A DNA stretch of 64,000 bases from Ecdyonurus torrentis. Its lineage: Eukaryota; Arthropoda; Insecta; Ephemeroptera; Heptageniidae. Below are positions 1 to 64,000 of this stretch, one piece after another. Below the pieces are notes generated by a model. The model was not told where the DNA came from and ran no database searches. It saw only the letters and a program-made list of their open reading frames with translations. Position 1 is the first letter of the stretch. The number at the start of each line of letters is the position of its first letter. Position numbers and translations under genes: made by a program. The DNA is taken from contig CASGGR010000022.1 of NCBI GenBank assembly GCA_949318235.1, forward strand, positions 1-64,000, in the 5' to 3' direction.

Positions 1-856
1 ATTGCTAAACCTTTAGCACTGCATTTTTTTTTTTGAGAAAAATATGATAATATTAAAAAAAAAATACTTGATTAAAAAAAATAAAATAAATTATATATTT
101 AAATTTAAAATATAACATCAGAATTGAAAATATAAATGAAACGAATCAAAGTTTTTAATTTAATTTAAAATAAATAAGTTAGTTTTTTTTTTCAAAAACA
201 TTTTTATTTCGTTGTATATGTATTGTTAAATTTTTATTTATATATATCCACGATATTAAGGTTAATAAATAAAATGATATTGCAAAATTTGAAATTTTCA
301 TTTTTTTTTATTATTTTCATAATAACGTTATATTAATTTTAAAATTAAAGTTTTTTGGTGCTACAATTTAGGTAAATAAAAATGTAAAAATATTTCGAAA
401 GTTAGTCAAAATAAAAAGTGGTAGAAATGTACGTAAGTCCAGGTATTTGCTACTTTATTGTTTCTTAAGAAATAATGTTAATTATAGGTTATCTTTTATT
501 TGCTAGTATTGTTGCATTGCCAGGCTGCCAGATTGATTATTGTATCAATTAACTTTATAACAATTAATTTTAAAACTTATAGACTTGCGTGCATTGTTAA
601 TATTTAAAATAACAACTTTCTGGCTTGGGTTAGATTTTTAAAATTTCTATAACAATAACAATATTTTGGATGCTCAATATACCACGCTTTAACGTTACTA
701 AACTGTTACTTTTTCAAAAACCATAATTGAAAATGCAACTTTTTTTTTATTGTTTTTTATTTCTTTATTTTTTTTCAAAAAAAAAAGTTTTAAATCTTGC
801 AGCATATCTGTACTACCTTATCTGTATCTTTATACCCCCTCTCATATCCTAGCATT
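1..856. other. AT-rich intergenic DNA
   Basis: Poly-A and poly-T rich sequence with no open frame of coding character, no recognisable repeat family and no RNA gene that I can see. Confidence 0.6.
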
Positions 857-1093
857 TCGACCACATTTTTGTAGATTCTAATGTATTGGCAAGCATAAGG
901 AAACGTATTTTCTCTTATTTTTTGCATAAATCAAAGTGCATTATAACTTAATGCATTTTTCTCATATTTCTGTACCTTATAAGAAGCTACAAAAGAGTTT
1001 TTAATTAAGATTTGAAGCTTTTTTTGTATTAAAAAATTAAAGTTTTTTTTCCTATGCTGTCCTGTGTATTCATGATCAACAAAATGGCGGATT
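857..1093. mobile_element. Diverged MITE, same family as 4016-4236
   Basis: The right arm (about 1050-1093) reads poly-T, CCTATGCTG, a GTATT block and then ATGGCGG. The left arm (about 857-906) is a degraded inverted match, with GACCACAT, AATGTATT and AGCATAAGGAAA. The same ordered blocks form both arms of the cleaner element at 4016-4236. No internal coding potential is seen. The short minus-strand open frame across this interval lies inside the element and is not a gene. The family is unknown and the match is moderate, so the limits are approximate. Confidence 0.4.
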
Positions 1094-1533
1094 TTAAATA
1101 TTGATGCAAGCATTTTTAATATGAGTTAAACCGCTCTACAGATACAATCATTATTCGTCTTATTCAGTTTTTTTTTTTAATAATTGCATTTTTTTTACAT
1201 TGTATAAGTATTGGTAAATATTTTGTGCGGTTTTTTAGCAAAAAGTATCGTTGTCGATGCATCAAATATACTGTCAATTTTAATTAAACTATAACAATAA
1301 CTGTTATATAATTGATCTTATACAACAATTCAATAAGCAGATATCGTTAGTGTAAATACAATAATTGTACTCTAAAATGTAACCTTTAAAAAACACTTTT
1401 TTTATTTACAAAAAGTGTAAAAAGTTATAAAATTTTAAATACAAATTAAATTTTATTAATTTATTATGCCTTGGGAAAAAAAAACTAAAAACTTTTCTAA
1501 TTTGATATTAATTTTAGCATTATAGTAAATTAA
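1094..1533. other. AT-rich spacer
   Basis: AT-rich sequence between two MITEs. I see no gene, RNA or repeat. It ends with the TTAA (1530-1533) that is the left target-site duplication of the next element. Confidence 0.55.
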
Positions 1534-1860
1534 AGGCATAGACAACATGAAAACATTTGCATTTACATAACAAATCACTTGATGGGACTTACATAAATAA
1601 CATTAATTGGTCTCAAAACCCAACTGTAGCGCCATAGCAGTGATCAGAAAATTTCGATTTATGCAACCCGCACAACATTTTTATACTAGTTTTTGCCTGT
1701 TTATGACGTCATAAACATGAATATTCACGCAAATTGCATAATTTACACTTTTTTCAAACTCTCTTGTGGGGGCCACATTAACATTCTTGTAAAAAATATC
1801 ATCAGTTTTGTAGATCCCATTTTGTGTTTAAAACATGTTGTTTCAATGTTTCCTATGCCT
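1534..1860. mobile_element. Kolobok-like MITE with TTAA target duplication (copy 1)
   Basis: The element begins AGGCATAGAC and ends CTATGCCT, and is bounded by TTAA at 1530-1533 and at 1861-1864. A second copy at 5500-5837 shares the termini, the TTAA flanks and ordered internal blocks (CTCAAAACCCAA, GCACAACATTTT, TGACGTCATAAACATGA). TTAA duplication with termini of this kind fits the Kolobok superfamily; piggyBac also uses TTAA but normally starts CCC. It is non-autonomous with no transposase frame. It contains one TGACGTCA at about 1704. Confidence 0.7.
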
Positions 1861-2123
1861 TTAACATAAATATTTGCATGTTCACACAGCTCAATACAAA
1901 ATTATTTAAACAATTAGCCTCAGTTTGGATTTCAAATGAACTAAAACATATTGCCAAGTCTTTATTTTATTTATATTAAAATGTGTATTATGTCAAAGTT
2001 GTCCAAGTTATTTAGTGCTCACATATGCCGTCTTGTTTGTTTGACTATTCTAATATTTAATATTTTCAGGAATAGAAGCAGACAGTTGAAGATCGACAGC
2101 CGCAGTGTAGACATAGTCAGCTT
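1861..2123. other. Intergenic, possible splice acceptor
   Basis: AT-rich DNA ending in a polypyrimidine tract and TTTTCAG near 2068, followed by a GC-richer stretch open in one frame until TGA at 2143. No matching donor keeps that frame open, so it is not called as an exon. Confidence 0.3.
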
Positions 2124-2180
2124 TGACCTTGACATCTCAGCCTGACACGTGGCTGCACACGTGTCACGTCAGTCCACGTG
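2124..2180. promoter_or_regulatory. Cluster of E-box palindromes and a nuclear-receptor half site
   Basis: TGACCTTGA (2124-2132) is the reverse complement of TCAAGGTCA, the monomeric ERR/SF-1 type site. It is followed by three perfect CACGTG E-boxes at 2146-2151, 2158-2163 and 2175-2180, with TCACGTCA, a CRE-like site, between the last two. Such density in 57 bases of an AT-rich region is suggestive of an enhancer or promoter. No transcript start can be shown from sequence. Confidence 0.35.
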
Positions 2181-2236
2181 GCTTAATTGTGCTGTTGTAT
2201 ATTGTGAGTAACATCGAACTTCTGTTTGTCGTCAGC

Positions 2237-2572
<336 letters not shown>

Positions 2573-2698
2573 CTTTTCTTTTGCCTTTGCATTCTATTGC
2601 ACCGCTAGTTCAATAAAGTTAAGAAAGAGAGAGAGAGAGAGAGATAGAAAAATGCAGAAAGACAAAAAAAGGAGCTAAATTAAATGCAACTTTCTCCT

Positions 2699-2838
<140 letters not shown>

Positions 2839-2972
2839 TATAAAATAACATTAAAAACTTTAACACTGAAGATATTCTGTAAAAGTAAATATAAGGTAAA
2901 GAGGCAGATAAATATTAAAGTGGAACCATAAAGATTGATGTTAAAGAAATCAGGAGCATAATAGAGAGGCAT

Positions 2973-2978
<6 letters not shown>

Positions 2979-3051
<73 letters not shown>
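2979..3051. repeat. (AG)n microsatellite
   Basis: AG run of about 73 bases, in the opposite dinucleotide orientation to the TC run at 2701-2835. The two could pair as inverted repeats across about 140 bases of spacer. Confidence 0.95.
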
Positions 3052-3509
3052 CAGAGAAAAGGGGAGGGAATACAAATCAGAGAGATGTAATCAGATATTG
3101 CTGCTTTTGTCTGTTTTTTTTATATTTCTGCATTTCACTCTCTTGCATTCTATTAAATTTACATTACAAAAATAATCGATAACAAAACATTGTAATCGTA
3201 AGTACGACGATCAAACCCAGGACTGCGATTTTTTTATTATATTTTTTTTTAATTTTTAGGAAAAAAATATAAAAATATTTTTAAATACAAATACAAATGT
3301 TCTAAATATAAGAGCGTTTCTAATTGAATTTATTGCCAGGGTGCTAAATGTTGTATATTAATCTTTATGTTTTATCTTGACAGTGAAAAAACTTAAATAT
3401 TTATTCGTGTTTTCATGTACTCACAGATCAAAACATTAGTATTGAAATTTCTCAGCTTTAGTTTGAATCACACACAATTTTAATTAAGATTTTAAAATAA
3501 CAATTTCAG
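3052..3509. other. AT-rich sequence, putative intron end
   Basis: AT-rich DNA with no open frame. It ends in an AT-rich tract and TTTCAG, a plausible splice acceptor for the exon-like segment that follows. Confidence 0.35.
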
Positions 3510-3684
3510 TTTCAGAACTGCATCGTCCTGACACCCTTGAGCACCACAGACGAACTTGACCTGCACTCCAAGGTCACCACAGAGGTCAATGGCACATGTC
3601 AAGTAACTTCTGAAATCACAACATGCAAAAATCAAACAATTGACAAGTTGCAAGACAACTTCAAAACAAAAATAATTAATGGAG
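3510..3684 (+). CDS. Candidate internal exon of an unrecognised, possibly secreted protein
   Basis: This segment has clearly richer base composition than its surroundings and is open through 58 codons. It is bounded by an acceptor-like AATTTCAG (AG at 3508-3509) and a donor-like GGAG/GTTAGC at 3684/3685; the frame closes three bases into the intron at TAG 3687-3689. The peptide has three cysteines, acidic and threonine-rich character, and two N-glycosylation sequons (NGT and NQT), which fit an extracellular or luminal protein. An alternative acceptor lies at 3514-3515. The exon would start in phase 0 and end in phase 1. No initiator or other exon is identifiable here and I recognise no family. 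Composition and paired splice signals are the support; a decayed repeat fragment remains possible. Confidence 0.45.
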
Positions 3685-4015
3685 GTTAGCGGTTTAAAAA
3701 ATATGCTTTAAAATGACTCTGGCTTAAACATGTAAAATTATGTCTAGTATTTCTGATTTTAATTTCTCCGAAATCATTGGAGTAGTTTTCTTAAAAATGT
3801 TAAAAAACGTGTTTTTACCCATAAGCGTTATGTTAAATAAGAAGACCCTTAGCTTTCCCCACGTCTCCCAGTGCTAAACCGATAACCTCCATTATGTTTC
3901 ATAATGATGTAATAAAAATTGTAAAATAAGACTGAATTAATTTTAGTCCAGTTTAAGTGAAACAAGATTTTAGCTTGAAATTGATGTTATAGAGAGGTTT
4001 CACTGATATTTAAGA
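3685..4015. other. AT-rich sequence after candidate exon
   Basis: No coding, RNA or repeat feature seen. A small GC-richer patch lies near 3850-3890 (CTTTCCCCACGTCTCCC). If the exon at 3510-3684 is real, this would be the start of its downstream intron. Confidence 0.4.
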
Positions 4016-4236
4016 GCCGCCATTATGTGGGTCACAAATACATAGGCCAGTATAGGAAAAAAGTAATTTTTATATTTTTAATAGCTAAATTTAAACTTAT
4101 TTTTAACTCCTAATAAGCTAAGAGAATATCAAAAAAATACTGACAGTCGAAATAAACTTTTATTTCTGTGACCAATGATGTAAAATAATGTTTTTCCTAT
4201 GCTGGACAATGTATTAGTCACCACAAACATGGCGGC
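4016..4236. mobile_element. MITE with ~50-bp inverted termini
   Basis: The left end runs GCCGCCAT, GTGG, AATACAT, CCAGTATAGGAAAAA. The right end is its inverted, slightly diverged counterpart ending ATGGCGGC at 4236. The core is about 120 bases, AT-rich and non-coding. I cannot define a target-site duplication. Related arms occur at 857-1093, and a looser resemblance (CCTATGTT then CATGGCG) is seen in 6422-6720. Confidence 0.55.
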
Positions 4237-4983
4237 AAAGCGCAAGGATGTGCACAAGGCCTTTAAACACACAAATAAATAAGTTCAAAAAAACTTGTGC
4301 TTATTTTTATATATTTCAACATTTTGGTTCAGTAAAGTTCAGTCACTTATCTTCACAGAAATAAGAAAATACGTAATTATGTTGCAATTATGTTAATATA
4401 GCATAAGTTATGCTGAATTAACATAATTAGCATATTAGCTGGTATGGCCATATATGTAACTCTGTACTCGTAACTGTGTACTCCTCACCGAGTATAGGTT
4501 AGAGCCACTGCTGGGTGCGTACGTCAAGTGTGAGAGCACAACATGTTGCACGATGTATGTTTACATGCATTCCATGACGACGCACAGTATTCGTGGAGGT
4601 GCATGATTGATGTGATTACACCGACCAGCCTGCCTAGATGTTTCCATGGTTTCTCTAGGCTGTCATGGTGAATGCCGGGCTGTGTACTTAGGCCGTGGCT
4701 GCCACGTGTGTTCTTTTCCATTAATTGTTCTGTCGATAAGACAATGTCTTGACTGGGACTGGGATTGGTTAATAGCACGATAACACAATATGGCAAAAAA
4801 AAAAAAAAAAAAAAAAGACAAATAAAAATGGTGTCCGCCACACAATGTATGCAACACAGCACAATTTTTGTTCAATATAACGTAAATTATGGTGTATTGA
4901 ACAAACTGTGCTGAAAATAAGCTCACATTATTATTACGTAGTTATTTTTGTCCTTGTTCATTATTTAAATATTAAAACGGTGA
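4237..4983. other. Unassigned stretch with GC-richer core
   Basis: The segment at about 4500-4760 is GC-richer than its surroundings and may be unique sequence. Two minus-strand frames cross it (to about 4926), but they run through a T-rich tract complementary to the A run at 4796-4816 and show no recognisable domain. I cannot call a gene. It could be an old exon, a promoter-proximal segment or an unrecognised repeat. Confidence 0.3.
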
Positions 4984-5245
4984 GTGACGTCACGATCATT
5001 ATGATGTAGACTTGCCAATACAAACGTGCAACTTTGACAGTTAGTTAATTGTGATTATATAACATTTGTGACGTCACGATCATTATGATGTAGACTTGCC
5101 AATACAAACGTGCAACTTTGACAGTTAGTTAATTGTGATTATATAACATTTGTGACGTCACGTTCATTATGATGTAGACTTGCCAATACAAACGTGCAAC
5201 TTTGACAGTTAGTTTATTGTGATTATATAACATTTGTGACGTCAC
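4984..5245. repeat. 84-bp tandem repeat, three units
   Basis: GTGACGTCAC recurs at 4984, 5068, 5152 and 5236, exactly 84 bases apart. The intervening sequences are near-identical (GATCATTATGATG, GACTTGCCAATACAAACG, GTGATTATATAACATTT). Each unit opens with the CRE-type palindrome TGACGTCA. The very low divergence indicates recent duplication. Confidence 0.95.
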
Positions 5246-5499
5246 CAACTTTGACTGGACACAATTTCAACATAAGGAGGCCTTACGAAAAGCCACAACG
5301 ACATAAATGAACGAGGAATGTACATGAAATAAAACAAATTAAAACAATTTTGTTCCACCAGATTTAAGGCACTTAACTTGAAAAGCGAGTACTTTATATT
5401 TTGTTGTTTATAATTGTAGTCTTTTCTTGCATTTTATGGCTTGAATACGATTTATTGTGTCTTCAATGATTATCTTAGCTCGTTTTTTTATAGTTTTAA
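5246..5499. other. Possible left part of a larger inverted-repeat element
   Basis: AGGAGGCCTTACGA near 5276 has an inverted near-match, TCGTAAGGCCTCCA, near 5934. This suggests an outer element (about 5235-5975) that contains the 84-bp repeats and received the Kolobok-like MITE. The arms are short and diverged, so this is tentative. Confidence 0.3.
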
Positions 5500-5837
5500 A
5501 GGCATAGACCGAAAAAAAATAAGTATTTATATCACAAAATACCTAATGGGATTTACATAACTAACTTTAGTTTGTCTCAAAACCCAAGAATAGCCTCGTA
5601 GCTAAAATTAGAAAATTTGATTTATGAAACCCGCACAACATTTTCATTCTGAATTTTACATGTTCTTGACGTCATAAACATGAATTTTTACGGAAACTGC
5701 ATACTTTACAGTTTTTTAACGCTCTCTCGTGGAGATACAATATATAACATCTAGTAAAAATTGTCATTAGTTTTGAAGATCCTATTTCATGTTTTTTCAT
5801 TAAAAAGCACATATTTTTTTTTATTTGGTCTATGCCT
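5500..5837. mobile_element. Kolobok-like MITE with TTAA target duplication (copy 2)
   Basis: Termini AGGCATAGACC and GGTCTATGCCT are perfect inverted repeats of 11 bases, flanked by TTAA at 5496-5499 and 5838-5841. It shares internal blocks with copy 1 at 1534-1860, including TGACGTCATAAACATGA. No transposase frame is present. The TIRs are better preserved than in copy 1, although the internal sequence has diverged, so the two are not a recent duplication. Confidence 0.75.
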
Positions 5838-6421
5838 TTAAGTGTTTCAAATAACCTATTATAAATTATTTTTTATTTCAACTATGCGTCATAAATATTG
5901 CGCAATTTCGTGCTTCAATTTGTTTCATTGCTGTCGTAAGGCCTCCAGTTGTGTCAATGATGTCATAATCCTAGATTTAGCAAAAATTATATTTGTTAGT
6001 TAAATTATAAGCAACATTTTTTAAATTTAACGTTTAAATATTGATTTTATTATAATATTCAAATTAATAATTTTGTTGCTTTATACGTCATAGCTGAGTC
6101 TAGAGATCAACATATTGAAATAAGAACACGGAAAAAAATTGTTTTATGAAATTGACATTTGAAATTCTTTCTACATGATTCAGCTATATTTACAATCAAA
6201 AAAATATAAAATACAATTTACCAAATTTTCATTTTTTTATAGTCTTTGAATTTATTTTTTTGTATAAAATCTTTCAAGATTTAATTTTTAAAACCTTTTT
6301 TAATTTTTTTTTTAGTTAAAATATAATAATTTTTAATTCTAAACTTGAAATTAAAATTAAAATTGTATCATTAATTTTTTTACCATTTATTTTACATAAC
6401 TTCAATATAAATGTATAATAA
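5838..6421. other. AT-rich spacer
   Basis: AT-rich DNA without coding potential. It holds the inverted counterpart (about 5930-5948) of the GGCCTTACGA block described at 5246-5499. Confidence 0.45.
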
Positions 6422-6720
6422 AGGGTGTATGCACATGACGTCATACGAAATGCGCTTAGACGCCATATTGTAATAATAAAAAACATTTCTCCTCAAAGGA
6501 AAAGCATTGTTTTTGTTCTATCTTCTTTGGGAAAAATAATTAAATTGTGCCTTAAAATTTCCTTAACAAACATATTGAAATTTTAAGCTTAGAAAAACAA
6601 TAATGGAATAAAAAGAGTTCTAAAATGTTTTTAACATAAAAAATGTTAATTTTTGTATATTTGCCTATGTTATTTAGTTATCCAACATGGCGACGTAATT
6701 AACATGAATGCATACACCCT
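6422..6720. mobile_element. MITE with AGGGTGTATGCA termini
   Basis: The element begins AGGGTGTATGCA and ends TGCATACACCCT, a perfect 12-bp terminal inverted repeat. The inverted similarity continues inward with indels (GACGCCATATTG against CAACATGGCGACG). The core is AT-rich and about 200 bases long. It contains one TGACGTCA at about 6436. I cannot identify a clear target-site duplication, so the superfamily is unassigned. Confidence 0.6.
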
Positions 6721-7299
6721 ATATGCTATATTACATAGATATACTATGCATTGTAGTATAGACTATGCTGTATTGTACATTAAGTGCTGTAAATACGAAG
6801 GCATAATTATTTCTATATTTTTTAAATTCAGTGTTGATGTAATTTTTGTTCCTGGGGCCCAAAATATATTTTTGTTAATATTTTTTATTACATTTATTTT
6901 GTAATATGCATTTTATGTAAATTTAAAAATAAATAAATTATATTTGCAATGACATTTGTTAGTTTTTTTATTTCTTAAATCAAAAACACTTATCTTTAGA
7001 AATTTTGAACAATTTTGTAAATGTACAGGAATAAAAAAAAATAAAAAACTTTAAAAATAATTTTCCAAAAAAGTACAACGTTATTTTAATATTAACCATT
7101 GGAAACCTTTAATAAAGTTTTTACTGTTTCATCAGTTAAATAAATTAACTAAATATAAAGTTTGGGCACAATATTCAAATTAGAATACAAAATAAATTAT
7201 ATTTAGGAAGGTAGAAAGTCGTCAAAGTCTGACTGCACAAAAAAATTGTTTAGGAAAATTATATTAAACTGTTTAATATATAATTATAGTAGACCTTAT
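6721..7299. other. AT-rich spacer
   Basis: Low-complexity AT-rich DNA. A short plus-strand open frame ending at 6904 has an AT-driven, hydrophobic translation and no family resemblance, so it is not called. Confidence 0.5.
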
Positions 7300-7480
<181 letters not shown>

Positions 7481-7794
7481 TATAAATTAATTGTCTATAT
7501 ATATTTATTATACATATTTATATATGTATATATCGATAAAAAATATATAATTTAAATAGCGTAAAAATTGATATTAATTGAAGTAGAATATATTGCAATT
7601 TTTTTTAATTTTTTTTCTAACTAATCATGCAAAGTTGAGGGATGTTTTTTTTAAGTTGATTTTTTCTCAAAAATATTACTTGATAATTAATTGAATTATA
7701 ATATCAGAGACTGAGATTTATTTTTTATTTTTTTTTTTTTTTTGTTCAAAAAAAAAAAAAAAAAAAAAGCAAGAAAATTTATATTGTCATGATT
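7481..7794. other. AT-rich sequence with homopolymer tracts
   Basis: Contains a long T run beside a long A run (about 7728-7768), then a possible splice acceptor, GATTTGCAG, at about 7792-7800. No gene seen. Confidence 0.4.
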
Positions 7795-8285
7795 TGCAGA
7801 TGTAAGGAGTGGTGAGTTGTCAGTGAAACAGCGTCAAGGCAGGATTTGCTGTCATCCAAACCATGTTAACGGGTTTGTCAACGCTAAGAAAAGACCCATT
7901 TGCCTTGTGGTCAGGAGGGAGGAACCACAATGCCCAACATTCAATCGTCCACGAAACGTGAACCGAGGTGAAAGGATGAGACCCCATCAAGTGCCCGATT
8001 GATCAAGACCCCGTCTTTGTGCCTAAACCAAGTGGGGGGGGGGGGGGGTTGATGCAGGTGGTTACCTCTAGCGCAGCCCTCCACGTATTGTTATTGAATA
8101 TTGTACTATGTAATGCCGTGCCTTGCCTATGTACCCATATAACTTCAAACTTCCCTCCAACCCTGTAGGTAAAATGTAATCAGCTGCACATCTAGCGGAG
8201 ATTTTTTGGAGGTTAGCTTTGTTTACGAGGGGCTTCTGTTGTGTTTTTGGGTAGAAGGAGAGAGCCCAGGGAAAAACCATGATGG
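7795..8285. other. GC-richer unassigned segment, possible degraded exon
   Basis: Richer in G and C than its surroundings, preceded by an acceptor-like TTTGCAG. A 61-codon plus-strand frame (7817-8002) opens only with GTG and shows no recognisable domain. It is followed by a 15-base G run (8034-8048). After the G run, a short plus-strand frame reads VVTSSAALHV, which resembles the last strand of an I-set immunoglobulin domain but is far too short to be decisive. It could be a decayed exon or an unrecognised repeat. Confidence 0.25.
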
Positions 8286-8293
8286 TAAATTTT

Positions 8294-8822
8294 TAGAGCT
8301 GTAAATTGAAACTGGTTCGAGTACCCGCTCGGGCGAAAATCTTCGGGTGCTCTTTTTTTTTTTGAAAATTGAAAACACGGCATTCGAGCTTTTAGCTCGA
8401 AAACGAGCTTTTTAGAGTTGAGATCGTAAATGACTCGTGAAAAACACAAGCTTTTGAAAATAAATCGAGCAAATATACAAATTTTGAAGAAAGCAAAGGA
8501 AAAAATGTTTGTGATTTTTGTTTAAAATTGCATTTTAAATATTAAATCATACAAAATAAGTTGTTTAAAATATTTTTAAAAATTATCTTATTTTATATTG
8601 ACTTTTATCCTTCAAAAACATTTTTTCATAATGAAAATTGAGCTTTTTTCTTCACAGGTATGAAAGCTCGTTTTTAAACTTTAGCTCAAATGTCGAGCTT
8701 TCCGAGCTTTGGCTCGCTTTTCGAGTTAAAACTCGATTTCAAGCTATACCTGGGTTTTAAGTCAAACCGGGCTAAAAAATTTCAGTCCGGGCTAAAAATA
8801 TTTCGAGTTCTTTACAGCTCTA
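8294..8822. mobile_element. hAT-like MITE with AGAGCTGTAAA termini
   Basis: Termini TAGAGCTGTAAA and TTTACAGCTCTA are perfect 12-bp inverted repeats. They are flanked by TAAATTTT (8286-8293) and TAAATTAT (8823-8830), an 8-base target duplication with one mismatch, as expected for hAT. Inside, short motifs built on GAGCTTTT and CTCGA recur many times in both orientations near each end, and the centre is AT-rich. There is no transposase frame. Minus-strand open frames at 8068-8449 overlap the left arm and are not genes. Confidence 0.72.
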
Positions 8823-9165
8823 TAAATTATGTAATGTAAATTGTGTAAGTTAATTTTGTGAATATTAGGATATATTTAGTCGTAATTGAGGTAGATTACG
8901 ACTAAATATATTCCTGAAATCAGGGTTAGGATATAAATTCAAGGATAGGATTTAGGTAGGGAGCAGATGATGGTTGATATAAAATATAGACAAGAGAAAC
9001 ACCAAGCGTCCCTTGTGCTATATCACATACACATAGGATAGCATAGGGCCCACGCTACTTGGCGGCAATAGGATGTTATATTTAATAAATATTGATTAAT
9101 AAGCATTGTATTAAAGTTAAATATACGGCTTCATTTAATTAATATTTAAACTTATCTAATAGATT
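8823..9165. other. Spacer containing a strong hairpin
   Basis: Mostly AT-rich. At 8868-8915 the arms TATATTTAGTCGTAAT and ATTACGACTAAATATA are perfect inverses around a loop of about seven bases. I see no coding sequence. Confidence 0.5.
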
Positions 9166-9212
9166 AGCGGCCGGAGTCGCGTGAGCGACGCGGTGCAGTC
9201 GACTGCGTCGAA
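9166..9212. other. GC-rich palindrome at the edge of satellite A
   Basis: GCAGTCGACTGC is a perfect 12-base palindrome, embedded in a larger imperfect inverted repeat (CGACGC at the left, GCGTCG at the right). The GC-rich patch lies immediately before the first satellite A monomer and has no counterpart inside that array. Confidence 0.5.
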
Positions 9213-10672
9213 AAAAAATTTCAGCTCCTGAAAAATTATTTTTGATGATATCTCAGAAACAAATAAAGCCACAGACTTGCGGTTTGAACTCAAATGTAGC
9301 ACTTTAAAATGGCTTATGAAAAGTTTATCACACTTTAATCACTTCAAATAAAGCTTTTTGAGTTTTTGAGAATTTTTGTGTTTTCTTACTGAAGCTCATA
9401 TGAAGAAAACAGTTTGTAACTCGAGTTCTAACTGAAATACAAAGTTGCGGTTTTGAATTAAAGTGATGCAAAACGGTCAATAGTAATAAATGCACATCTA
9501 GAAACAAAATTTAGGAGAAAAATTTTCAACAAAAAAAATTTAATTTTAAGCTTCTGAAAAATGATTTTTGATGATATCTCAAAATTTAATAAAGCTACAG
9601 ACTTGCGGTTTGAACTCAAATATAGCACTTTGAAATATCTTATGAAAATATTATTACGTTTTATTCGCTAAAAATAAAACTTTTTGAGTTTCTGAGAATT
9701 TTAGTGTTTTCTCACTGAAGTCAGCAGCATATAGCCGATATGAAAAAAACAAAAAGTTTGTAATTTGAGTTGTAATTGTGATAAAAAGTAGCGGTTTTAA
9801 ATAAAAGTGATGCAAAATGTTCAATAGTACTAAATGCACATCTAGAAACAAAATTAAGGATTTTTTTTTAAATAATTTTCAGCCTATGAAAAATGATTTT
9901 TAATAATATCTAAAAAACTAATAAAGCTACAGACTTGCAGTTTGAATTCAAATGTAGCACTTGAAATGTCTTATGAAAACTTTATAACACTTTAGTCGCT
10001 AAAAATAAAACTTTTTAAGTTTCTAAAAATTTTAGTGTTTTGTCACTGAATTCAGTAACATAGTCGATATGAAGAAAAAACTTGTAAGTCAAGTTCTAAT
10101 TGAGATAGAAAGTTGCGGTTTTTAATTACAGTGATTCAAAACCGTCAAAAGTACTAAATGCACATCTAGAAACAAAATTGAGGAAAAAAAATTCAAAAAA
10201 AAATTAATTTTTAGCTTCTGAAAACGATTTTTGATGATATCTTAAAATTTAATAAAGCTACAGACTTTTGAACAGAGGTTTGAACTGAAACGTATCACTT
10301 TGAATTGTCTTAGGAAAAGTTTATTACACTTTAGGCGCAAAAAATAAAACTTTCTCAGTTTTTGAGAATTTTAATGTTTTCTTATCAAAGTCTATAGCAT
10401 TATAGCCTATATAAAGAAAAAAAATTTGTAACTCAAGTTCCAATTGAGATACAAAGATGCGGTTTTGAAATAAAGTGATGCAAAACGCTCTATAGCATTA
10501 TATGCAATTCTAGAAATAAAATTGAGAAAAATAATTTTTCCAAAAAAAATTTTTTTTTTTCAGATTCTGAAAACTATTTTTGATGATATCTCAGAAACTA
10601 ATAATGCTACAAACTTGCCGTTTGAACTAAAATGTATCACTTTGAATTGTTTTATGAAAAGTTTATTACACT
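9213..10672. repeat. Satellite A, short diverged array
   Basis: Roughly four and a half monomers. The anchor block GATGATATCT (or variant) occurs near 9244, 9570, 9902, 10233 and 10582, a spacing of about 326-349 bases. Each monomer contains GACTTGCGGTTTGAAC, GTTTATTACACTTTA-type and CATCTAGAAACAAAAT blocks. It is the same family as the array at 46611-64000 but internally more diverged, consistent with an older or array-edge segment. The array stops in mid-monomer at TTACACTT, where the LTR-like sequence begins. Confidence 0.92.
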
Positions 10673-11396
10673 TGTAATGCGCCACAAGTCAAACTATTTG
10701 TTCATATTATTTCTCACCGATGGCACATAGGCTATCATTTTTGTGCGTGATTTATTATTGTGTGGCCAGTGGCGAACAAAAACAAGCAGTCAGTTCGTAT
10801 GTCGAACGTTTTCTTCCTTTTTGTTTGTTCTTTAGTATTATCATTATGATAAGGTATATATATGTGAATTACTTAAATGTATAACATCTATATTATGCAT
10901 TGATATAATTATTCATATTATATAAAACGTATTTTTGTTATATCAATGCATTGTATTTATGTAAAAAGAGTCGTGCGTATCCCGTCGTCACATTTTCCTT
11001 TTGCTCAATATCCCTCTACCGGCTTTCACAAAAATAAAGCACTCTTAGCTTGCTCACAGGTCATGGTGGTTGATATTTGTGTTTCTCTCTGAGCGACCTT
11101 TATCAATTTTGCATATCACCATCGTAGGGGTATTCATTGAATATCGTATTCTACGATTATTATGTTGTTTAACCAATATACGATTAATATGAATATATAA
11201 AGGTAATAAAACTAGGTACAGATGATTGATGTTTTGCACACACATATATATTGTATAATAAAAATATAATAATTTTAACAATATTTGCATAAACTAACTA
11301 TACATTTTTTATTGAATTTAACTCATGAACCCGTCCTTAGGCAACAGTCCGTTTATCTATATAATATTAATTCAAAGTACAAACCAACCTATCACA
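10673..11396 (+). mobile_element. Probable 5' LTR of a retrotransposon
   Basis: The segment begins TGTAATGCGCC exactly where the satellite A monomer is interrupted and can be closed at TATCACA, giving TG...CA ends about 724 bases apart. It contains a TATATATA box near 10855 and an AATAAA signal near 11033, as expected of an LTR with promoter and polyadenylation functions. It sits about 390 bases before the gag start on the same strand. No second LTR is visible in the window, so the ends rest on the satellite junction and the TG/CA rule. The minus-strand open frame at 11054-11290 lies inside and is not a gene. Confidence 0.5.
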
Positions 11397-11784
11397 TAAT
11401 TGGGGCCTAGGGCTTTATACAATATATTTTGTGTGTAAACATCATCATTTTTGCAAAGTGAAGTGTAATAGAAAGACGTAAATTATCCAAAAGAGAATTT
11501 TAGGTAGGTCGAGATCGCAATTTTTTTGTCTCCCTTCCACCCAAATGTAATAAGCTACGTTGTTTTCATTTTTTAGAACTGATATACGTATTTTAACGAT
11601 TTGTTTTGTTAATTTAAAATTCCGCGCACGAATTAACTGTATATTACAGTAAAAACTAAAAAATTACCGTATTATGCATTTTTTTTTATTATCATCATAA
11701 TTTTTGTTAGTCGCAGTGTTTAAAACTCGTTGAAATTTAAATATTGTTTTTGGAATTTTATCATTTATTTTGTTATAAAATAAG
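11397..11784 (+). other. Retrotransposon leader with possible primer-binding site
   Basis: TTGGGGCCTAGGGC follows the proposed LTR end by about three bases, the usual place for a tRNA primer-binding site. It starts like the tRNA-Pro type site (TGGGG) but then diverges, so the primer tRNA is uncertain. The rest is non-coding up to the gag ATG. Confidence 0.35.
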
Positions 11785-14272
11785 ATGGAAGAAGAGAATA
11801 GTTCTTTGAATAATGCTAGAGAGCATTTAGCAAGAATAGATGAAGAATTAGAGATCTTGGAACACTAAGTTGTCGATCTAGAAATTCCTGATCACATTTC
11901 TAGCTCCGATACAAGTTCAATTGTCGAACCAAGTCAGACAAACAATGCAAGTCGTGGTGAGCAAGCAAGCGAGGAGTCACAAGGAGTGTCTACACACATT
12001 TCTTTGCATCAAGGTCAACAATTGCAGGTTGCCACCGCTAGTGCCGTACAGCAAGACACGGCTGCTCTACCGCTGGGCTTGGTAAACCAAGAGCCTAGGC
12101 ATGCGACCAATCATGCCGTGCAGAATATACCGCCCTATACTATAACAAATAATGACACTATGACGTCCCAATCACTACAGCCTCAACACTCAAATGTCAT
12201 TACAAGTTCTAATCAAGGCATAGGACTGTCATTAAGTCAAGATGTGAATAGAAATAAACCTATTTCTACAACACTATCTAATATATCTCTCACTTAGGCA
12301 CAAGAACGCGTGAGAGGTGTAATGCGTATCATTAATCATAGTCATGAAACCTCATCTAATCAACCAACAAGTATAGATCAGTCTAAGGTAAATAGTAGTA
12401 ATATTGTTTCTCATATATCACCTCCTATAATACCATCTACTCTAAATATTTTAGGGGTTCAAAATTATTCAAATATTTTTAATAATTCTACAAATCTTAT
12501 AACTTCAGTAAGATATAGTAGTGTATTAAATACTCCTATTATTTATACTATAGCTAGTGCTACTCTGGTATAGCAGCAAACTCAGGCACTTAACATCACT
12601 CCAACTTTTATACCTCAGTGTTCTTTATCGTGTTTGCCTACGACAGCAAGAAGTACACCCTATGCTACTGCAACGTTGCCAGTCACCATTGTCGTAGCAC
12701 ATTATAAAACAACTACGTCTATTCCTATATATACATAATCAGCTCATTATTCTCAAAGTTCATTTCCACCATTAATTTCATCACAATCTCAATTTAATCT
12801 AAGTATTCATGCTAATATAGGTCTACCTCTACCAACTAGTATGTTTCCTTCATCTACATTAAACTCAGTTGGTGCTAGTAATTATCTTAGAAATCCTCCA
12901 CCACCACTGATTCAATCGGTAAATAGTAATCGATATATTAATGCTTTGCATCAGCATAAAAGAGAGCTAATTAATATAAATAGAGAAGGAAGACCATTAA
13001 ATCAAGAGCATAGAAGATTAAATAATGATGATAGGAGACAGGCTTTAAACCATCAGTTAGTAATAAATAGATCTGAAGGTGTATTACGTGAGCAAGAGAG
13101 TATAGTTGAGGAGACTCAAAAAGCTGTACATAATTTAGCTATTAGTGAGCAAAATCATATTACACATTATCAAGAATTATTAAATCATCAACAAGAAATT
13201 CAGTCTGTAGGTCAAAGTACATGGTTTGATCAGGCAGCAAGAACAATTATTTAGGGATCAAATAACTTTACAAAATAGTAATCATGAACAGAATAGAGAA
13301 GCTATGAGTCAACAGCAAGTCATGATGCAACAACATCATGAATTATTATTACAACATTAAATTAGAAATCAGCAAGCACTTGAAGCAAATGCGAGACGTC
13401 ACACACCCACGTGGCACGCAAAAAATTTAGAACCACCTAAATTTAGTGGTATATTTGATACTATGCCGCCTTTTGAGTTAATAGTAATTATATAGATGAA
13501 CGTACACCCTGTATCACATACTACCTACATTATTTGAAAGAGAAGCAAAAGTTTGGTACTCTAATAGGGTGTTTGTTTCTTATGCTCACTTTAAAGATCA
13601 ATCCAACACATTTTATTTTACTCCTGCTTATCAATTACATTTACAAGAACAATTTAATAATAGATCACAACATGTGAATGAACCACTTATTCATTATTAA
13701 GGAGATATTATGCAGTTCTATAGATAACTCAACATTCAAGCCACTGAACAAGAAAAAATAAGTAGAATTATTAATAAAGTATGTCCAAAGTATAGCAATT
13801 ATTTCTGTGACAGGCGTTTTGCGGATATTGCAGACTTTGAGCGGTATGCTTTGGCCATACAAAATACAATAACAAGAGAGTAATTATATGTACCACCACC
13901 AAGTTCAAGCGCTTTAGTCGAGCCTTCTTTAGCATGGCATAATATTTCACCTCCAGGAAGTGAAAGAAATAATAACAGTTCTATATATTATGAAAAATAC
14001 TTCTCTAGTAAATATGACAGATCATCAAATGACAGAGTCAGCAGATCTCCAAATATAAGATACTACAATAATTATCATGAAGGTAATAGAAGTAACTCTT
14101 ACGAGAAAAATAATTACAGGAGTAACTCAAATGCAGGAAATAATAATATAGGTAATTCGAGTGAAAGAAATGACTATAGACGTAACTCTCAAAAGAAAGA
14201 TAAGACTAATAGTAGTTACAGAGATAATTCAAGAGATAGATATAACTCCAATTCTAGGTCTAATAATAATAA
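11785..14272 (+). pseudogene. gag: Degenerate LTR-retrotransposon gag, 3' truncated
   Basis: Starting at ATG 11785, one frame runs to about 13251, broken by stops at 11866, 12295, 12571 and 12736. Three apparent single-base shifts (near 13251, 13478 and 13510) move the frame, which then continues past stops at 13358, 13698, 13725 and 13881. The first half is Ser/Asn/Gln-rich low complexity. It is followed by a charged, coiled-coil-like stretch (about 12940-13230, many Gln, Glu and Arg), PPKFSG near 13435, and a Retrotrans_gag-like core (about 13525-13880: REAKVWY, QLHLQEQFNNR, EQEKISRII, CPKYSNYF). An Asn/Ser/Arg-rich basic tail ends where satellite B begins. No CCHC knuckle, protease or polymerase remains. 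The core fits Ty3/gypsy-type gag, which packages element RNA in particles. All eight nonsense codons are TAA or TAG. Confidence 0.75.
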
Positions 14273-17200
14273 CTCACATATCTACTTAATACACAACTAA
14301 AGTCAAGATGATAGTCAGTAATGACGTCACTTATCTACTTAATACAAAACTAAAGTCAAGATGAAAGTCAGTTATGACGTCACATATCTACTTAATACAC
14401 AATTAAAGTCAAGATAATAGTCAGTGGTGACGTCACTTATCTACTCCATACACAACTAAAGTCAAGTTGATAATCAGTTATGACGTCGCTTCTGTACTTC
14501 ATACACAACTAAAGTCAAGTTGAAAAACAATTATGAAGTAACTTATTGATTTCATTAAATACTAAAGCCAAGTTGATAGTCAGTGATGACGTAACATATA
14601 TGCTTCATACACTACTAAGGACAAGTTAATAGTCAGTGATGACGTCACTTATCTACTTTATACACAACTAAAGTCAAGATGAAAGTCAGTGATGACGTCA
14701 CATATCTACTTAATACACAACTTACGTCAAGATAATAGTCAGTGATGACGTCACTTATCTACTTCATACACAACTAAAGTAAAGTAAATAGTCAGTGATG
14801 ACGTCATTTATCTACTTCATACACTACTAAAGTGAAGTTTATAGTCAGTGATGACGTCACTTATATAATTCATACTTAACTAAAGTCAAATTGATAGTCG
14901 GTGATAACGTCACATATCTACTTCATACACTACTACAGTCAAGTTGATAGTAAGTAATGACATCACTTATCTACTTCATCAATACTAAAATTAAGTTGGT
15001 AGTCAGTAATGGCGTCATTTATCTACTACATACATAACTAAAGTCAAGTTAATTGTCAGTAATACGTCACTTATCTACTTCATAAAATACTAAAGTGAAG
15101 TTGATAGTCAGTGATGACGTCACATATCTACTTCATACACTACTACATACAAGTTGATAGTCAGTGATGACATCACTTATCTACTTAATACACTACTAAA
15201 GTCAAGTTGATAGTCAGTGATAATGTCACATATCTACTTTATACACTACAAAAGTCAAATTAATAGTCAGGGATGACATTACTTCTCTACTTCATACACT
15301 ACTAAAGTCAAGTTGATAGTCAGTGATGATGTCACATATCTACTTCATACACTACTAAAGTCAAATTAATAGTCAGTGATGACGTCATTTATCTAGTTCA
15401 TACACTACTAAAGTCAAGGTTATAGTCAGTGATGGCATCACTTATCTACTTCATACACTACTAAAGTTAAGATGATATTTAGTGATAAAGTCACTTATCT
15501 ACTGCATACACAACTAAAGTAAAGTAAATAGTCAGTGATGACGTCATTTATCTACTTCATACACTACTAAAGTGAAGTTTATAGTCAGTGATGGCGTCAC
15601 TTATCTATTTCATACACAACTAAACTCAAGTTGATAGTCAGTGATGATGACACATATCTACTTCATACACTACTAAAGTCAAATTAATAGTCATTGATGA
15701 CGTCATTTATCTACTTCATACACTACTAAAGACAAGTTGATAGTAAGTAATGACATCACTTATCTACTTCATCAATACTAAAATTAAGTTGGTAGTAAGT
15801 AATGGCGTCATTTATCTACTACATACATAACTAAAGTCAAGTTAATTGTCAGTAATACGTCACTTATCTACTTCATAAAATACTAAAGTAAAGTTGATAG
15901 TCAGTGATGATGTCACATATCTACTACGTAAACAGCTAAAGTCAAGTTGATAGTTAGTGATGACGTCACGTATCTACTACATATATAACTAAAGTCAAGT
16001 TAATAGTCAGTGAGGACGTCAGTTATCTACTTTATACACTACCAAAATCAGGTTGATAGTAAGTGATAACGACACATATCTATTTCATACACTACTAAAG
16101 TCAAGTTGATAGTCAGTGATGACGTCACATATCTACTTCATACACTACTACATACAAGTTGATAGTCAGTGGTGACATCACTTATCTACTTAATACACTA
16201 CTAAAGTCAAGTTGATAGTCAGTGATAATGTCACATATCTACTTTATACACTACTAAAGTCAAATTAATAGTCAGTGATGACATTACTTCTCTACTTCAT
16301 ACACTACTAAAGTCAAGTTGATAGTCAGTGATGATGTCACATATCTACTTCATACACTACTAAAGTCAAATTAATAGTCAGTGATGACGTCATTTATCTA
16401 GTTCATACACTACTAAAGTCAAGGTTATAGTCAGTGATGGCATCACTTATCTACTTCATACACTACTAAAGTTAAGATGATATTTAGTGATAAAGTCTTT
16501 TATCTACTGCATACACAACTAAAGTCAAGTTGAAAGTCAGTGATGACGTCATTTATCTACTTCATACACAACTAAACTCAAGTTGATAGTCAGTGATGAT
16601 GACACATATCTACTTCATACACTACTAAAGTCAAATTAATAGTCATTGATGACGTCATTTAACTACTTCATACACTACTAAAGACAAGTTGATAGTCAGT
16701 GTTGACGTCACTTATCTACTTCATCAATACTAAAATCAAGTTGATAGTCAGTGATGGTGTAACTTAAATACTACATACATAACTTAGGTCAAGTTGATAG
16801 TCACTGATGACGTCACTTATCTACTTCATACACTATTAAAGTCAAGTTGATAGTCAGTGATGACGTCAAATATCTACGTCATACACTACTTAAGTCAAAT
16901 TAATAGTCAGTGATTACGTTGCATTTTTCTTCATACACTTCTAAAGTCAAGTTGATAGTCAGTGGTTGCGTCATTTATCTACTTAATACACCACTAAAGT
17001 CAAGATGATATTTAGTAATAACATCACTTATTTACTTCTTACACAACTCAAGTCAAGTTGATAGTCAGTGATGACGTCACATATCTACTACGTAAACAAC
17101 TTATGTTAAGTTGATAGTCACTGATGACGTCACATATCTACTTCATACACTTCTAAAGTCAAGATGATATTTAGTGATAAAGTCACTTATCTACTTCATA

Positions 17201-17994
17201 CACTACTAAAGTCAAGTTGATAGTCATTGATGACGTCACTTATCTATTTCATACACTACTAAAATAAAGTTGATATTCAGTGATGACGTCACATATCTAC
17301 TTCATACACTACTAAAGATCAGTTGATAGTCATTGATGACGTGACTCAGATAATTCATACACAGCTAAAGTCAAATAGATAGTCAGTGATGACGTCACAT
17401 ATCTACTTCATACACTACTACAGTCAAGATGATAGTAAGTGATGACGTGTCACTTATATACTTTATACACTGCTAAAGTTAAGTTGCTAATTAGTTATGA
17501 CGTCACTTTTCTACTTCATCAATACTAAAATCAAGTTAGTAGTCAGTGATTGTGTCACTTATCTACTTCATACACTACTAAAGTAAAGTTGATAGTCAGT
17601 GATGATGTCACATATCTACTTCATACACTACTAAAGTTAAGTTTATAGTCAGTGATGGCGTCACTTATCTACTTCATACAAAACTAAAGTCAAGTTGAAA
17701 GTCAATTATGACGTCATTTATTGATTTTATACATCACTAAAGCCAAGTTGATAGTCTGTGATGACGTCACAAATTTACTTCATACATTACTAAAAACAAG
17801 TTGATAGTCAGTGATGACTTGACTTATCTATTTTTTACACAATTAAACTCAAATTGATTGTCAGTGATGACGTCACTTATCTACTTCATACACTACTTAA
17901 GTCAAATTGATAGTCAGTGATGACGTTGCATTTCTACTTCATACATTACTAAAGTCAAGTTGATAGTCAGTGATTGCGTCAATTATCTACTTAA
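14273..17994. repeat. Satellite B (53-bp) array, block 1
   Basis: Tandem 53-base monomers with core AGTTGATAGTCAGTGATG, ACGTCACTTATCTACTTC and ATACACTACTAAAGTCA. Most monomers contain the palindrome TGACGTCA; common variants are TGACATCA, TGATGTCA, TGGCGTCA and TTGCGTCA. Individual monomers differ by several substitutions, but longer blocks repeat: the segment around 15098-15480 reappears about 1,005 bases later (about 16103-16490), roughly 19 monomers. The array begins inside the reading frame of the truncated gag. Confidence 0.97.
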
Positions 17995-18782
17995 CCCTCA
18001 AGCGCTCGGACAGGGTCTGTCTCATTTTTGATTAGTTTTTTTAATTTTAAATTTTTTTTAATTGCTCAAAAATTATGAAATTTTGTTACTTCCTCAAAAG
18101 TGTTGACTTACATCTTGACTAAAAAGTTGAGCGCGCAGATTTGATTGCATTATTTGTAATTCCTAATTAAAGTTTTGATTTTGCGTGAACAGCTGTACCG
18201 GGTCTGGGACATCTGCATACCTGATCCATATAAAAATATAAAAGGTCACCCCTTGAGTAGTCGATGACTTTGGAGTGAAAATTTTATTCTCCTGAGTGGT
18301 TACAAAAATAAAGAGGGGACCTTTTTTTCGCAAAGAAAAATAATGTTAGGTATAAGATAAAAAATACGGGATTTTATAAGCAATATTGCCTTCTTGCATT
18401 AATTATTATTATATATTATAAAACAATGCCGCTCTTTTGATGCTTCATTCATGTCCTTATAATATACACCAGCTAATGAAAATAAATATATAAAAGGTGT
18501 AAAAAAATACGCGTGTAGTGTGGTAAGAAAAGTAAAAAAAAAAAAAAAAAAAACGCAGTACTAAATAACGTCATAAAATAAAAATGGTAATTGTTAAAAT
18601 CTAGTATAAAATATATCATCTCTGTAATTTGTAATGCCATATATAATTATTGCAAATATCTACGTCTGAAAGATTTTTAGATCTGTAAGAGAAATTATGT
18701 ATAAAAATATGCATATTTGAATATAATTATATAATTTAAAATAAAAATATCATGACAAAAAAAACGTTCTGCTAAACGAACA
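17995..18782. mobile_element. piggyBac-like fragment inserted at TTAA (long copy)
   Basis: CCCTCAAGCGCTCGG begins directly after TTAA (17991-17994) in a satellite B monomer, the start expected of a piggyBac-type terminus. The unfilled monomer is visible at about 22320-22350, where the same context reads on from TTAATACACC. The right end shows neither a matching CCC...GGG terminus nor a TTAA; satellite resumes at AAAGTCAAG, so that end plus about ten flanking bases look deleted. No open frame is present. The sequence includes an A run near 18536. A shorter copy lies at 31178-31631. Confidence 0.6.
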
Positions 18783-21054
18783 AAAGTCAAGTTGATAGAC
18801 AGTGATGACGTCACTTATCTATTTCATACACTACTAAAGACCAGTTGATAGTCAGTGATGACGTCACTTATCTACTTCATCAATACTAAAATCAAGTTGG
18901 TAGTCAGTGATGGCGTCACTTATCTAATTTATTAAATACTAAAGTATAGATGATAATCATTGATGACGTTACTTATCTATTTCATACACTAATAAAGTCA
19001 AGTTGATAGTAAGTGTTGACGTCACTTATCTACTACATACATAACTAAAGTCAAGTTGATAGTCAGTGATGACGTCACTTATCTACCTCATACACTACTA
19101 AAGTCAAGATGATAGTCAGTGGTGACGTCACATATCCACTAAATACACAACTAAAGTCAAGATAATAGTCAATGATGACGTCACTTTTCTACTCCATACA
19201 CTACTTAATTTAAGTTGATAGTCAGTGATGACGTCTTTTATCTACTTCATACACCACAAAAGTCAAGATGATATTTAGTAAAAACGTCACTTATCTACTT
19301 CATACACAACTAAAGTCAAGTTGATAGTCAGTGATGACATCACTTATCTACTTCATCAATACTAAAATCAAGCTGGTAGTCAGTGATTGCGTCACTTATC
19401 TACTTCATACACTACTAAAGTCAAGTTGATAGTCAGTGATGATGACACATATCTATTTCATACACTACTAAAGTCAAATTAATAGTCCGTGATGACGTCA
19501 TTTATCTAGTTCATCCACTACTAAAGTCAAGTTTATAGTCAGTGATAGCGTCAATTATCTACTTCATACACTATTAAACTTAAGATGATATTTAGTGATA
19601 AAGTCACTTATCTACTGCATACACTACTAAAGTCAAGTTGATACTCAGTGATGACGTCACTTATCTATTTCTTTCATTTCTAAAAACCAGTTGATAGTCA
19701 GTGATGACGTCACTTAAATAATTTATACACAATTCAAGTTAAATTGATAGTTAGTGATGACGTCACTTATTTTCTTCATACACTACTACAGTCAAGTTGA
19801 TTGTCAGTAATGACGTCACTTATCTACTTCATATATACTAAAATCAAGTTGGTAGTCAGTGATGGCGTCTATTATCTACTACATACATAACTAAATTCAA
19901 GTTAATAGTTTGTGATTACGTCACTTATCTACTTCATAAAAAAATAAAGTGAAGATGATATTTAGTAATAACGTCACTTATCTACTTCATACACAACTAA
20001 AGTCAAGTTGGGAGTCAGAAAATCGACGTCACTTATCTACTTCATACACTACTAAAGTCAAGTTGATAGTCAGTGATGACGTCACATATCTACTACGTAA
20101 ACAACTAAAGTAAAGTTGATACTCAGTGATGACGTCACTTATTTACTTCATTAATACTAGAATCAAGTTGGTAGTCAGTGATGGCGTCACTTATCTACTA
20201 CATTCATAACTAAAGTCAAGTTAATAGTCAGTGAAGACGTCACTTATCTATGTCATAAAAAACTAAAGTGAAGATGATATTTAGTAATAACGTCACATAT
20301 CTACTTCATACACAACTAAAGTCAAGTTGGGAGTCAGAAAATCGACGTCACTTATCTACTTCATACACTACTAAAGTCAAGTTGATAGTCAGTGATGACG
20401 TCACATATCTACTACGTAAACAACTAAAGTAAAGTTGATACTCAGTGATGACGTCACTTATTTACTTCATTAATACTAGAATCAAGTTGGTAGTCAGTGA
20501 TGGCGTCACTTATTTACTACATTCATAACTAAAGTCAAGTTAATAGTCAGTGAAGACGTCACTTATCTATGTCATAAAAAACTAAAGTGAAGATGATATT
20601 TAGTAATAACGTCACATATCTACTTCATACACAACTAAAGTCAAGTTGAGAGTCAGAAATGACGTCACTTATCTACTTCATACAATACTAAAGACAAGTT
20701 TGTAGTCAGTGATGGCGTCACTTATCTAATTTATTAAATACTAAAGTCTAGATGATAGTCAGTGATGACGTTACTTATCTACTTAATATACCACTAAAGT
20801 CAAGATGATATTTAGTGATAAAGTCACATATCTACTTCATACACTACTAAAGTCAAGTTGATAGTCATTGATGACGTCACTTATCTTTTTCATACACTAC
20901 TAAAGATCAGTTGATAGTCAGTGATGACGTAACTTATATAATTCATACACAACTTAAGTCAAATTGATAGTCAGTGATGACGTCTCATATCTACTTCATA
21001 CACTACTAAAATCAAGATGATAGTCAGTGATGACGTCTTTTATATACTTTATAC
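18783..21054. repeat. Satellite B array, block 2
   Basis: 53-base monomers as in block 1. A six-monomer block with the unusual GGGAGTCAGAAAATCGACG variant occurs at about 20008 and again at about 20327, offset 319 bases, and the surrounding monomers match in order. This is a recent local tandem duplication. The block ends with CTTTATAC (21047-21054), the left target duplication of the hAT-like element. Confidence 0.96.
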
Positions 21055-21964
21055 CAGGGGTTCGGACCCGTCACAAAAATTATCGGGTCCGCGGACCCGG
21101 GTCCGGGACCTGAAAAAAAATTGACGGGTCCGCGGAGCCGGGTCCGGACCCTTTAAATTTTTTTTGGGTCCGCGGAGCCGGGTCCGGACCCGTCAATTTT
21201 TTTTCCGGGTCCGGGTCCCGGCTCCGGACCCGATCAAAATCTTCATATAGGTCCGGGTCCGGCTCCGGGTCCAGCTCCGAGGTTATTATATAAATTTGTA
21301 AAATTAACTTTAAAATTAATTTGAGATTGTGAATCTAAAAAAGAATGCACGCTTTTTATTAGATGGAATAACAAATAAATATTTTTTCAGTATAATATGC
21401 TTTATTGATTTTTTGTTTCCACTTAACAAAGTGTTATTCATTTCTGGCTGCAATAAAACAGCTTGTCAGTCATATTCTATGCACACATATCTATAATAGC
21501 TAATATCACAAGCTTTTAGTCAGACATAATATTTAAAACAATATAACAATAAAAATACATTAATAGTCAAATTCACAATTTTGATTTACAACACAAGTCA
21601 TTTTTTTATTTAATGTGTTTGTTCAGATCAACATTATGTCATTTATTTTTTCATTTATAGTCATTTTTTTTCAAAGTCGGGTCCGGGTTTTTGGACCCTT
21701 TTTTTTAAAAGTTCGGGTCCGCGGAGCCGAGTCCGTACCCATCAATTTTTTTTTCGGGTCCGCGGAGCCGGGTCCGGACCCGTCAAATTTTTTCTCGGGT
21801 CCGCGGAGACGGGTCCGGACCCGTTAATTTTTTTTTCGGGTCCGCGGACCCGGCTCCGAAAGACCCGTCCAAAATATAGGGTTTTGGCCGGACCTGGGTC
21901 CGGGTCCGGGTCTAGGTCCGGGTCTGGGTCCGGGTCCAAGTCCGGGTCCGGGTCCGAACACCTG
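21055..21964. mobile_element. GC-rich hAT-like non-autonomous element (copy 1, uninterrupted)
   Basis: Begins CAGGGGTTCGGACCCG and ends CGGGTCCGAACACCTG, flanked by an exact 8-base duplication CTTTATAC at 21047-21054 and 21965-21972. Eight-base duplications and CAGGG ends are characteristic of hAT. The unfilled site is seen at about 34995-35015, where a satellite B monomer carries a single CTTTATAC. Both arms are arrays of a GC-rich motif of about 38 bases (GGGTCCGCGGAGCCGGGTCC, then GGACCCGTCAATTTTT). The centre (about 21285-21670) is AT-rich. Open frames at 21615-21939 are Pro/Asp/Arg repeats of the GC motif and not genes. Confidence 0.85.
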
Positions 21965-24900
21965 CTTTATACACTGCTAAAGTCAAGTTGCTAATCAGTT
22001 ATGTCGTCACTTATCTACTTCATACACAACTAAAGTCAAGTTGAAAGTCCATTATAACGTCATTTAATCGACTTTATACAATACTAAAGCCAAGTTGATA
22101 GTCTGTGATGACGTCACATATCTACTTCATACATTACTAAAAACAAGTTGATAGTCAGTGATGACTTGACTTATCTACTTTATACACAACTAAACTCAAA
22201 TTGATTGTCAGTGATGACGTCACTTATTTACTTCATACACTACTAAAGTCAAATTGATAGTCAGTGATTACGTTGCATTTCTCCTTCATACACTACTAAA
22301 GTCAAGTTGATAGTCAGTGATTGCGTCAATTATCTACTTAATACACCACTAAAGTCAAGATGATTTTTTGGAATAACGTCACTTATCTACTTCATACACA
22401 ACTAAAATTAAGTTGATAGTCCGTGATGACGTCATGTATCTACATCATACAATGCTAAAGTCAAGTTGATTGTCAGTGATGACGTCACTTATCTACATCA
22501 TACAATGCTAAAGTCAAGTTGATAGTCAGTTATTACGTCACTTATCTATTTCATTCACTACTAAAAACAAGTTGATAGTCAGTGATGACGTCACTTATAT
22601 AATTTATACACAATTAAAGTTAAATTGATAGTCAGTGATGACGTCACATATCTTCTTCATACACTACTACAGTCAAGTTAATAGACAGTAATGACGTCAC
22701 TTATCTACTTCATATATACTAAAATCAAGTTGGTAGTCAGTGATGGCGTCACTTATCTACTTCATACATAACTAAAGTCAAGTTAATAGTCAGTGTTGAC
22801 GTCACTTATCTACTTTATAAAAAACTAAAGTGAAGATGATTTTCAGTAATAACGTCACTTATCTACTTCATACACAACTAAAGTCAAGTTGAGAGTCAGA
22901 AATGACGTCACATATCTACTTCATACACTACTTAAGTCAAATTAATAGTCATTGATGACGTCATTTATCTACTTCATACACTACTAAAGACAAGTTGATA
23001 GTCAGTGTTGACGTCACTTATCTACTTCATCAATACTAAAATCAAGTTGGTAGTCAGTGATGGTGTAATTTAAATACTTCATACATAACTAAAGTCAAGT
23101 TGATAGTCAGTGATGACGTCACTTATCTACTTCATACACTATTAAAGTCAAGTTGATAGTCAGTGATGACGTCAAATATCTACGTCATACACTACTAAAG
23201 TCAAATTAATAGTCAGTGCTTACGTTGCATTTTTCTCCATACACTACTAAAGTCAAGTTGATAGTCAGTGATTGCGTCATTTATCTACTTAATACACCAC
23301 TAAAATCAAGATGATATTTAGTAATAACATCACTTATTTACTTCTTACACAACTCAAGTCAAGTTGATAGTCATTGATGAGGTCACATAACTACTACGTA
23401 AACAACTTATGTTAAGTTGATAGTCACTGATGACGTCACATATCTACTTCATACACCACTAAAGTCAAGTTAATAGTCAGTGATGATGTTACATATCTAT
23501 TTCATACACTACTAAAGTCAAGATGATAGTCAGTGATTACGTCACATATCTACTTCATACACAACTAAAGTAAAGTAAATAGTCAGTGATGACGTCATTT
23601 ATCTACTTCATACACTACTAAAGTTAAGTTTATAGTCAGTGATAGCGTCACTTATCTACTTCATACACTACTAAAGTCAAGATGATATTTAGTGATAAAG
23701 TCACGTATCTACTTCATACAATACTAAAGTCAAGTTGATAGTCATTGATGACGTCACTTATCTATTTCATACACTACTAAAGTCAAGTTAATAGTCAGTG
23801 ATGACGTCACATGTCCACTAAATACACAACTAAAGTCAAGATAATAGTCAATGATGACGTTACTTTTCTACTCCATACACTACTTAATTTAAGTTGATAG
23901 TCAGTGATGACGTCTTTTATCTACTTCATACACCACAAAAATCAAGATGATATTTAGTAAAAACGTCACTTATCTACTTCATACACAACTAAAGTCAAGT
24001 TGATAATCAGTGATGACATCACTTATCTACTTCATCAATACTAAAATCAAGTTGGTAGTGAGTGATTGCGTCACTTATCTACTTCATACACTACTAAAGT
24101 CAAGTTGATAGTCAGTGATGATGTTACATATCTATTTCATACACTACTAAAGTCAAATTAATAGTCCGTGATGACGTCATTTATCTAGTTGATACACTAC
24201 TAAAGTCAAGTTTATAGTCAGTGATAGCGTCCATTATCTACTTCATACACTACTAAAGTTAAGATGATATTTAGTGATAAAGTCACTTATCTACTGCATA
24301 CACAACTAAAGTCAAGTTGATAGTCAGTGATGACGTCATTTATCTACTTCATACACTACTAAAGTCAAGTTGATACTCAGTGATGACGTCACTTATCTAT
24401 TTCATTCACTAATAAAAACCAGTTTATAGTCATCGATGACGTCACTTATATAATCTATACACAATTCAAATTAAATTGATAGTCAGTGATGACGTCACTT
24501 ATTTTCTTCATACACTACTACAGTCAAGTTGATTGTCAGTAATGACGTCACTTATCTACTTCATATATACTAAAATCAAGTTGGTAGTCAGTGATGGCGT
24601 CTATTATCTACTACATACATAACTAAATTCAAGTTATTAGTTAGTGATTACGTCACTTATCTACTTCATAAAAAAATAAAGTGAAGATGATACTTAGTAA
24701 TAACGTCACTTATCTACTTCATACACAACTAAAGTCAAGTTGATACTCAGTGATGACGTCACTTATTTACTTCATCAATACTAGAATCAAGTTTGTAGTC
24801 AGTGATGACGTCACTTATCTAATTTATTAAATACTAAAGTCTAGATGATAGTCAGTGATGACGTTACTTATCTACTTAATATACCTCTAAAGTCAACATG

Positions 24901-25306
24901 ATTTTTAGTAATAACGTCACTTATATAATTCATACACATCTAAAGTCAAATTAATAGTCAGTGATAACGTCACATATCTATTTCATACACTACTACATAT
25001 AAGTTAATAGTCAATGATGACATCACTTATCTACTTAATACACCACTAAAGTCAAGATGATATTTAGTGATAAAGTCACATATCTACTTCATACACTACT
25101 AAAGTCAAGTTGATAGTCATTGATGACGTCACTTATCTTTTTCATACACTACTAAAGATCAGTTGATAGTCAGTGATGACGTCACTTATATAATTCATAC
25201 ACAACTTAAGTCAAATTGATAGTCAGTGATGACGTCTCATATCTACTTCATACATTACTAAAATCAAGATGATAGTCAGTGATGACGTCTTTTATATACT
25301 TTATAC
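21965..25306. repeat. Satellite B array, block 3
   Basis: About 3.3 kb of 53-base monomers between the two hAT-like copies. Its first kilobase parallels the sequence after the second hAT copy (from 29108, offset about 7,143 bases), and its end parallels the sequence before the first copy (for example AATACTAAAGTCTAGATGAT at about 20734 and 24829). This shows that element and satellite were duplicated together. Confidence 0.95.
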
Positions 25307-28300
25307 CAGGGGTTCGGACCCGTCACAAAAATTATCGGGTCCGCGGACCCGGGTCCGGGACCTGAAAAAAAATTGACGGGTCCGCGGAGCCGGGTCCGGA
25401 CCCTTTAAATTTTTTTCGGGTCCGCGGAACCGGGTCCGGACCCGTCAATTTTTTTTCCGGGTCCGGGACCCGGCTCCGGACCTGATCAAAATCTTCATAT
25501 AGGTCCGGGTCCGGCTCCGGGTCCGGCTCAGAGGTAATTATATAAATTTGTAAAATTAACTTTAAAATTAATTTGAGATTGTGAATCTAAAAAAGAATGC
25601 ACGCTTTTTATTAGATGGAATAACAAATAAATATTTTTTCAGTATAATATGCTTTATTGATTTTTTGTTTCCACTTAACAAAGTGTTATTCATTTCTGGC
25701 TGCAATAAAACAGCTTGTCAGTCATATTCTATGCACACAAATCTATAATAGCTAATATCACAAGCTTTTAGTCAGACATAATATTTAAAACAATATAACA
25801 ATAAAAATACATTAATAGTCAAAATCACAATTTTGATTTACAACACAAGTCATTTTTTTATTTAATGTGTTTGTTCTGATCAACATTATGTCATTTATTT
25901 TTTCATTTATAGTCATTTTTTTTCAAAGTCGGGTCCGGGTTTTTGGACCCTTTTTTTTAAAAGTTCGGGTCCGCGGAGCCGAGTCCGGACCCGTCAATTT
26001 TTATTTCGGGTCCGCGGAGCCGGGTCCGGACCGCGATTTTTGAAACCCCCTGCATGTTCAGTGTACGGCTTAAAAAAGTGCTCTGATTGGCTGATTTCGT
26101 CACGTGACTTAGGTGTCACTGCATTTCCCTCGTATTTGAAGCACTTTTTAACTTTTCTCCTTTTTCCTTTTGCAGAAAAAATTATTTCTTTGCAAATTAT
26201 TGAAGAGTGTATATTTAGCTCAATTTGTGCATGAGGGTTTGAGGAGAAAATCAAAACTCAAACAAATATGCTTAGTTTTAAAGTGCAGTGACTTCGAAAA
26301 ATCAGTTCAAATGGTTTCCCGCGAAAAATTATCTCGGTTATGAATAATTCCATCAAATTGGATGTCATATTGGTGATATTACTTTACATTTAAATATATT
26401 TGAATACTTTTTAATTCTTGCAAAAGAAATTAAAATCTGATGTAGGAAGAAAAAAGAAGACTAAAAAAAAAAAAAAAAAGTGAGAGAGAGAGAGAGAGAG
26501 AGAGGAAAAAACTTTATATTATTATTTATTATATTATTGTCAGTATTTTTTTTTAAGTGCAATATACTTTAGAGTTAATTTCAAAATATATAATTTATGT
26601 TTATGCTCAATTTTAACTTTATACGTTTTAATCTTTAATGATTTGCAAGTGACAAGAATGTCATATTTGTAAAATACATTTTTTAAATTTAATTTTCATT
26701 GCTCTCTTTCTCTCTCATTTCAATTTTTTTCCGTAGGTATTTTATGCACAAGCTTTCGGAATAAAATTGAAGTATTCTTATTATCATATTTTTATTTGTC
26801 TAAATAATATAAAATGTTGCCAGCAGTTTTAAAAATAAAATCTATAAATATTAACCAAATAAATGATTTAATTTTTAATTTTTTAATTTTTTTTTTTTTA
26901 CAAAGATAATTAATCATTGTACAGAAAAAAAAATTGCGCTTCTTAAACATGAAATTAGTAATTTAATAAACTATATATTGCTGTAAATTATGTTGCATTT
27001 ATGGATTTAATTTGTTTAAGATCTTCTGAATGAGGAAATTTATATGCAAGTTTTTTTTTTTTTTTTTTTTTTACTGCCCTGCGATCCACATTGAAAAGTT
27101 TAGGGCGTTTTAAATAAATAATTTTAATATGGTATTAAAAATTGTGACAAATAAAGAAACTATCTAAATTATACCTTAAAATTCATTTTCATTTTATTTA
27201 TTACGTTTTTCAATTTAATTTTAACAAACAACAGTGTTCTTTATAATTATTTTATATATAGAAAGGTTTATGATTTAATTAAATGGTTTTTTTTAATATA
27301 ATTGCAAAGCATGCAAAAATAATAGTCATTATAAGATCTTAAACATATCTAACAGCAAAATAATATATTCATCTATATTTCTATGCAATGGAAAACATAC
27401 ATTACGCAGTTTTACATTGCTAAATAAAATAACTCCTAAACAGTATTTTAGAGCACAATTCATGCTATTTCCTAATAAAATAGGCATTTATGCTGAATGC
27501 TGAACATCTTAACTTTAAAGCTATGTAGTATAACCACTGTAATATAGTAACATAAGTTTATGATTATAATGCTGTAAATTATTATTCTTTTTGTTAATTT
27601 TTATGTTATAAAATGAAAAATGTTGTAATGCATAAATATTTCTGTATTGAGCTATGGCCTATAAAGTATAATCATTCATTTTATAATATATATACATTCA
27701 TATATTTTTTCCGTGCAGATACAATTTTCAAAGTAGTAAATTAATTCTTTATATAAAAAAATAGTAAATAAAAATATAAATTGTTTAAAAAGTTTTTAAC
27801 TTTGTATTTAAAGCTGCAGAACTTTAAAAAATCATATTGTAAACTGCATCATGCTATATGCAATAAAATTACAAGTTGCAACTATTAAGTCAGATGTAAT
27901 ATATTATTATATTCAACATAATACAGTTTTAGTCCGAAACTTAGCGCATGTTAAAATTATTTAAATTAAACACACTAATCTTTTCAATGTGGATCGCAGT
28001 GCATTTAAAAATATAGGTTACATTTAAAATTTCTTATATCTTAAGCAAATTAAATCCATAAGTGCAACATAGTTTACAGCTATATTCTCTATTTTTGCAA
28101 TATTTAGTTTATTAAATTACTAATTTCATGTAATATATTTTTTTAATCTATCTCTATCTCACACACTTGTTTAAGAAGCGCAATTTTTTTTTCTGTACAA
28201 TGATTAATTATCTTTGTAAAAAAAAAAAAATTAAAAATTAAATCATTTATTTGGTTAATATTTATAGATTTTATTTTTAAAACTGCTGGCAACATTTTAT

Positions 28301-29107
28301 ATTGTTTAGACAAATAAAAATATGATAATAAGAATACTTCAATTTAATCAATTTTATTCCGAAAGCTTGTGCATAAAATACCTACGGAAAAAAATTGAAA
28401 TGAGAGAGAGAGAAAGAGAGCAATAAAAATTAAATTTAAAAAATGTATTTTAAAAATATGACATTCTTGTCACTTGCAAATCATTAAAGATTAAAACGTA
28501 TAAAGTTAAAATTGAGCATAAACATAAATTATATATTTTGAAATTAACTCTAAAGTATATAACACTTAAAAAAAAATACTGACAAATGTAAACTAATATC
28601 ACCAATATGACATCCAATTTGATGGAATTATTCATAACCGAGATAATTTTTCGCGGGAAACCATTTGAACTGATTTTTCGAAGTCACTGCACTTTAAAAC
28701 TAAGCATATTTGTTTGAGTTTTGATTTTCTCCTCAAACCCTCATGCACAAATTGAGCTAAATATACACTCTTCAAATTTTTGCAAACAAATAATAATTTT
28801 TTCTGCAAAAGGAAAAAGGAGAAAAGTTAAAAAGTGCTTCAAATACGAGGGAAATGCAGTGACACCTAAGTCACGTGACGAAATCAGCCAATCAGAGCAT
28901 TTTTTTAAGCCGTACACTGAACATGCAGGGGGTTTCAAAAATCGAGTCCGGACCCGTCAATTTTTTTCTCGGGTCCGCGGAGACGGGTCCGGACCCGTTA
29001 ATTTTTTTTCGGGTCCGCGGACCCGGCTCCGAAAGACCCGTCCAAAATATAGGGTTTTGGCCGGACCCGGGTCCGGGTCCGGGTCCGGGTCCGGGTCCGA
29101 ACACCTG
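25307..29107. mobile_element. GC-rich hAT-like element (copy 2, carrying a nested insertion)
   Basis: Same termini as copy 1 and the same CTTTATAC flanks (25299-25306 and 29108-29115). It follows copy 1 closely through the left GC arm, AT-rich middle and start of the right arm until 26032. It is then interrupted by the 2.9-kb element at 26033-28945 and resumes at 28946 with the remainder of the right arm. Without the insertion it would be slightly shorter than copy 1. Open frames at 25994-26254 and 28721-29137 cross the junctions of the nested element and are not genes. Confidence 0.85.
26033..28945. mobile_element. Foldback / Mutator-like element with ~1-kb inverted arms, nested in hAT copy 2
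   Basis: Left end GCGATTTTTGAAACCCCC and right end GGGGGTTTCAAAAATCGA are inverted. The inverted similarity continues through CTCTGATTGGCTGATTTCG/CGAAATCAGCCAATCAGAG, GTCACGTGAC, and on to about 27108 and 27975, giving arms near 1 kb. GTCCGGACC flanks both sides (26024-26032 and 28946-28954), while hAT copy 1 has it once, so the target duplication is 8-9 bases. Long arms with 9-base duplication fit Mutator-like or foldback elements. The left arm has about 140 extra bases including an AG run (about 26397-26540) absent from the right arm. The centre (about 27110-27975) is AT-rich and non-coding, so no transposase is encoded. Confidence 0.8.
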
Positions 29108-31177
29108 CTTTATACACTGCTAAAGTCAAGTTGCTAATCAGTTATGACGTCACTTATCTACTTCATACACAACTAAAGTCAAGTTGAAAGTCCATTATAT
29201 CGTCATTTATCGAATTTATACAATACTAAAGCCAAGTTGATAGTCTGTGATGACGTCACATATCTACTTCATACATTACTAAAAACAAATTAATAGTCAG
29301 TGATGACTTGACTTATCTACTTCATACACAACTAAACTCAAATTGATTGTCAGTGATGACGTCACTTATTTACTTCATACACTACTAAAGTCAAATTGAT
29401 AGTCAGTGATTACGTTGCATTTCTCCTTCATACACTACTAAAGTCAAGTTGATAGTCAGTAATTGCGTCAATTATCTACTTAATACACCACTAAAGTCAA
29501 GATGATTTTTAGGAATAACGTCACTTATCTACTTCATACACAACTAAAATCAAGTTGATAGTCAGTGATGACGTCATGTATATACATCATACAATGCTAA
29601 AGTCAAGTTGATTGTCAGTGATGACGTCACTTATCTACATCATACAATGCTAAAGTCAAGTTGATAGTCAGTTATTACGTCACATATCTACTTCATACAC
29701 AACTAAAGTAAAGTAAATAGTCAGTGATGACGTCATTTATCTACTTTGTACACTACTAAAGTTAAGTTTATAGTCAGTAATGACGTCATTTATCTACTTC
29801 ATACACTACTTAAGTCAAGTTGAAATTCAGTTATGACGTCACTTATCTATTTCATTCACTACTAAAGACCAGTTGATAGTCAGTGATGACGTCACTTATA
29901 TAATTTATACACAATTAAAATTAAATTGATAGTCAGTGATGACGTCACATATCTTCTTCAAACACTGCTACAGTCAAGTTAATAGACAGTCATGACGTCA
30001 CTTATCTACTTCATACATAACTAAAGTCAAGTTAATAGTCAGTGATGACGTCACTTATCTACTTTATAAAAAACTAAAGTGAAGATGATATCCAGTAATA
30101 ACGTCACTTATCTACTTCATACACAACTAAAGTCAAGTTGAGAGTCAGAAATGACGTCACATATCTACTTCAGACACTACTAAAGTCAAATTAATAGTCA
30201 TTGATGACGTCATTTATCTACTTCATACACTACTAAAGACAAGTTGATAGTCAGTGTTGACGTCACTTATCTACTTCATCAATACTAAAATCAAGTTGAT
30301 AGTCAGTGATGGTGTAACTTAAATACTTTATACATAACTAAAGTCAAGTTGATAGTCAGTGATGACGTCACTTATCTACTTCATACACTATTAAAGTCAA
30401 GTTGATAGTCAGTGATGACGTCAAATATCTACGTCATACACTACTAAAGTCAAATAAATAGTCAGTGATTACGTTGCATTTTTCTTCATACACTACTAAA
30501 GTCAAGTTGATAGTCAGTGATTGCGTCATTTATCTACTTAATACACCACTAAAGTCAAGATGATATTTAGTAATAACATCACTTATTTACATCTTACACA
30601 ACTCAAGTCAAGTTGATAGTCAGTGATGACGTCACATATCTACTACGTAAACAACTTATGTTAAGTTGATAGTCACTGATGACGTCAAATATCTACTTCA
30701 TACACCACTAAAGTCAAGTTAATAGTCAGTGATGAAGTTACATATCTATTTCGTACACTACTAAAGTCAAGATGATAGTCAGTGATTACGTCACATATCT
30801 ACTTCATACACAACTAAAGTGAAGTAAATAGTCAGTGATGACGTCATTTATCTACTTCATACACTACTAAAGTTAAGTTTATAGTCAGTGATGGCGTCAC
30901 TTATCTACTTCATACACTACTTAAGTCAAGTTGATAGTCAGTGATGACGTCACATATCTACTTCATACACTACTAAAGATCAGTTGATAGTCAGTGATGA
31001 CTTGACTTATCTATTTTTTACACAACTAAACTCAAATAGATAGTCAGTGATGACGTCACTTATCTACTTCATACACTACTAAAGTCAAATTGATAGTCAG
31101 TGATGACGTTGCATTTCTACTTCATACACTACTAAAGTCAAGTTGATAGTCAGTGATTGCGTCAATTATCTACTTAA
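29108..31177. repeat. Satellite B array, block 4
   Basis: 53-base monomers. The beginning parallels block 3 from 21965 monomer for monomer, and the end parallels the monomers leading into the first piggyBac-like copy, which makes it a mosaic of earlier blocks. TGACGTCA is retained in most units. Confidence 0.95.
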
Positions 31178-31631
31178 CCCTCAAGCGCTCGGACAGGGTC
31201 TGTCTCATTTTTGAGTTAGTTTTTTTAATTTTAAATTTTTTTTAATTGCTCAAAAATTATGAAATTTGGTTACTTCCTCAAAAGTGTTGACTTACATCTT
31301 GACTAAAAAGTTGAGCGCGCAGATTTGATTGTATTAATTGTAATTCCTAATTAAAGTTTTGATTTTGCGTGAACAGCCGTACCGGGTCTGGGACATCTGC
31401 GTACCTGATCCATATAAAAATATAAAAGGTCACCCCTTGAGTAGTCGATGACTTTGGAGTGAAAATTTTATTCTCCTGAGTGGTTACAAAAATAAAGAGG
31501 GGACCTTTTTTTCGCAAAGATTTTTAGATCTGTAAGAGAAATTATGTATAAAAATATGCATATTTGAATATAATTATATAATTTAAAATAAAAATATCAT
31601 GACAAAAAAAAAACGTTCTGCTAAACGAACA
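31178..31631. mobile_element. piggyBac-like fragment (short copy, internal deletion)
   Basis: Starts CCCTCAAGCGCTCGG after TTAA (31174-31177) and ends GTTCTGCTAAACGAAC, as in the longer copy at 17995-18782. It lacks about 337 internal bases, corresponding to 18336-18672, with an AAAG microhomology at the break. The flanking satellite monomers on the left are the same as those of the long copy, so the two descend from one insertion. No coding frame. Confidence 0.6.
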
Positions 31632-34600
31632 AAAGTCAAGTTGATAGTCAGTGATGACGTCACTTATCTATTTCATACACGACTAAAGACCAGTTGATAG
31701 TCAGTGATGACGTCACTTATATAATTCATACACAACTAAAGTCAAATTGATAGTCAGTGATGACGTCACATATCTACTTCATAAACTACTACAATCAAGT
31801 TGATTGTCAGTAATGACGTCACTTATCAACTTCATCAATACTAAAATCAAGTTGGTAGTCAGTGATGGCGTCACATATCTACTACATACATAACTAAAGT
31901 CAAGTTAATAATCAGTGATGACGTCACTTATCTACTTCATAAAAAACTTAAGTGAAGATGATAGTCAGTGATGACGTCACTTATCTTCTTCGTACACTAC
32001 TTAAATCAAGTTTATAGTCATTGATGACGTCACTTATTTATTTTATACACTACTAAACACCAAATGATAGTCAGTAAAGACGTCACTTATATAATGCTTA
32101 CACAACTAAAGTCAAATTGATAGAAAGTGATTACGTCACATATCTACTTTATACACTACTAAATACAAGTTAATAGTCAATGATGACGTCACATATCTAC
32201 CTCATACACTACTAAAGTCAAGATGATAGTCAGTGGTGACGTCACATATCCACTAAATACACAACTAAAGTCAAGATAATAGTCAATGATGACGTCATTT
32301 TTCTACTCCATACACTACTTAATTCAAGTTGATAGTCAGTGATGACGTCTTTTATCTACTTCATACACCACAAAAGTCAAGATGATATTTAGTAAAAACG
32401 TCACTTATCTACTTCATACACTACTAAAGTTAAGTTGATAGTCAGTGATGACGTCACATATCTACTACGTAAACAACTTATGTAAAGTTGATAGTCACTG
32501 ATGACGTCACATATCTACTTCATACACTACTAAAGTTAAGATGATATTTAGTGATAAAGTCACTTATCTACTGCATACACAACTAAAGTCAAGTTGATAG
32601 TCAGTGATGACGTCAGTTATCTACTTTATACACTACTAAAATCAAGTTCATAGTCAGTGATGACGACACTTATCTATTACATACACTACTTAACACCAGT
32701 TGATAGTCAGTGATGACGTCACTTATAAAATTCATACACATCTAAAGTCAAATTAATATTCAGTGATAACGTCACATATCTACATCATACACTACTACAT
32801 ATAAGTTAATAGTCAGTTATGACATCACTTATCTACTTATACACTACTAAAGTCAAGTTGATAGTCAGTGATAATGTCACATATCTACTTTATACACTTC
32901 TAAAGTCAATTTAATAATTAGTGATGACGTCATTTATCTACTTCATGCACTACTAAAGTCAAGTTGATAGTCAGTGATGACGTCACATATCTACTACGTA
33001 AACAACTTATGTAAAGTTGATAGTCACTGATGACGTCACATATCTACATTATACACTACTAAAGTCAAGATGATAGTCAGTGATTACGTCACAAATCTAC
33101 TTCATACACAACTAAAGTAAAGTATATAGTCAGTGATGACGCCATTTATCTACTTCATACACTACTAAAGTCAAGTTTATAGTCAGTGATGGCGTCACTT
33201 ATCTACTTCATACACTACTAAAGTCAAGATCATATTTATTGATAAAGTCACTTATCTACTTCATACACTACTAAAGTCAAGTTGATAGTCATTGATGACG
33301 TCACTTATCTATTTCATACACTACTAAAGATCAGTTGATAGTCAGTGATGACGTGACTAATAAAATTCATACACAACTAAAGTCAAATTGATAGACAGTG
33401 ATAACGTCACATATCTACTTCATACACTACTACATTCAAGTTGATAGTCAGTGATGACGTCTCATATCTACTTCATATACTACTAAAGTCAAGATGATAG
33501 TCATTGATGACGTCACATATCTACTTCATACACTACTACATATTAGTTAATAGTCAGTTATGACATCACTTATCTACTTAATACACTACTAAAGTCGAGT
33601 TGATAGTCAGTGATGATGTCACATATCTACTTCATACACTACTAAAGTCAAGTTTATAGTCAGTGATGGCGTCACTTATCTACTTCATACACTACTAAAG
33701 GCAAGATGATATTTAGTGATAAAGTCACTTATCTACTTCATACACTACTAAAGTCAAGTTGATAGTCATTGATGACGTCACTTATCTATTTCATACACTA
33801 CTAAAGATCAGTTGATAGTCAGTGATGACGAGACTAATATAATTCAAACACAATTAAAGTTAAATTGATAGTCAGTGATGACGTCACATATATACTTCAT
33901 ACACTACTACAGTCAATTGTTAGTCAGTGATGACGTCTCATATCTACTTCATACACTACTAAAGTCAAGATGATAGTCAGTGATGACGTCATTTATCTAC
34001 TTAAAACACTACTAAAGTCAAGTTGATAGTCAGTGATGACGTCACATATCTACTACGTAAACAACTTATGTAAAGTTGATAGTCACTGATGACGTCACAT
34101 ATCTACTTCATATACTACTAAAGTCAAGTTAATAGTCAGTGATGATGTTACATATCTACTTTATACACTACTAAAGTCAAGATGATAGTCAGTGATTACG
34201 TCACAAATCTACTTTATACACATATAAAGTAAAGCATATAGTCAGTGATGACGTCATTTATCTACTTCATACACTACTAAAGTCAAGTTTATAGTCAGTG
34301 ATGGCGTCACTTATCTACTTCATACACTACTAAAGACAAGCTGATATTTAGTGATAAAGTCACTTTTCTACTGCATACACAAGTAAAGTCAAGTTGATAC
34401 TCAGTGATGACGTCAGTTATCTATTTCATCCCCCACTAAAGACCAGTTGATAGTCAGTGATGACGTCATTATATAATTTATACACAACTCAAGATAAATT
34501 GATAATCAGTGATGACGTCACATATCTACTTCATACACTACTACAGTCAAGTTGATATTCAGTGATGACATCACTTATCTACTTAATACACTACTTAAGT

Positions 34601-37600
34601 CAAGTTGATATTTAGTGATACAATCACTTATCTACTTCATACACTACTAAAGTCAAGTTGATAGTCATTGATGACGTCACTTATCTATTTCATACCCTAC
34701 TAAAGATCAGTTGATAGTTAGTGATGACGTGACTTATATAATTCAAACAAAACTTAAGTCAACTTGATAGTCAGTGATGACGTCACATATCTATTTCATA
34801 CACTACTACAGTCAAGTTGATAGTCAGTGATGACGTCACTTATCTACTTCATACACTACTAAAGATCAGTTGTTAGTCAGTGATGACGTGACTTATATAA
34901 TTCTTACAAAACTTAGGTCAAATTGATAGTCAGTGATGACGTCACATATCTACTTCATACACTACTAAAGTCTAGATGATAGTCAGTGATGACGTCTTTT
35001 ATATACTTTATACACTGCTAAAGTCAAGTTGCTAATCAGCTATGACGTCACTTATCTACTTCATACACAACTAAAGTCAAGTTGAAAGTCCATTATGACG
35101 TCATTTATCGAATTTATACAATACTAAAAACAAGTTGAGTGTCAGTGATGACTTGACTTATTTACTTCATACCGAACTAAAGTCAAGTTGATAATCAGTG
35201 ATGACGTCACTTATCTACTTCATACACAACTAAAGTCAAATTGATAGTCAGTGATGACGTCACATATCTACTACGTAAACAACTAAAGTCAAGTTGATAG
35301 TCAGTGATGACGTTGCATTTCTACTTCATACACTACTAAAGTCAATTTGAATGTCAGTGATTGCGTCACTTATCTACTTAATATACCACTAAAGTCAACA
35401 TGATATTTAGTAATAACGTCACTTATCTACTTCATACACAACAAATGTCAAGTTGATAGACAGTGATGACGTCACATATCTACTTCATACACAACTAAAG
35501 TAAAGTAAATAGTCAGTGATGACGTCATTTATCTACTTCATACACTACTAAAGACCAGTTAATAGTCAGTGATGACATCACTTATATAATTTATACATAA
35601 CTAAAGTCAAATTGATAGTCGGTGATGACGTCACATATCTACTTCATAGACTACTACAGTCAAGTTGATAGAAAGTAATGACGTCATTTATCTACTTCAT
35701 CAATACTAAAATTATGTTAGTAGTCAGTGATGGCGTCCATTATCTACTACATACAGAACTTAAGTTAAGTTAATAGTCAGTAATGACGTCACTTATCTAA
35801 TTCATAAAATACTAAAGTGAAGCTGATAGTCAGTGATGGCGTCACATATCTACTTCATACACTACTAAAGTGAAGTTGATAGTCAGTGATGATGTCACAT
35901 ATCTACTTCATACACTACTAAAGTTAAGTTTATAGTCAGTGATGGCGTCACTTATCTACTTCATACAAAACTAAAGTCAAGTTGAAAGCCAATTATGACG
36001 TCATTTATCGACTTTATACATTACTAAAGCCAAGTTGATAGTCTGTGATGACGTCACAAATTTACTTCATACATTACTAAAAACAAGTTGATAGTCAGTG
36101 ATGACTTGACTTATCTATTTTTTACACAACTAAACTCAAATTGATTGTCAGTGATGACGTCACTTATATAATTCATACACAACTAAAGTCAAATTGATAG
36201 TCAGTGATGACGTCACATATCTACTTCATAAACTTCTACAGTCAAGTTGATTGTCAGTAATGACGTCACTTATCTACTTCATCAATACTAAAATAAAGTT
36301 GGTAGTCAGTGATGGCGTCACTTATCTAATACATACATAACTAAAGTCAAGTTAATAATCAGTGATGACGTCACTTATCTACTTCTTAAAAAACTAAAGT
36401 GAAGATGACATTTAGTAATAACGTCACTTATCTACTTCATACAATACTAAAGTCAAGTTTGTAGTCAGTGATGGCGTCACTTATCTAATTTATTAAATAC
36501 TAAAGTATAGATGATAGTCATTGATGACGTTACTTATCTATTTCATACACTAATAAAGTCAAGTTGATAGTCAGTGGTGACGTCACATATCCACTTAATA
36601 CACAACTAAAGTCAAGATAATAGTCAATTAGGACGTCAATTTTCTACTCCATACACTACTTAATTCAAGTTGATAGTCAGTGGTGACGTCTTTTATCTAC
36701 TTCATACACCACAAAAGTCAAGATGATATTTAGTAAAAACGTCACTTATCTACTTCATACACTACTAAAGTCAAGTTTATAGTCAGTGATAGCGTCAATT
36801 ATCTACTTCATAAACTACTAAATACAAGTTTATAGTCAATGATGACGTCACATATCTACCTCATACACTAGTAAAGTCAAGATGATAGTCAATGGTGACG
36901 TCACATATCCACTAAATACACAACTAAAGTCAAGATAATAGTCAATGATGACGTCATTTTTCTACTCCATACACTACTTAATTCAAGTTGATAGTCAGTG
37001 ATAACGTCTTTTATCTACTTCATACACCACAAAAGTCAAGATGATATTTAGTAAAAACGTCACTTATCTACTTCATACACAACTAAAGTCAAGTTGATAA
37101 TCATTGATGACGTCATTTATCTTCTTCATACACTACTCAAGTTAAGTTAATAGTCAGTGATGACGTCACATGTCCACTAAATACACAACTAAAGTCAAGA
37201 TAATAGTCAATGATGACGTCACTTTTCTACTCCATACACTACTTAATTTAAGTTGATAGTCAGTGATGACGTCTTTTATCTACTTCATACACCACAAAAA
37301 TTAAGATGATATTTAGTAAAAACGTCACTTACATGTCTAATTCATACACAACTAAAGTCAAGTTGATAATCAGTGATGACATCACTTATCTACTTCATCA
37401 ATACTAAAATCAAGTTGGTAGTCAGTGATTGCGTCACTTATCTACTTCATACACTACTAAAGTCAAGTTGATAGTCAGTGATGATGTCACATATCTATTT
37501 CATACACTACTAAAGTCAAATTAATAGTCCGTGATGACGTCATTTATCTAGTTCATACACTACTAAAGTCAAGTTTATAGTCAGTGATAGCGTCAATTAT

Positions 37601-40219
37601 CTATTTCATACACTACTAAAGTTAAGATGATATTTAGTTATAAAGTCACTCATCTACTGCATACACAACTAAAGTCAAGTTGATAGTCAGTGAAGACGTC
37701 ACTTATCTACTTCATACACTACTAAAGTCAAGTTGATACTCAGTGATGACGTCACTTATCTATTTCATTCACTACTAAAAATCAGTTGATAGTCAGTTAT
37801 GACGTCACTTATATAATTTATACACAATTTAAGTTAAATTGATAGTCAGTGATGACGTCACTTATTTTCTTCATACACTACTACAGTCAAGTTGATAGTC
37901 AGTAATGACGTCACTTATCTACTTCATATATACTAAAATGAAGTTGGTAGTCAGTGATGGCGTCTATTATCTACTACATACATAACTAAATTCAAGTTAA
38001 TAGTCAGTGATGACGTCACTTATCTACGTCATAAAAAACTAAAGTGAAGATGATATTTAATAATAACGTCACATATCTACTTCATACACAACTACAGCCA
38101 AGTTGATAGAAAGTAATGACGTCACTTATCTACTTCATACACAACTACAGTCAAGTTGATAGAAAGTAATGACGTCACTTATCTACTTCATTAATACTAA
38201 AATTATGATGGTAGTCAGTGATGGCGTCCCTTATCTACTACATACATAACTTAAGTCAATTCAATAGTCAGTAATGACGTCACTTATCTAATTCATAAAA
38301 TACTAAAGTGAAGCTGATAGTCAGTGATGATGTCACATATCTACTACGTAAAAAACTTTAATCAAGTTGGTAGTTAGTGATGACGTCACGTATCTACTAC
38401 ATATATAACTAAAGTCAAGTTGAAAGTCAGTGATGACGTCAGTTATCTACTTTATACATTACTAAAATCAAGTTGATAGTCAGTGATGACGACACTTATC
38501 TATTTCATACACTACTAACGTCAAATTAATAGTTAGTGATGACCTCATTTATCTACTTCATGCACTACTAAAGTCAAGTTTATCGTCAGTGATAGCGTCA
38601 CTTATCAACTTCATACAATACTAAAGTTAAGATGAAATTTAGTGATAAAGTCACTTCTCTACTGCATACACAACTAGAGTCAAGTTGATATTCAGTGATG
38701 ACGTCATTTATCTACTTCATACACTACTAAAGACCAGTTGATAGTCAGTGATGACGTCACTTATATAATTCATACATAACTAAAGTCAAATTAACAATCA
38801 TTGATGACGTCACTTATCTATTTCATACACTGCTAAAGTCAAGTTGATAGTCAGTGATGACGTCACATAGCTACTTCATACACTACTAAAGTAAAGTTGA
38901 TAGTCAGTTATGACGTCACTTATATAATTCATACACAACTAAAGTCAAATTGATAGTCAGTGATGACGTCACATATCTACTTCATAAACTACTACAGTCA
39001 AGTTGATTGTCAGTAATGACGTCACTTATCTACTTCATCAATACTAAAATCAAGTTGGTAGTCAGTGATGGCGTCACATATCTACTACATACATAACTAA
39101 AGTCAAGTTAATAGTCAGTGATGACGTCACTTATCTACTTCATAAAAAACTAAAGTGAAGATGATATTTAGTAATAACGTCACTTATCTACTTCATACAA
39201 TACTAAAGTCAAGTTTGTAGTCAGTGATGGCGTCACTTATCTAATTTATTAAATACTAAAGTATAGATGATAGTCATTGATGACGTTACTTATCTATTTC
39301 TTACACTAATAAAGTCAAGTTGATAGTAAGTGATGACGTCACTTATCTACTACATAAATAACTAAAGTCAAGTTGATAGTCAGTGATGCCGTCACTTATC
39401 TTCTTCATACACTACTTAAATCAAGTTTATAGTCATTGATGACGTCACTTATTTATTTTATACACTACTAAACACCAAATGATAGTCAGTAAAGACGTCA
39501 CTTATATAATGCTTACACAACTAAAGTCAAATTGATAGAAAGTGATTACGTCACATATCTACTTCATACACTACTAAAGTCAAGATGATAGTCAGTGGTG
39601 ACGTCACATATCTACCTCATACACTACTAAAGTCAAGATGATAGTCAGTGGTGACATCACATATCCACTTAATACACAACTAAAGTCAAGATAATAGTCA
39701 ATGATGACGTCATTTTTCTACTCCATACACTACTTAATTCAAGTTGATAGTCAGTGATGACGTCACAGGTCTACTAAATACACAACTAAAGTCAAGATAA
39801 TAGTCAATGATGACGACACTTTTCTACTCCATACACTACTTAATTCAAGTTGATAGTCAGTGATGACGTCTTTTATCTACTTCATACACCACAATAGTCA
39901 AGATGATATTTAGTAAATACGTCACTTATCTACTTCATACACAACTAAAGACAAGTTGATAATCATTGAAGACGTTATTTATCTACTTCATACACTACTC
40001 AAATCAAGTTATTAGTCAGTGATGACGTCACATGTCCACTAAATACACAACTAAAGTCAAGATAATAGTCAATGATGACGTCATTTTTCTACTCCATACA
40101 CTACTTAATTCAAGTTGATAGTCAGTGATGACGTCTTTTATCTACTTCATACACCACAAAAGTCAAGATGATATTTAGTAAAAACGTCACTTATTTACTT
40201 CATACACAATTAAAGTCAA
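31632..40219. repeat. Satellite B array, block 5
   Basis: The longest uninterrupted stretch of 53-base monomers, about 8.6 kb. It includes the unfilled hAT target (about 34995-35015). Recurrent variant strings such as GTCACATATCCACTAAATAC followed by CAAGATAATAGTCAATGATG (near 32240, 36900, 37170, 39660, 39770 and 40030) mark higher-order blocks of several monomers. The array ends abruptly after TTAAAGTCAAGTAGAG at about 40219. Confidence 0.96.
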
Positions 40220-41825
40220 GTAGAGAGGGGTGGCAGGTTCTGTTCTAGATATGATAACATGGTGTTCCTATGCTAATGCATGTTAAATTTTAAGGAGCCA
40301 AGGAGCCATTCTCCTGCCTACCTAACTGTATGGTAAAATATACATACAGAATGTAGTCTAGCATTTTTAATATAGCTTATACATATTTTTATATTATTAT
40401 AGTACTATACACACGAAAAATTCATATTATAAATTATTATGTGTGTACGCTATGTTAACAATGATATTGTATATATATAACATTTTTCTTAAAGTTAGTT
40501 TTTTTTTATTTATATTATATATTTTTTTATATGGTATTACTAACGTGTATAATATACGCTGTATACTAAAATTGCTATACTTGAAGCTAAAATTGTCATA
40601 TACAAGTTACGTCGCGGCATCAGATATCATGCATTCTATTTTCGCTGTGTCCACACAATTATTATTTTTCTTCTTGCTTTCGTATAAGTGAGTACTTTTG
40701 TTGTAATACTTTTATTAAAGTTATGTACTCCTAATATTGCCTTTTTTTAAGTATTATAAAAAGACGTTACAAATTATGTTTTGCTATAGTAACTATATAT
40801 AATCTTACATTAAAACAATATATAGAAATATGCACATGACACAATCATCATACAGTATAAACAGTGTATAATACATTATACTTTATGTCCAATTTTTAAA
40901 TTACATGTTATAAATATTGCTATATTTTCCACTGCATAAATGCGTTATAAGCATCATAAGATGTATAACTAAGGCATTGTCTTATCATCACAAAATGCAC
41001 TCTATATATTCTTTGCACATATACTTTATAATATATATTTTTTGTAGCCTGTGCATATGTTATTATAACTGCGTGTTATATCTATATAGCACTATATATA
41101 GAGTTTTAATTTATTAAGTATACTAAGTTTTTTTTACCATTAAATTATAAATGATATATACTAATGTTTTAATGTATCATTTTGGTTGTATATTTAACAA
41201 GATATGTAAAAATAAGAAGTGCGTTGCAAGTTGCATACTTTTAAAAAGATGTCGCTTCTTTGTTTAGTATTTAAGATGGCAGTTCTCAAGTCTTAATGTA
41301 TTTATACAAAAAAAAAGTGCTGAAATGAGATCTAATTTGTCTATAGATTAATTAATAATGATCGATAATTAAAACAAAAGTATCAGTTTTATTGTAAATG
41401 ATTAGTTTTAACAGACTAATTGTTAATATTCCGATTAAAAATAATTTTACGGGACAAAAATTGATTTTGAAATTTGAAGAAATCATATTTCGAAATAGAC
41501 TGTGAATTGGTAGGGCAGATGTGGTGGACAAGAAAAAACTTAACTCGCAGCTACTACTGAGAGGTTAGTAGTTGCAATATTTGATCCTCGGATCACACAG
41601 AGGTCCTGTGCCAAATTTTATCAGAACCTCTGTTTAAAATGTATGAGATTTCTAGAGATCTGCACGGAAGATTAAAATCCTCATATTGAATACTTGGAGC
41701 AAGCGCACAGTAGTACAGTACTTCTAACTGCAAGACTAAGGCTGGACCAAGAATATTCAATGTGAGTATATCTAATGAAATAATTTTTTTTTCCTTTTCA
41801 TATGGTAAGATATGATAGTTTTTAC
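40220..41825. other. AT-rich intergenic DNA
   Basis: Low-complexity AT-rich sequence. Open frames at 40443-40691 and 40917-41117 give Tyr/Ile/Leu-rich translations of AT-rich DNA with no family resemblance. The segment about 41500-41760 is less AT-rich and ends in a donor-like CAAT/GTGAGT, but no supporting frame is found. Confidence 0.45.
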
Positions 41826-42249
41826 ATCATGGACAGCCACAGAAGAGAGAACGTAAAGCGGCACGCTATAGACGGCCAGAGAAGAGATATTATACGTTGG
41901 CAACATAGCATACCCCATACGTCAAGCAGTATAATACTTTATTTTCAGTGCATGTAAATGAAGTATGTAATTTTTTTTTCAGTGCATTTAAATGAAGTAC
42001 ATAATATTTTATTTTCATTGCATGTTAAATAAAGTAAATGAAGTAGCTAATAATTACACACTAATAATATCTTAGGAATATTTCATGACATGGACAGCCA
42101 GAGAAGAGATGTATTAAAGACCTATGCTATGTGGCTATACAATGGGGATAACATGGTGTGATGCATACATCGAGCAGCTTATATTTTCTTTTCAGCGCAT
42201 GTAAATGAAGTATTTTTTTTTATGCTAGTAAAATGAAGTAAATGAAGTA
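41826..42249. repeat. Tandem repeat of ~200-230 bp, left part
   Basis: Units share GGACAGCCAGAGAAGAGATG, GGGGATAACATGGTGTGATG, GCATACATCGAGCAGCTTAT, TTCTTTTCAGCGCATGTAAA and AATGAAGTA blocks. Units begin near 41830 and 42090. The first is the most diverged. The last unit here is interrupted at GAAGTA by the Tc1/mariner-like element and continues at 43358. Confidence 0.75.
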
Positions 42250-43093
42250 CAGTCGAAGACAAATAAAAGGTTACAATTTAAACGTGCTCTATATTTGCGC
42301 GCTTCAAAACTTTATGTGAAAACGAGATTCTCGTGCCACTAGAGGCCACCACAATCGGTTACGTTTAGAGTTCTCTTTCAGGTGAGCTTCTTGGTTGCTT
42401 GGCTGGCAAGCTAGACAATCCTCATGTTGAACGCTTACGCACTTTGCTCTCCAAACCTCCACATCATGCTCTCTCTCTCTCTCTCTTTCTCTCTCTGCCG
42501 TTGTGACAGCAGACAATATTAAATAATAATATATCTTCTTCTCAAGCAAATGCATAGAATAAAAATATATCTTGAAAAAAAAAAAGAAAAAAAAAAGTTA
42601 TTTCAATGAATATTTAAAATCATAATGCAATAAATTTCTAATATATGTTTTATTTATTTATTAAATTTAATTATTTGTTTGTATGTTTATTTATTTATAC
42701 ATTTGCTTGAAATTTAAAATATCAAGTTGATATTTAAGGTAAACTAAAGGCTACCTAATAAATAGAATTTTATCCAGACTTTATGTCCAAACATGTTTGT
42801 TATGAAGTATGTAACTTGTTTGGCAGTGAGTTTGAGTTGGGAATGTTCTATCTTTTTTTTTCGAATGGTAAAATTAAAAATATATATATTAACGAATGTA
42901 ACGTATAAATGAGCCATATATTTCATGATTTCTTAGAAATGTTCAATTAAATAAAAGAAAAAATCTAGGAGATTTATTTCTTTACTTTTTTTAAAAACTG
43001 ATATTGCGCATTTGCTTGAGAAGAAACGTGTTCAATATTGTCCAAAGAGGTTATAAAAACTCATAACTCTATGATATTGTCTGCTGTCACAAC

Positions 43094-43141
<48 letters not shown>

Positions 43142-43357
43142 TGTGGAGGTGCGGAGAGCGACGTGCGTATAAGCGTGCAACACGAGGATTATTTGGTTTG
43201 CCAGCCAAGCAGCCAAGAAGCTCACCTGAAAGAGAACTCTAAACGTAACCGATTGTGGTGGCCTCTAGTGGCACGAGAATCTCGTTTTCACATAAAGTTT
43301 TGAAGCGCGCAAATATAGAGCACGTTTAAATTGTAACCATTTATTTGTCTTCGACTG
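42250..43357. mobile_element. Tc1/mariner-like non-autonomous element with ~300-bp inverted termini
   Basis: Begins CAGTCGAAGACAAATAAA and ends TTTATTTGTCTTCGACTG, flanked by TA at 42248-42249 and 43358-43359, the hallmark of Tc1/mariner insertion. The inverted arms (about 42250-42556 and 43008-43357) share CTCACCTGAAAGAGAACTC, TGTGACAGCAGACAATAT and a CT/GA run at mirrored positions. The centre is AT-rich with no transposase. The unfilled target is visible near 43557, where the host repeat reads AATGAAGTACACAA. Minus-strand open frames at 42304-42555 and 42744-42926 lie in the arm and the centre and are not genes. Confidence 0.82.
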
Positions 43358-43735
43358 TACATAATCATTACAGGCTAATAATATCTTAGGAATATTTCAA
43401 TAATTGTACAGCACGAGAAGAGATGTATTAAAGACCTATGCTATGTGGCTATACTATGGGGATAACATGGTGTGATGCATACATCGAGCAGCTTATATTT
43501 TCTTTTCAGCGCATGTAAATGAAGTAATATTTTTTTTATTCTTGTAAAATGAAGTAAATGAAGTACACAATTTTTATAGGCTAATAATAACTTAGGAATA
43601 TTTCGCAAACCAAGAGAAGAGATGTATGTGTCAAAACCTTATGCATTATGTATAACATGACAAAATGCATGCATTGTGCTATTGTTTTTTATTTCTTTTC
43701 AGCGCATGTATATTTTTAAAGTACAATTTATTTTT
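43358..43735. repeat. Tandem repeat of ~200-230 bp, right part
   Basis: Resumes the repeat of 41826-42249 after the inserted element. One unit (to about 43567) closely matches the unit at 42090-42249; the next (to about 43735) is shorter and more diverged, keeping AGAGAAGAGATGTATG and TTCTTTTCAGCGCATGTA. Confidence 0.75.
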
Positions 43736-44256
<521 letters not shown>

Positions 44257-44466
44257 TATGCTGATTTTTTAGAGTGTTTAAACGCTAAGAAAATACATCA
44301 TGTTAATTTTCAAACAATACAGTCTAAGAAACATGTTGTTGATACTGTTACATGTTGTAAGGTAGCTTTAAGTCCATATGATGATAAAAGAATAATTCTT
44401 GAGGATGGTATTCACACTATTCCTTATGGTCATAAAAGTACTCTAAATAACGTAAATGATATGTAA
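44257..44466 (+). pseudogene. C-terminal fragment, Polinton/Maverick-associated protein (PolB-tail-like)
   Basis: An open frame of 69 codons follows an in-frame TAA (44254-44256) and ends at TAA 44464-44466. It has no ATG before its end. It contains KVALSPYDDKR followed by ILEDGIHTIPYGH. A Lys-x-x-Leu-Ser-x-x-Asp-Asp-Lys-Arg block followed by a Thr-x-x-x-Gly-His block is one I associate with the tail of proteins encoded by Polinton-like elements, probably the protein-primed DNA polymerase B frame; that assignment is from memory and unconfirmed. It converges on the integrase frame, with about 250 bases between the two stops. The upstream part is missing, replaced by AT microsatellite, so it is a truncated remnant. 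Confidence 0.5.
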
Positions 44467-44715
44467 TATATAGTGAAACATTTTAACTTTGTAAAATTTT
44501 GTATAATTATATATATATATATAGTATACTATTTGTAAAAATAAAATTTTAATGTAAAGTATATTATGTGTATATAATATATACATAATGTATATGTATA
44601 TAATAACAGTATGTAAAGCTTATAGCAATTTTCTTTGTAATGATATAATATTCCTACTGTATATAAAGGTATAGAAATAAAAGTATGTAAATCAATTTAA
44701 ACATATAAATTTTAT
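44467..44715. other. Intergenic gap between convergent element frames
   Basis: AT-rich, with short ATATAT runs and ATTAAA/AATAAA-type motifs that could serve as polyadenylation signals for both convergent frames. Nothing else seen. Confidence 0.4.
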
Positions 44716-45645
44716 TTATTTTAATACATCATTCTTATTAACCCAAGCATTGTGCTTCTTATCAAAACCTAAAAATTTTACAAACAATCTATTACCAGAA
44801 CGTTTAAGAACTTTTTCAATCAAATATACTTCATCAACATTAGTTTTTTGAAGTTCTTCTTCATAAAAGCCACCAAACACAGGTTGATCTAAATAATCAT
44901 TTAACAAGTATGTAACTGGGTTAGTTGCTTTAACTTTAACAATTTTAAATATTTCATTAGACCAATTAGGTGTATAACCTTTTGCAAATACAGATTTTGC
45001 CTTGGATATTCTTACCCTATCACCAACAATATATTTAGGCTTCTTACGTGTTATAGGCTTTATTTTATATATTTTGTTTAACAGTAACTTTTCATTCTTT
45101 TTGCTTACATCTACAGGTTTCATACGAATAGTACTATGTACAGTGTTATTATAGGTTAACATAAGCTGTGGAAGTATACCTAACCATTTATAATTACCTT
45201 GTAAGCTAAATTGCTTCCACATTAAGGTCTTAAGAGTCCTATTAAATCTTTCACATATAAAACTTTTCATTGTAGTATATGAACTATTGTGATTTATATT
45301 GAATTTTTTAATAAGTGCAGAGAATGTAGGATTATAAAATTCTTTACCTATGTCACTTTGTATATTTTTTGGTATACGTCCTTTTTTAAACACACTCTCC
45401 ATAGCTATTGTTACTAAAGAACCAGTTTTATTTTTTATAGGAATAGCCCAAGCATACTTATAAAATACACATATGATAGTGAGCAAGTAATTATAACCTC
45501 TGTTTATTCGAGAATATTCATTCATTTCAACCAAGTCTATTTGCCAGAGATCATCAATGCCTTTCATCAACATTTTACGTCTAGGATAGTTTTTTCTAGG
45601 AGGCTTATGTAACTCATTTACCAATGTTTCTTTTACTGTTGCCAT
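44716..45645 (-). CDS. Polinton/Maverick-type integrase with chromodomain
   Basis: A 309-codon uninterrupted frame. Integrases of this family join element ends to chromosomal DNA in the nucleus. Residues about 28-180 form the DDE catalytic core: Asp37 in WQIDLVEM, Asp98 in QSDIGKEF and Glu132 in CERFNRTLK, the last two 33 residues apart by my count. Conserved TYNNTVHSTI and MKPVDV blocks follow. Residues about 205-240 (VGDRVRIS to WSNEIFKI) match the SH3-like DNA-binding domain of this integrase group, and residues about 271-308 (IEKVL, FVKFLGF, WVNKNDVL) form a chromodomain, which would bias insertion through histone contacts. The zinc-binding N-terminal HHCC domain is absent before the ATG, so the frame is probably 5' truncated or starts upstream; ten codons immediately 5' of the ATG are also open. 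Closest known type: the F54H12.3-like integrases. Confidence 0.85.
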   Translation of the reverse strand: MATVKETLVNELHKPPRKNYPRRKMLMKGIDDLWQIDLVEMNEYSRINRGYNYLLTIICVFYKYAWAIPIKNKTGSLVTIAMESVFKKGRIPKNIQSDIGKEFYNPTFSALIKKFNINHNSSYTTMKSFICERFNRTLKTLMWKQFSLQGNYKWLGILPQLMLTYNNTVHSTIRMKPVDVSKKNEKLLLNKIYKIKPITRKKPKYIVGDRVRISKAKSVFAKGYTPNWSNEIFKIVKVKATNPVTYLLNDYLDQPVFGGFYEEELQKTNVDEVYLIEKVLKRSGNRLFVKFLGFDKKHNAWVNKNDVLK

Positions 45646-45773
45646 TCTCCTAATATTTTTCTTAATATACGTAGAATAAGTATTTCAACACTTACACTTG
45701 GATCACCAGTTACTCATGTTAATGGTATACCTTTAGTTTTATAGTTATTTACAATGCTAATAAGGTCTTCCTT
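45646..45773. other. Short spacer between integrase and fibre-like frame
   Basis: No recognisable coding sequence beyond a few in-frame codons preceding the integrase ATG on the minus strand. Confidence 0.4.
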
Positions 45774-46109
45774 TTATTTCTCTATAGCAGCTTGTAAGTT
45801 TTCTTCTGTTATTTTTAGAGTGTTGGCTTCACTTTTAATTAAATTACTATCAGTTTTGGTATCTATATAAAGTTTACTAGCAGCATCCTTGTGGTCTATA
45901 GGATCTTCAACGTTAGTAATTCTTCTTCTTTTAGCATTTAATACTTCTTCCTCCTCATACAACACTTCTACAAAGCCATGCTTTTGCTAGAACTGGTAAA
46001 GTATATGTGTACCAAGTTTAAATGCTCTAGAATTATTTGCACGAGATGAAAAAAATTGACAATAACAGCTCGCACTACCTGCATGGCATAGCAGTATACG
46101 CCGTATGCG
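45774..46109 (-). pseudogene. Tail-fibre-like protein fragment of a Polinton/Maverick-type element, broken
   Basis: On the minus strand one frame is open from 46109, broken by TAG at 45989-45987, and continues to 45774. Before the stop it includes RANNSRAFKLG; after it an acidic run, then KRRRITNVEDPIDHKDAASK and a YID motif. The pattern Arg-Arg-Ile-x-Asn-Val-x-Asp-Pro-x-Asp-x-x-Asp-Ala-x-x-Lys-x-Tyr is a recurrent signature of phage and virus-like tail-fibre proteins. It also accompanies integrases of this type in animal genomes; that association is from memory. The C-terminal part is predicted helical (repeated Ile, Leu and Glu). It lies in the same orientation, 5' of the integrase, as expected of one ancient element. 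No usable ATG; the 63-codon piece opens only at GTG. Confidence 0.5.
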
Positions 46110-46610
46110 TTACGATTTGACCATACCTCGCGCTCTTTAAACCATTATAACTTTCTTAAATTTTGTAGTGAAATAAAACTAAAAACAGTTTAATAATGGC
46201 AAGTAGATTGTTAAAAACTTTTATTTGAAACATTTTTGTGGAAAAATGTTATTTCGTATTGCAAAATTACTCTTCCTGGCGGAAAAGTTGTGTTTTTTTG
46301 CTACTTGTTGAGATAATTGCCGATTAAAAATAGTTAAAGTAAGTTAAAGTGTAATTAGTATTTTTTTCCTAATGCCCTAATATATAAGCTACATTTTTCT
46401 TTTTTTAAATTATCTCTAGTGTTAATAGTTGCCCAGGAATAAATTTTCTCCTGAAATTTCAATTTTTTCTCCTGGCAGCTTAAGCTCCAAGAGAAAACTT
46501 TGAAATTTTTTACAGGAGTTGTAAAATTACTTCCTCTACCCATTCTGAAAAATCCAGGACTATCCGAATTTTTTCTTCTGAAAGGCCTTTTTTGGATTTT
46601 GTTGACTACA
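46110..46610. other. Unassigned junction between element remains and satellite A
   Basis: A minus-strand open frame at 46355-46657 runs across the satellite boundary and has no recognisable domain. TGCAAAATTACTCTTCCTGG (about 46259) and a looser match near 46512 hint at a decayed repeat. I see no gene. Confidence 0.35.
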
Positions 46611-47225
46611 CTATGAGATAGAAAGTTGCGGTTTTGAAATAAAGTGATGCAAAACACTCTATAGTACTAAATTCACCTCTAGAAACAAAATTGAGAAAAA
46701 AATTTTTTCGAAAAAATTTTTTTTTTTCAGATTCTGAAAACGATTTTTGATGATATCTGAGAAACTAATAATGCTACTGACTTGCGGTTTGAACTCAAAT
46801 GTATCACTTTGAATTGTCTTATGGAAATTTATTACACTTTAGTCACAAAAAATAAAACTTTCTCAGTTTTTGAGAATTTTAGTATTTTCAGTTGAAGTCT
46901 ATAGTTTTTTAGCCCATATGAAGAAAAATAAGTTTGTAACTCAAGTTCCAATTGAGATAGAAAGTTGCGGTTTTGAAATAAAGTGATGCAAAACAATCTA
47001 TAGTACTAAATGCATTTCTAAAAACAAAATTGTGAAAATTTTTTTTTTGAAAAAAATGTCTTTTCAGGTTCGGAAAACGATTTTTGATGATATCTCAGAA
47101 ACTAATAATGCAACAGACTTTCGGTTTGAACTGAAATGTATCACTATGAATTGTCTTATGAAAAGTTTATTACACTTTAGTCGCATAAAATAAAACTTTC
47201 TCAGTTTTTGAGAATTTAAGTATTT

Positions 47226-49267
47226 TCTTACCGAAGTCTATAGCATTGTAGCCCATATGAAGAAAAAAAAAGTTTGTAACTCGAGTTCTATATGAGATAG
47301 AAAGTTGCGGTTTTGAAATAAAGAGATGCAAAACACTCTCTAGTACTAAATGCAACTCTAGAAACAAATTTGAAAAAAATAATTTTTAAAAAAATATTGT
47401 GTTTTTTAGATTTTGAAAACGATTTTTGATGATATCTCAGAAACTAATCATGCAATAGACTTGCGGTTTGAACTCAAATGTATCACTTTGAAGTGTCTTA
47501 TAAAAAGTTTATTACACTTGAGTCGTAAAAAAAAAAACTTTCATAGTTTGTGGGAATTTTATTGTTTTCAGTTGAAGTCTATAACATTGTTGCCCATATG
47601 AAGAAAAAAAAAATTGTAACTCGAGTTCCAATTGAGACAGAAAGTTGCGGTTTTAAAATAAAGTGTTGTAGAACGCTCTATAATTCTAAATTTACATCTA
47701 GAAACAAAATTGTGAAGAAAAAAAATTAAAAAAAAATGTGTTTTTCAGATTTTGAAAACGATTTTTGATGATATCTCAGAAACTTATAATGCTACAGACT
47801 TGCGGTTTGAACTGAAATGTATCACTTTGAATTGTCTTACAAAAATTTTATTACACTTGAGTCGTAAAAAATAAAACTTTCTCAGTTTGTGAGAATTTTA
47901 TTGTTTTCAGTTGAAGTCTATAGCATTGTAGGCCATATGAAGAAAAAAAAAATTGTAACTCGAGTTCTAATTGAGATAGAAAGTTGCGGTTTTAAAATAA
48001 AGTGATGCAAAACGCTCTATAGTTTTAAATTCACCTCTAGAAACAAATTTGAGAAAAATAATTTTTCCAAAAAAATTGTGTTTTTCAGTTTCTGAAAACG
48101 ATTTTTGATGATATCTCAGAAACTAATAATGCTACAGACTTACGGTTTGAACTGAAATGTTTTACTTTGAAATGTCTTATGAAAAGTTTATTACACTTTA
48201 GTCGCAAAAACTAAAACTTTCATAGTATTTGAGAATTTTCGAATTTTCTTACCGAAGTCTATAGCATTGTAGCCCATATGAAGAAAAAAAAAGTTTGTAA
48301 CTCGAGTTCTATATGAGATAGAAAGTTGCGGTTTTGAAATAAAGAGATGCAAAACACTCTCTAGTACTAAATGCAACTCTAGAAACAAATTTGAAAAAAA
48401 TAATTTTTAAAAAAATATTGTGTTTTTTAGATTTTGAAAACGATTTTTGATGATATCTCAGAAACTAATCATGCAATAGACTTGCGGTTTGAACTCAAAT
48501 GTATCACTTTGAAGTGTCTTATAAAAAGTTTATTACACTTGAGTCGTAAAAAAAAAAACTTTCATAGTTTGTGGGAATTTTATTGTTTTCAGTTGAAGTC
48601 TATAACATTGTTGCCCATATGAAGAAAAAAAAAATTGTAACTCGAGTTCCAATTGAGACAGAAAGTTGCGGTTTTAAAATAAAGTGTTGTAGAACGCTCT
48701 ATAATTCTAAATTTACATCTAGAAACAAAATTGTGAAGAAAAAAAATTAAAAAAAAATGTGTTTTTCAGATTTTGAAAACGATTTTTGATGATATCTCAG
48801 AAACTTATAATGCTACAGACTTGCGGTTTGAACTGAAATGTATCACTTTGAATTGTCTTACAAAAATTTTATTACACTTGAGTCGTAAAAAATAAAACTT
48901 TCTCAGTTTGTGAGAATTTTATTGTTTTCAGTTGAAGTCTATAGCATTGTAGGCCATATGAAGAAAAAAAAAATTGTAACTCGAGTTCTAATTGAGATAG
49001 AAAGTTGCGGTTTTAAAATAAAGTGATGCAAAACGCTCTATAGTTTTAAATTCACCTCTAGAAACAAATTTGAGAAAAATAATTTTTCCAAAAAAATTGT
49101 GTTTTTCAGTTTCTGAAAACGATTTTTGATGATATCTCAGAAACTAATAATGCTACAGACTTACGGTTTGAACTGAAATGTTTTACTTTGAAATGTCTTA
49201 TGAAAAGTTTATTACACTTTAGTCGCAAAAACTAAAACTTTCATAGTATTTGAGAATTTTCGAATTT
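47226..49267. repeat. 1,021-bp tandem duplication of three satellite A monomers
   Basis: The block at about 47226-48246 is repeated at about 48247-49267 with near identity. It carries private variants such as CTATATGAGATAGAAAG and TTTTTAAAAAAATATTGTG at the same offsets. Neighbouring monomers on both sides lack those variants, which defines the limits. Confidence 0.85.
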
Positions 49268-49659
49268 TCTTACCAAAGTCGATAGCATTGTAGCCCATAT
49301 GAAGAAAAAAAATGTTTGTAACTCGAGTTCTAATTGAGATGTAAAGTTGTGGTTTTGAAATATAGTGATGCAAAACGCTTTATAGTACTAAATTCACATC
49401 TAGAAACAAAATTGAGAAAAAAAATTTTTCGAAAAAAATTGTGTTTTTCAGATTCTGAAAACGATTTTTGATGATATCTCAGAAACTAATAATGCTACAG
49501 ACTTACGGTTTGAACTGAAAAATATCACTTTGAAATGTCTTATAAAAAGTTTATTACACTTTAGTCGCAAAAACTAAAACTTTCTTAGTATTTGAGAATT
49601 TTCGAATTTTCTTACCGAAGTCTATAGCATTGTAGCCCATATGAAGAAAAAAAAAGTTT

Positions 49660-52600
49660 GTAACTCGAGTTCCAATTGAGATAGAAAGTTGCAGTTTTGA
49701 AATAAAGTGATGCAAAACGCTCTATAGTTTTAAATTCACCTCTAGAAACAAATTTGAGAAAAATAATTTTTCCAAAAAAATGGTGTTTTTCAGTTTCTGA
49801 AAACGATTTTTGATAGTATCTCAGTAACTAATAATGCTACAGACTTACGGTTTGAACTGAAATGTATCACTTTGAAATGTCTTATGAAAAGTTTATAACA
49901 CTTTAGTCGCAAAAACTAAAACTTTCTTAGTATTTGAGAATTTTCGAATTTTCTTACCGAAGTCTATAGCATTGTAGCCCATATGAAGAAAAAAAAAGTT
50001 TGTAACTCGAGTTCTAATTGAGATGTAAAGTTGTGGTTTTGAAATAAATTGATGCAAAACGCTCTATAGTACTAAATTCACCTCTAGAAACAAAATTGAG
50101 AAAAAAAAATTTTCGAAAAAAATTGTGTTTTTCAGATTCTGAAAACGATTTTTGATGATATCTCAGAAACTAATAATGCTACAGACTTACGGTTTGAACT
50201 GAAATGTATCACTTTGAAATGTCTTATGAAAAGTTTATTACACTTTAGTCGCAAAAACTAAAACTTTCTTAGTATTTGAGAATTTTCGAATTTTCTTACC
50301 GAAGTCTATAGCATTGTAGCCCATATGAAGAAAAAAAAAGTTTGTAACTCGAGTTCCAATTGAGATAGAAAGTTGCAGTTTTGAAATAAAGTGATGCAAA
50401 ACGCTCTATAGTTTTAAATTCACCTCTAGAAACAAATTTGAGAAAAATAATTTTTCCAAAAAAATTGTGTTTTTCAGTTTCTGAAAACGATTTTTGATAG
50501 TATCTCAGAAACTAATAATGCTACAGACTTACGGTTTGAACTGAAATGTATCACTTTGAAATGTCTTATGAAAAGTTTATAACACTTTAGTCGCAAAAAC
50601 TAAAACTTTCTTAGTATTTGAGAATTTTCGAATTTTCTTACCGAAGTCTATAGCATTGTAGCCCATATGAAGAAAAAAAAAGTTTGTAACTCGAGTTCTA
50701 ATTGAGATGTAAAGTTGTGGTTTTGAAATAAAGTGATGCAAAACGCTCTATAGTACTAAATTCACCTCTAGAAGCAAAATTGAAAAAAAAAAATTTTCGA
50801 AAAAAATTGTGTTTTTCAGATTCTGAAAACGATTTTTGATGATATCTCAGAAACTAATAATGCTACAGACTTACGGTTTGAACTGAAATGTATCACTTTG
50901 AAATGTCTTATGAAAAGTTTATTACACTTTAGTCGCAAAAACTAAAACTTTCTTAGTATTTGAGAATTTTCGTATTTTCTTACCGAAGTCTATAGCATTG
51001 TAGCCCATATGAAGAAAAAAAAAGTTTGTAACTCGAGTTCCAATTGAGATAGAAAGTTGCAGTTTTGAAATAAAGTGATGCAAAACGCTCTATAGTTTTA
51101 AATTCACCTCTAGAAACAAATTTGAGAAAAATAATTTTTCCAAAAAAATTGTGTTTTTCAGTTTCTGAAAACGATTTTTGATAGTATCTCAGAAACTAAT
51201 AATGCTACAGACTTACGGTTTGAACTGAAATGTATCACTTTGAAATGTCTTATGAAAAGTTTATAACACTTTAGTCGCAAAAACTAAAACTTTCTTAGTA
51301 TTTGAGAATTTTCGAATTTTCTTACCGAAGTCTATAGCATTGTAGCCCATATGAAGAAAAAAAAAGTTTGTAACTCGAGTTCTAATTGAGATGTAAAGTT
51401 GTGGTTTTGAAATAAAGTGATGCAAAACGCTCTATAGTACTAAATTCACCTCTAGAAACAAAATTGAGAAAAAAAAATTTTCGAAAAAAATTGTGTTTTT
51501 CAGATTCTGAAAACGATTTTTGATGATATCTCAGAAACTAATAATGCTACAGACTTACGGTTTGAACTGAAATGTATCACTTTGAAATGTCTTATGAAAA
51601 GTTTATAACACTTTAGTCGCAAAAACTAAAACTTTCTTAGTATTTGAGAATTTTCGAATTTTCTTACCGAAGTCTATAGCATTGTAGCCCATATGAAGAA
51701 AAAAAAAGTTTGTAACTCGAGTTCCAATTGAGATAGAAAGTTGCAGTTTTGAAATAAAGTGATGCAAAACGCTCTATAGTTTTAAATTCACCTCTAGAAA
51801 CAAATTTGAGAAAAATAATTTTTCCAAAAAAATTGTGTTTTTCAGTTTCTGAAAACGATTTTTGATAGTATCTCAGAAACTAATAATGCTACAGACTTAC
51901 GGTTTGAACTGAAATGTATCACTTTGAAATGTCTTATGAAAAGTTTATAACACTTTAGTCGCAAAAACTAAAACTTTCTTAGTATTTGAGAATTTTCGAA
52001 TTTTCTTACCGAAGTCTATAGCATTGTAGCCCATATGAAGAAAAAAAAAGTTTGTAACTCGAGTTCTAATTGAGATGTAAAGTTGTGGTTTTGAAATAAA
52101 GTGATGCAAAACGCTCTATAGTACTGAATTCACCTCTAGAAGCAAAATTGAAAAAAAAATTTTTTCGAAAAAAATTGTGTTTTTCAGATTCTGAAAACGA
52201 TTTTTGATGATATCTCAGAAACTAATAATGCTACAGACTTACGGTTTGAACTGAAATGTATCACTTTGAAATGTCTTATGAAAAGTTTATAACACTTTAG
52301 TCGCAAAAACTAAAACTTTCTTAGTATTTGAGAATTTTCGAATTTTCTTACCGATGTCTATAGCATTGTAGCCCATATGAAGAAAAAAAAAGTTTGTAAC
52401 TCGAGTTCTAATTGAGATGTAAAGTTGTGGTTTTGAAATAAATTGATGCAAAACGCTCTATAGTACTAAATTCACCTCTAGAAACAAAATTGAGAAAAAA
52501 AAATTTTCGAAAAAAATTGTGTTTTTCAGATTCTGAAAACGATTTTTGATGATATCTCAGAAACTAATAATGCTACAGACTTACGGTTTGAACTGAAATG

Positions 52601-54000
52601 TATCACTTTGAAATGTCTTATGAAAAGTTTATTACACTTTAGTCGCAAAAACTAAAACTTTCTTAGTATTTGAGAATTTTCGAATTTTCTTACCGAAGTC
52701 TATAGCATTGTAGCCCATATGAAGAAAAAAAAAGTTTGTAACTCGAGTTCCAATTGAGATAGAAAGTTGCAGTTTTGAAATAAAGTGATGCAAAACGCTC
52801 TATAGTTTTAAATTCACCTCTAGAAACAAATTTGAGAAAAATAATTTTTCCAAAAAAATTGTGTTTTTCAGTTTCTGAAAACGATTTTTGATAGTATCTC
52901 AGAAACTAATAATGCTACAGACTTACGGTTTGAACTGAAATGTATCACTTTGAAATGTCTTATGAAAAGTTTATAACACTTTAGTCGCAAAAACTAAAAC
53001 TTTCTTAGTATTTGAGAATTTTCGAATTTTCTTACCGAAGTCTATAGCATTGTAGCCCATATGAAGAAAAAAAAAGTTTGTAACTCGAGTTCTAATTGAG
53101 ATGTAAAGTTGTGGTTTTGAAATAAAGTGATGCAAAACGCTCTATAGTACTAAATTCACCTCTAGAAACAAAATTGAGAAAAAAAAATTTTCGAAAAAAA
53201 TTGTGTTTTTCAGATTCTGAAAACGATTTTTGATGATATCTCAGAAACTAATAATGCTACAGACTTACGGTTTGAACTGAAATGTATCACTTTGAAATGT
53301 CTTATGAAAAGTTTATTACACTTTAGTCGCAAAAACTAAAACTTTCTTAGTATTTGAGAATTTTCGAATTTTCTTACCGAAGTCTATAGCATTGTAGCCC
53401 ATATGAAGAAAAAAAAAGTTTGTAACTCGAGTTCCAATTGAGATAGAAAGTTGCAGTTTTGAAATAAAGTGATGCAAAACGCTCTATAGTTTTAAATTCA
53501 CCTCTAGAAACAAATTTGAGAAAAATAATTTTTCCAAAAAAATTGTGTTTTTCAGTTTCTGAAAACGATTTTTGATAGTATCTCAGAAACTAATAATGCT
53601 ACAGACTTACGGTTTGAACTGAAATGTATCACTTTGAAATGTCTTATGAAAAGTTTATAACACTTTAGTCGCAAAAACTAAAACTTTCTTAGTATTTGAG
53701 AATTTTCGAATTTTCTTACCGAAGTCTATAGCATTGTAGCCCATATGAAGAAAAAAAAAGTTTGTAACTCGAGTTCTAATTGAGATGTAAAGTTGTGGTT
53801 TTGAAATAAAGTGATGCAAAACGCTCTATAGTACTAAATTCACCTCTAGAAACAAAATTGAGAAAAAAAAATTTTCGAAAAAAATTGTGTTTTTCAGATT
53901 CTGAAAACGATTTTTGATGATATCTCAGAAACTAATAATGCTACAGACTTACGGTTTGAACTGAAATGTATCACTTTAAAATGTCTTATGAAAAGTTTAT
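49660..54000. repeat. Dimeric higher-order organisation of satellite A
   Basis: Two monomer subtypes alternate. Type 1 has GATGATATC, TTTTCGAAAAAAATTG, TCTAATTGAGATGTAAAG and TAGTACTAAATTC. Type 2 has GATAGTATC, TTTTTCCAAAAAAATTG, TCCAATTGAGATAGAAAG and TAGTTTTAAATTC. Type 2 anchors fall near 49812, 50496, 51180, 51864, 52889 and 53573: 684-base steps with one 1,025-base skip where an extra type 1 monomer intervenes. Confidence 0.88.
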
Positions 54001-55779
54001 TACACTTTAGTCGCAAAAACTAAAACTTTCTTAGTATTTGAGAATTTTCGAATTTTCTTACCGAAGTCTATAGCATTGTAGCCCATATGAAGAAAAAAAA
54101 AAGTTTGAAACTCGAGTTCTAATTGAGATGTAAAGTTGTGGTTTTGAAATAAAGTGATGCAAAACGCTCTATAGTACTAAATTCACCTCTAGAAGCAAAA
54201 TTGAGAAAAATTTTTTTTCGAAAAAAATTGTGTTTTTCAGATTCTGAAAACGATTTTTGATGATATCTCAGAAACTAATAATGCTACAGACTTACGGTTT
54301 GAACTGAAATGTATCACTTTGAAATGTCTTATAAAAAGTTTATTACACTTTAGTCGCAAAAACTAAAACTTTCTTAGTATTTGAGAATTTTCGTATTTTC
54401 TTACCGAAGTCTATAGCATTGTAGCCCATATGAAGAAAAAAAAAGTTTGTAAGTCGAGTTCTAATTGAGATGTAAAGTTGTGGTTTTGAAATAAAGTGAT
54501 GCAAAACGCTCTATAGTTTTAAATTCACCTCTAGAAACAAATTTGAGAAAAATAATTTTTCCAAAAAAATTGTGTTTTTCAGTTTCTGAAAACGATTTTT
54601 GATGATATCTCAGAAACTAATAATGCTACAGACTTACGGTTTGAACTGAAATGTATCACTTTGAAATGTCTTATGAAAAGTTTATAACACTTTAGTCGCA
54701 AAAACTAAAACTTTCTTAGTATTTGAGAATTTTCGAATTTTCTTACCGAAGTCTATAGCATTGTAGCCCATATGAAGAAAAAAAAAGTTTGTAACTCAAA
54801 TTCTAATTGAGATGTAAAGTTGTGGTTTTGAAATAAAGTGATGCAAAACGCTTTATAGTACTAAATTCACATCTAGAAACAAAATTGAGAAAAAAAAATT
54901 TTCGAAAAAAATTGTGTGTTTCAGATTCTGAAAACGATTTTTGATGATATCTCAGAAACTAATAATGCTACAGACTTACGGTTTGAACTGAAATGTATCA
55001 CTTTAAAATGTCTTATAAAAAGTTTATTACACTTTAGTCGCAAAAACTAAAACTTTCTTAGTATTTGAGAATTTTCGTATTTTCTTACCGAAGTCTATAG
55101 CATTGTAGCCCATATGAAGAAAAAAAAAGTTTGTAACTCGAGTTCCAATTGAGATAGAAAGTTGCAGTTTTGAAATAAAGTGATGCAAAACGCTCTATAG
55201 TTTTAAGTTCACCTCTAGAAACAAATTTGAGAAAAATAATTTTTCCAAAAAAATTGTGTTTTTCAGTTTCTGAAAACGATTTTTGATAGTATCTCAGAAA
55301 CTAATAATGCTACAGACTTACGGTTTGAACTGAAATGTATCACTTTGAAATGTCTTATGAAAAGTTTATAACACTTTAGTCGCAAAAACTAAAACTTTCT
55401 TAGTATTTGAGAATTTTCGAATTTTCTTACCGAAGTCTATAGCATTGTAGCCCATATGAAGAAAAAAAAAGTTTGTAACTCGAGTTCTAATTGAGATGTA
55501 AAGTTGTGGTTTTGAAATAAAGTGATGCAAAACGCTCTATAGTACTAAATTCACCTCTAGAAACAAAATTGAGAAAAAAAAATTTTCGAAAAAAATTGTG
55601 TTTTTCAGATTCTGAAAACGATTTTTGATGATATCTCAGAAACTAATAATGCTACAGACTTACGGTTTGAACTGAAATGTATCACTTTAAAATGTCTTAT
55701 GAAAAGTTTATTACACTTTAGTCGCAAAAACTAAAACTTTCTTAGTATTTGAGAATTTTCGTATTTTCTTACCGAAGTC

Positions 55780-58700
55780 TATAGCATTGTAGCCCATATG
55801 AAGAAAAAAAAAGTTTGTAACTCGAGTTCTAATTGAGATGTAAAGTTGTGGTTTTGAAATAAAGTGATGCAAAACGCTCTATAGTACTAAATTCACCTCT
55901 AGAAACAAAATTGAGAAAAAAAAATTTTCGAAAAAAATTGTGTTTTTCAGATTCTGAAAACGATTTTTGATGATATCTCAGAAACTAATAATGCTACAGA
56001 CTTACGGTTTGAACTGAAATGTATCACTTTAAAATGTCTTATGAAAAGTTTATTACACTTTAGTCGCAAAAACTAAAACTTTCTTAGTATTTGAGAATTT
56101 TCGAATTTTCTTACCGAAGTCTATAGCATTGTAGCCCATATGAAGAAAAAAAAAAGTTTGTAACTCGAGTTCTAATTGAGATGTAAAGTTGTGGTTTTGA
56201 AATAAAGTGATGCAAAACGCTCTATAGTACTAAATTCACCTCTAGAAGCAAAATTGAGAAAAAATTTTTTTCGAAAAAAATTGTGTTTTTCAGATTCTGA
56301 AAACGATTTTTGATCATATCTCAGAAACTAATAATGCTACAGACTTACGGTTTGAACTGAAATGTATCACTTTGAAATGTCTTATAAAAAGTTTATTACA
56401 CTTTAGTCGCAAAAACTAAAACTTTCTTAGTATTTGAGAATTTTCGTATTTTCTTACCGAAGTCTATAGCATTGTAGCCCATATGAAGAAAAAAAAAGTT
56501 TGTAAGTCGAGTTCCAATTTAGATAGAAAGTTTCGGTTTTGAAATAAAGTGATGCAAAACGCTCTATAGTTTTAAATTCACCTCTAGAAACAAATTTGAG
56601 AAAAATAATTTTTCCAAAAAAATTGTGTTTTTCAGTTTCTGAAAACGATTTTTGATGATATCTCAGAAACTAATAATGCTACAGACTTACGGTTTGAACT
56701 GAAATGTTTTACTTTGAAATGTCTTATGAAAAGTTTATTACACTTTAGTCGCAAAAACTAAAACTTTCATAGTATTTGAGAATTTTCGAATTTTCTTACC
56801 GAAGTCGATAGCATTGTAGCCCATATGAAGAAAAAAAATGTTTGTAACTCGAGTTCTAATTGAGATGTAAAGTTGTGGTTTTGAAATATAGTGATGCAAA
56901 ACGCTTTATAGTACTAAATTCACATCTAGAAACAAAATTGAGAAAAAAAATTTTTCGAAAAAAATTGTGTTTTTCAGATTCTGAAAACGATTTTTGATGA
57001 TATCTCAGAAACTAATAATGCTACAGACTTACGGTTTAAACTGAAAAATATCACTTTGAAATGTCTTATAAAAAGTTTATTACACTTTAGTCGCAAAAAC
57101 TAAAACTTTCTTAGTATTTGAGAATTTTCGAATTTTCTTACCGAAGTCTATAGCATTGTAGCCCATATGAAGAAAAAAAAAGTTTGTAACTCGAGTTCCA
57201 ATTGAGATAGAAAGTTGCAGTTTTGAAATAAAGTGATGCAAAACGCTCTATAGTTTTAAATTCACCTCTAGAAACAAATTTGAGAAAAATAATTTTTTTA
57301 AAAAAATTGTGTTTTTCAGTTTCTGAAAACGATTTTTGATAGTATCTCAGAAACTAATAATGCTACAGACTTACGGTTTGAACTGAAATGTATCACTTTG
57401 AAATGTCTTATGAAAAGTTTATAACACTTTAGTCGCAAAAACTAAAACTTTCTTAGTATTTGAGAATTTTCGAATTTTCTTACCGAAGTCTATAGCATTG
57501 TAGCCCATATGAAGAAAAAAAAAGTTTGTAACTCAAATTCTAATTGAGATGTAAAGTTGTGGTTTTGAAATAAAGTGATGCAAAACGCTTTATAGTACTA
57601 AATTCACATCTAGAAACAAAATTGAGAAAAAAAAATTTTCGAAAAAAATTGTGTTTTTCAGATTCTGAAAACGATTTTTGATGATATCTCAGAAACTAAT
57701 AATGCTACAGACTTACGGTTTGAACTGAAATGTATCACTTTAAAATGTATTATAAAAAGTTTATTACACTTTAGTCGCAAAAACTAAAACTTTCTTAGTA
57801 TTTGAGAATTTTCGTATTTTCTTACCGAAGTCTATAGCATTGTAGCCCATATGAAGAAAAAAAAAGTTTGTAACTCGAGTTCCAATTGAGATAGAAAGTT
57901 GCAGTTTTGAAATAAAGTGATGCAAAACGCTCTATAGTTTTAAGTTCACCTCTAGAAACAAATTTGAGAAAAATAATTTTTCCAAAAAAATTGTGTTTTT
58001 CAGTTTCTGAAAACGATTTTTGATAGTATCTCAGAAACTAATAATGCTACAGACTTACGGTTTGAACTGAAATGTATCACTTTGAAATGTCTTATGAAAA
58101 GTTTATAACACTTTAGTCGCAAAAACTAAAACTTTCTTAGTATTTGAGAATTTTCGAATTTTCTTACCGAAGTCTATAGCATTGTAGCCCATATGAAGAA
58201 AAAAAAAGTTTGTAACTCGAGTTCTAATTGAGATGTAAAGTTGTGGTTTTGAAATAAAGTGATGCAAAACGCTCTATAGTACTAAATTCACCTCTAGAAA
58301 CAAAATTGAGAAAAAAAAGTTTTCGAAAAAAATTGTGTTTTTCAGATTCTGAAAACGATTTTTGATGATATCTCAGAAACTAATAATGCTACAGACTTAC
58401 GGTTTGAACTGAAATGTATCACTTTAAAATGTCTTATGAAAAGTTTATTACACTTTAGTCGCAAAAACTAAAACTTTCTTAGTATTTGAGAATTTTCGTA
58501 TTTTCTTACCGAAGTCTATAGCATTGTAGCCCATATGAAGAAAAAAAAAGTTTGTAACTCGAGTTCTAATTGAGATGTAAAGTTGTGGTTTTGAAATAAA
58601 GTGATGCAAAACGCTCTATAGTACTAAATTCACCTCTAGAAGCAAAATTGAGAAAAAAAATTTTTCGAAAAAAATTGTGTTTTTCAGTTTCTGAAAACGA

Positions 58701-61700
58701 TTTTTGATGATATCTCAGAAACTAATAATGCTACAGACTTACGGTTTGAATTGAAATGTATCACTTTGAAATGTCTTAAGAAAAGTTTATTACACTTTAG
58801 TCGCAAAAACTAAAACTTTCTTAGTATTTGAGAATTTTCGTATTTTCTTACCGAAGTCTATTGCATTGTAGCCCATATAAAGAAAAAAAAAGTTTGTAAC
58901 TCGAGTTCCAATTGAGATAGAAAGTTGCAGTTTTGAAATAAAGTGATGCAAAACGCTCTATAGTTTTAAATTCACCTCTAGAAACAAATTTGAGAAAAAT
59001 AATTTTTCCAAAAAAATTGTGTTTTTCAGTTTCTGAAAACGATTTTTGATAGTATCTCAGAAACTAATAATGCTACAGACTTACGGTTTGAACTGAAATG
59101 TATCACTTTGAAATGTCTTATGAAAAGTTTATAACACTTTAGTCGCAAAAACTAAAACTTTCTTAGTATTTGAGAATTTTCGAATTTTCTTACCGAAGTC
59201 TATAGCATTGTAGCCCATATGAAGAAAAAAAAAGTTTGTAACTCGAGTTCTAATTGAGATGTAAAGTTGTGGTTTTGAAATAAAGTGATGCAAAACGCTC
59301 TATAGTACTAAATTCACCTCTAGAAACAAAATTGAGAAAAAAAAATTTTCGAAAAAAATTGTGTTTTTCAGATTCTGAAAACGATTTTTGATGATATCTC
59401 AGAAACTAATAATGCTACAGACTTACGGTTTGAACTGAAATGTATCACTTTAAAATGTCTTATGAAAAGTTTATTACACTTTAGTCGCAAAAACTAAAAC
59501 TTTCTTAGTATTTGAGAATTTTCGTATTTTCTTACCGAAGTCTATAGCATTGTAGCCCATATGAAGAAAAAAAAAAGTTTGTAACTCGAGTTCTAATTGA
59601 GATGTAAAGTTGTGGTTTTGAAATAAAGTGATGCAAAACGCTCTATAGTACTAAATTCACCTCTAGAAGCAAAATTGAGAAAAAATTTTTTTCGAAAAAA
59701 ATTGTGTTTTTCAGATTCTGAAAACGATTTTTGATCATATCTCAGAAACTAATAATGCTACAGACTTACGGTTTGAACTGAAATGTATCACTTTGAAATG
59801 TCTTATAAAAAGTTTATTACACTTTAGTCGCAAAAACTAAAACTTTCTTAGTATTTGAGAATTTTCGTATTTTCTTACCGAAGTCTATAGCATTGTAGCC
59901 CATATGAAGAAAAAAAAAGTTTGTAAGTCGAGTTCCAATTTAGATAGAAAGTTTCGGTTTTGAAATAAAGTGATGCAAAACGCTCTATAGTTTTAAATTC
60001 ACCTCTAGAAACAAATTTGAGAAAAATAATTTTTCCAAAAAAATTGTGTTTTTCAGTTTCTGAAAACGATTTTTGATGATATCTCAGAAACTAATAATGC
60101 TACAGACTTACGGTTTGAACTGAAATGTTTTACTTTGAAATGTCTTATGAAAAGTTTATTACACTTTAGTCGCAAAAACTAAAACTTTCATAGTATTTGA
60201 GAATTTTCGAATTTTCTTACCGAAGTCGATAGCATTGTAGCCCATATGAAGAAAAAAAATGTTTGTAACTCGAGTTCTAATTGAGATGTAAAGTTGTGGT
60301 TTTGAAATATAGTGATGCAAAACGCTTTATAGTACTAAATTCACATCTAGAAACAAAATTGAGAAAAAAAATTTTTCGAAAAAAATTGTGTTTTTCAGAT
60401 TCTGAAAACGATTTTTGATGATATCTCAGAAACTAATAATGCTACAGACTTACGGTTTAAACTGAAAAATATCACTTTGAAATGTCTTATAAAAAGTTTA
60501 TTACACTTTAGTCGCAAAAACTAAAACTTTCTTAGTATTTGAGAATTTTCGAATTTTCTTACCGAAGTCTATAGCATTGTAGCCCATATGAAGAAAAAAA
60601 AAGTTTGTAACTCGAGTTCCAATTGAGATAGAAAGTTGCAGTTTTGAAATAAAGTGATGCAAAACGCTCTATAGTTTTAAATTCACCTCTAGAAACAAAT
60701 TTGAGAAAAATAATTTTTTTAAAAAAATTGTGTTTTTCAGTTTCTGAAAACGATTTTTGATAGTATCTCAGAAACTAATAATGCTACAGACTTACGGTTT
60801 GAACTGAAATGTATCACTTTGAAATGTCTTATGAAAAGTTTATAACACTTTAGTCGCAAAAACTAAAACTTTCTTAGTATTTGAGAATTTTCGAATTTTC
60901 TTACCGAAGTCTATAGCATTGTAGCCCATATGAAGAAAAAAAAAGTTTGTAACTCAAATTCTAATTGAGATGTAAAGTTGTGGTTTTGAAATAAAGTGAT
61001 GCAAAACGCTTTATAGTACTAAATTCACATCTAGAAACAAAATTGAGAAAAAAAAATTTTCGAAAAAAATTGTGTTTTTCAGATTCTGAAAACGATTTTT
61101 GATGATATCTCAGAAACTAATAATGCTACAGACTTACGGTTTGAACTGAAATGTATCACTTTAAAATGTATTATAAAAAGTTTATTACACTTTAGTCGCA
61201 AAAACTAAAACTTTCTTAGTATTTGAGAATTTTCGTATTTTCTTACCGAAGTCTATAGCATTGTAGCCCATATGAAGAAAAAAAAAGTTTGTAACTCGAG
61301 TTCCAATTGAGATAGAAAGTTGCAGTTTTGAAATAAAGTGATGCAAAACGCTCTATAGTTTTAAGTTCACCTCTAGAAACAAATTTGAGAAAAATAATTT
61401 TTCCAAAAAAATTGTGTTTTTCAGTTTCTGAAAACGATTTTTGATAGTATCTCAGAAACTAATAATGCTACAGACTTACGGTTTGAACTGAAATGTATCA
61501 CTTTGAAATGTCTTATGAAAAGTTTATAACACTTTAGTCGCAAAAACTAAAACTTTCTTAGTATTTGAGAATTTTCGAATTTTCTTACCGAAGTCTATAG
61601 CATTGTAGCCCATATGAAGAAAAAAAAAGTTTGTAACTCGAGTTCTAATTGAGATGTAAAGTTGTGGTTTTGAAATAAAGTGATGCAAAACGCTCTATAG

Positions 61701-62620
61701 TACTAAATTCACCTCTAGAAACAAAATTGAGAAAAAAAAGTTTTCGAAAAAAATTGTGTTTTTCAGATTCTGAAAACGATTTTTGATGATATCTCAGAAA
61801 CTAATAATGCTACAGACTTACGGTTTGAACTGAAATGTATCACTTTAAAATGTCTTATGAAAAGTTTATTACACTTTAGTCGCAAAAACTAAAACTTTCT
61901 TAGTATTTGAGAATTTTCGTATTTTCTTACCGAAGTCTATAGCATTGTAGCCCATATGAAGAAAAAAAAAGTTTGTAACTCGAGTTCTAATTGAGATGTA
62001 AAGTTGTGGTTTTGAAATAAAGTGATGCAAAACGCTCTATAGTACTAAATTCACCTCTAGAAGCAAAATTGAGAAAAAAAATTTTTCGAAAAAAATTGTG
62101 TTTTTCAGTTTCTGAAAACGATTTTTGATGATATCTCAGAAACTAATAATGCTACAGACTTACGGTTTGAATTGAAATGTATCACTTTGAAATGTCTTAA
62201 GAAAAGTTTATTACACTTTAGTCGCAAAAACTAAAACTTTCTTAGTATTTGAGAATTTTCGTATTTTCTTACCGAAGTCTATTGCATTGTAGCCCATATA
62301 AAGAAAAAAAAAGTTTGTAACTCGAGTTCCAATTGAGATAGAAAGTTGCAGTTTTGAAATAAAGTGATGCAAAACGCTCTATAGTTTTAAATTCACCTCT
62401 AGAAACAAATTTGAGAAAAATAATTTTTCCAAAAAAATTGTGTTTTTCAGTTTCTGAAAACGATTTTTGATAGTATCTCAGAAACTAATAATGCTACAGA
62501 CTTACGGTTTGAACTGAAATGTATCACTTTGAAATGTCTTATGAAAAGTTTATAACACTTTAGTCGCAAAAACTAAAACTTTCTTAGTATTTGAGAATTT
62601 TCGAATTTTCTTACCGAGGT
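55780..62620. repeat. 3.42-kb tandem duplication of ten satellite A monomers
   Basis: Rare variants recur at an offset of about 3,420 bases: TTGATCATATC (56312 and about 59732), TTTAGATAGAAAGTTTCGG (56519 and 59939), AAAAAAGTTTTCG (about 58314 and 61734), and GTCTATTGCATTG with CATATAAAG (58855 and 62275). The first copy spans about 55.8-59.2 kb and the second about 59.2-62.6 kb. One monomer near 56100/59521 differs by a single A/T, so the copies are very young. Confidence 0.88.
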
Positions 62621-64000
62621 CTATAGCATTGTAGCCCATATGAAGAAAAAAAAAGTTTGTAACTCGAGTTCTAATTGAGATGTAAAGTTGTGGTTAGGAA
62701 ATAAAGTGATGCAAAACGCTCTATAGTACTAAATTCACCTCTAGAAACAAAATTGAGAAAAAAAAATTTTCGAAAAAAATTGTATTTTTCAGATTCTGAA
62801 AACGATTTTTGATGATATCTCAGAAACTAATAATGCTACAGACTTACGGTTTGAACTGAAATGTATCACTTTGAAATGTCTTATGAAAAGTTTATTACAC
62901 TTTAGTCGCAAAAACTAAAACTTTCTTAGTATTTGAGAATTTTCGAATTTTCTTTCCGAAGTCTATAGCATTGTAGCCCATATGAAGAAAAAAAAAGTTT
63001 GTAACTCGAGTTCCAATTGAGATAGAAAGTTGCAGTTTTGAAATAAAGTGATGCAAAACGCTCTATAGTTTTAAATTCACCTCTAGAATCAAATTTGAGA
63101 AAAATAATTTTTCCAAAAAAATTGTGTTTTTCAGTTTCTGAAAACGATTTTTGATAGTATCTCAGAAACTAATAATGCTACAGACTTACGGTTTGAACTG
63201 AAATGTATCACTTTGAAATGTCTTATGAAAAGTTTATAACACTTTAGTCGCAAAAACTAAAACTTTCTTAGTATTTGAGAATTTTCGAATTTTCTTACCG
63301 AAGTCTATAGCATTGTAGCCCATATGAAGAAAAAAAAAGTTTGTAACTCGAGTTCTAATTGAGATGTAAAGTTGTGGTTTTGAAATAAAGTGATGCAAAA
63401 CGCTCTATAGTACTAAATTCACCTCTAGAAACAAAATTGAGAAAAAAAAAATTTCGAAAAAAATTGTGTTTTTCAGATTCTGAAAACGATTTTTGATGAT
63501 ATCTCAGAAACTAATAATGCTACAGACTTACGGTTTGAACTGAAATGTATCACTTTAAAATGTCTTATGAAAAGTTTATTACACTTTAGTCGCAAAAACT
63601 AAAACTTTCTTAGTATTTGAGAATTTTCGAATTTTCTTACCGAAGTCTATAGCATTGTAGCCCATATGAAGAAAAAAAAAAGTTTGTAACTCGAGTTCTA
63701 ATTGAGATGTAAAGTTGTGGTTTTGAAATAAAGTGATGCAAAACGCTCTATAGTACTAAATTCACCTCTAGAAGCAAAATTGAGAAAAAAAATTTTTCGA
63801 AAAAAATTGTGTTTTTCAGATTCTGAAAACGATTTTTGATGATATCTCAGAAACTAATAATGCTACAGACTTACGGATTGAACTGAAATGTATCACTTTG
63901 AAATGTCTTATGAAAAGTTTATTACACTTTAGTCGCAAAAACTAAAACTTTCTTAGTATTTGAGAATTTTCGTATTTTCTTACCGAAGTCTATAGCATTG

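Follow-up and report, generated by a model that had tools for sequence, protein, structure and literature searches.

A CREB/ATF-type octamer in a 53-bp satellite array of Ecdyonurus torrentis: probable persistence from a founder unit

The most conserved monomer stretch of PRAT, a satellite of Palorus ratzeburgii, is a putative Pol II promoter, and transcription of this satellite has been demonstrated experimentally (PMC2220036). Satellite repeats are reported to contain 'natural decoy' sites that sequester C/EBP-alpha (Liu et al. 2007, as described in PMC8754650). In Meloidogyne, the CENP-B-box-like Box 1, 17 bp long, is preserved in satellites that have otherwise diverged strongly, and CENP-B-box-like motifs in nematode satellites have been proposed as recombination or rearrangement boxes (PMC3694981). 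Repeats of TCAST, a satellite of Tribolium castaneum, were mapped genome-wide and found in euchromatin near genes (PMC3411249).

The window that we analyzed, a 64-kb stretch of the E. torrentis genome, hosts a satellite whose 53-bp consensus contains the octamer TGACGTCA at columns 28-35. This octamer is the CRE consensus, the binding site of CREB/ATF proteins. The array resembles PRAT in being an insect satellite, and in PRAT the most conserved stretch coincides with a predicted regulatory element (PMC2220036). It resembles the C/EBP-alpha decoys in that a bZIP site is repeated in a satellite, and titration by an octamer array would follow the same idea. Whereas a promoter is predicted in PRAT and sequestration is reported for C/EBP-alpha, the 53-bp array is known from its sequence alone and its element is a factor site, a CRE rather than a C/EBP site (TGACGTCA is called CRE in PMC8754650). 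The CENP-B box of alpha satellite and Meloidogyne Box 1 are likewise short satellite motifs proposed to be under constraint, but Box 1 extends over 17 bp and across divergent satellites, compared with an octamer in one array of one genome. TCAST likewise comes from an insect, and its role in supplying regulatory elements has been discussed (PMC3411249), but TCAST was mapped genome-wide and the 53-bp satellite was seen within the 64-kb window. Among the matches listed in the literature searched, mostly titles and the beginnings of abstracts, we found no description of a CRE-bearing satellite.

A satellite of about 20 kb with a 53-bp monomer had been proposed from the sequence-only reading, and both TRF and profile alignment bear this out. 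TRF places the head-to-tail array at 14274-40221, while profile alignment sets its limits at 14267-40227, with 20,024 bp of repeat sequence in five segments separated by four insertions. We extracted 377 near-full monomers, all on the plus strand, with a mean identity of 0.89 to the consensus; 338 are exactly 53 bp long, and all monomer counts leave out 6 of the 383 pieces because they exceeded 10 gaps. The array thus has the many head-to-tail copies of one unit expected of satellite DNA, as well as its concerted or block-wise evolution, visible as recurring monomer blocks and shared insertion junctions. The segments and insertions are the following.

14267-17992, plus strand: satellite segment 1, with 70 near-full monomers and the octamer in 30 rows
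17993-18772, no strand assigned: insertion with left junction TTAA-CCCT and a right end lacking TTAA
18773-21054, plus strand: satellite segment 2, with 43 monomers and the octamer in 19 rows
21055-21964, no strand assigned: non-autonomous, presumably hAT-like element with ends CAGGGGTTCGG...AACACCTG and the 8-bp target duplication CTTTATAC
21965-25306, plus strand: satellite segment 3, with 63 monomers and the octamer in 27 rows
25307-29107, no strand assigned: second presumed hAT-like copy, with the target duplication of the first, split at 26034-28944
29108-31175, plus strand: satellite segment 4, with 39 monomers and the octamer in 22 rows
31176-31621, no strand assigned: shorter copy of the 17993-18772 element, with an identical left junction
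31622-40227, plus strand: satellite segment 5, with 162 monomers and the octamer in 80 rows

The element that splits the second hAT-like copy has long inverted repeats, and we take the TTAA-CCCT junction to be a piggyBac-like motif. Two of the four insertions have the target duplication CTTTATAC in common and the other two share one TTAA junction, and blocks of 5-17 monomers recur along the array. The transposon insertions were copied along with block duplications. A higher-order repeat with a fixed period was sought up to lag 120 and rejected. There are no convincing isolated monomers elsewhere in the window (best BLAST E 0.79). Exact-pattern scans of viral and prokaryotic contig collections returned no match for the 53-bp satellite, nor for a 342-bp satellite in the same window, which says little because of the nature of these collections. 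The array might belong to the gag-like frames at its left edge; a 171-aa piece of these (12739-13254; six candidates) had no relative at E 0.001, and Pfam returned no domain in three frames of this region.

Exact TGACGTCA occurs 182 times in the window, compared to 0.79 expected from shuffles, and 175 of these occurrences lie in the array, at a density of one per approximately 114 bp. The monomer consensus does carry a perfect CRE octamer, as had been claimed. Its regularity was overstated. The octamer, said to be present in 'most' monomers, fits the CRE consensus without interruption in 175 of 377 (46%), or in 178 alignment rows if inserted bases are ignored; GTGATGACGTCAC, within which it was said usually to lie, is found in 79 of 377 rows; and of the 174 distances from one exact octamer to the next, 83 are one monomer long, as the proposed spacing of 'about every 53 bases' would require. 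One or both of the half-sites TGACG and CGTCA are kept in 297 of 377 monomers. Given the known CRE consensus, it is plausible that a CREB/ATF-type bZIP dimer would bind about half of the monomers, namely the intact ones, in open chromatin. Monomers with broken and intact octamers carry similar numbers of mismatches elsewhere (4.95 versus 5.17, P 0.35), and there is no clustering of intact octamers along the array (runs z -0.7; each of the five segments has 43-56% intact). None of the monomer rows has a different palindromic octamer at the position of TGACGTCA, and a perfect palindrome of at least 8 bp is present in 25% of 5,000 shuffled consensuses. Outside the satellites, TGACGTCA occurs in three unrelated contexts in the window, with 0.10 occurrences expected.

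Whether the octamer is better conserved than the other monomer positions depends on which changes are counted. When changes are summed across the entire array and adjusted for base class, none of the 53 windows of 8 bp changes more slowly than the octamer, with a ratio of 0.67-0.69 and nominal P-values of 0.003-0.01, uncorrected for multiple testing, that take columns within a base class as exchangeable and ignore neighbour-dependent mutation. The ratio is 0.69 in the monomer network (P 0.010), 0.67 by parsimony (P 0.004-0.005) and 0.69 from site rates (P 0.0026), with the caveat that exchange between monomers violates the assumption of a tree. The result holds in each of two parts of the array (0.72, P 0.03; 0.66, P 0.016), and the ratios of the half-sites are similar (0.66, P 0.04; 0.68, P 0.05). 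The strongest constraint falls on the CpG (0.51, P 0.017), and the six other positions alone give 0.76 (P 0.08). These network and tree counts are suggestive of selection on the octamer. Other 8-mers are kept exactly more often than TGACGTCA, including TATCTACT (212), TAGTCAGT (204) and TCAGTGAT (200), and the GTCA at columns 20-23 is nearly as slow as the octamer (47 versus 37 changes). Compared with the other positions, as the sequence-only reading had suggested, the octamer gives a mixed picture: it stands out in adjusted whole-array rates of change but not in exact retention.

In a tree built without the octamer columns, the octamer ratio rose to 0.98 (P 0.43, rank 20 of 53). This comparison is unfair to the octamer, which is set against columns that were used to build the tree, and therefore we left out 46 windows in turn. 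The octamer then came third among the 46, on a par with AAGTTGAT and TCAGTGAT, and this supports selection weakly. Among 170 recent block-duplicate pairs, we counted 37 differences in the octamer versus 45.2 expected (P 0.22), and the monomer alignment showed no depletion of rare alleles within it. Selection on the octamer is unsupported by recent changes or by rare alleles.

The CpG of the octamer is indeed well kept, with CG in 311 of 377 rows, and this retention had been ascribed to the array being either unmethylated or selected. C>T and G>A changes each occur in 21 of 377 rows, whereas the other columns of the monomer average 32.5 rows for C>T at C columns and 44 for G>A at G columns, so that these changes are no commoner at the CpG than in the other C and G columns. 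As a control for CpG change rates within the same genome, we used the following feature.

46614-64000, plus strand: 342-bp satellite, 51 copies

In this satellite, the CpG excess is mild at most and the C of three ACG contexts is unchanged. Furthermore, four stretches of sequence gave observed/expected CpG ratios of 0.73-1.12. Since CpG does not decay in excess, there is no sign of germline methylation, and we infer that methylation of the region is low. Given the CpG columns, the 342-bp satellite and the observed/expected ratios, an unmethylated region is enough to explain the retention: the first half of the earlier proposal suffices and selection is unnecessary.

Altogether, the array is probably an ordinary non-coding satellite in which the octamer persists because it was present in the founder unit and CpG decays slowly in the region, without any known need of the array for it. 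A 53-bp unit carrying TGACGTCA by chance would have been amplified, and the amplified array would then have undergone duplication of blocks ranging from several monomers to several kilobases, transposon insertions included. We favor this explanation because monomers with broken octamers are no more diverged, intact octamers are unclustered, recent changes are not significantly depleted in the octamer, and rare alleles are not depleted in it. The incomplete retention of the octamer, the 8-mers kept more often, its third rank among the windows left out in turn, the share of shuffled consensuses with a palindrome, the shared insertion junctions and recurring blocks, and the CpG counts point the same way. 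Against it count the slow octamer in whole-array counts and the occurrences of TGACGTCA outside satellites (3 versus 0.10 expected). The unit may itself derive from a sub-repeat of about 12 bp ending in GTCA (columns 8, 20 and 32), for which gapped self-alignment gave P 0.0075 with offsets 9-15 and P 0.015 with offsets 5-26, and ungapped circular self-match gave P 0.08.

The slow change of the octamer would also be expected if the palindrome were kept as a recombination or rearrangement box in array making, like the role proposed for CENP-B-box-like motifs of nematodes and with no part in transcription. The left edge of the array (column 25) does adjoin the octamer, but the other nine of the ten segment edges do not: eight, at columns 44-51, are junctions with insertions, and the ninth, the right end of the array, falls at column 20. 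Moreover, column 50 accounts for 20 of the 72 alignment gaps, column 11 for 10 and the octamer for 6, and we regard such a box as highly improbable. A hairpin or cruciform centred on the palindrome is barely credible: folding of the consensus places the octamer region within a stem, but shuffled sequences fold as well in 54 of 200 cases for one unit as RNA (z -0.52) and in 11 of 200 for two units as DNA (z -1.79), and monomers offer no alternative palindrome at the site. As the fold is not significant against shuffles, we rejected this structure.

The octamer might instead be a selected box for CREB/ATF-type bZIP proteins, with a gain for the array or its carrier through factor titration, satellite transcription or chromatin marking. 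Its first rank in the whole-array counts and the like constraint on both half-sites, strongest on the CpG, are consistent with such a role, as is the lack of comparable constraint on the CpG columns of the 342-bp satellite taken as a group; sites spaced by 53 bp, about five helical turns, would also share one face. However, the unchanged C in the three ACG contexts of that satellite makes a context effect possible, and the six non-CpG positions fall short of significance. The octamer ranks only third when windows are left out in turn, the GTCA at columns 20-23 is nearly as slow, only 46% of monomers are intact, and the depletion is not significant among recent changes and absent among rare alleles. 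We therefore consider selection unlikely. If the octamer were truly selected, the array would clearly illustrate how a transcription-factor site can maintain a satellite, and it would offer a natural test of factor titration by satellites. For now, it is a well-delimited illustration of the difficulty of separating founder from selected motifs, with the octamer appearing constrained or unconstrained according to the changes considered. A broader proposal, in which CREB/ATF sites would be in excess in several unrelated repeats of the genome and the array would form a selected binding platform whose intact CRE is maintained by purifying selection, either a sink or a cAMP-responsive transcription array, seems very unlikely. 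The repeats grouped in this proposal are the 53-bp satellite, an 84-bp minisatellite and a dispersed repeat, in which TGACGTCA lies inside a perfect 20-bp palindrome.

The features tested identify the 53-bp tandem array as a satellite. TRF placed it at 14274-40221 and wrap-around profile alignment at 14267-40227, the latter dividing it into five segments of repeat, 20,024 bp in all, with four insertions; a single-orientation alignment covers every segment from end to end. We kept the pieces with no more than 10 gaps (377 of 383), 338 of which are exactly 53 bp long. These comprise 311 distinct monomers, with a mean identity of 0.89 to the consensus and of 0.81 between pairs. No higher-order periodicity of fixed length was seen up to lag 120, but some blocks, the longest of 17 successive monomers, appear more than once. 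Two hAT-like elements, at 21055 and 25307, carry an identical 8-bp target duplication, CTTTATAC, and sit within a recurring 16-monomer block, and the insertions at 17993 and 31176 have a common left junction. This indicates that duplication of parts of the array followed those insertions.

The octamer TGACGTCA, a CRE-type palindrome, occurs 182 times in the window, compared to 0.79 expected, and 175 of these occurrences lie inside the array, each at a different kept monomer or position. Three further aligned monomers (rows) read TGACGTCA only when inserted bases are ignored, which brings the row-based count to 178 of 377. The sequence-only reading had assigned the octamer to most monomers, usually within a 13-bp form; neither holds, as it is uninterrupted in 175 of 377 and the 13-bp form is present in 79. 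One mismatch is found in 114 rows, two in 74 and three in 11, and at least one half-site is kept in 297 of 377 monomers. Intact rows make up 43-56% of each segment, without clustering.

Whether the octamer is better conserved than the rest of the monomer was the comparison that the same reading had called for. By exact retention the answer is negative: 178 rows, compared to 212 for TATCTACT, 204 for TAGTCAGT and 200 for TCAGTGAT. Since C/G columns are more changeable than A/T columns and both classes contribute four positions to the octamer, we compared it within column class. Over the whole array it then changed slowly by a minimum spanning network (70 changes versus 101 expected, class-matched, P-value = 0.010), by parsimony on a FastTree tree (73 versus 108.5, P-value = 0.005) and by IQ-TREE site rates (P-value = 0.0026), ranking slowest of 53 windows in all three. 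The trend is detectable in both parts of the array, 14267-31175 (52 versus 71.8, P-value = 0.03, rank 1) and 31622-40227 (42 versus 63.2, P-value = 0.016, rank 4). The two half-sites have similar ratios (0.66 and 0.68). The strongest effect is at the CpG (19 versus 37.3, P-value = 0.017), and the six other positions do not reach significance (54 versus 71.2, P-value = 0.08).

Recent changes and rare alleles do not show the same deficit. In 170 block-duplicate pairs the octamer has 37 changes versus 45.2 expected (P-value = 0.22, rank 12 of 53), with the CpG alone again low (4 versus 15.1, P-value = 0.05). Singleton alleles number 6 versus 3.6 expected, and alleles seen at most three times 8 versus 9.7. 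When each of 46 8-bp windows was omitted from its own tree, the octamer ratio was 0.80 (rank 3), next to AAGTTGAT (0.80) and TCAGTGAT (0.81); the top window, ATGACGTC (0.79), overlaps the octamer. GTCA, present at three places in the unit, has summed column counts of 37 changes in the octamer and of 47 and 80 elsewhere. Fewer old but normal recent changes are the pattern expected from weak purifying selection. We consider selection on the octamer suggestive rather than demonstrated, because the contrast is slight and similarly low rates are seen in other windows.

At the octamer CpG, C>T and G>A each occur in 21 of 377 rows, below the averages of 32.5 rows in the ten other C columns and 44 in the seven other G columns, and there is therefore no excess of CpG decay. 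As a control from the same genome we used the 342-bp satellite (51 copies), where CpG columns show at most a mild excess (C, 1.0 changes versus 0.89 in other C columns; G, 1.88 versus 1.0). CpG observed/expected is 0.73-1.12 across the four stretches measured. These data fit a region of little germline methylation, and CpG retention is thus unremarkable by itself. The slow octamer CpG differs from the behavior of CpGs as a group here. In three ACG contexts of the 342-bp satellite the C is unchanged, so sequence context may contribute to the slowness of the octamer CpG. Of the proposal that the array is unmethylated or the motif selected, the first part agrees with these rates and the second is only suggested.

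Of 5,000 shuffled consensuses, 25% hold a perfect palindrome of at least 8 bp somewhere in the unit, a figure that refers to any palindrome, the identity of this one as a CRE having been noticed post hoc. The consensus does not fold clearly better than shuffles. After removal of both satellites and repeat copies (18,712 bp left), TGACGTCA occurs in three unrelated contexts versus 0.10 expected under a first-order Markov chain (P-value = 1.7e-4):

4984-5245, 84-bp minisatellite of 3.1 copies, every unit beginning GTGACGTCAC
1704 and 5667 (1698-1717, 5650-5680), dispersed repeat pair, 77% identical over 313 bp
6436, the third context

The 53-bp consensus and the minisatellite share only a 10-bp BLAST match. 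Both copies of the dispersed pair contain TGACGTCA; in the first, a perfect 20-bp palindrome, TGTTTATGACGTCATAAACA, is centred on it. Among the 256 palindromic octamers TGACGTCA ranks third, behind TATATATA and ATATATAT; another palindrome, CCACGTGG, occurs twice versus 0.02 expected. Based on three sites, this hints at a genome possibly rich in CRE octamers.

Binding would be needed for the array to work as a CREB/ATF decoy or as a transcription array. For titration of a bZIP factor, the satellite sites of C/EBP-alpha, as described in PMC8754650, offer a precedent. A conserved promoter-like stretch likewise has one in the insect satellite PRAT (PMC2220036).

With 21-38% GC per 2 kb, the window is AT-rich; it contains the two satellites and transposon remains. 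One of four frames scanned with Pfam matched an rve integrase core (E = 1.7e-10):

44716-45684, minus strand, 322-aa open frame with the rve integrase core

Among the best 120 of its 3,214 relatives, the nine closest (68-73% identity) come from metagenome contigs, and two wasps, Glyptapanteles flavicoxis and Nasonia vitripennis, are also present. Cores of this type occur in insect Polinton-like elements. Broken, Asn/Ser-rich open frames at 11869-14300, gag-like by eye, stop where the 53-bp array starts; one 171-aa piece returned no relatives at E 0.001 and three frames no Pfam match. An element of about 2.9 kb (26034-28944) with long inverted repeats, the arms 85-99% complementary in seven pairs, is nested in a duplicated hAT-like element, itself within the 53-bp satellite. 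Finally, 4.4 diverged copies with a 344-bp period at 9219-10673 are related to the 342-bp satellite (displayed matches 82-84%) and lie on the opposite side of the 53-bp array from it (46614-64000).
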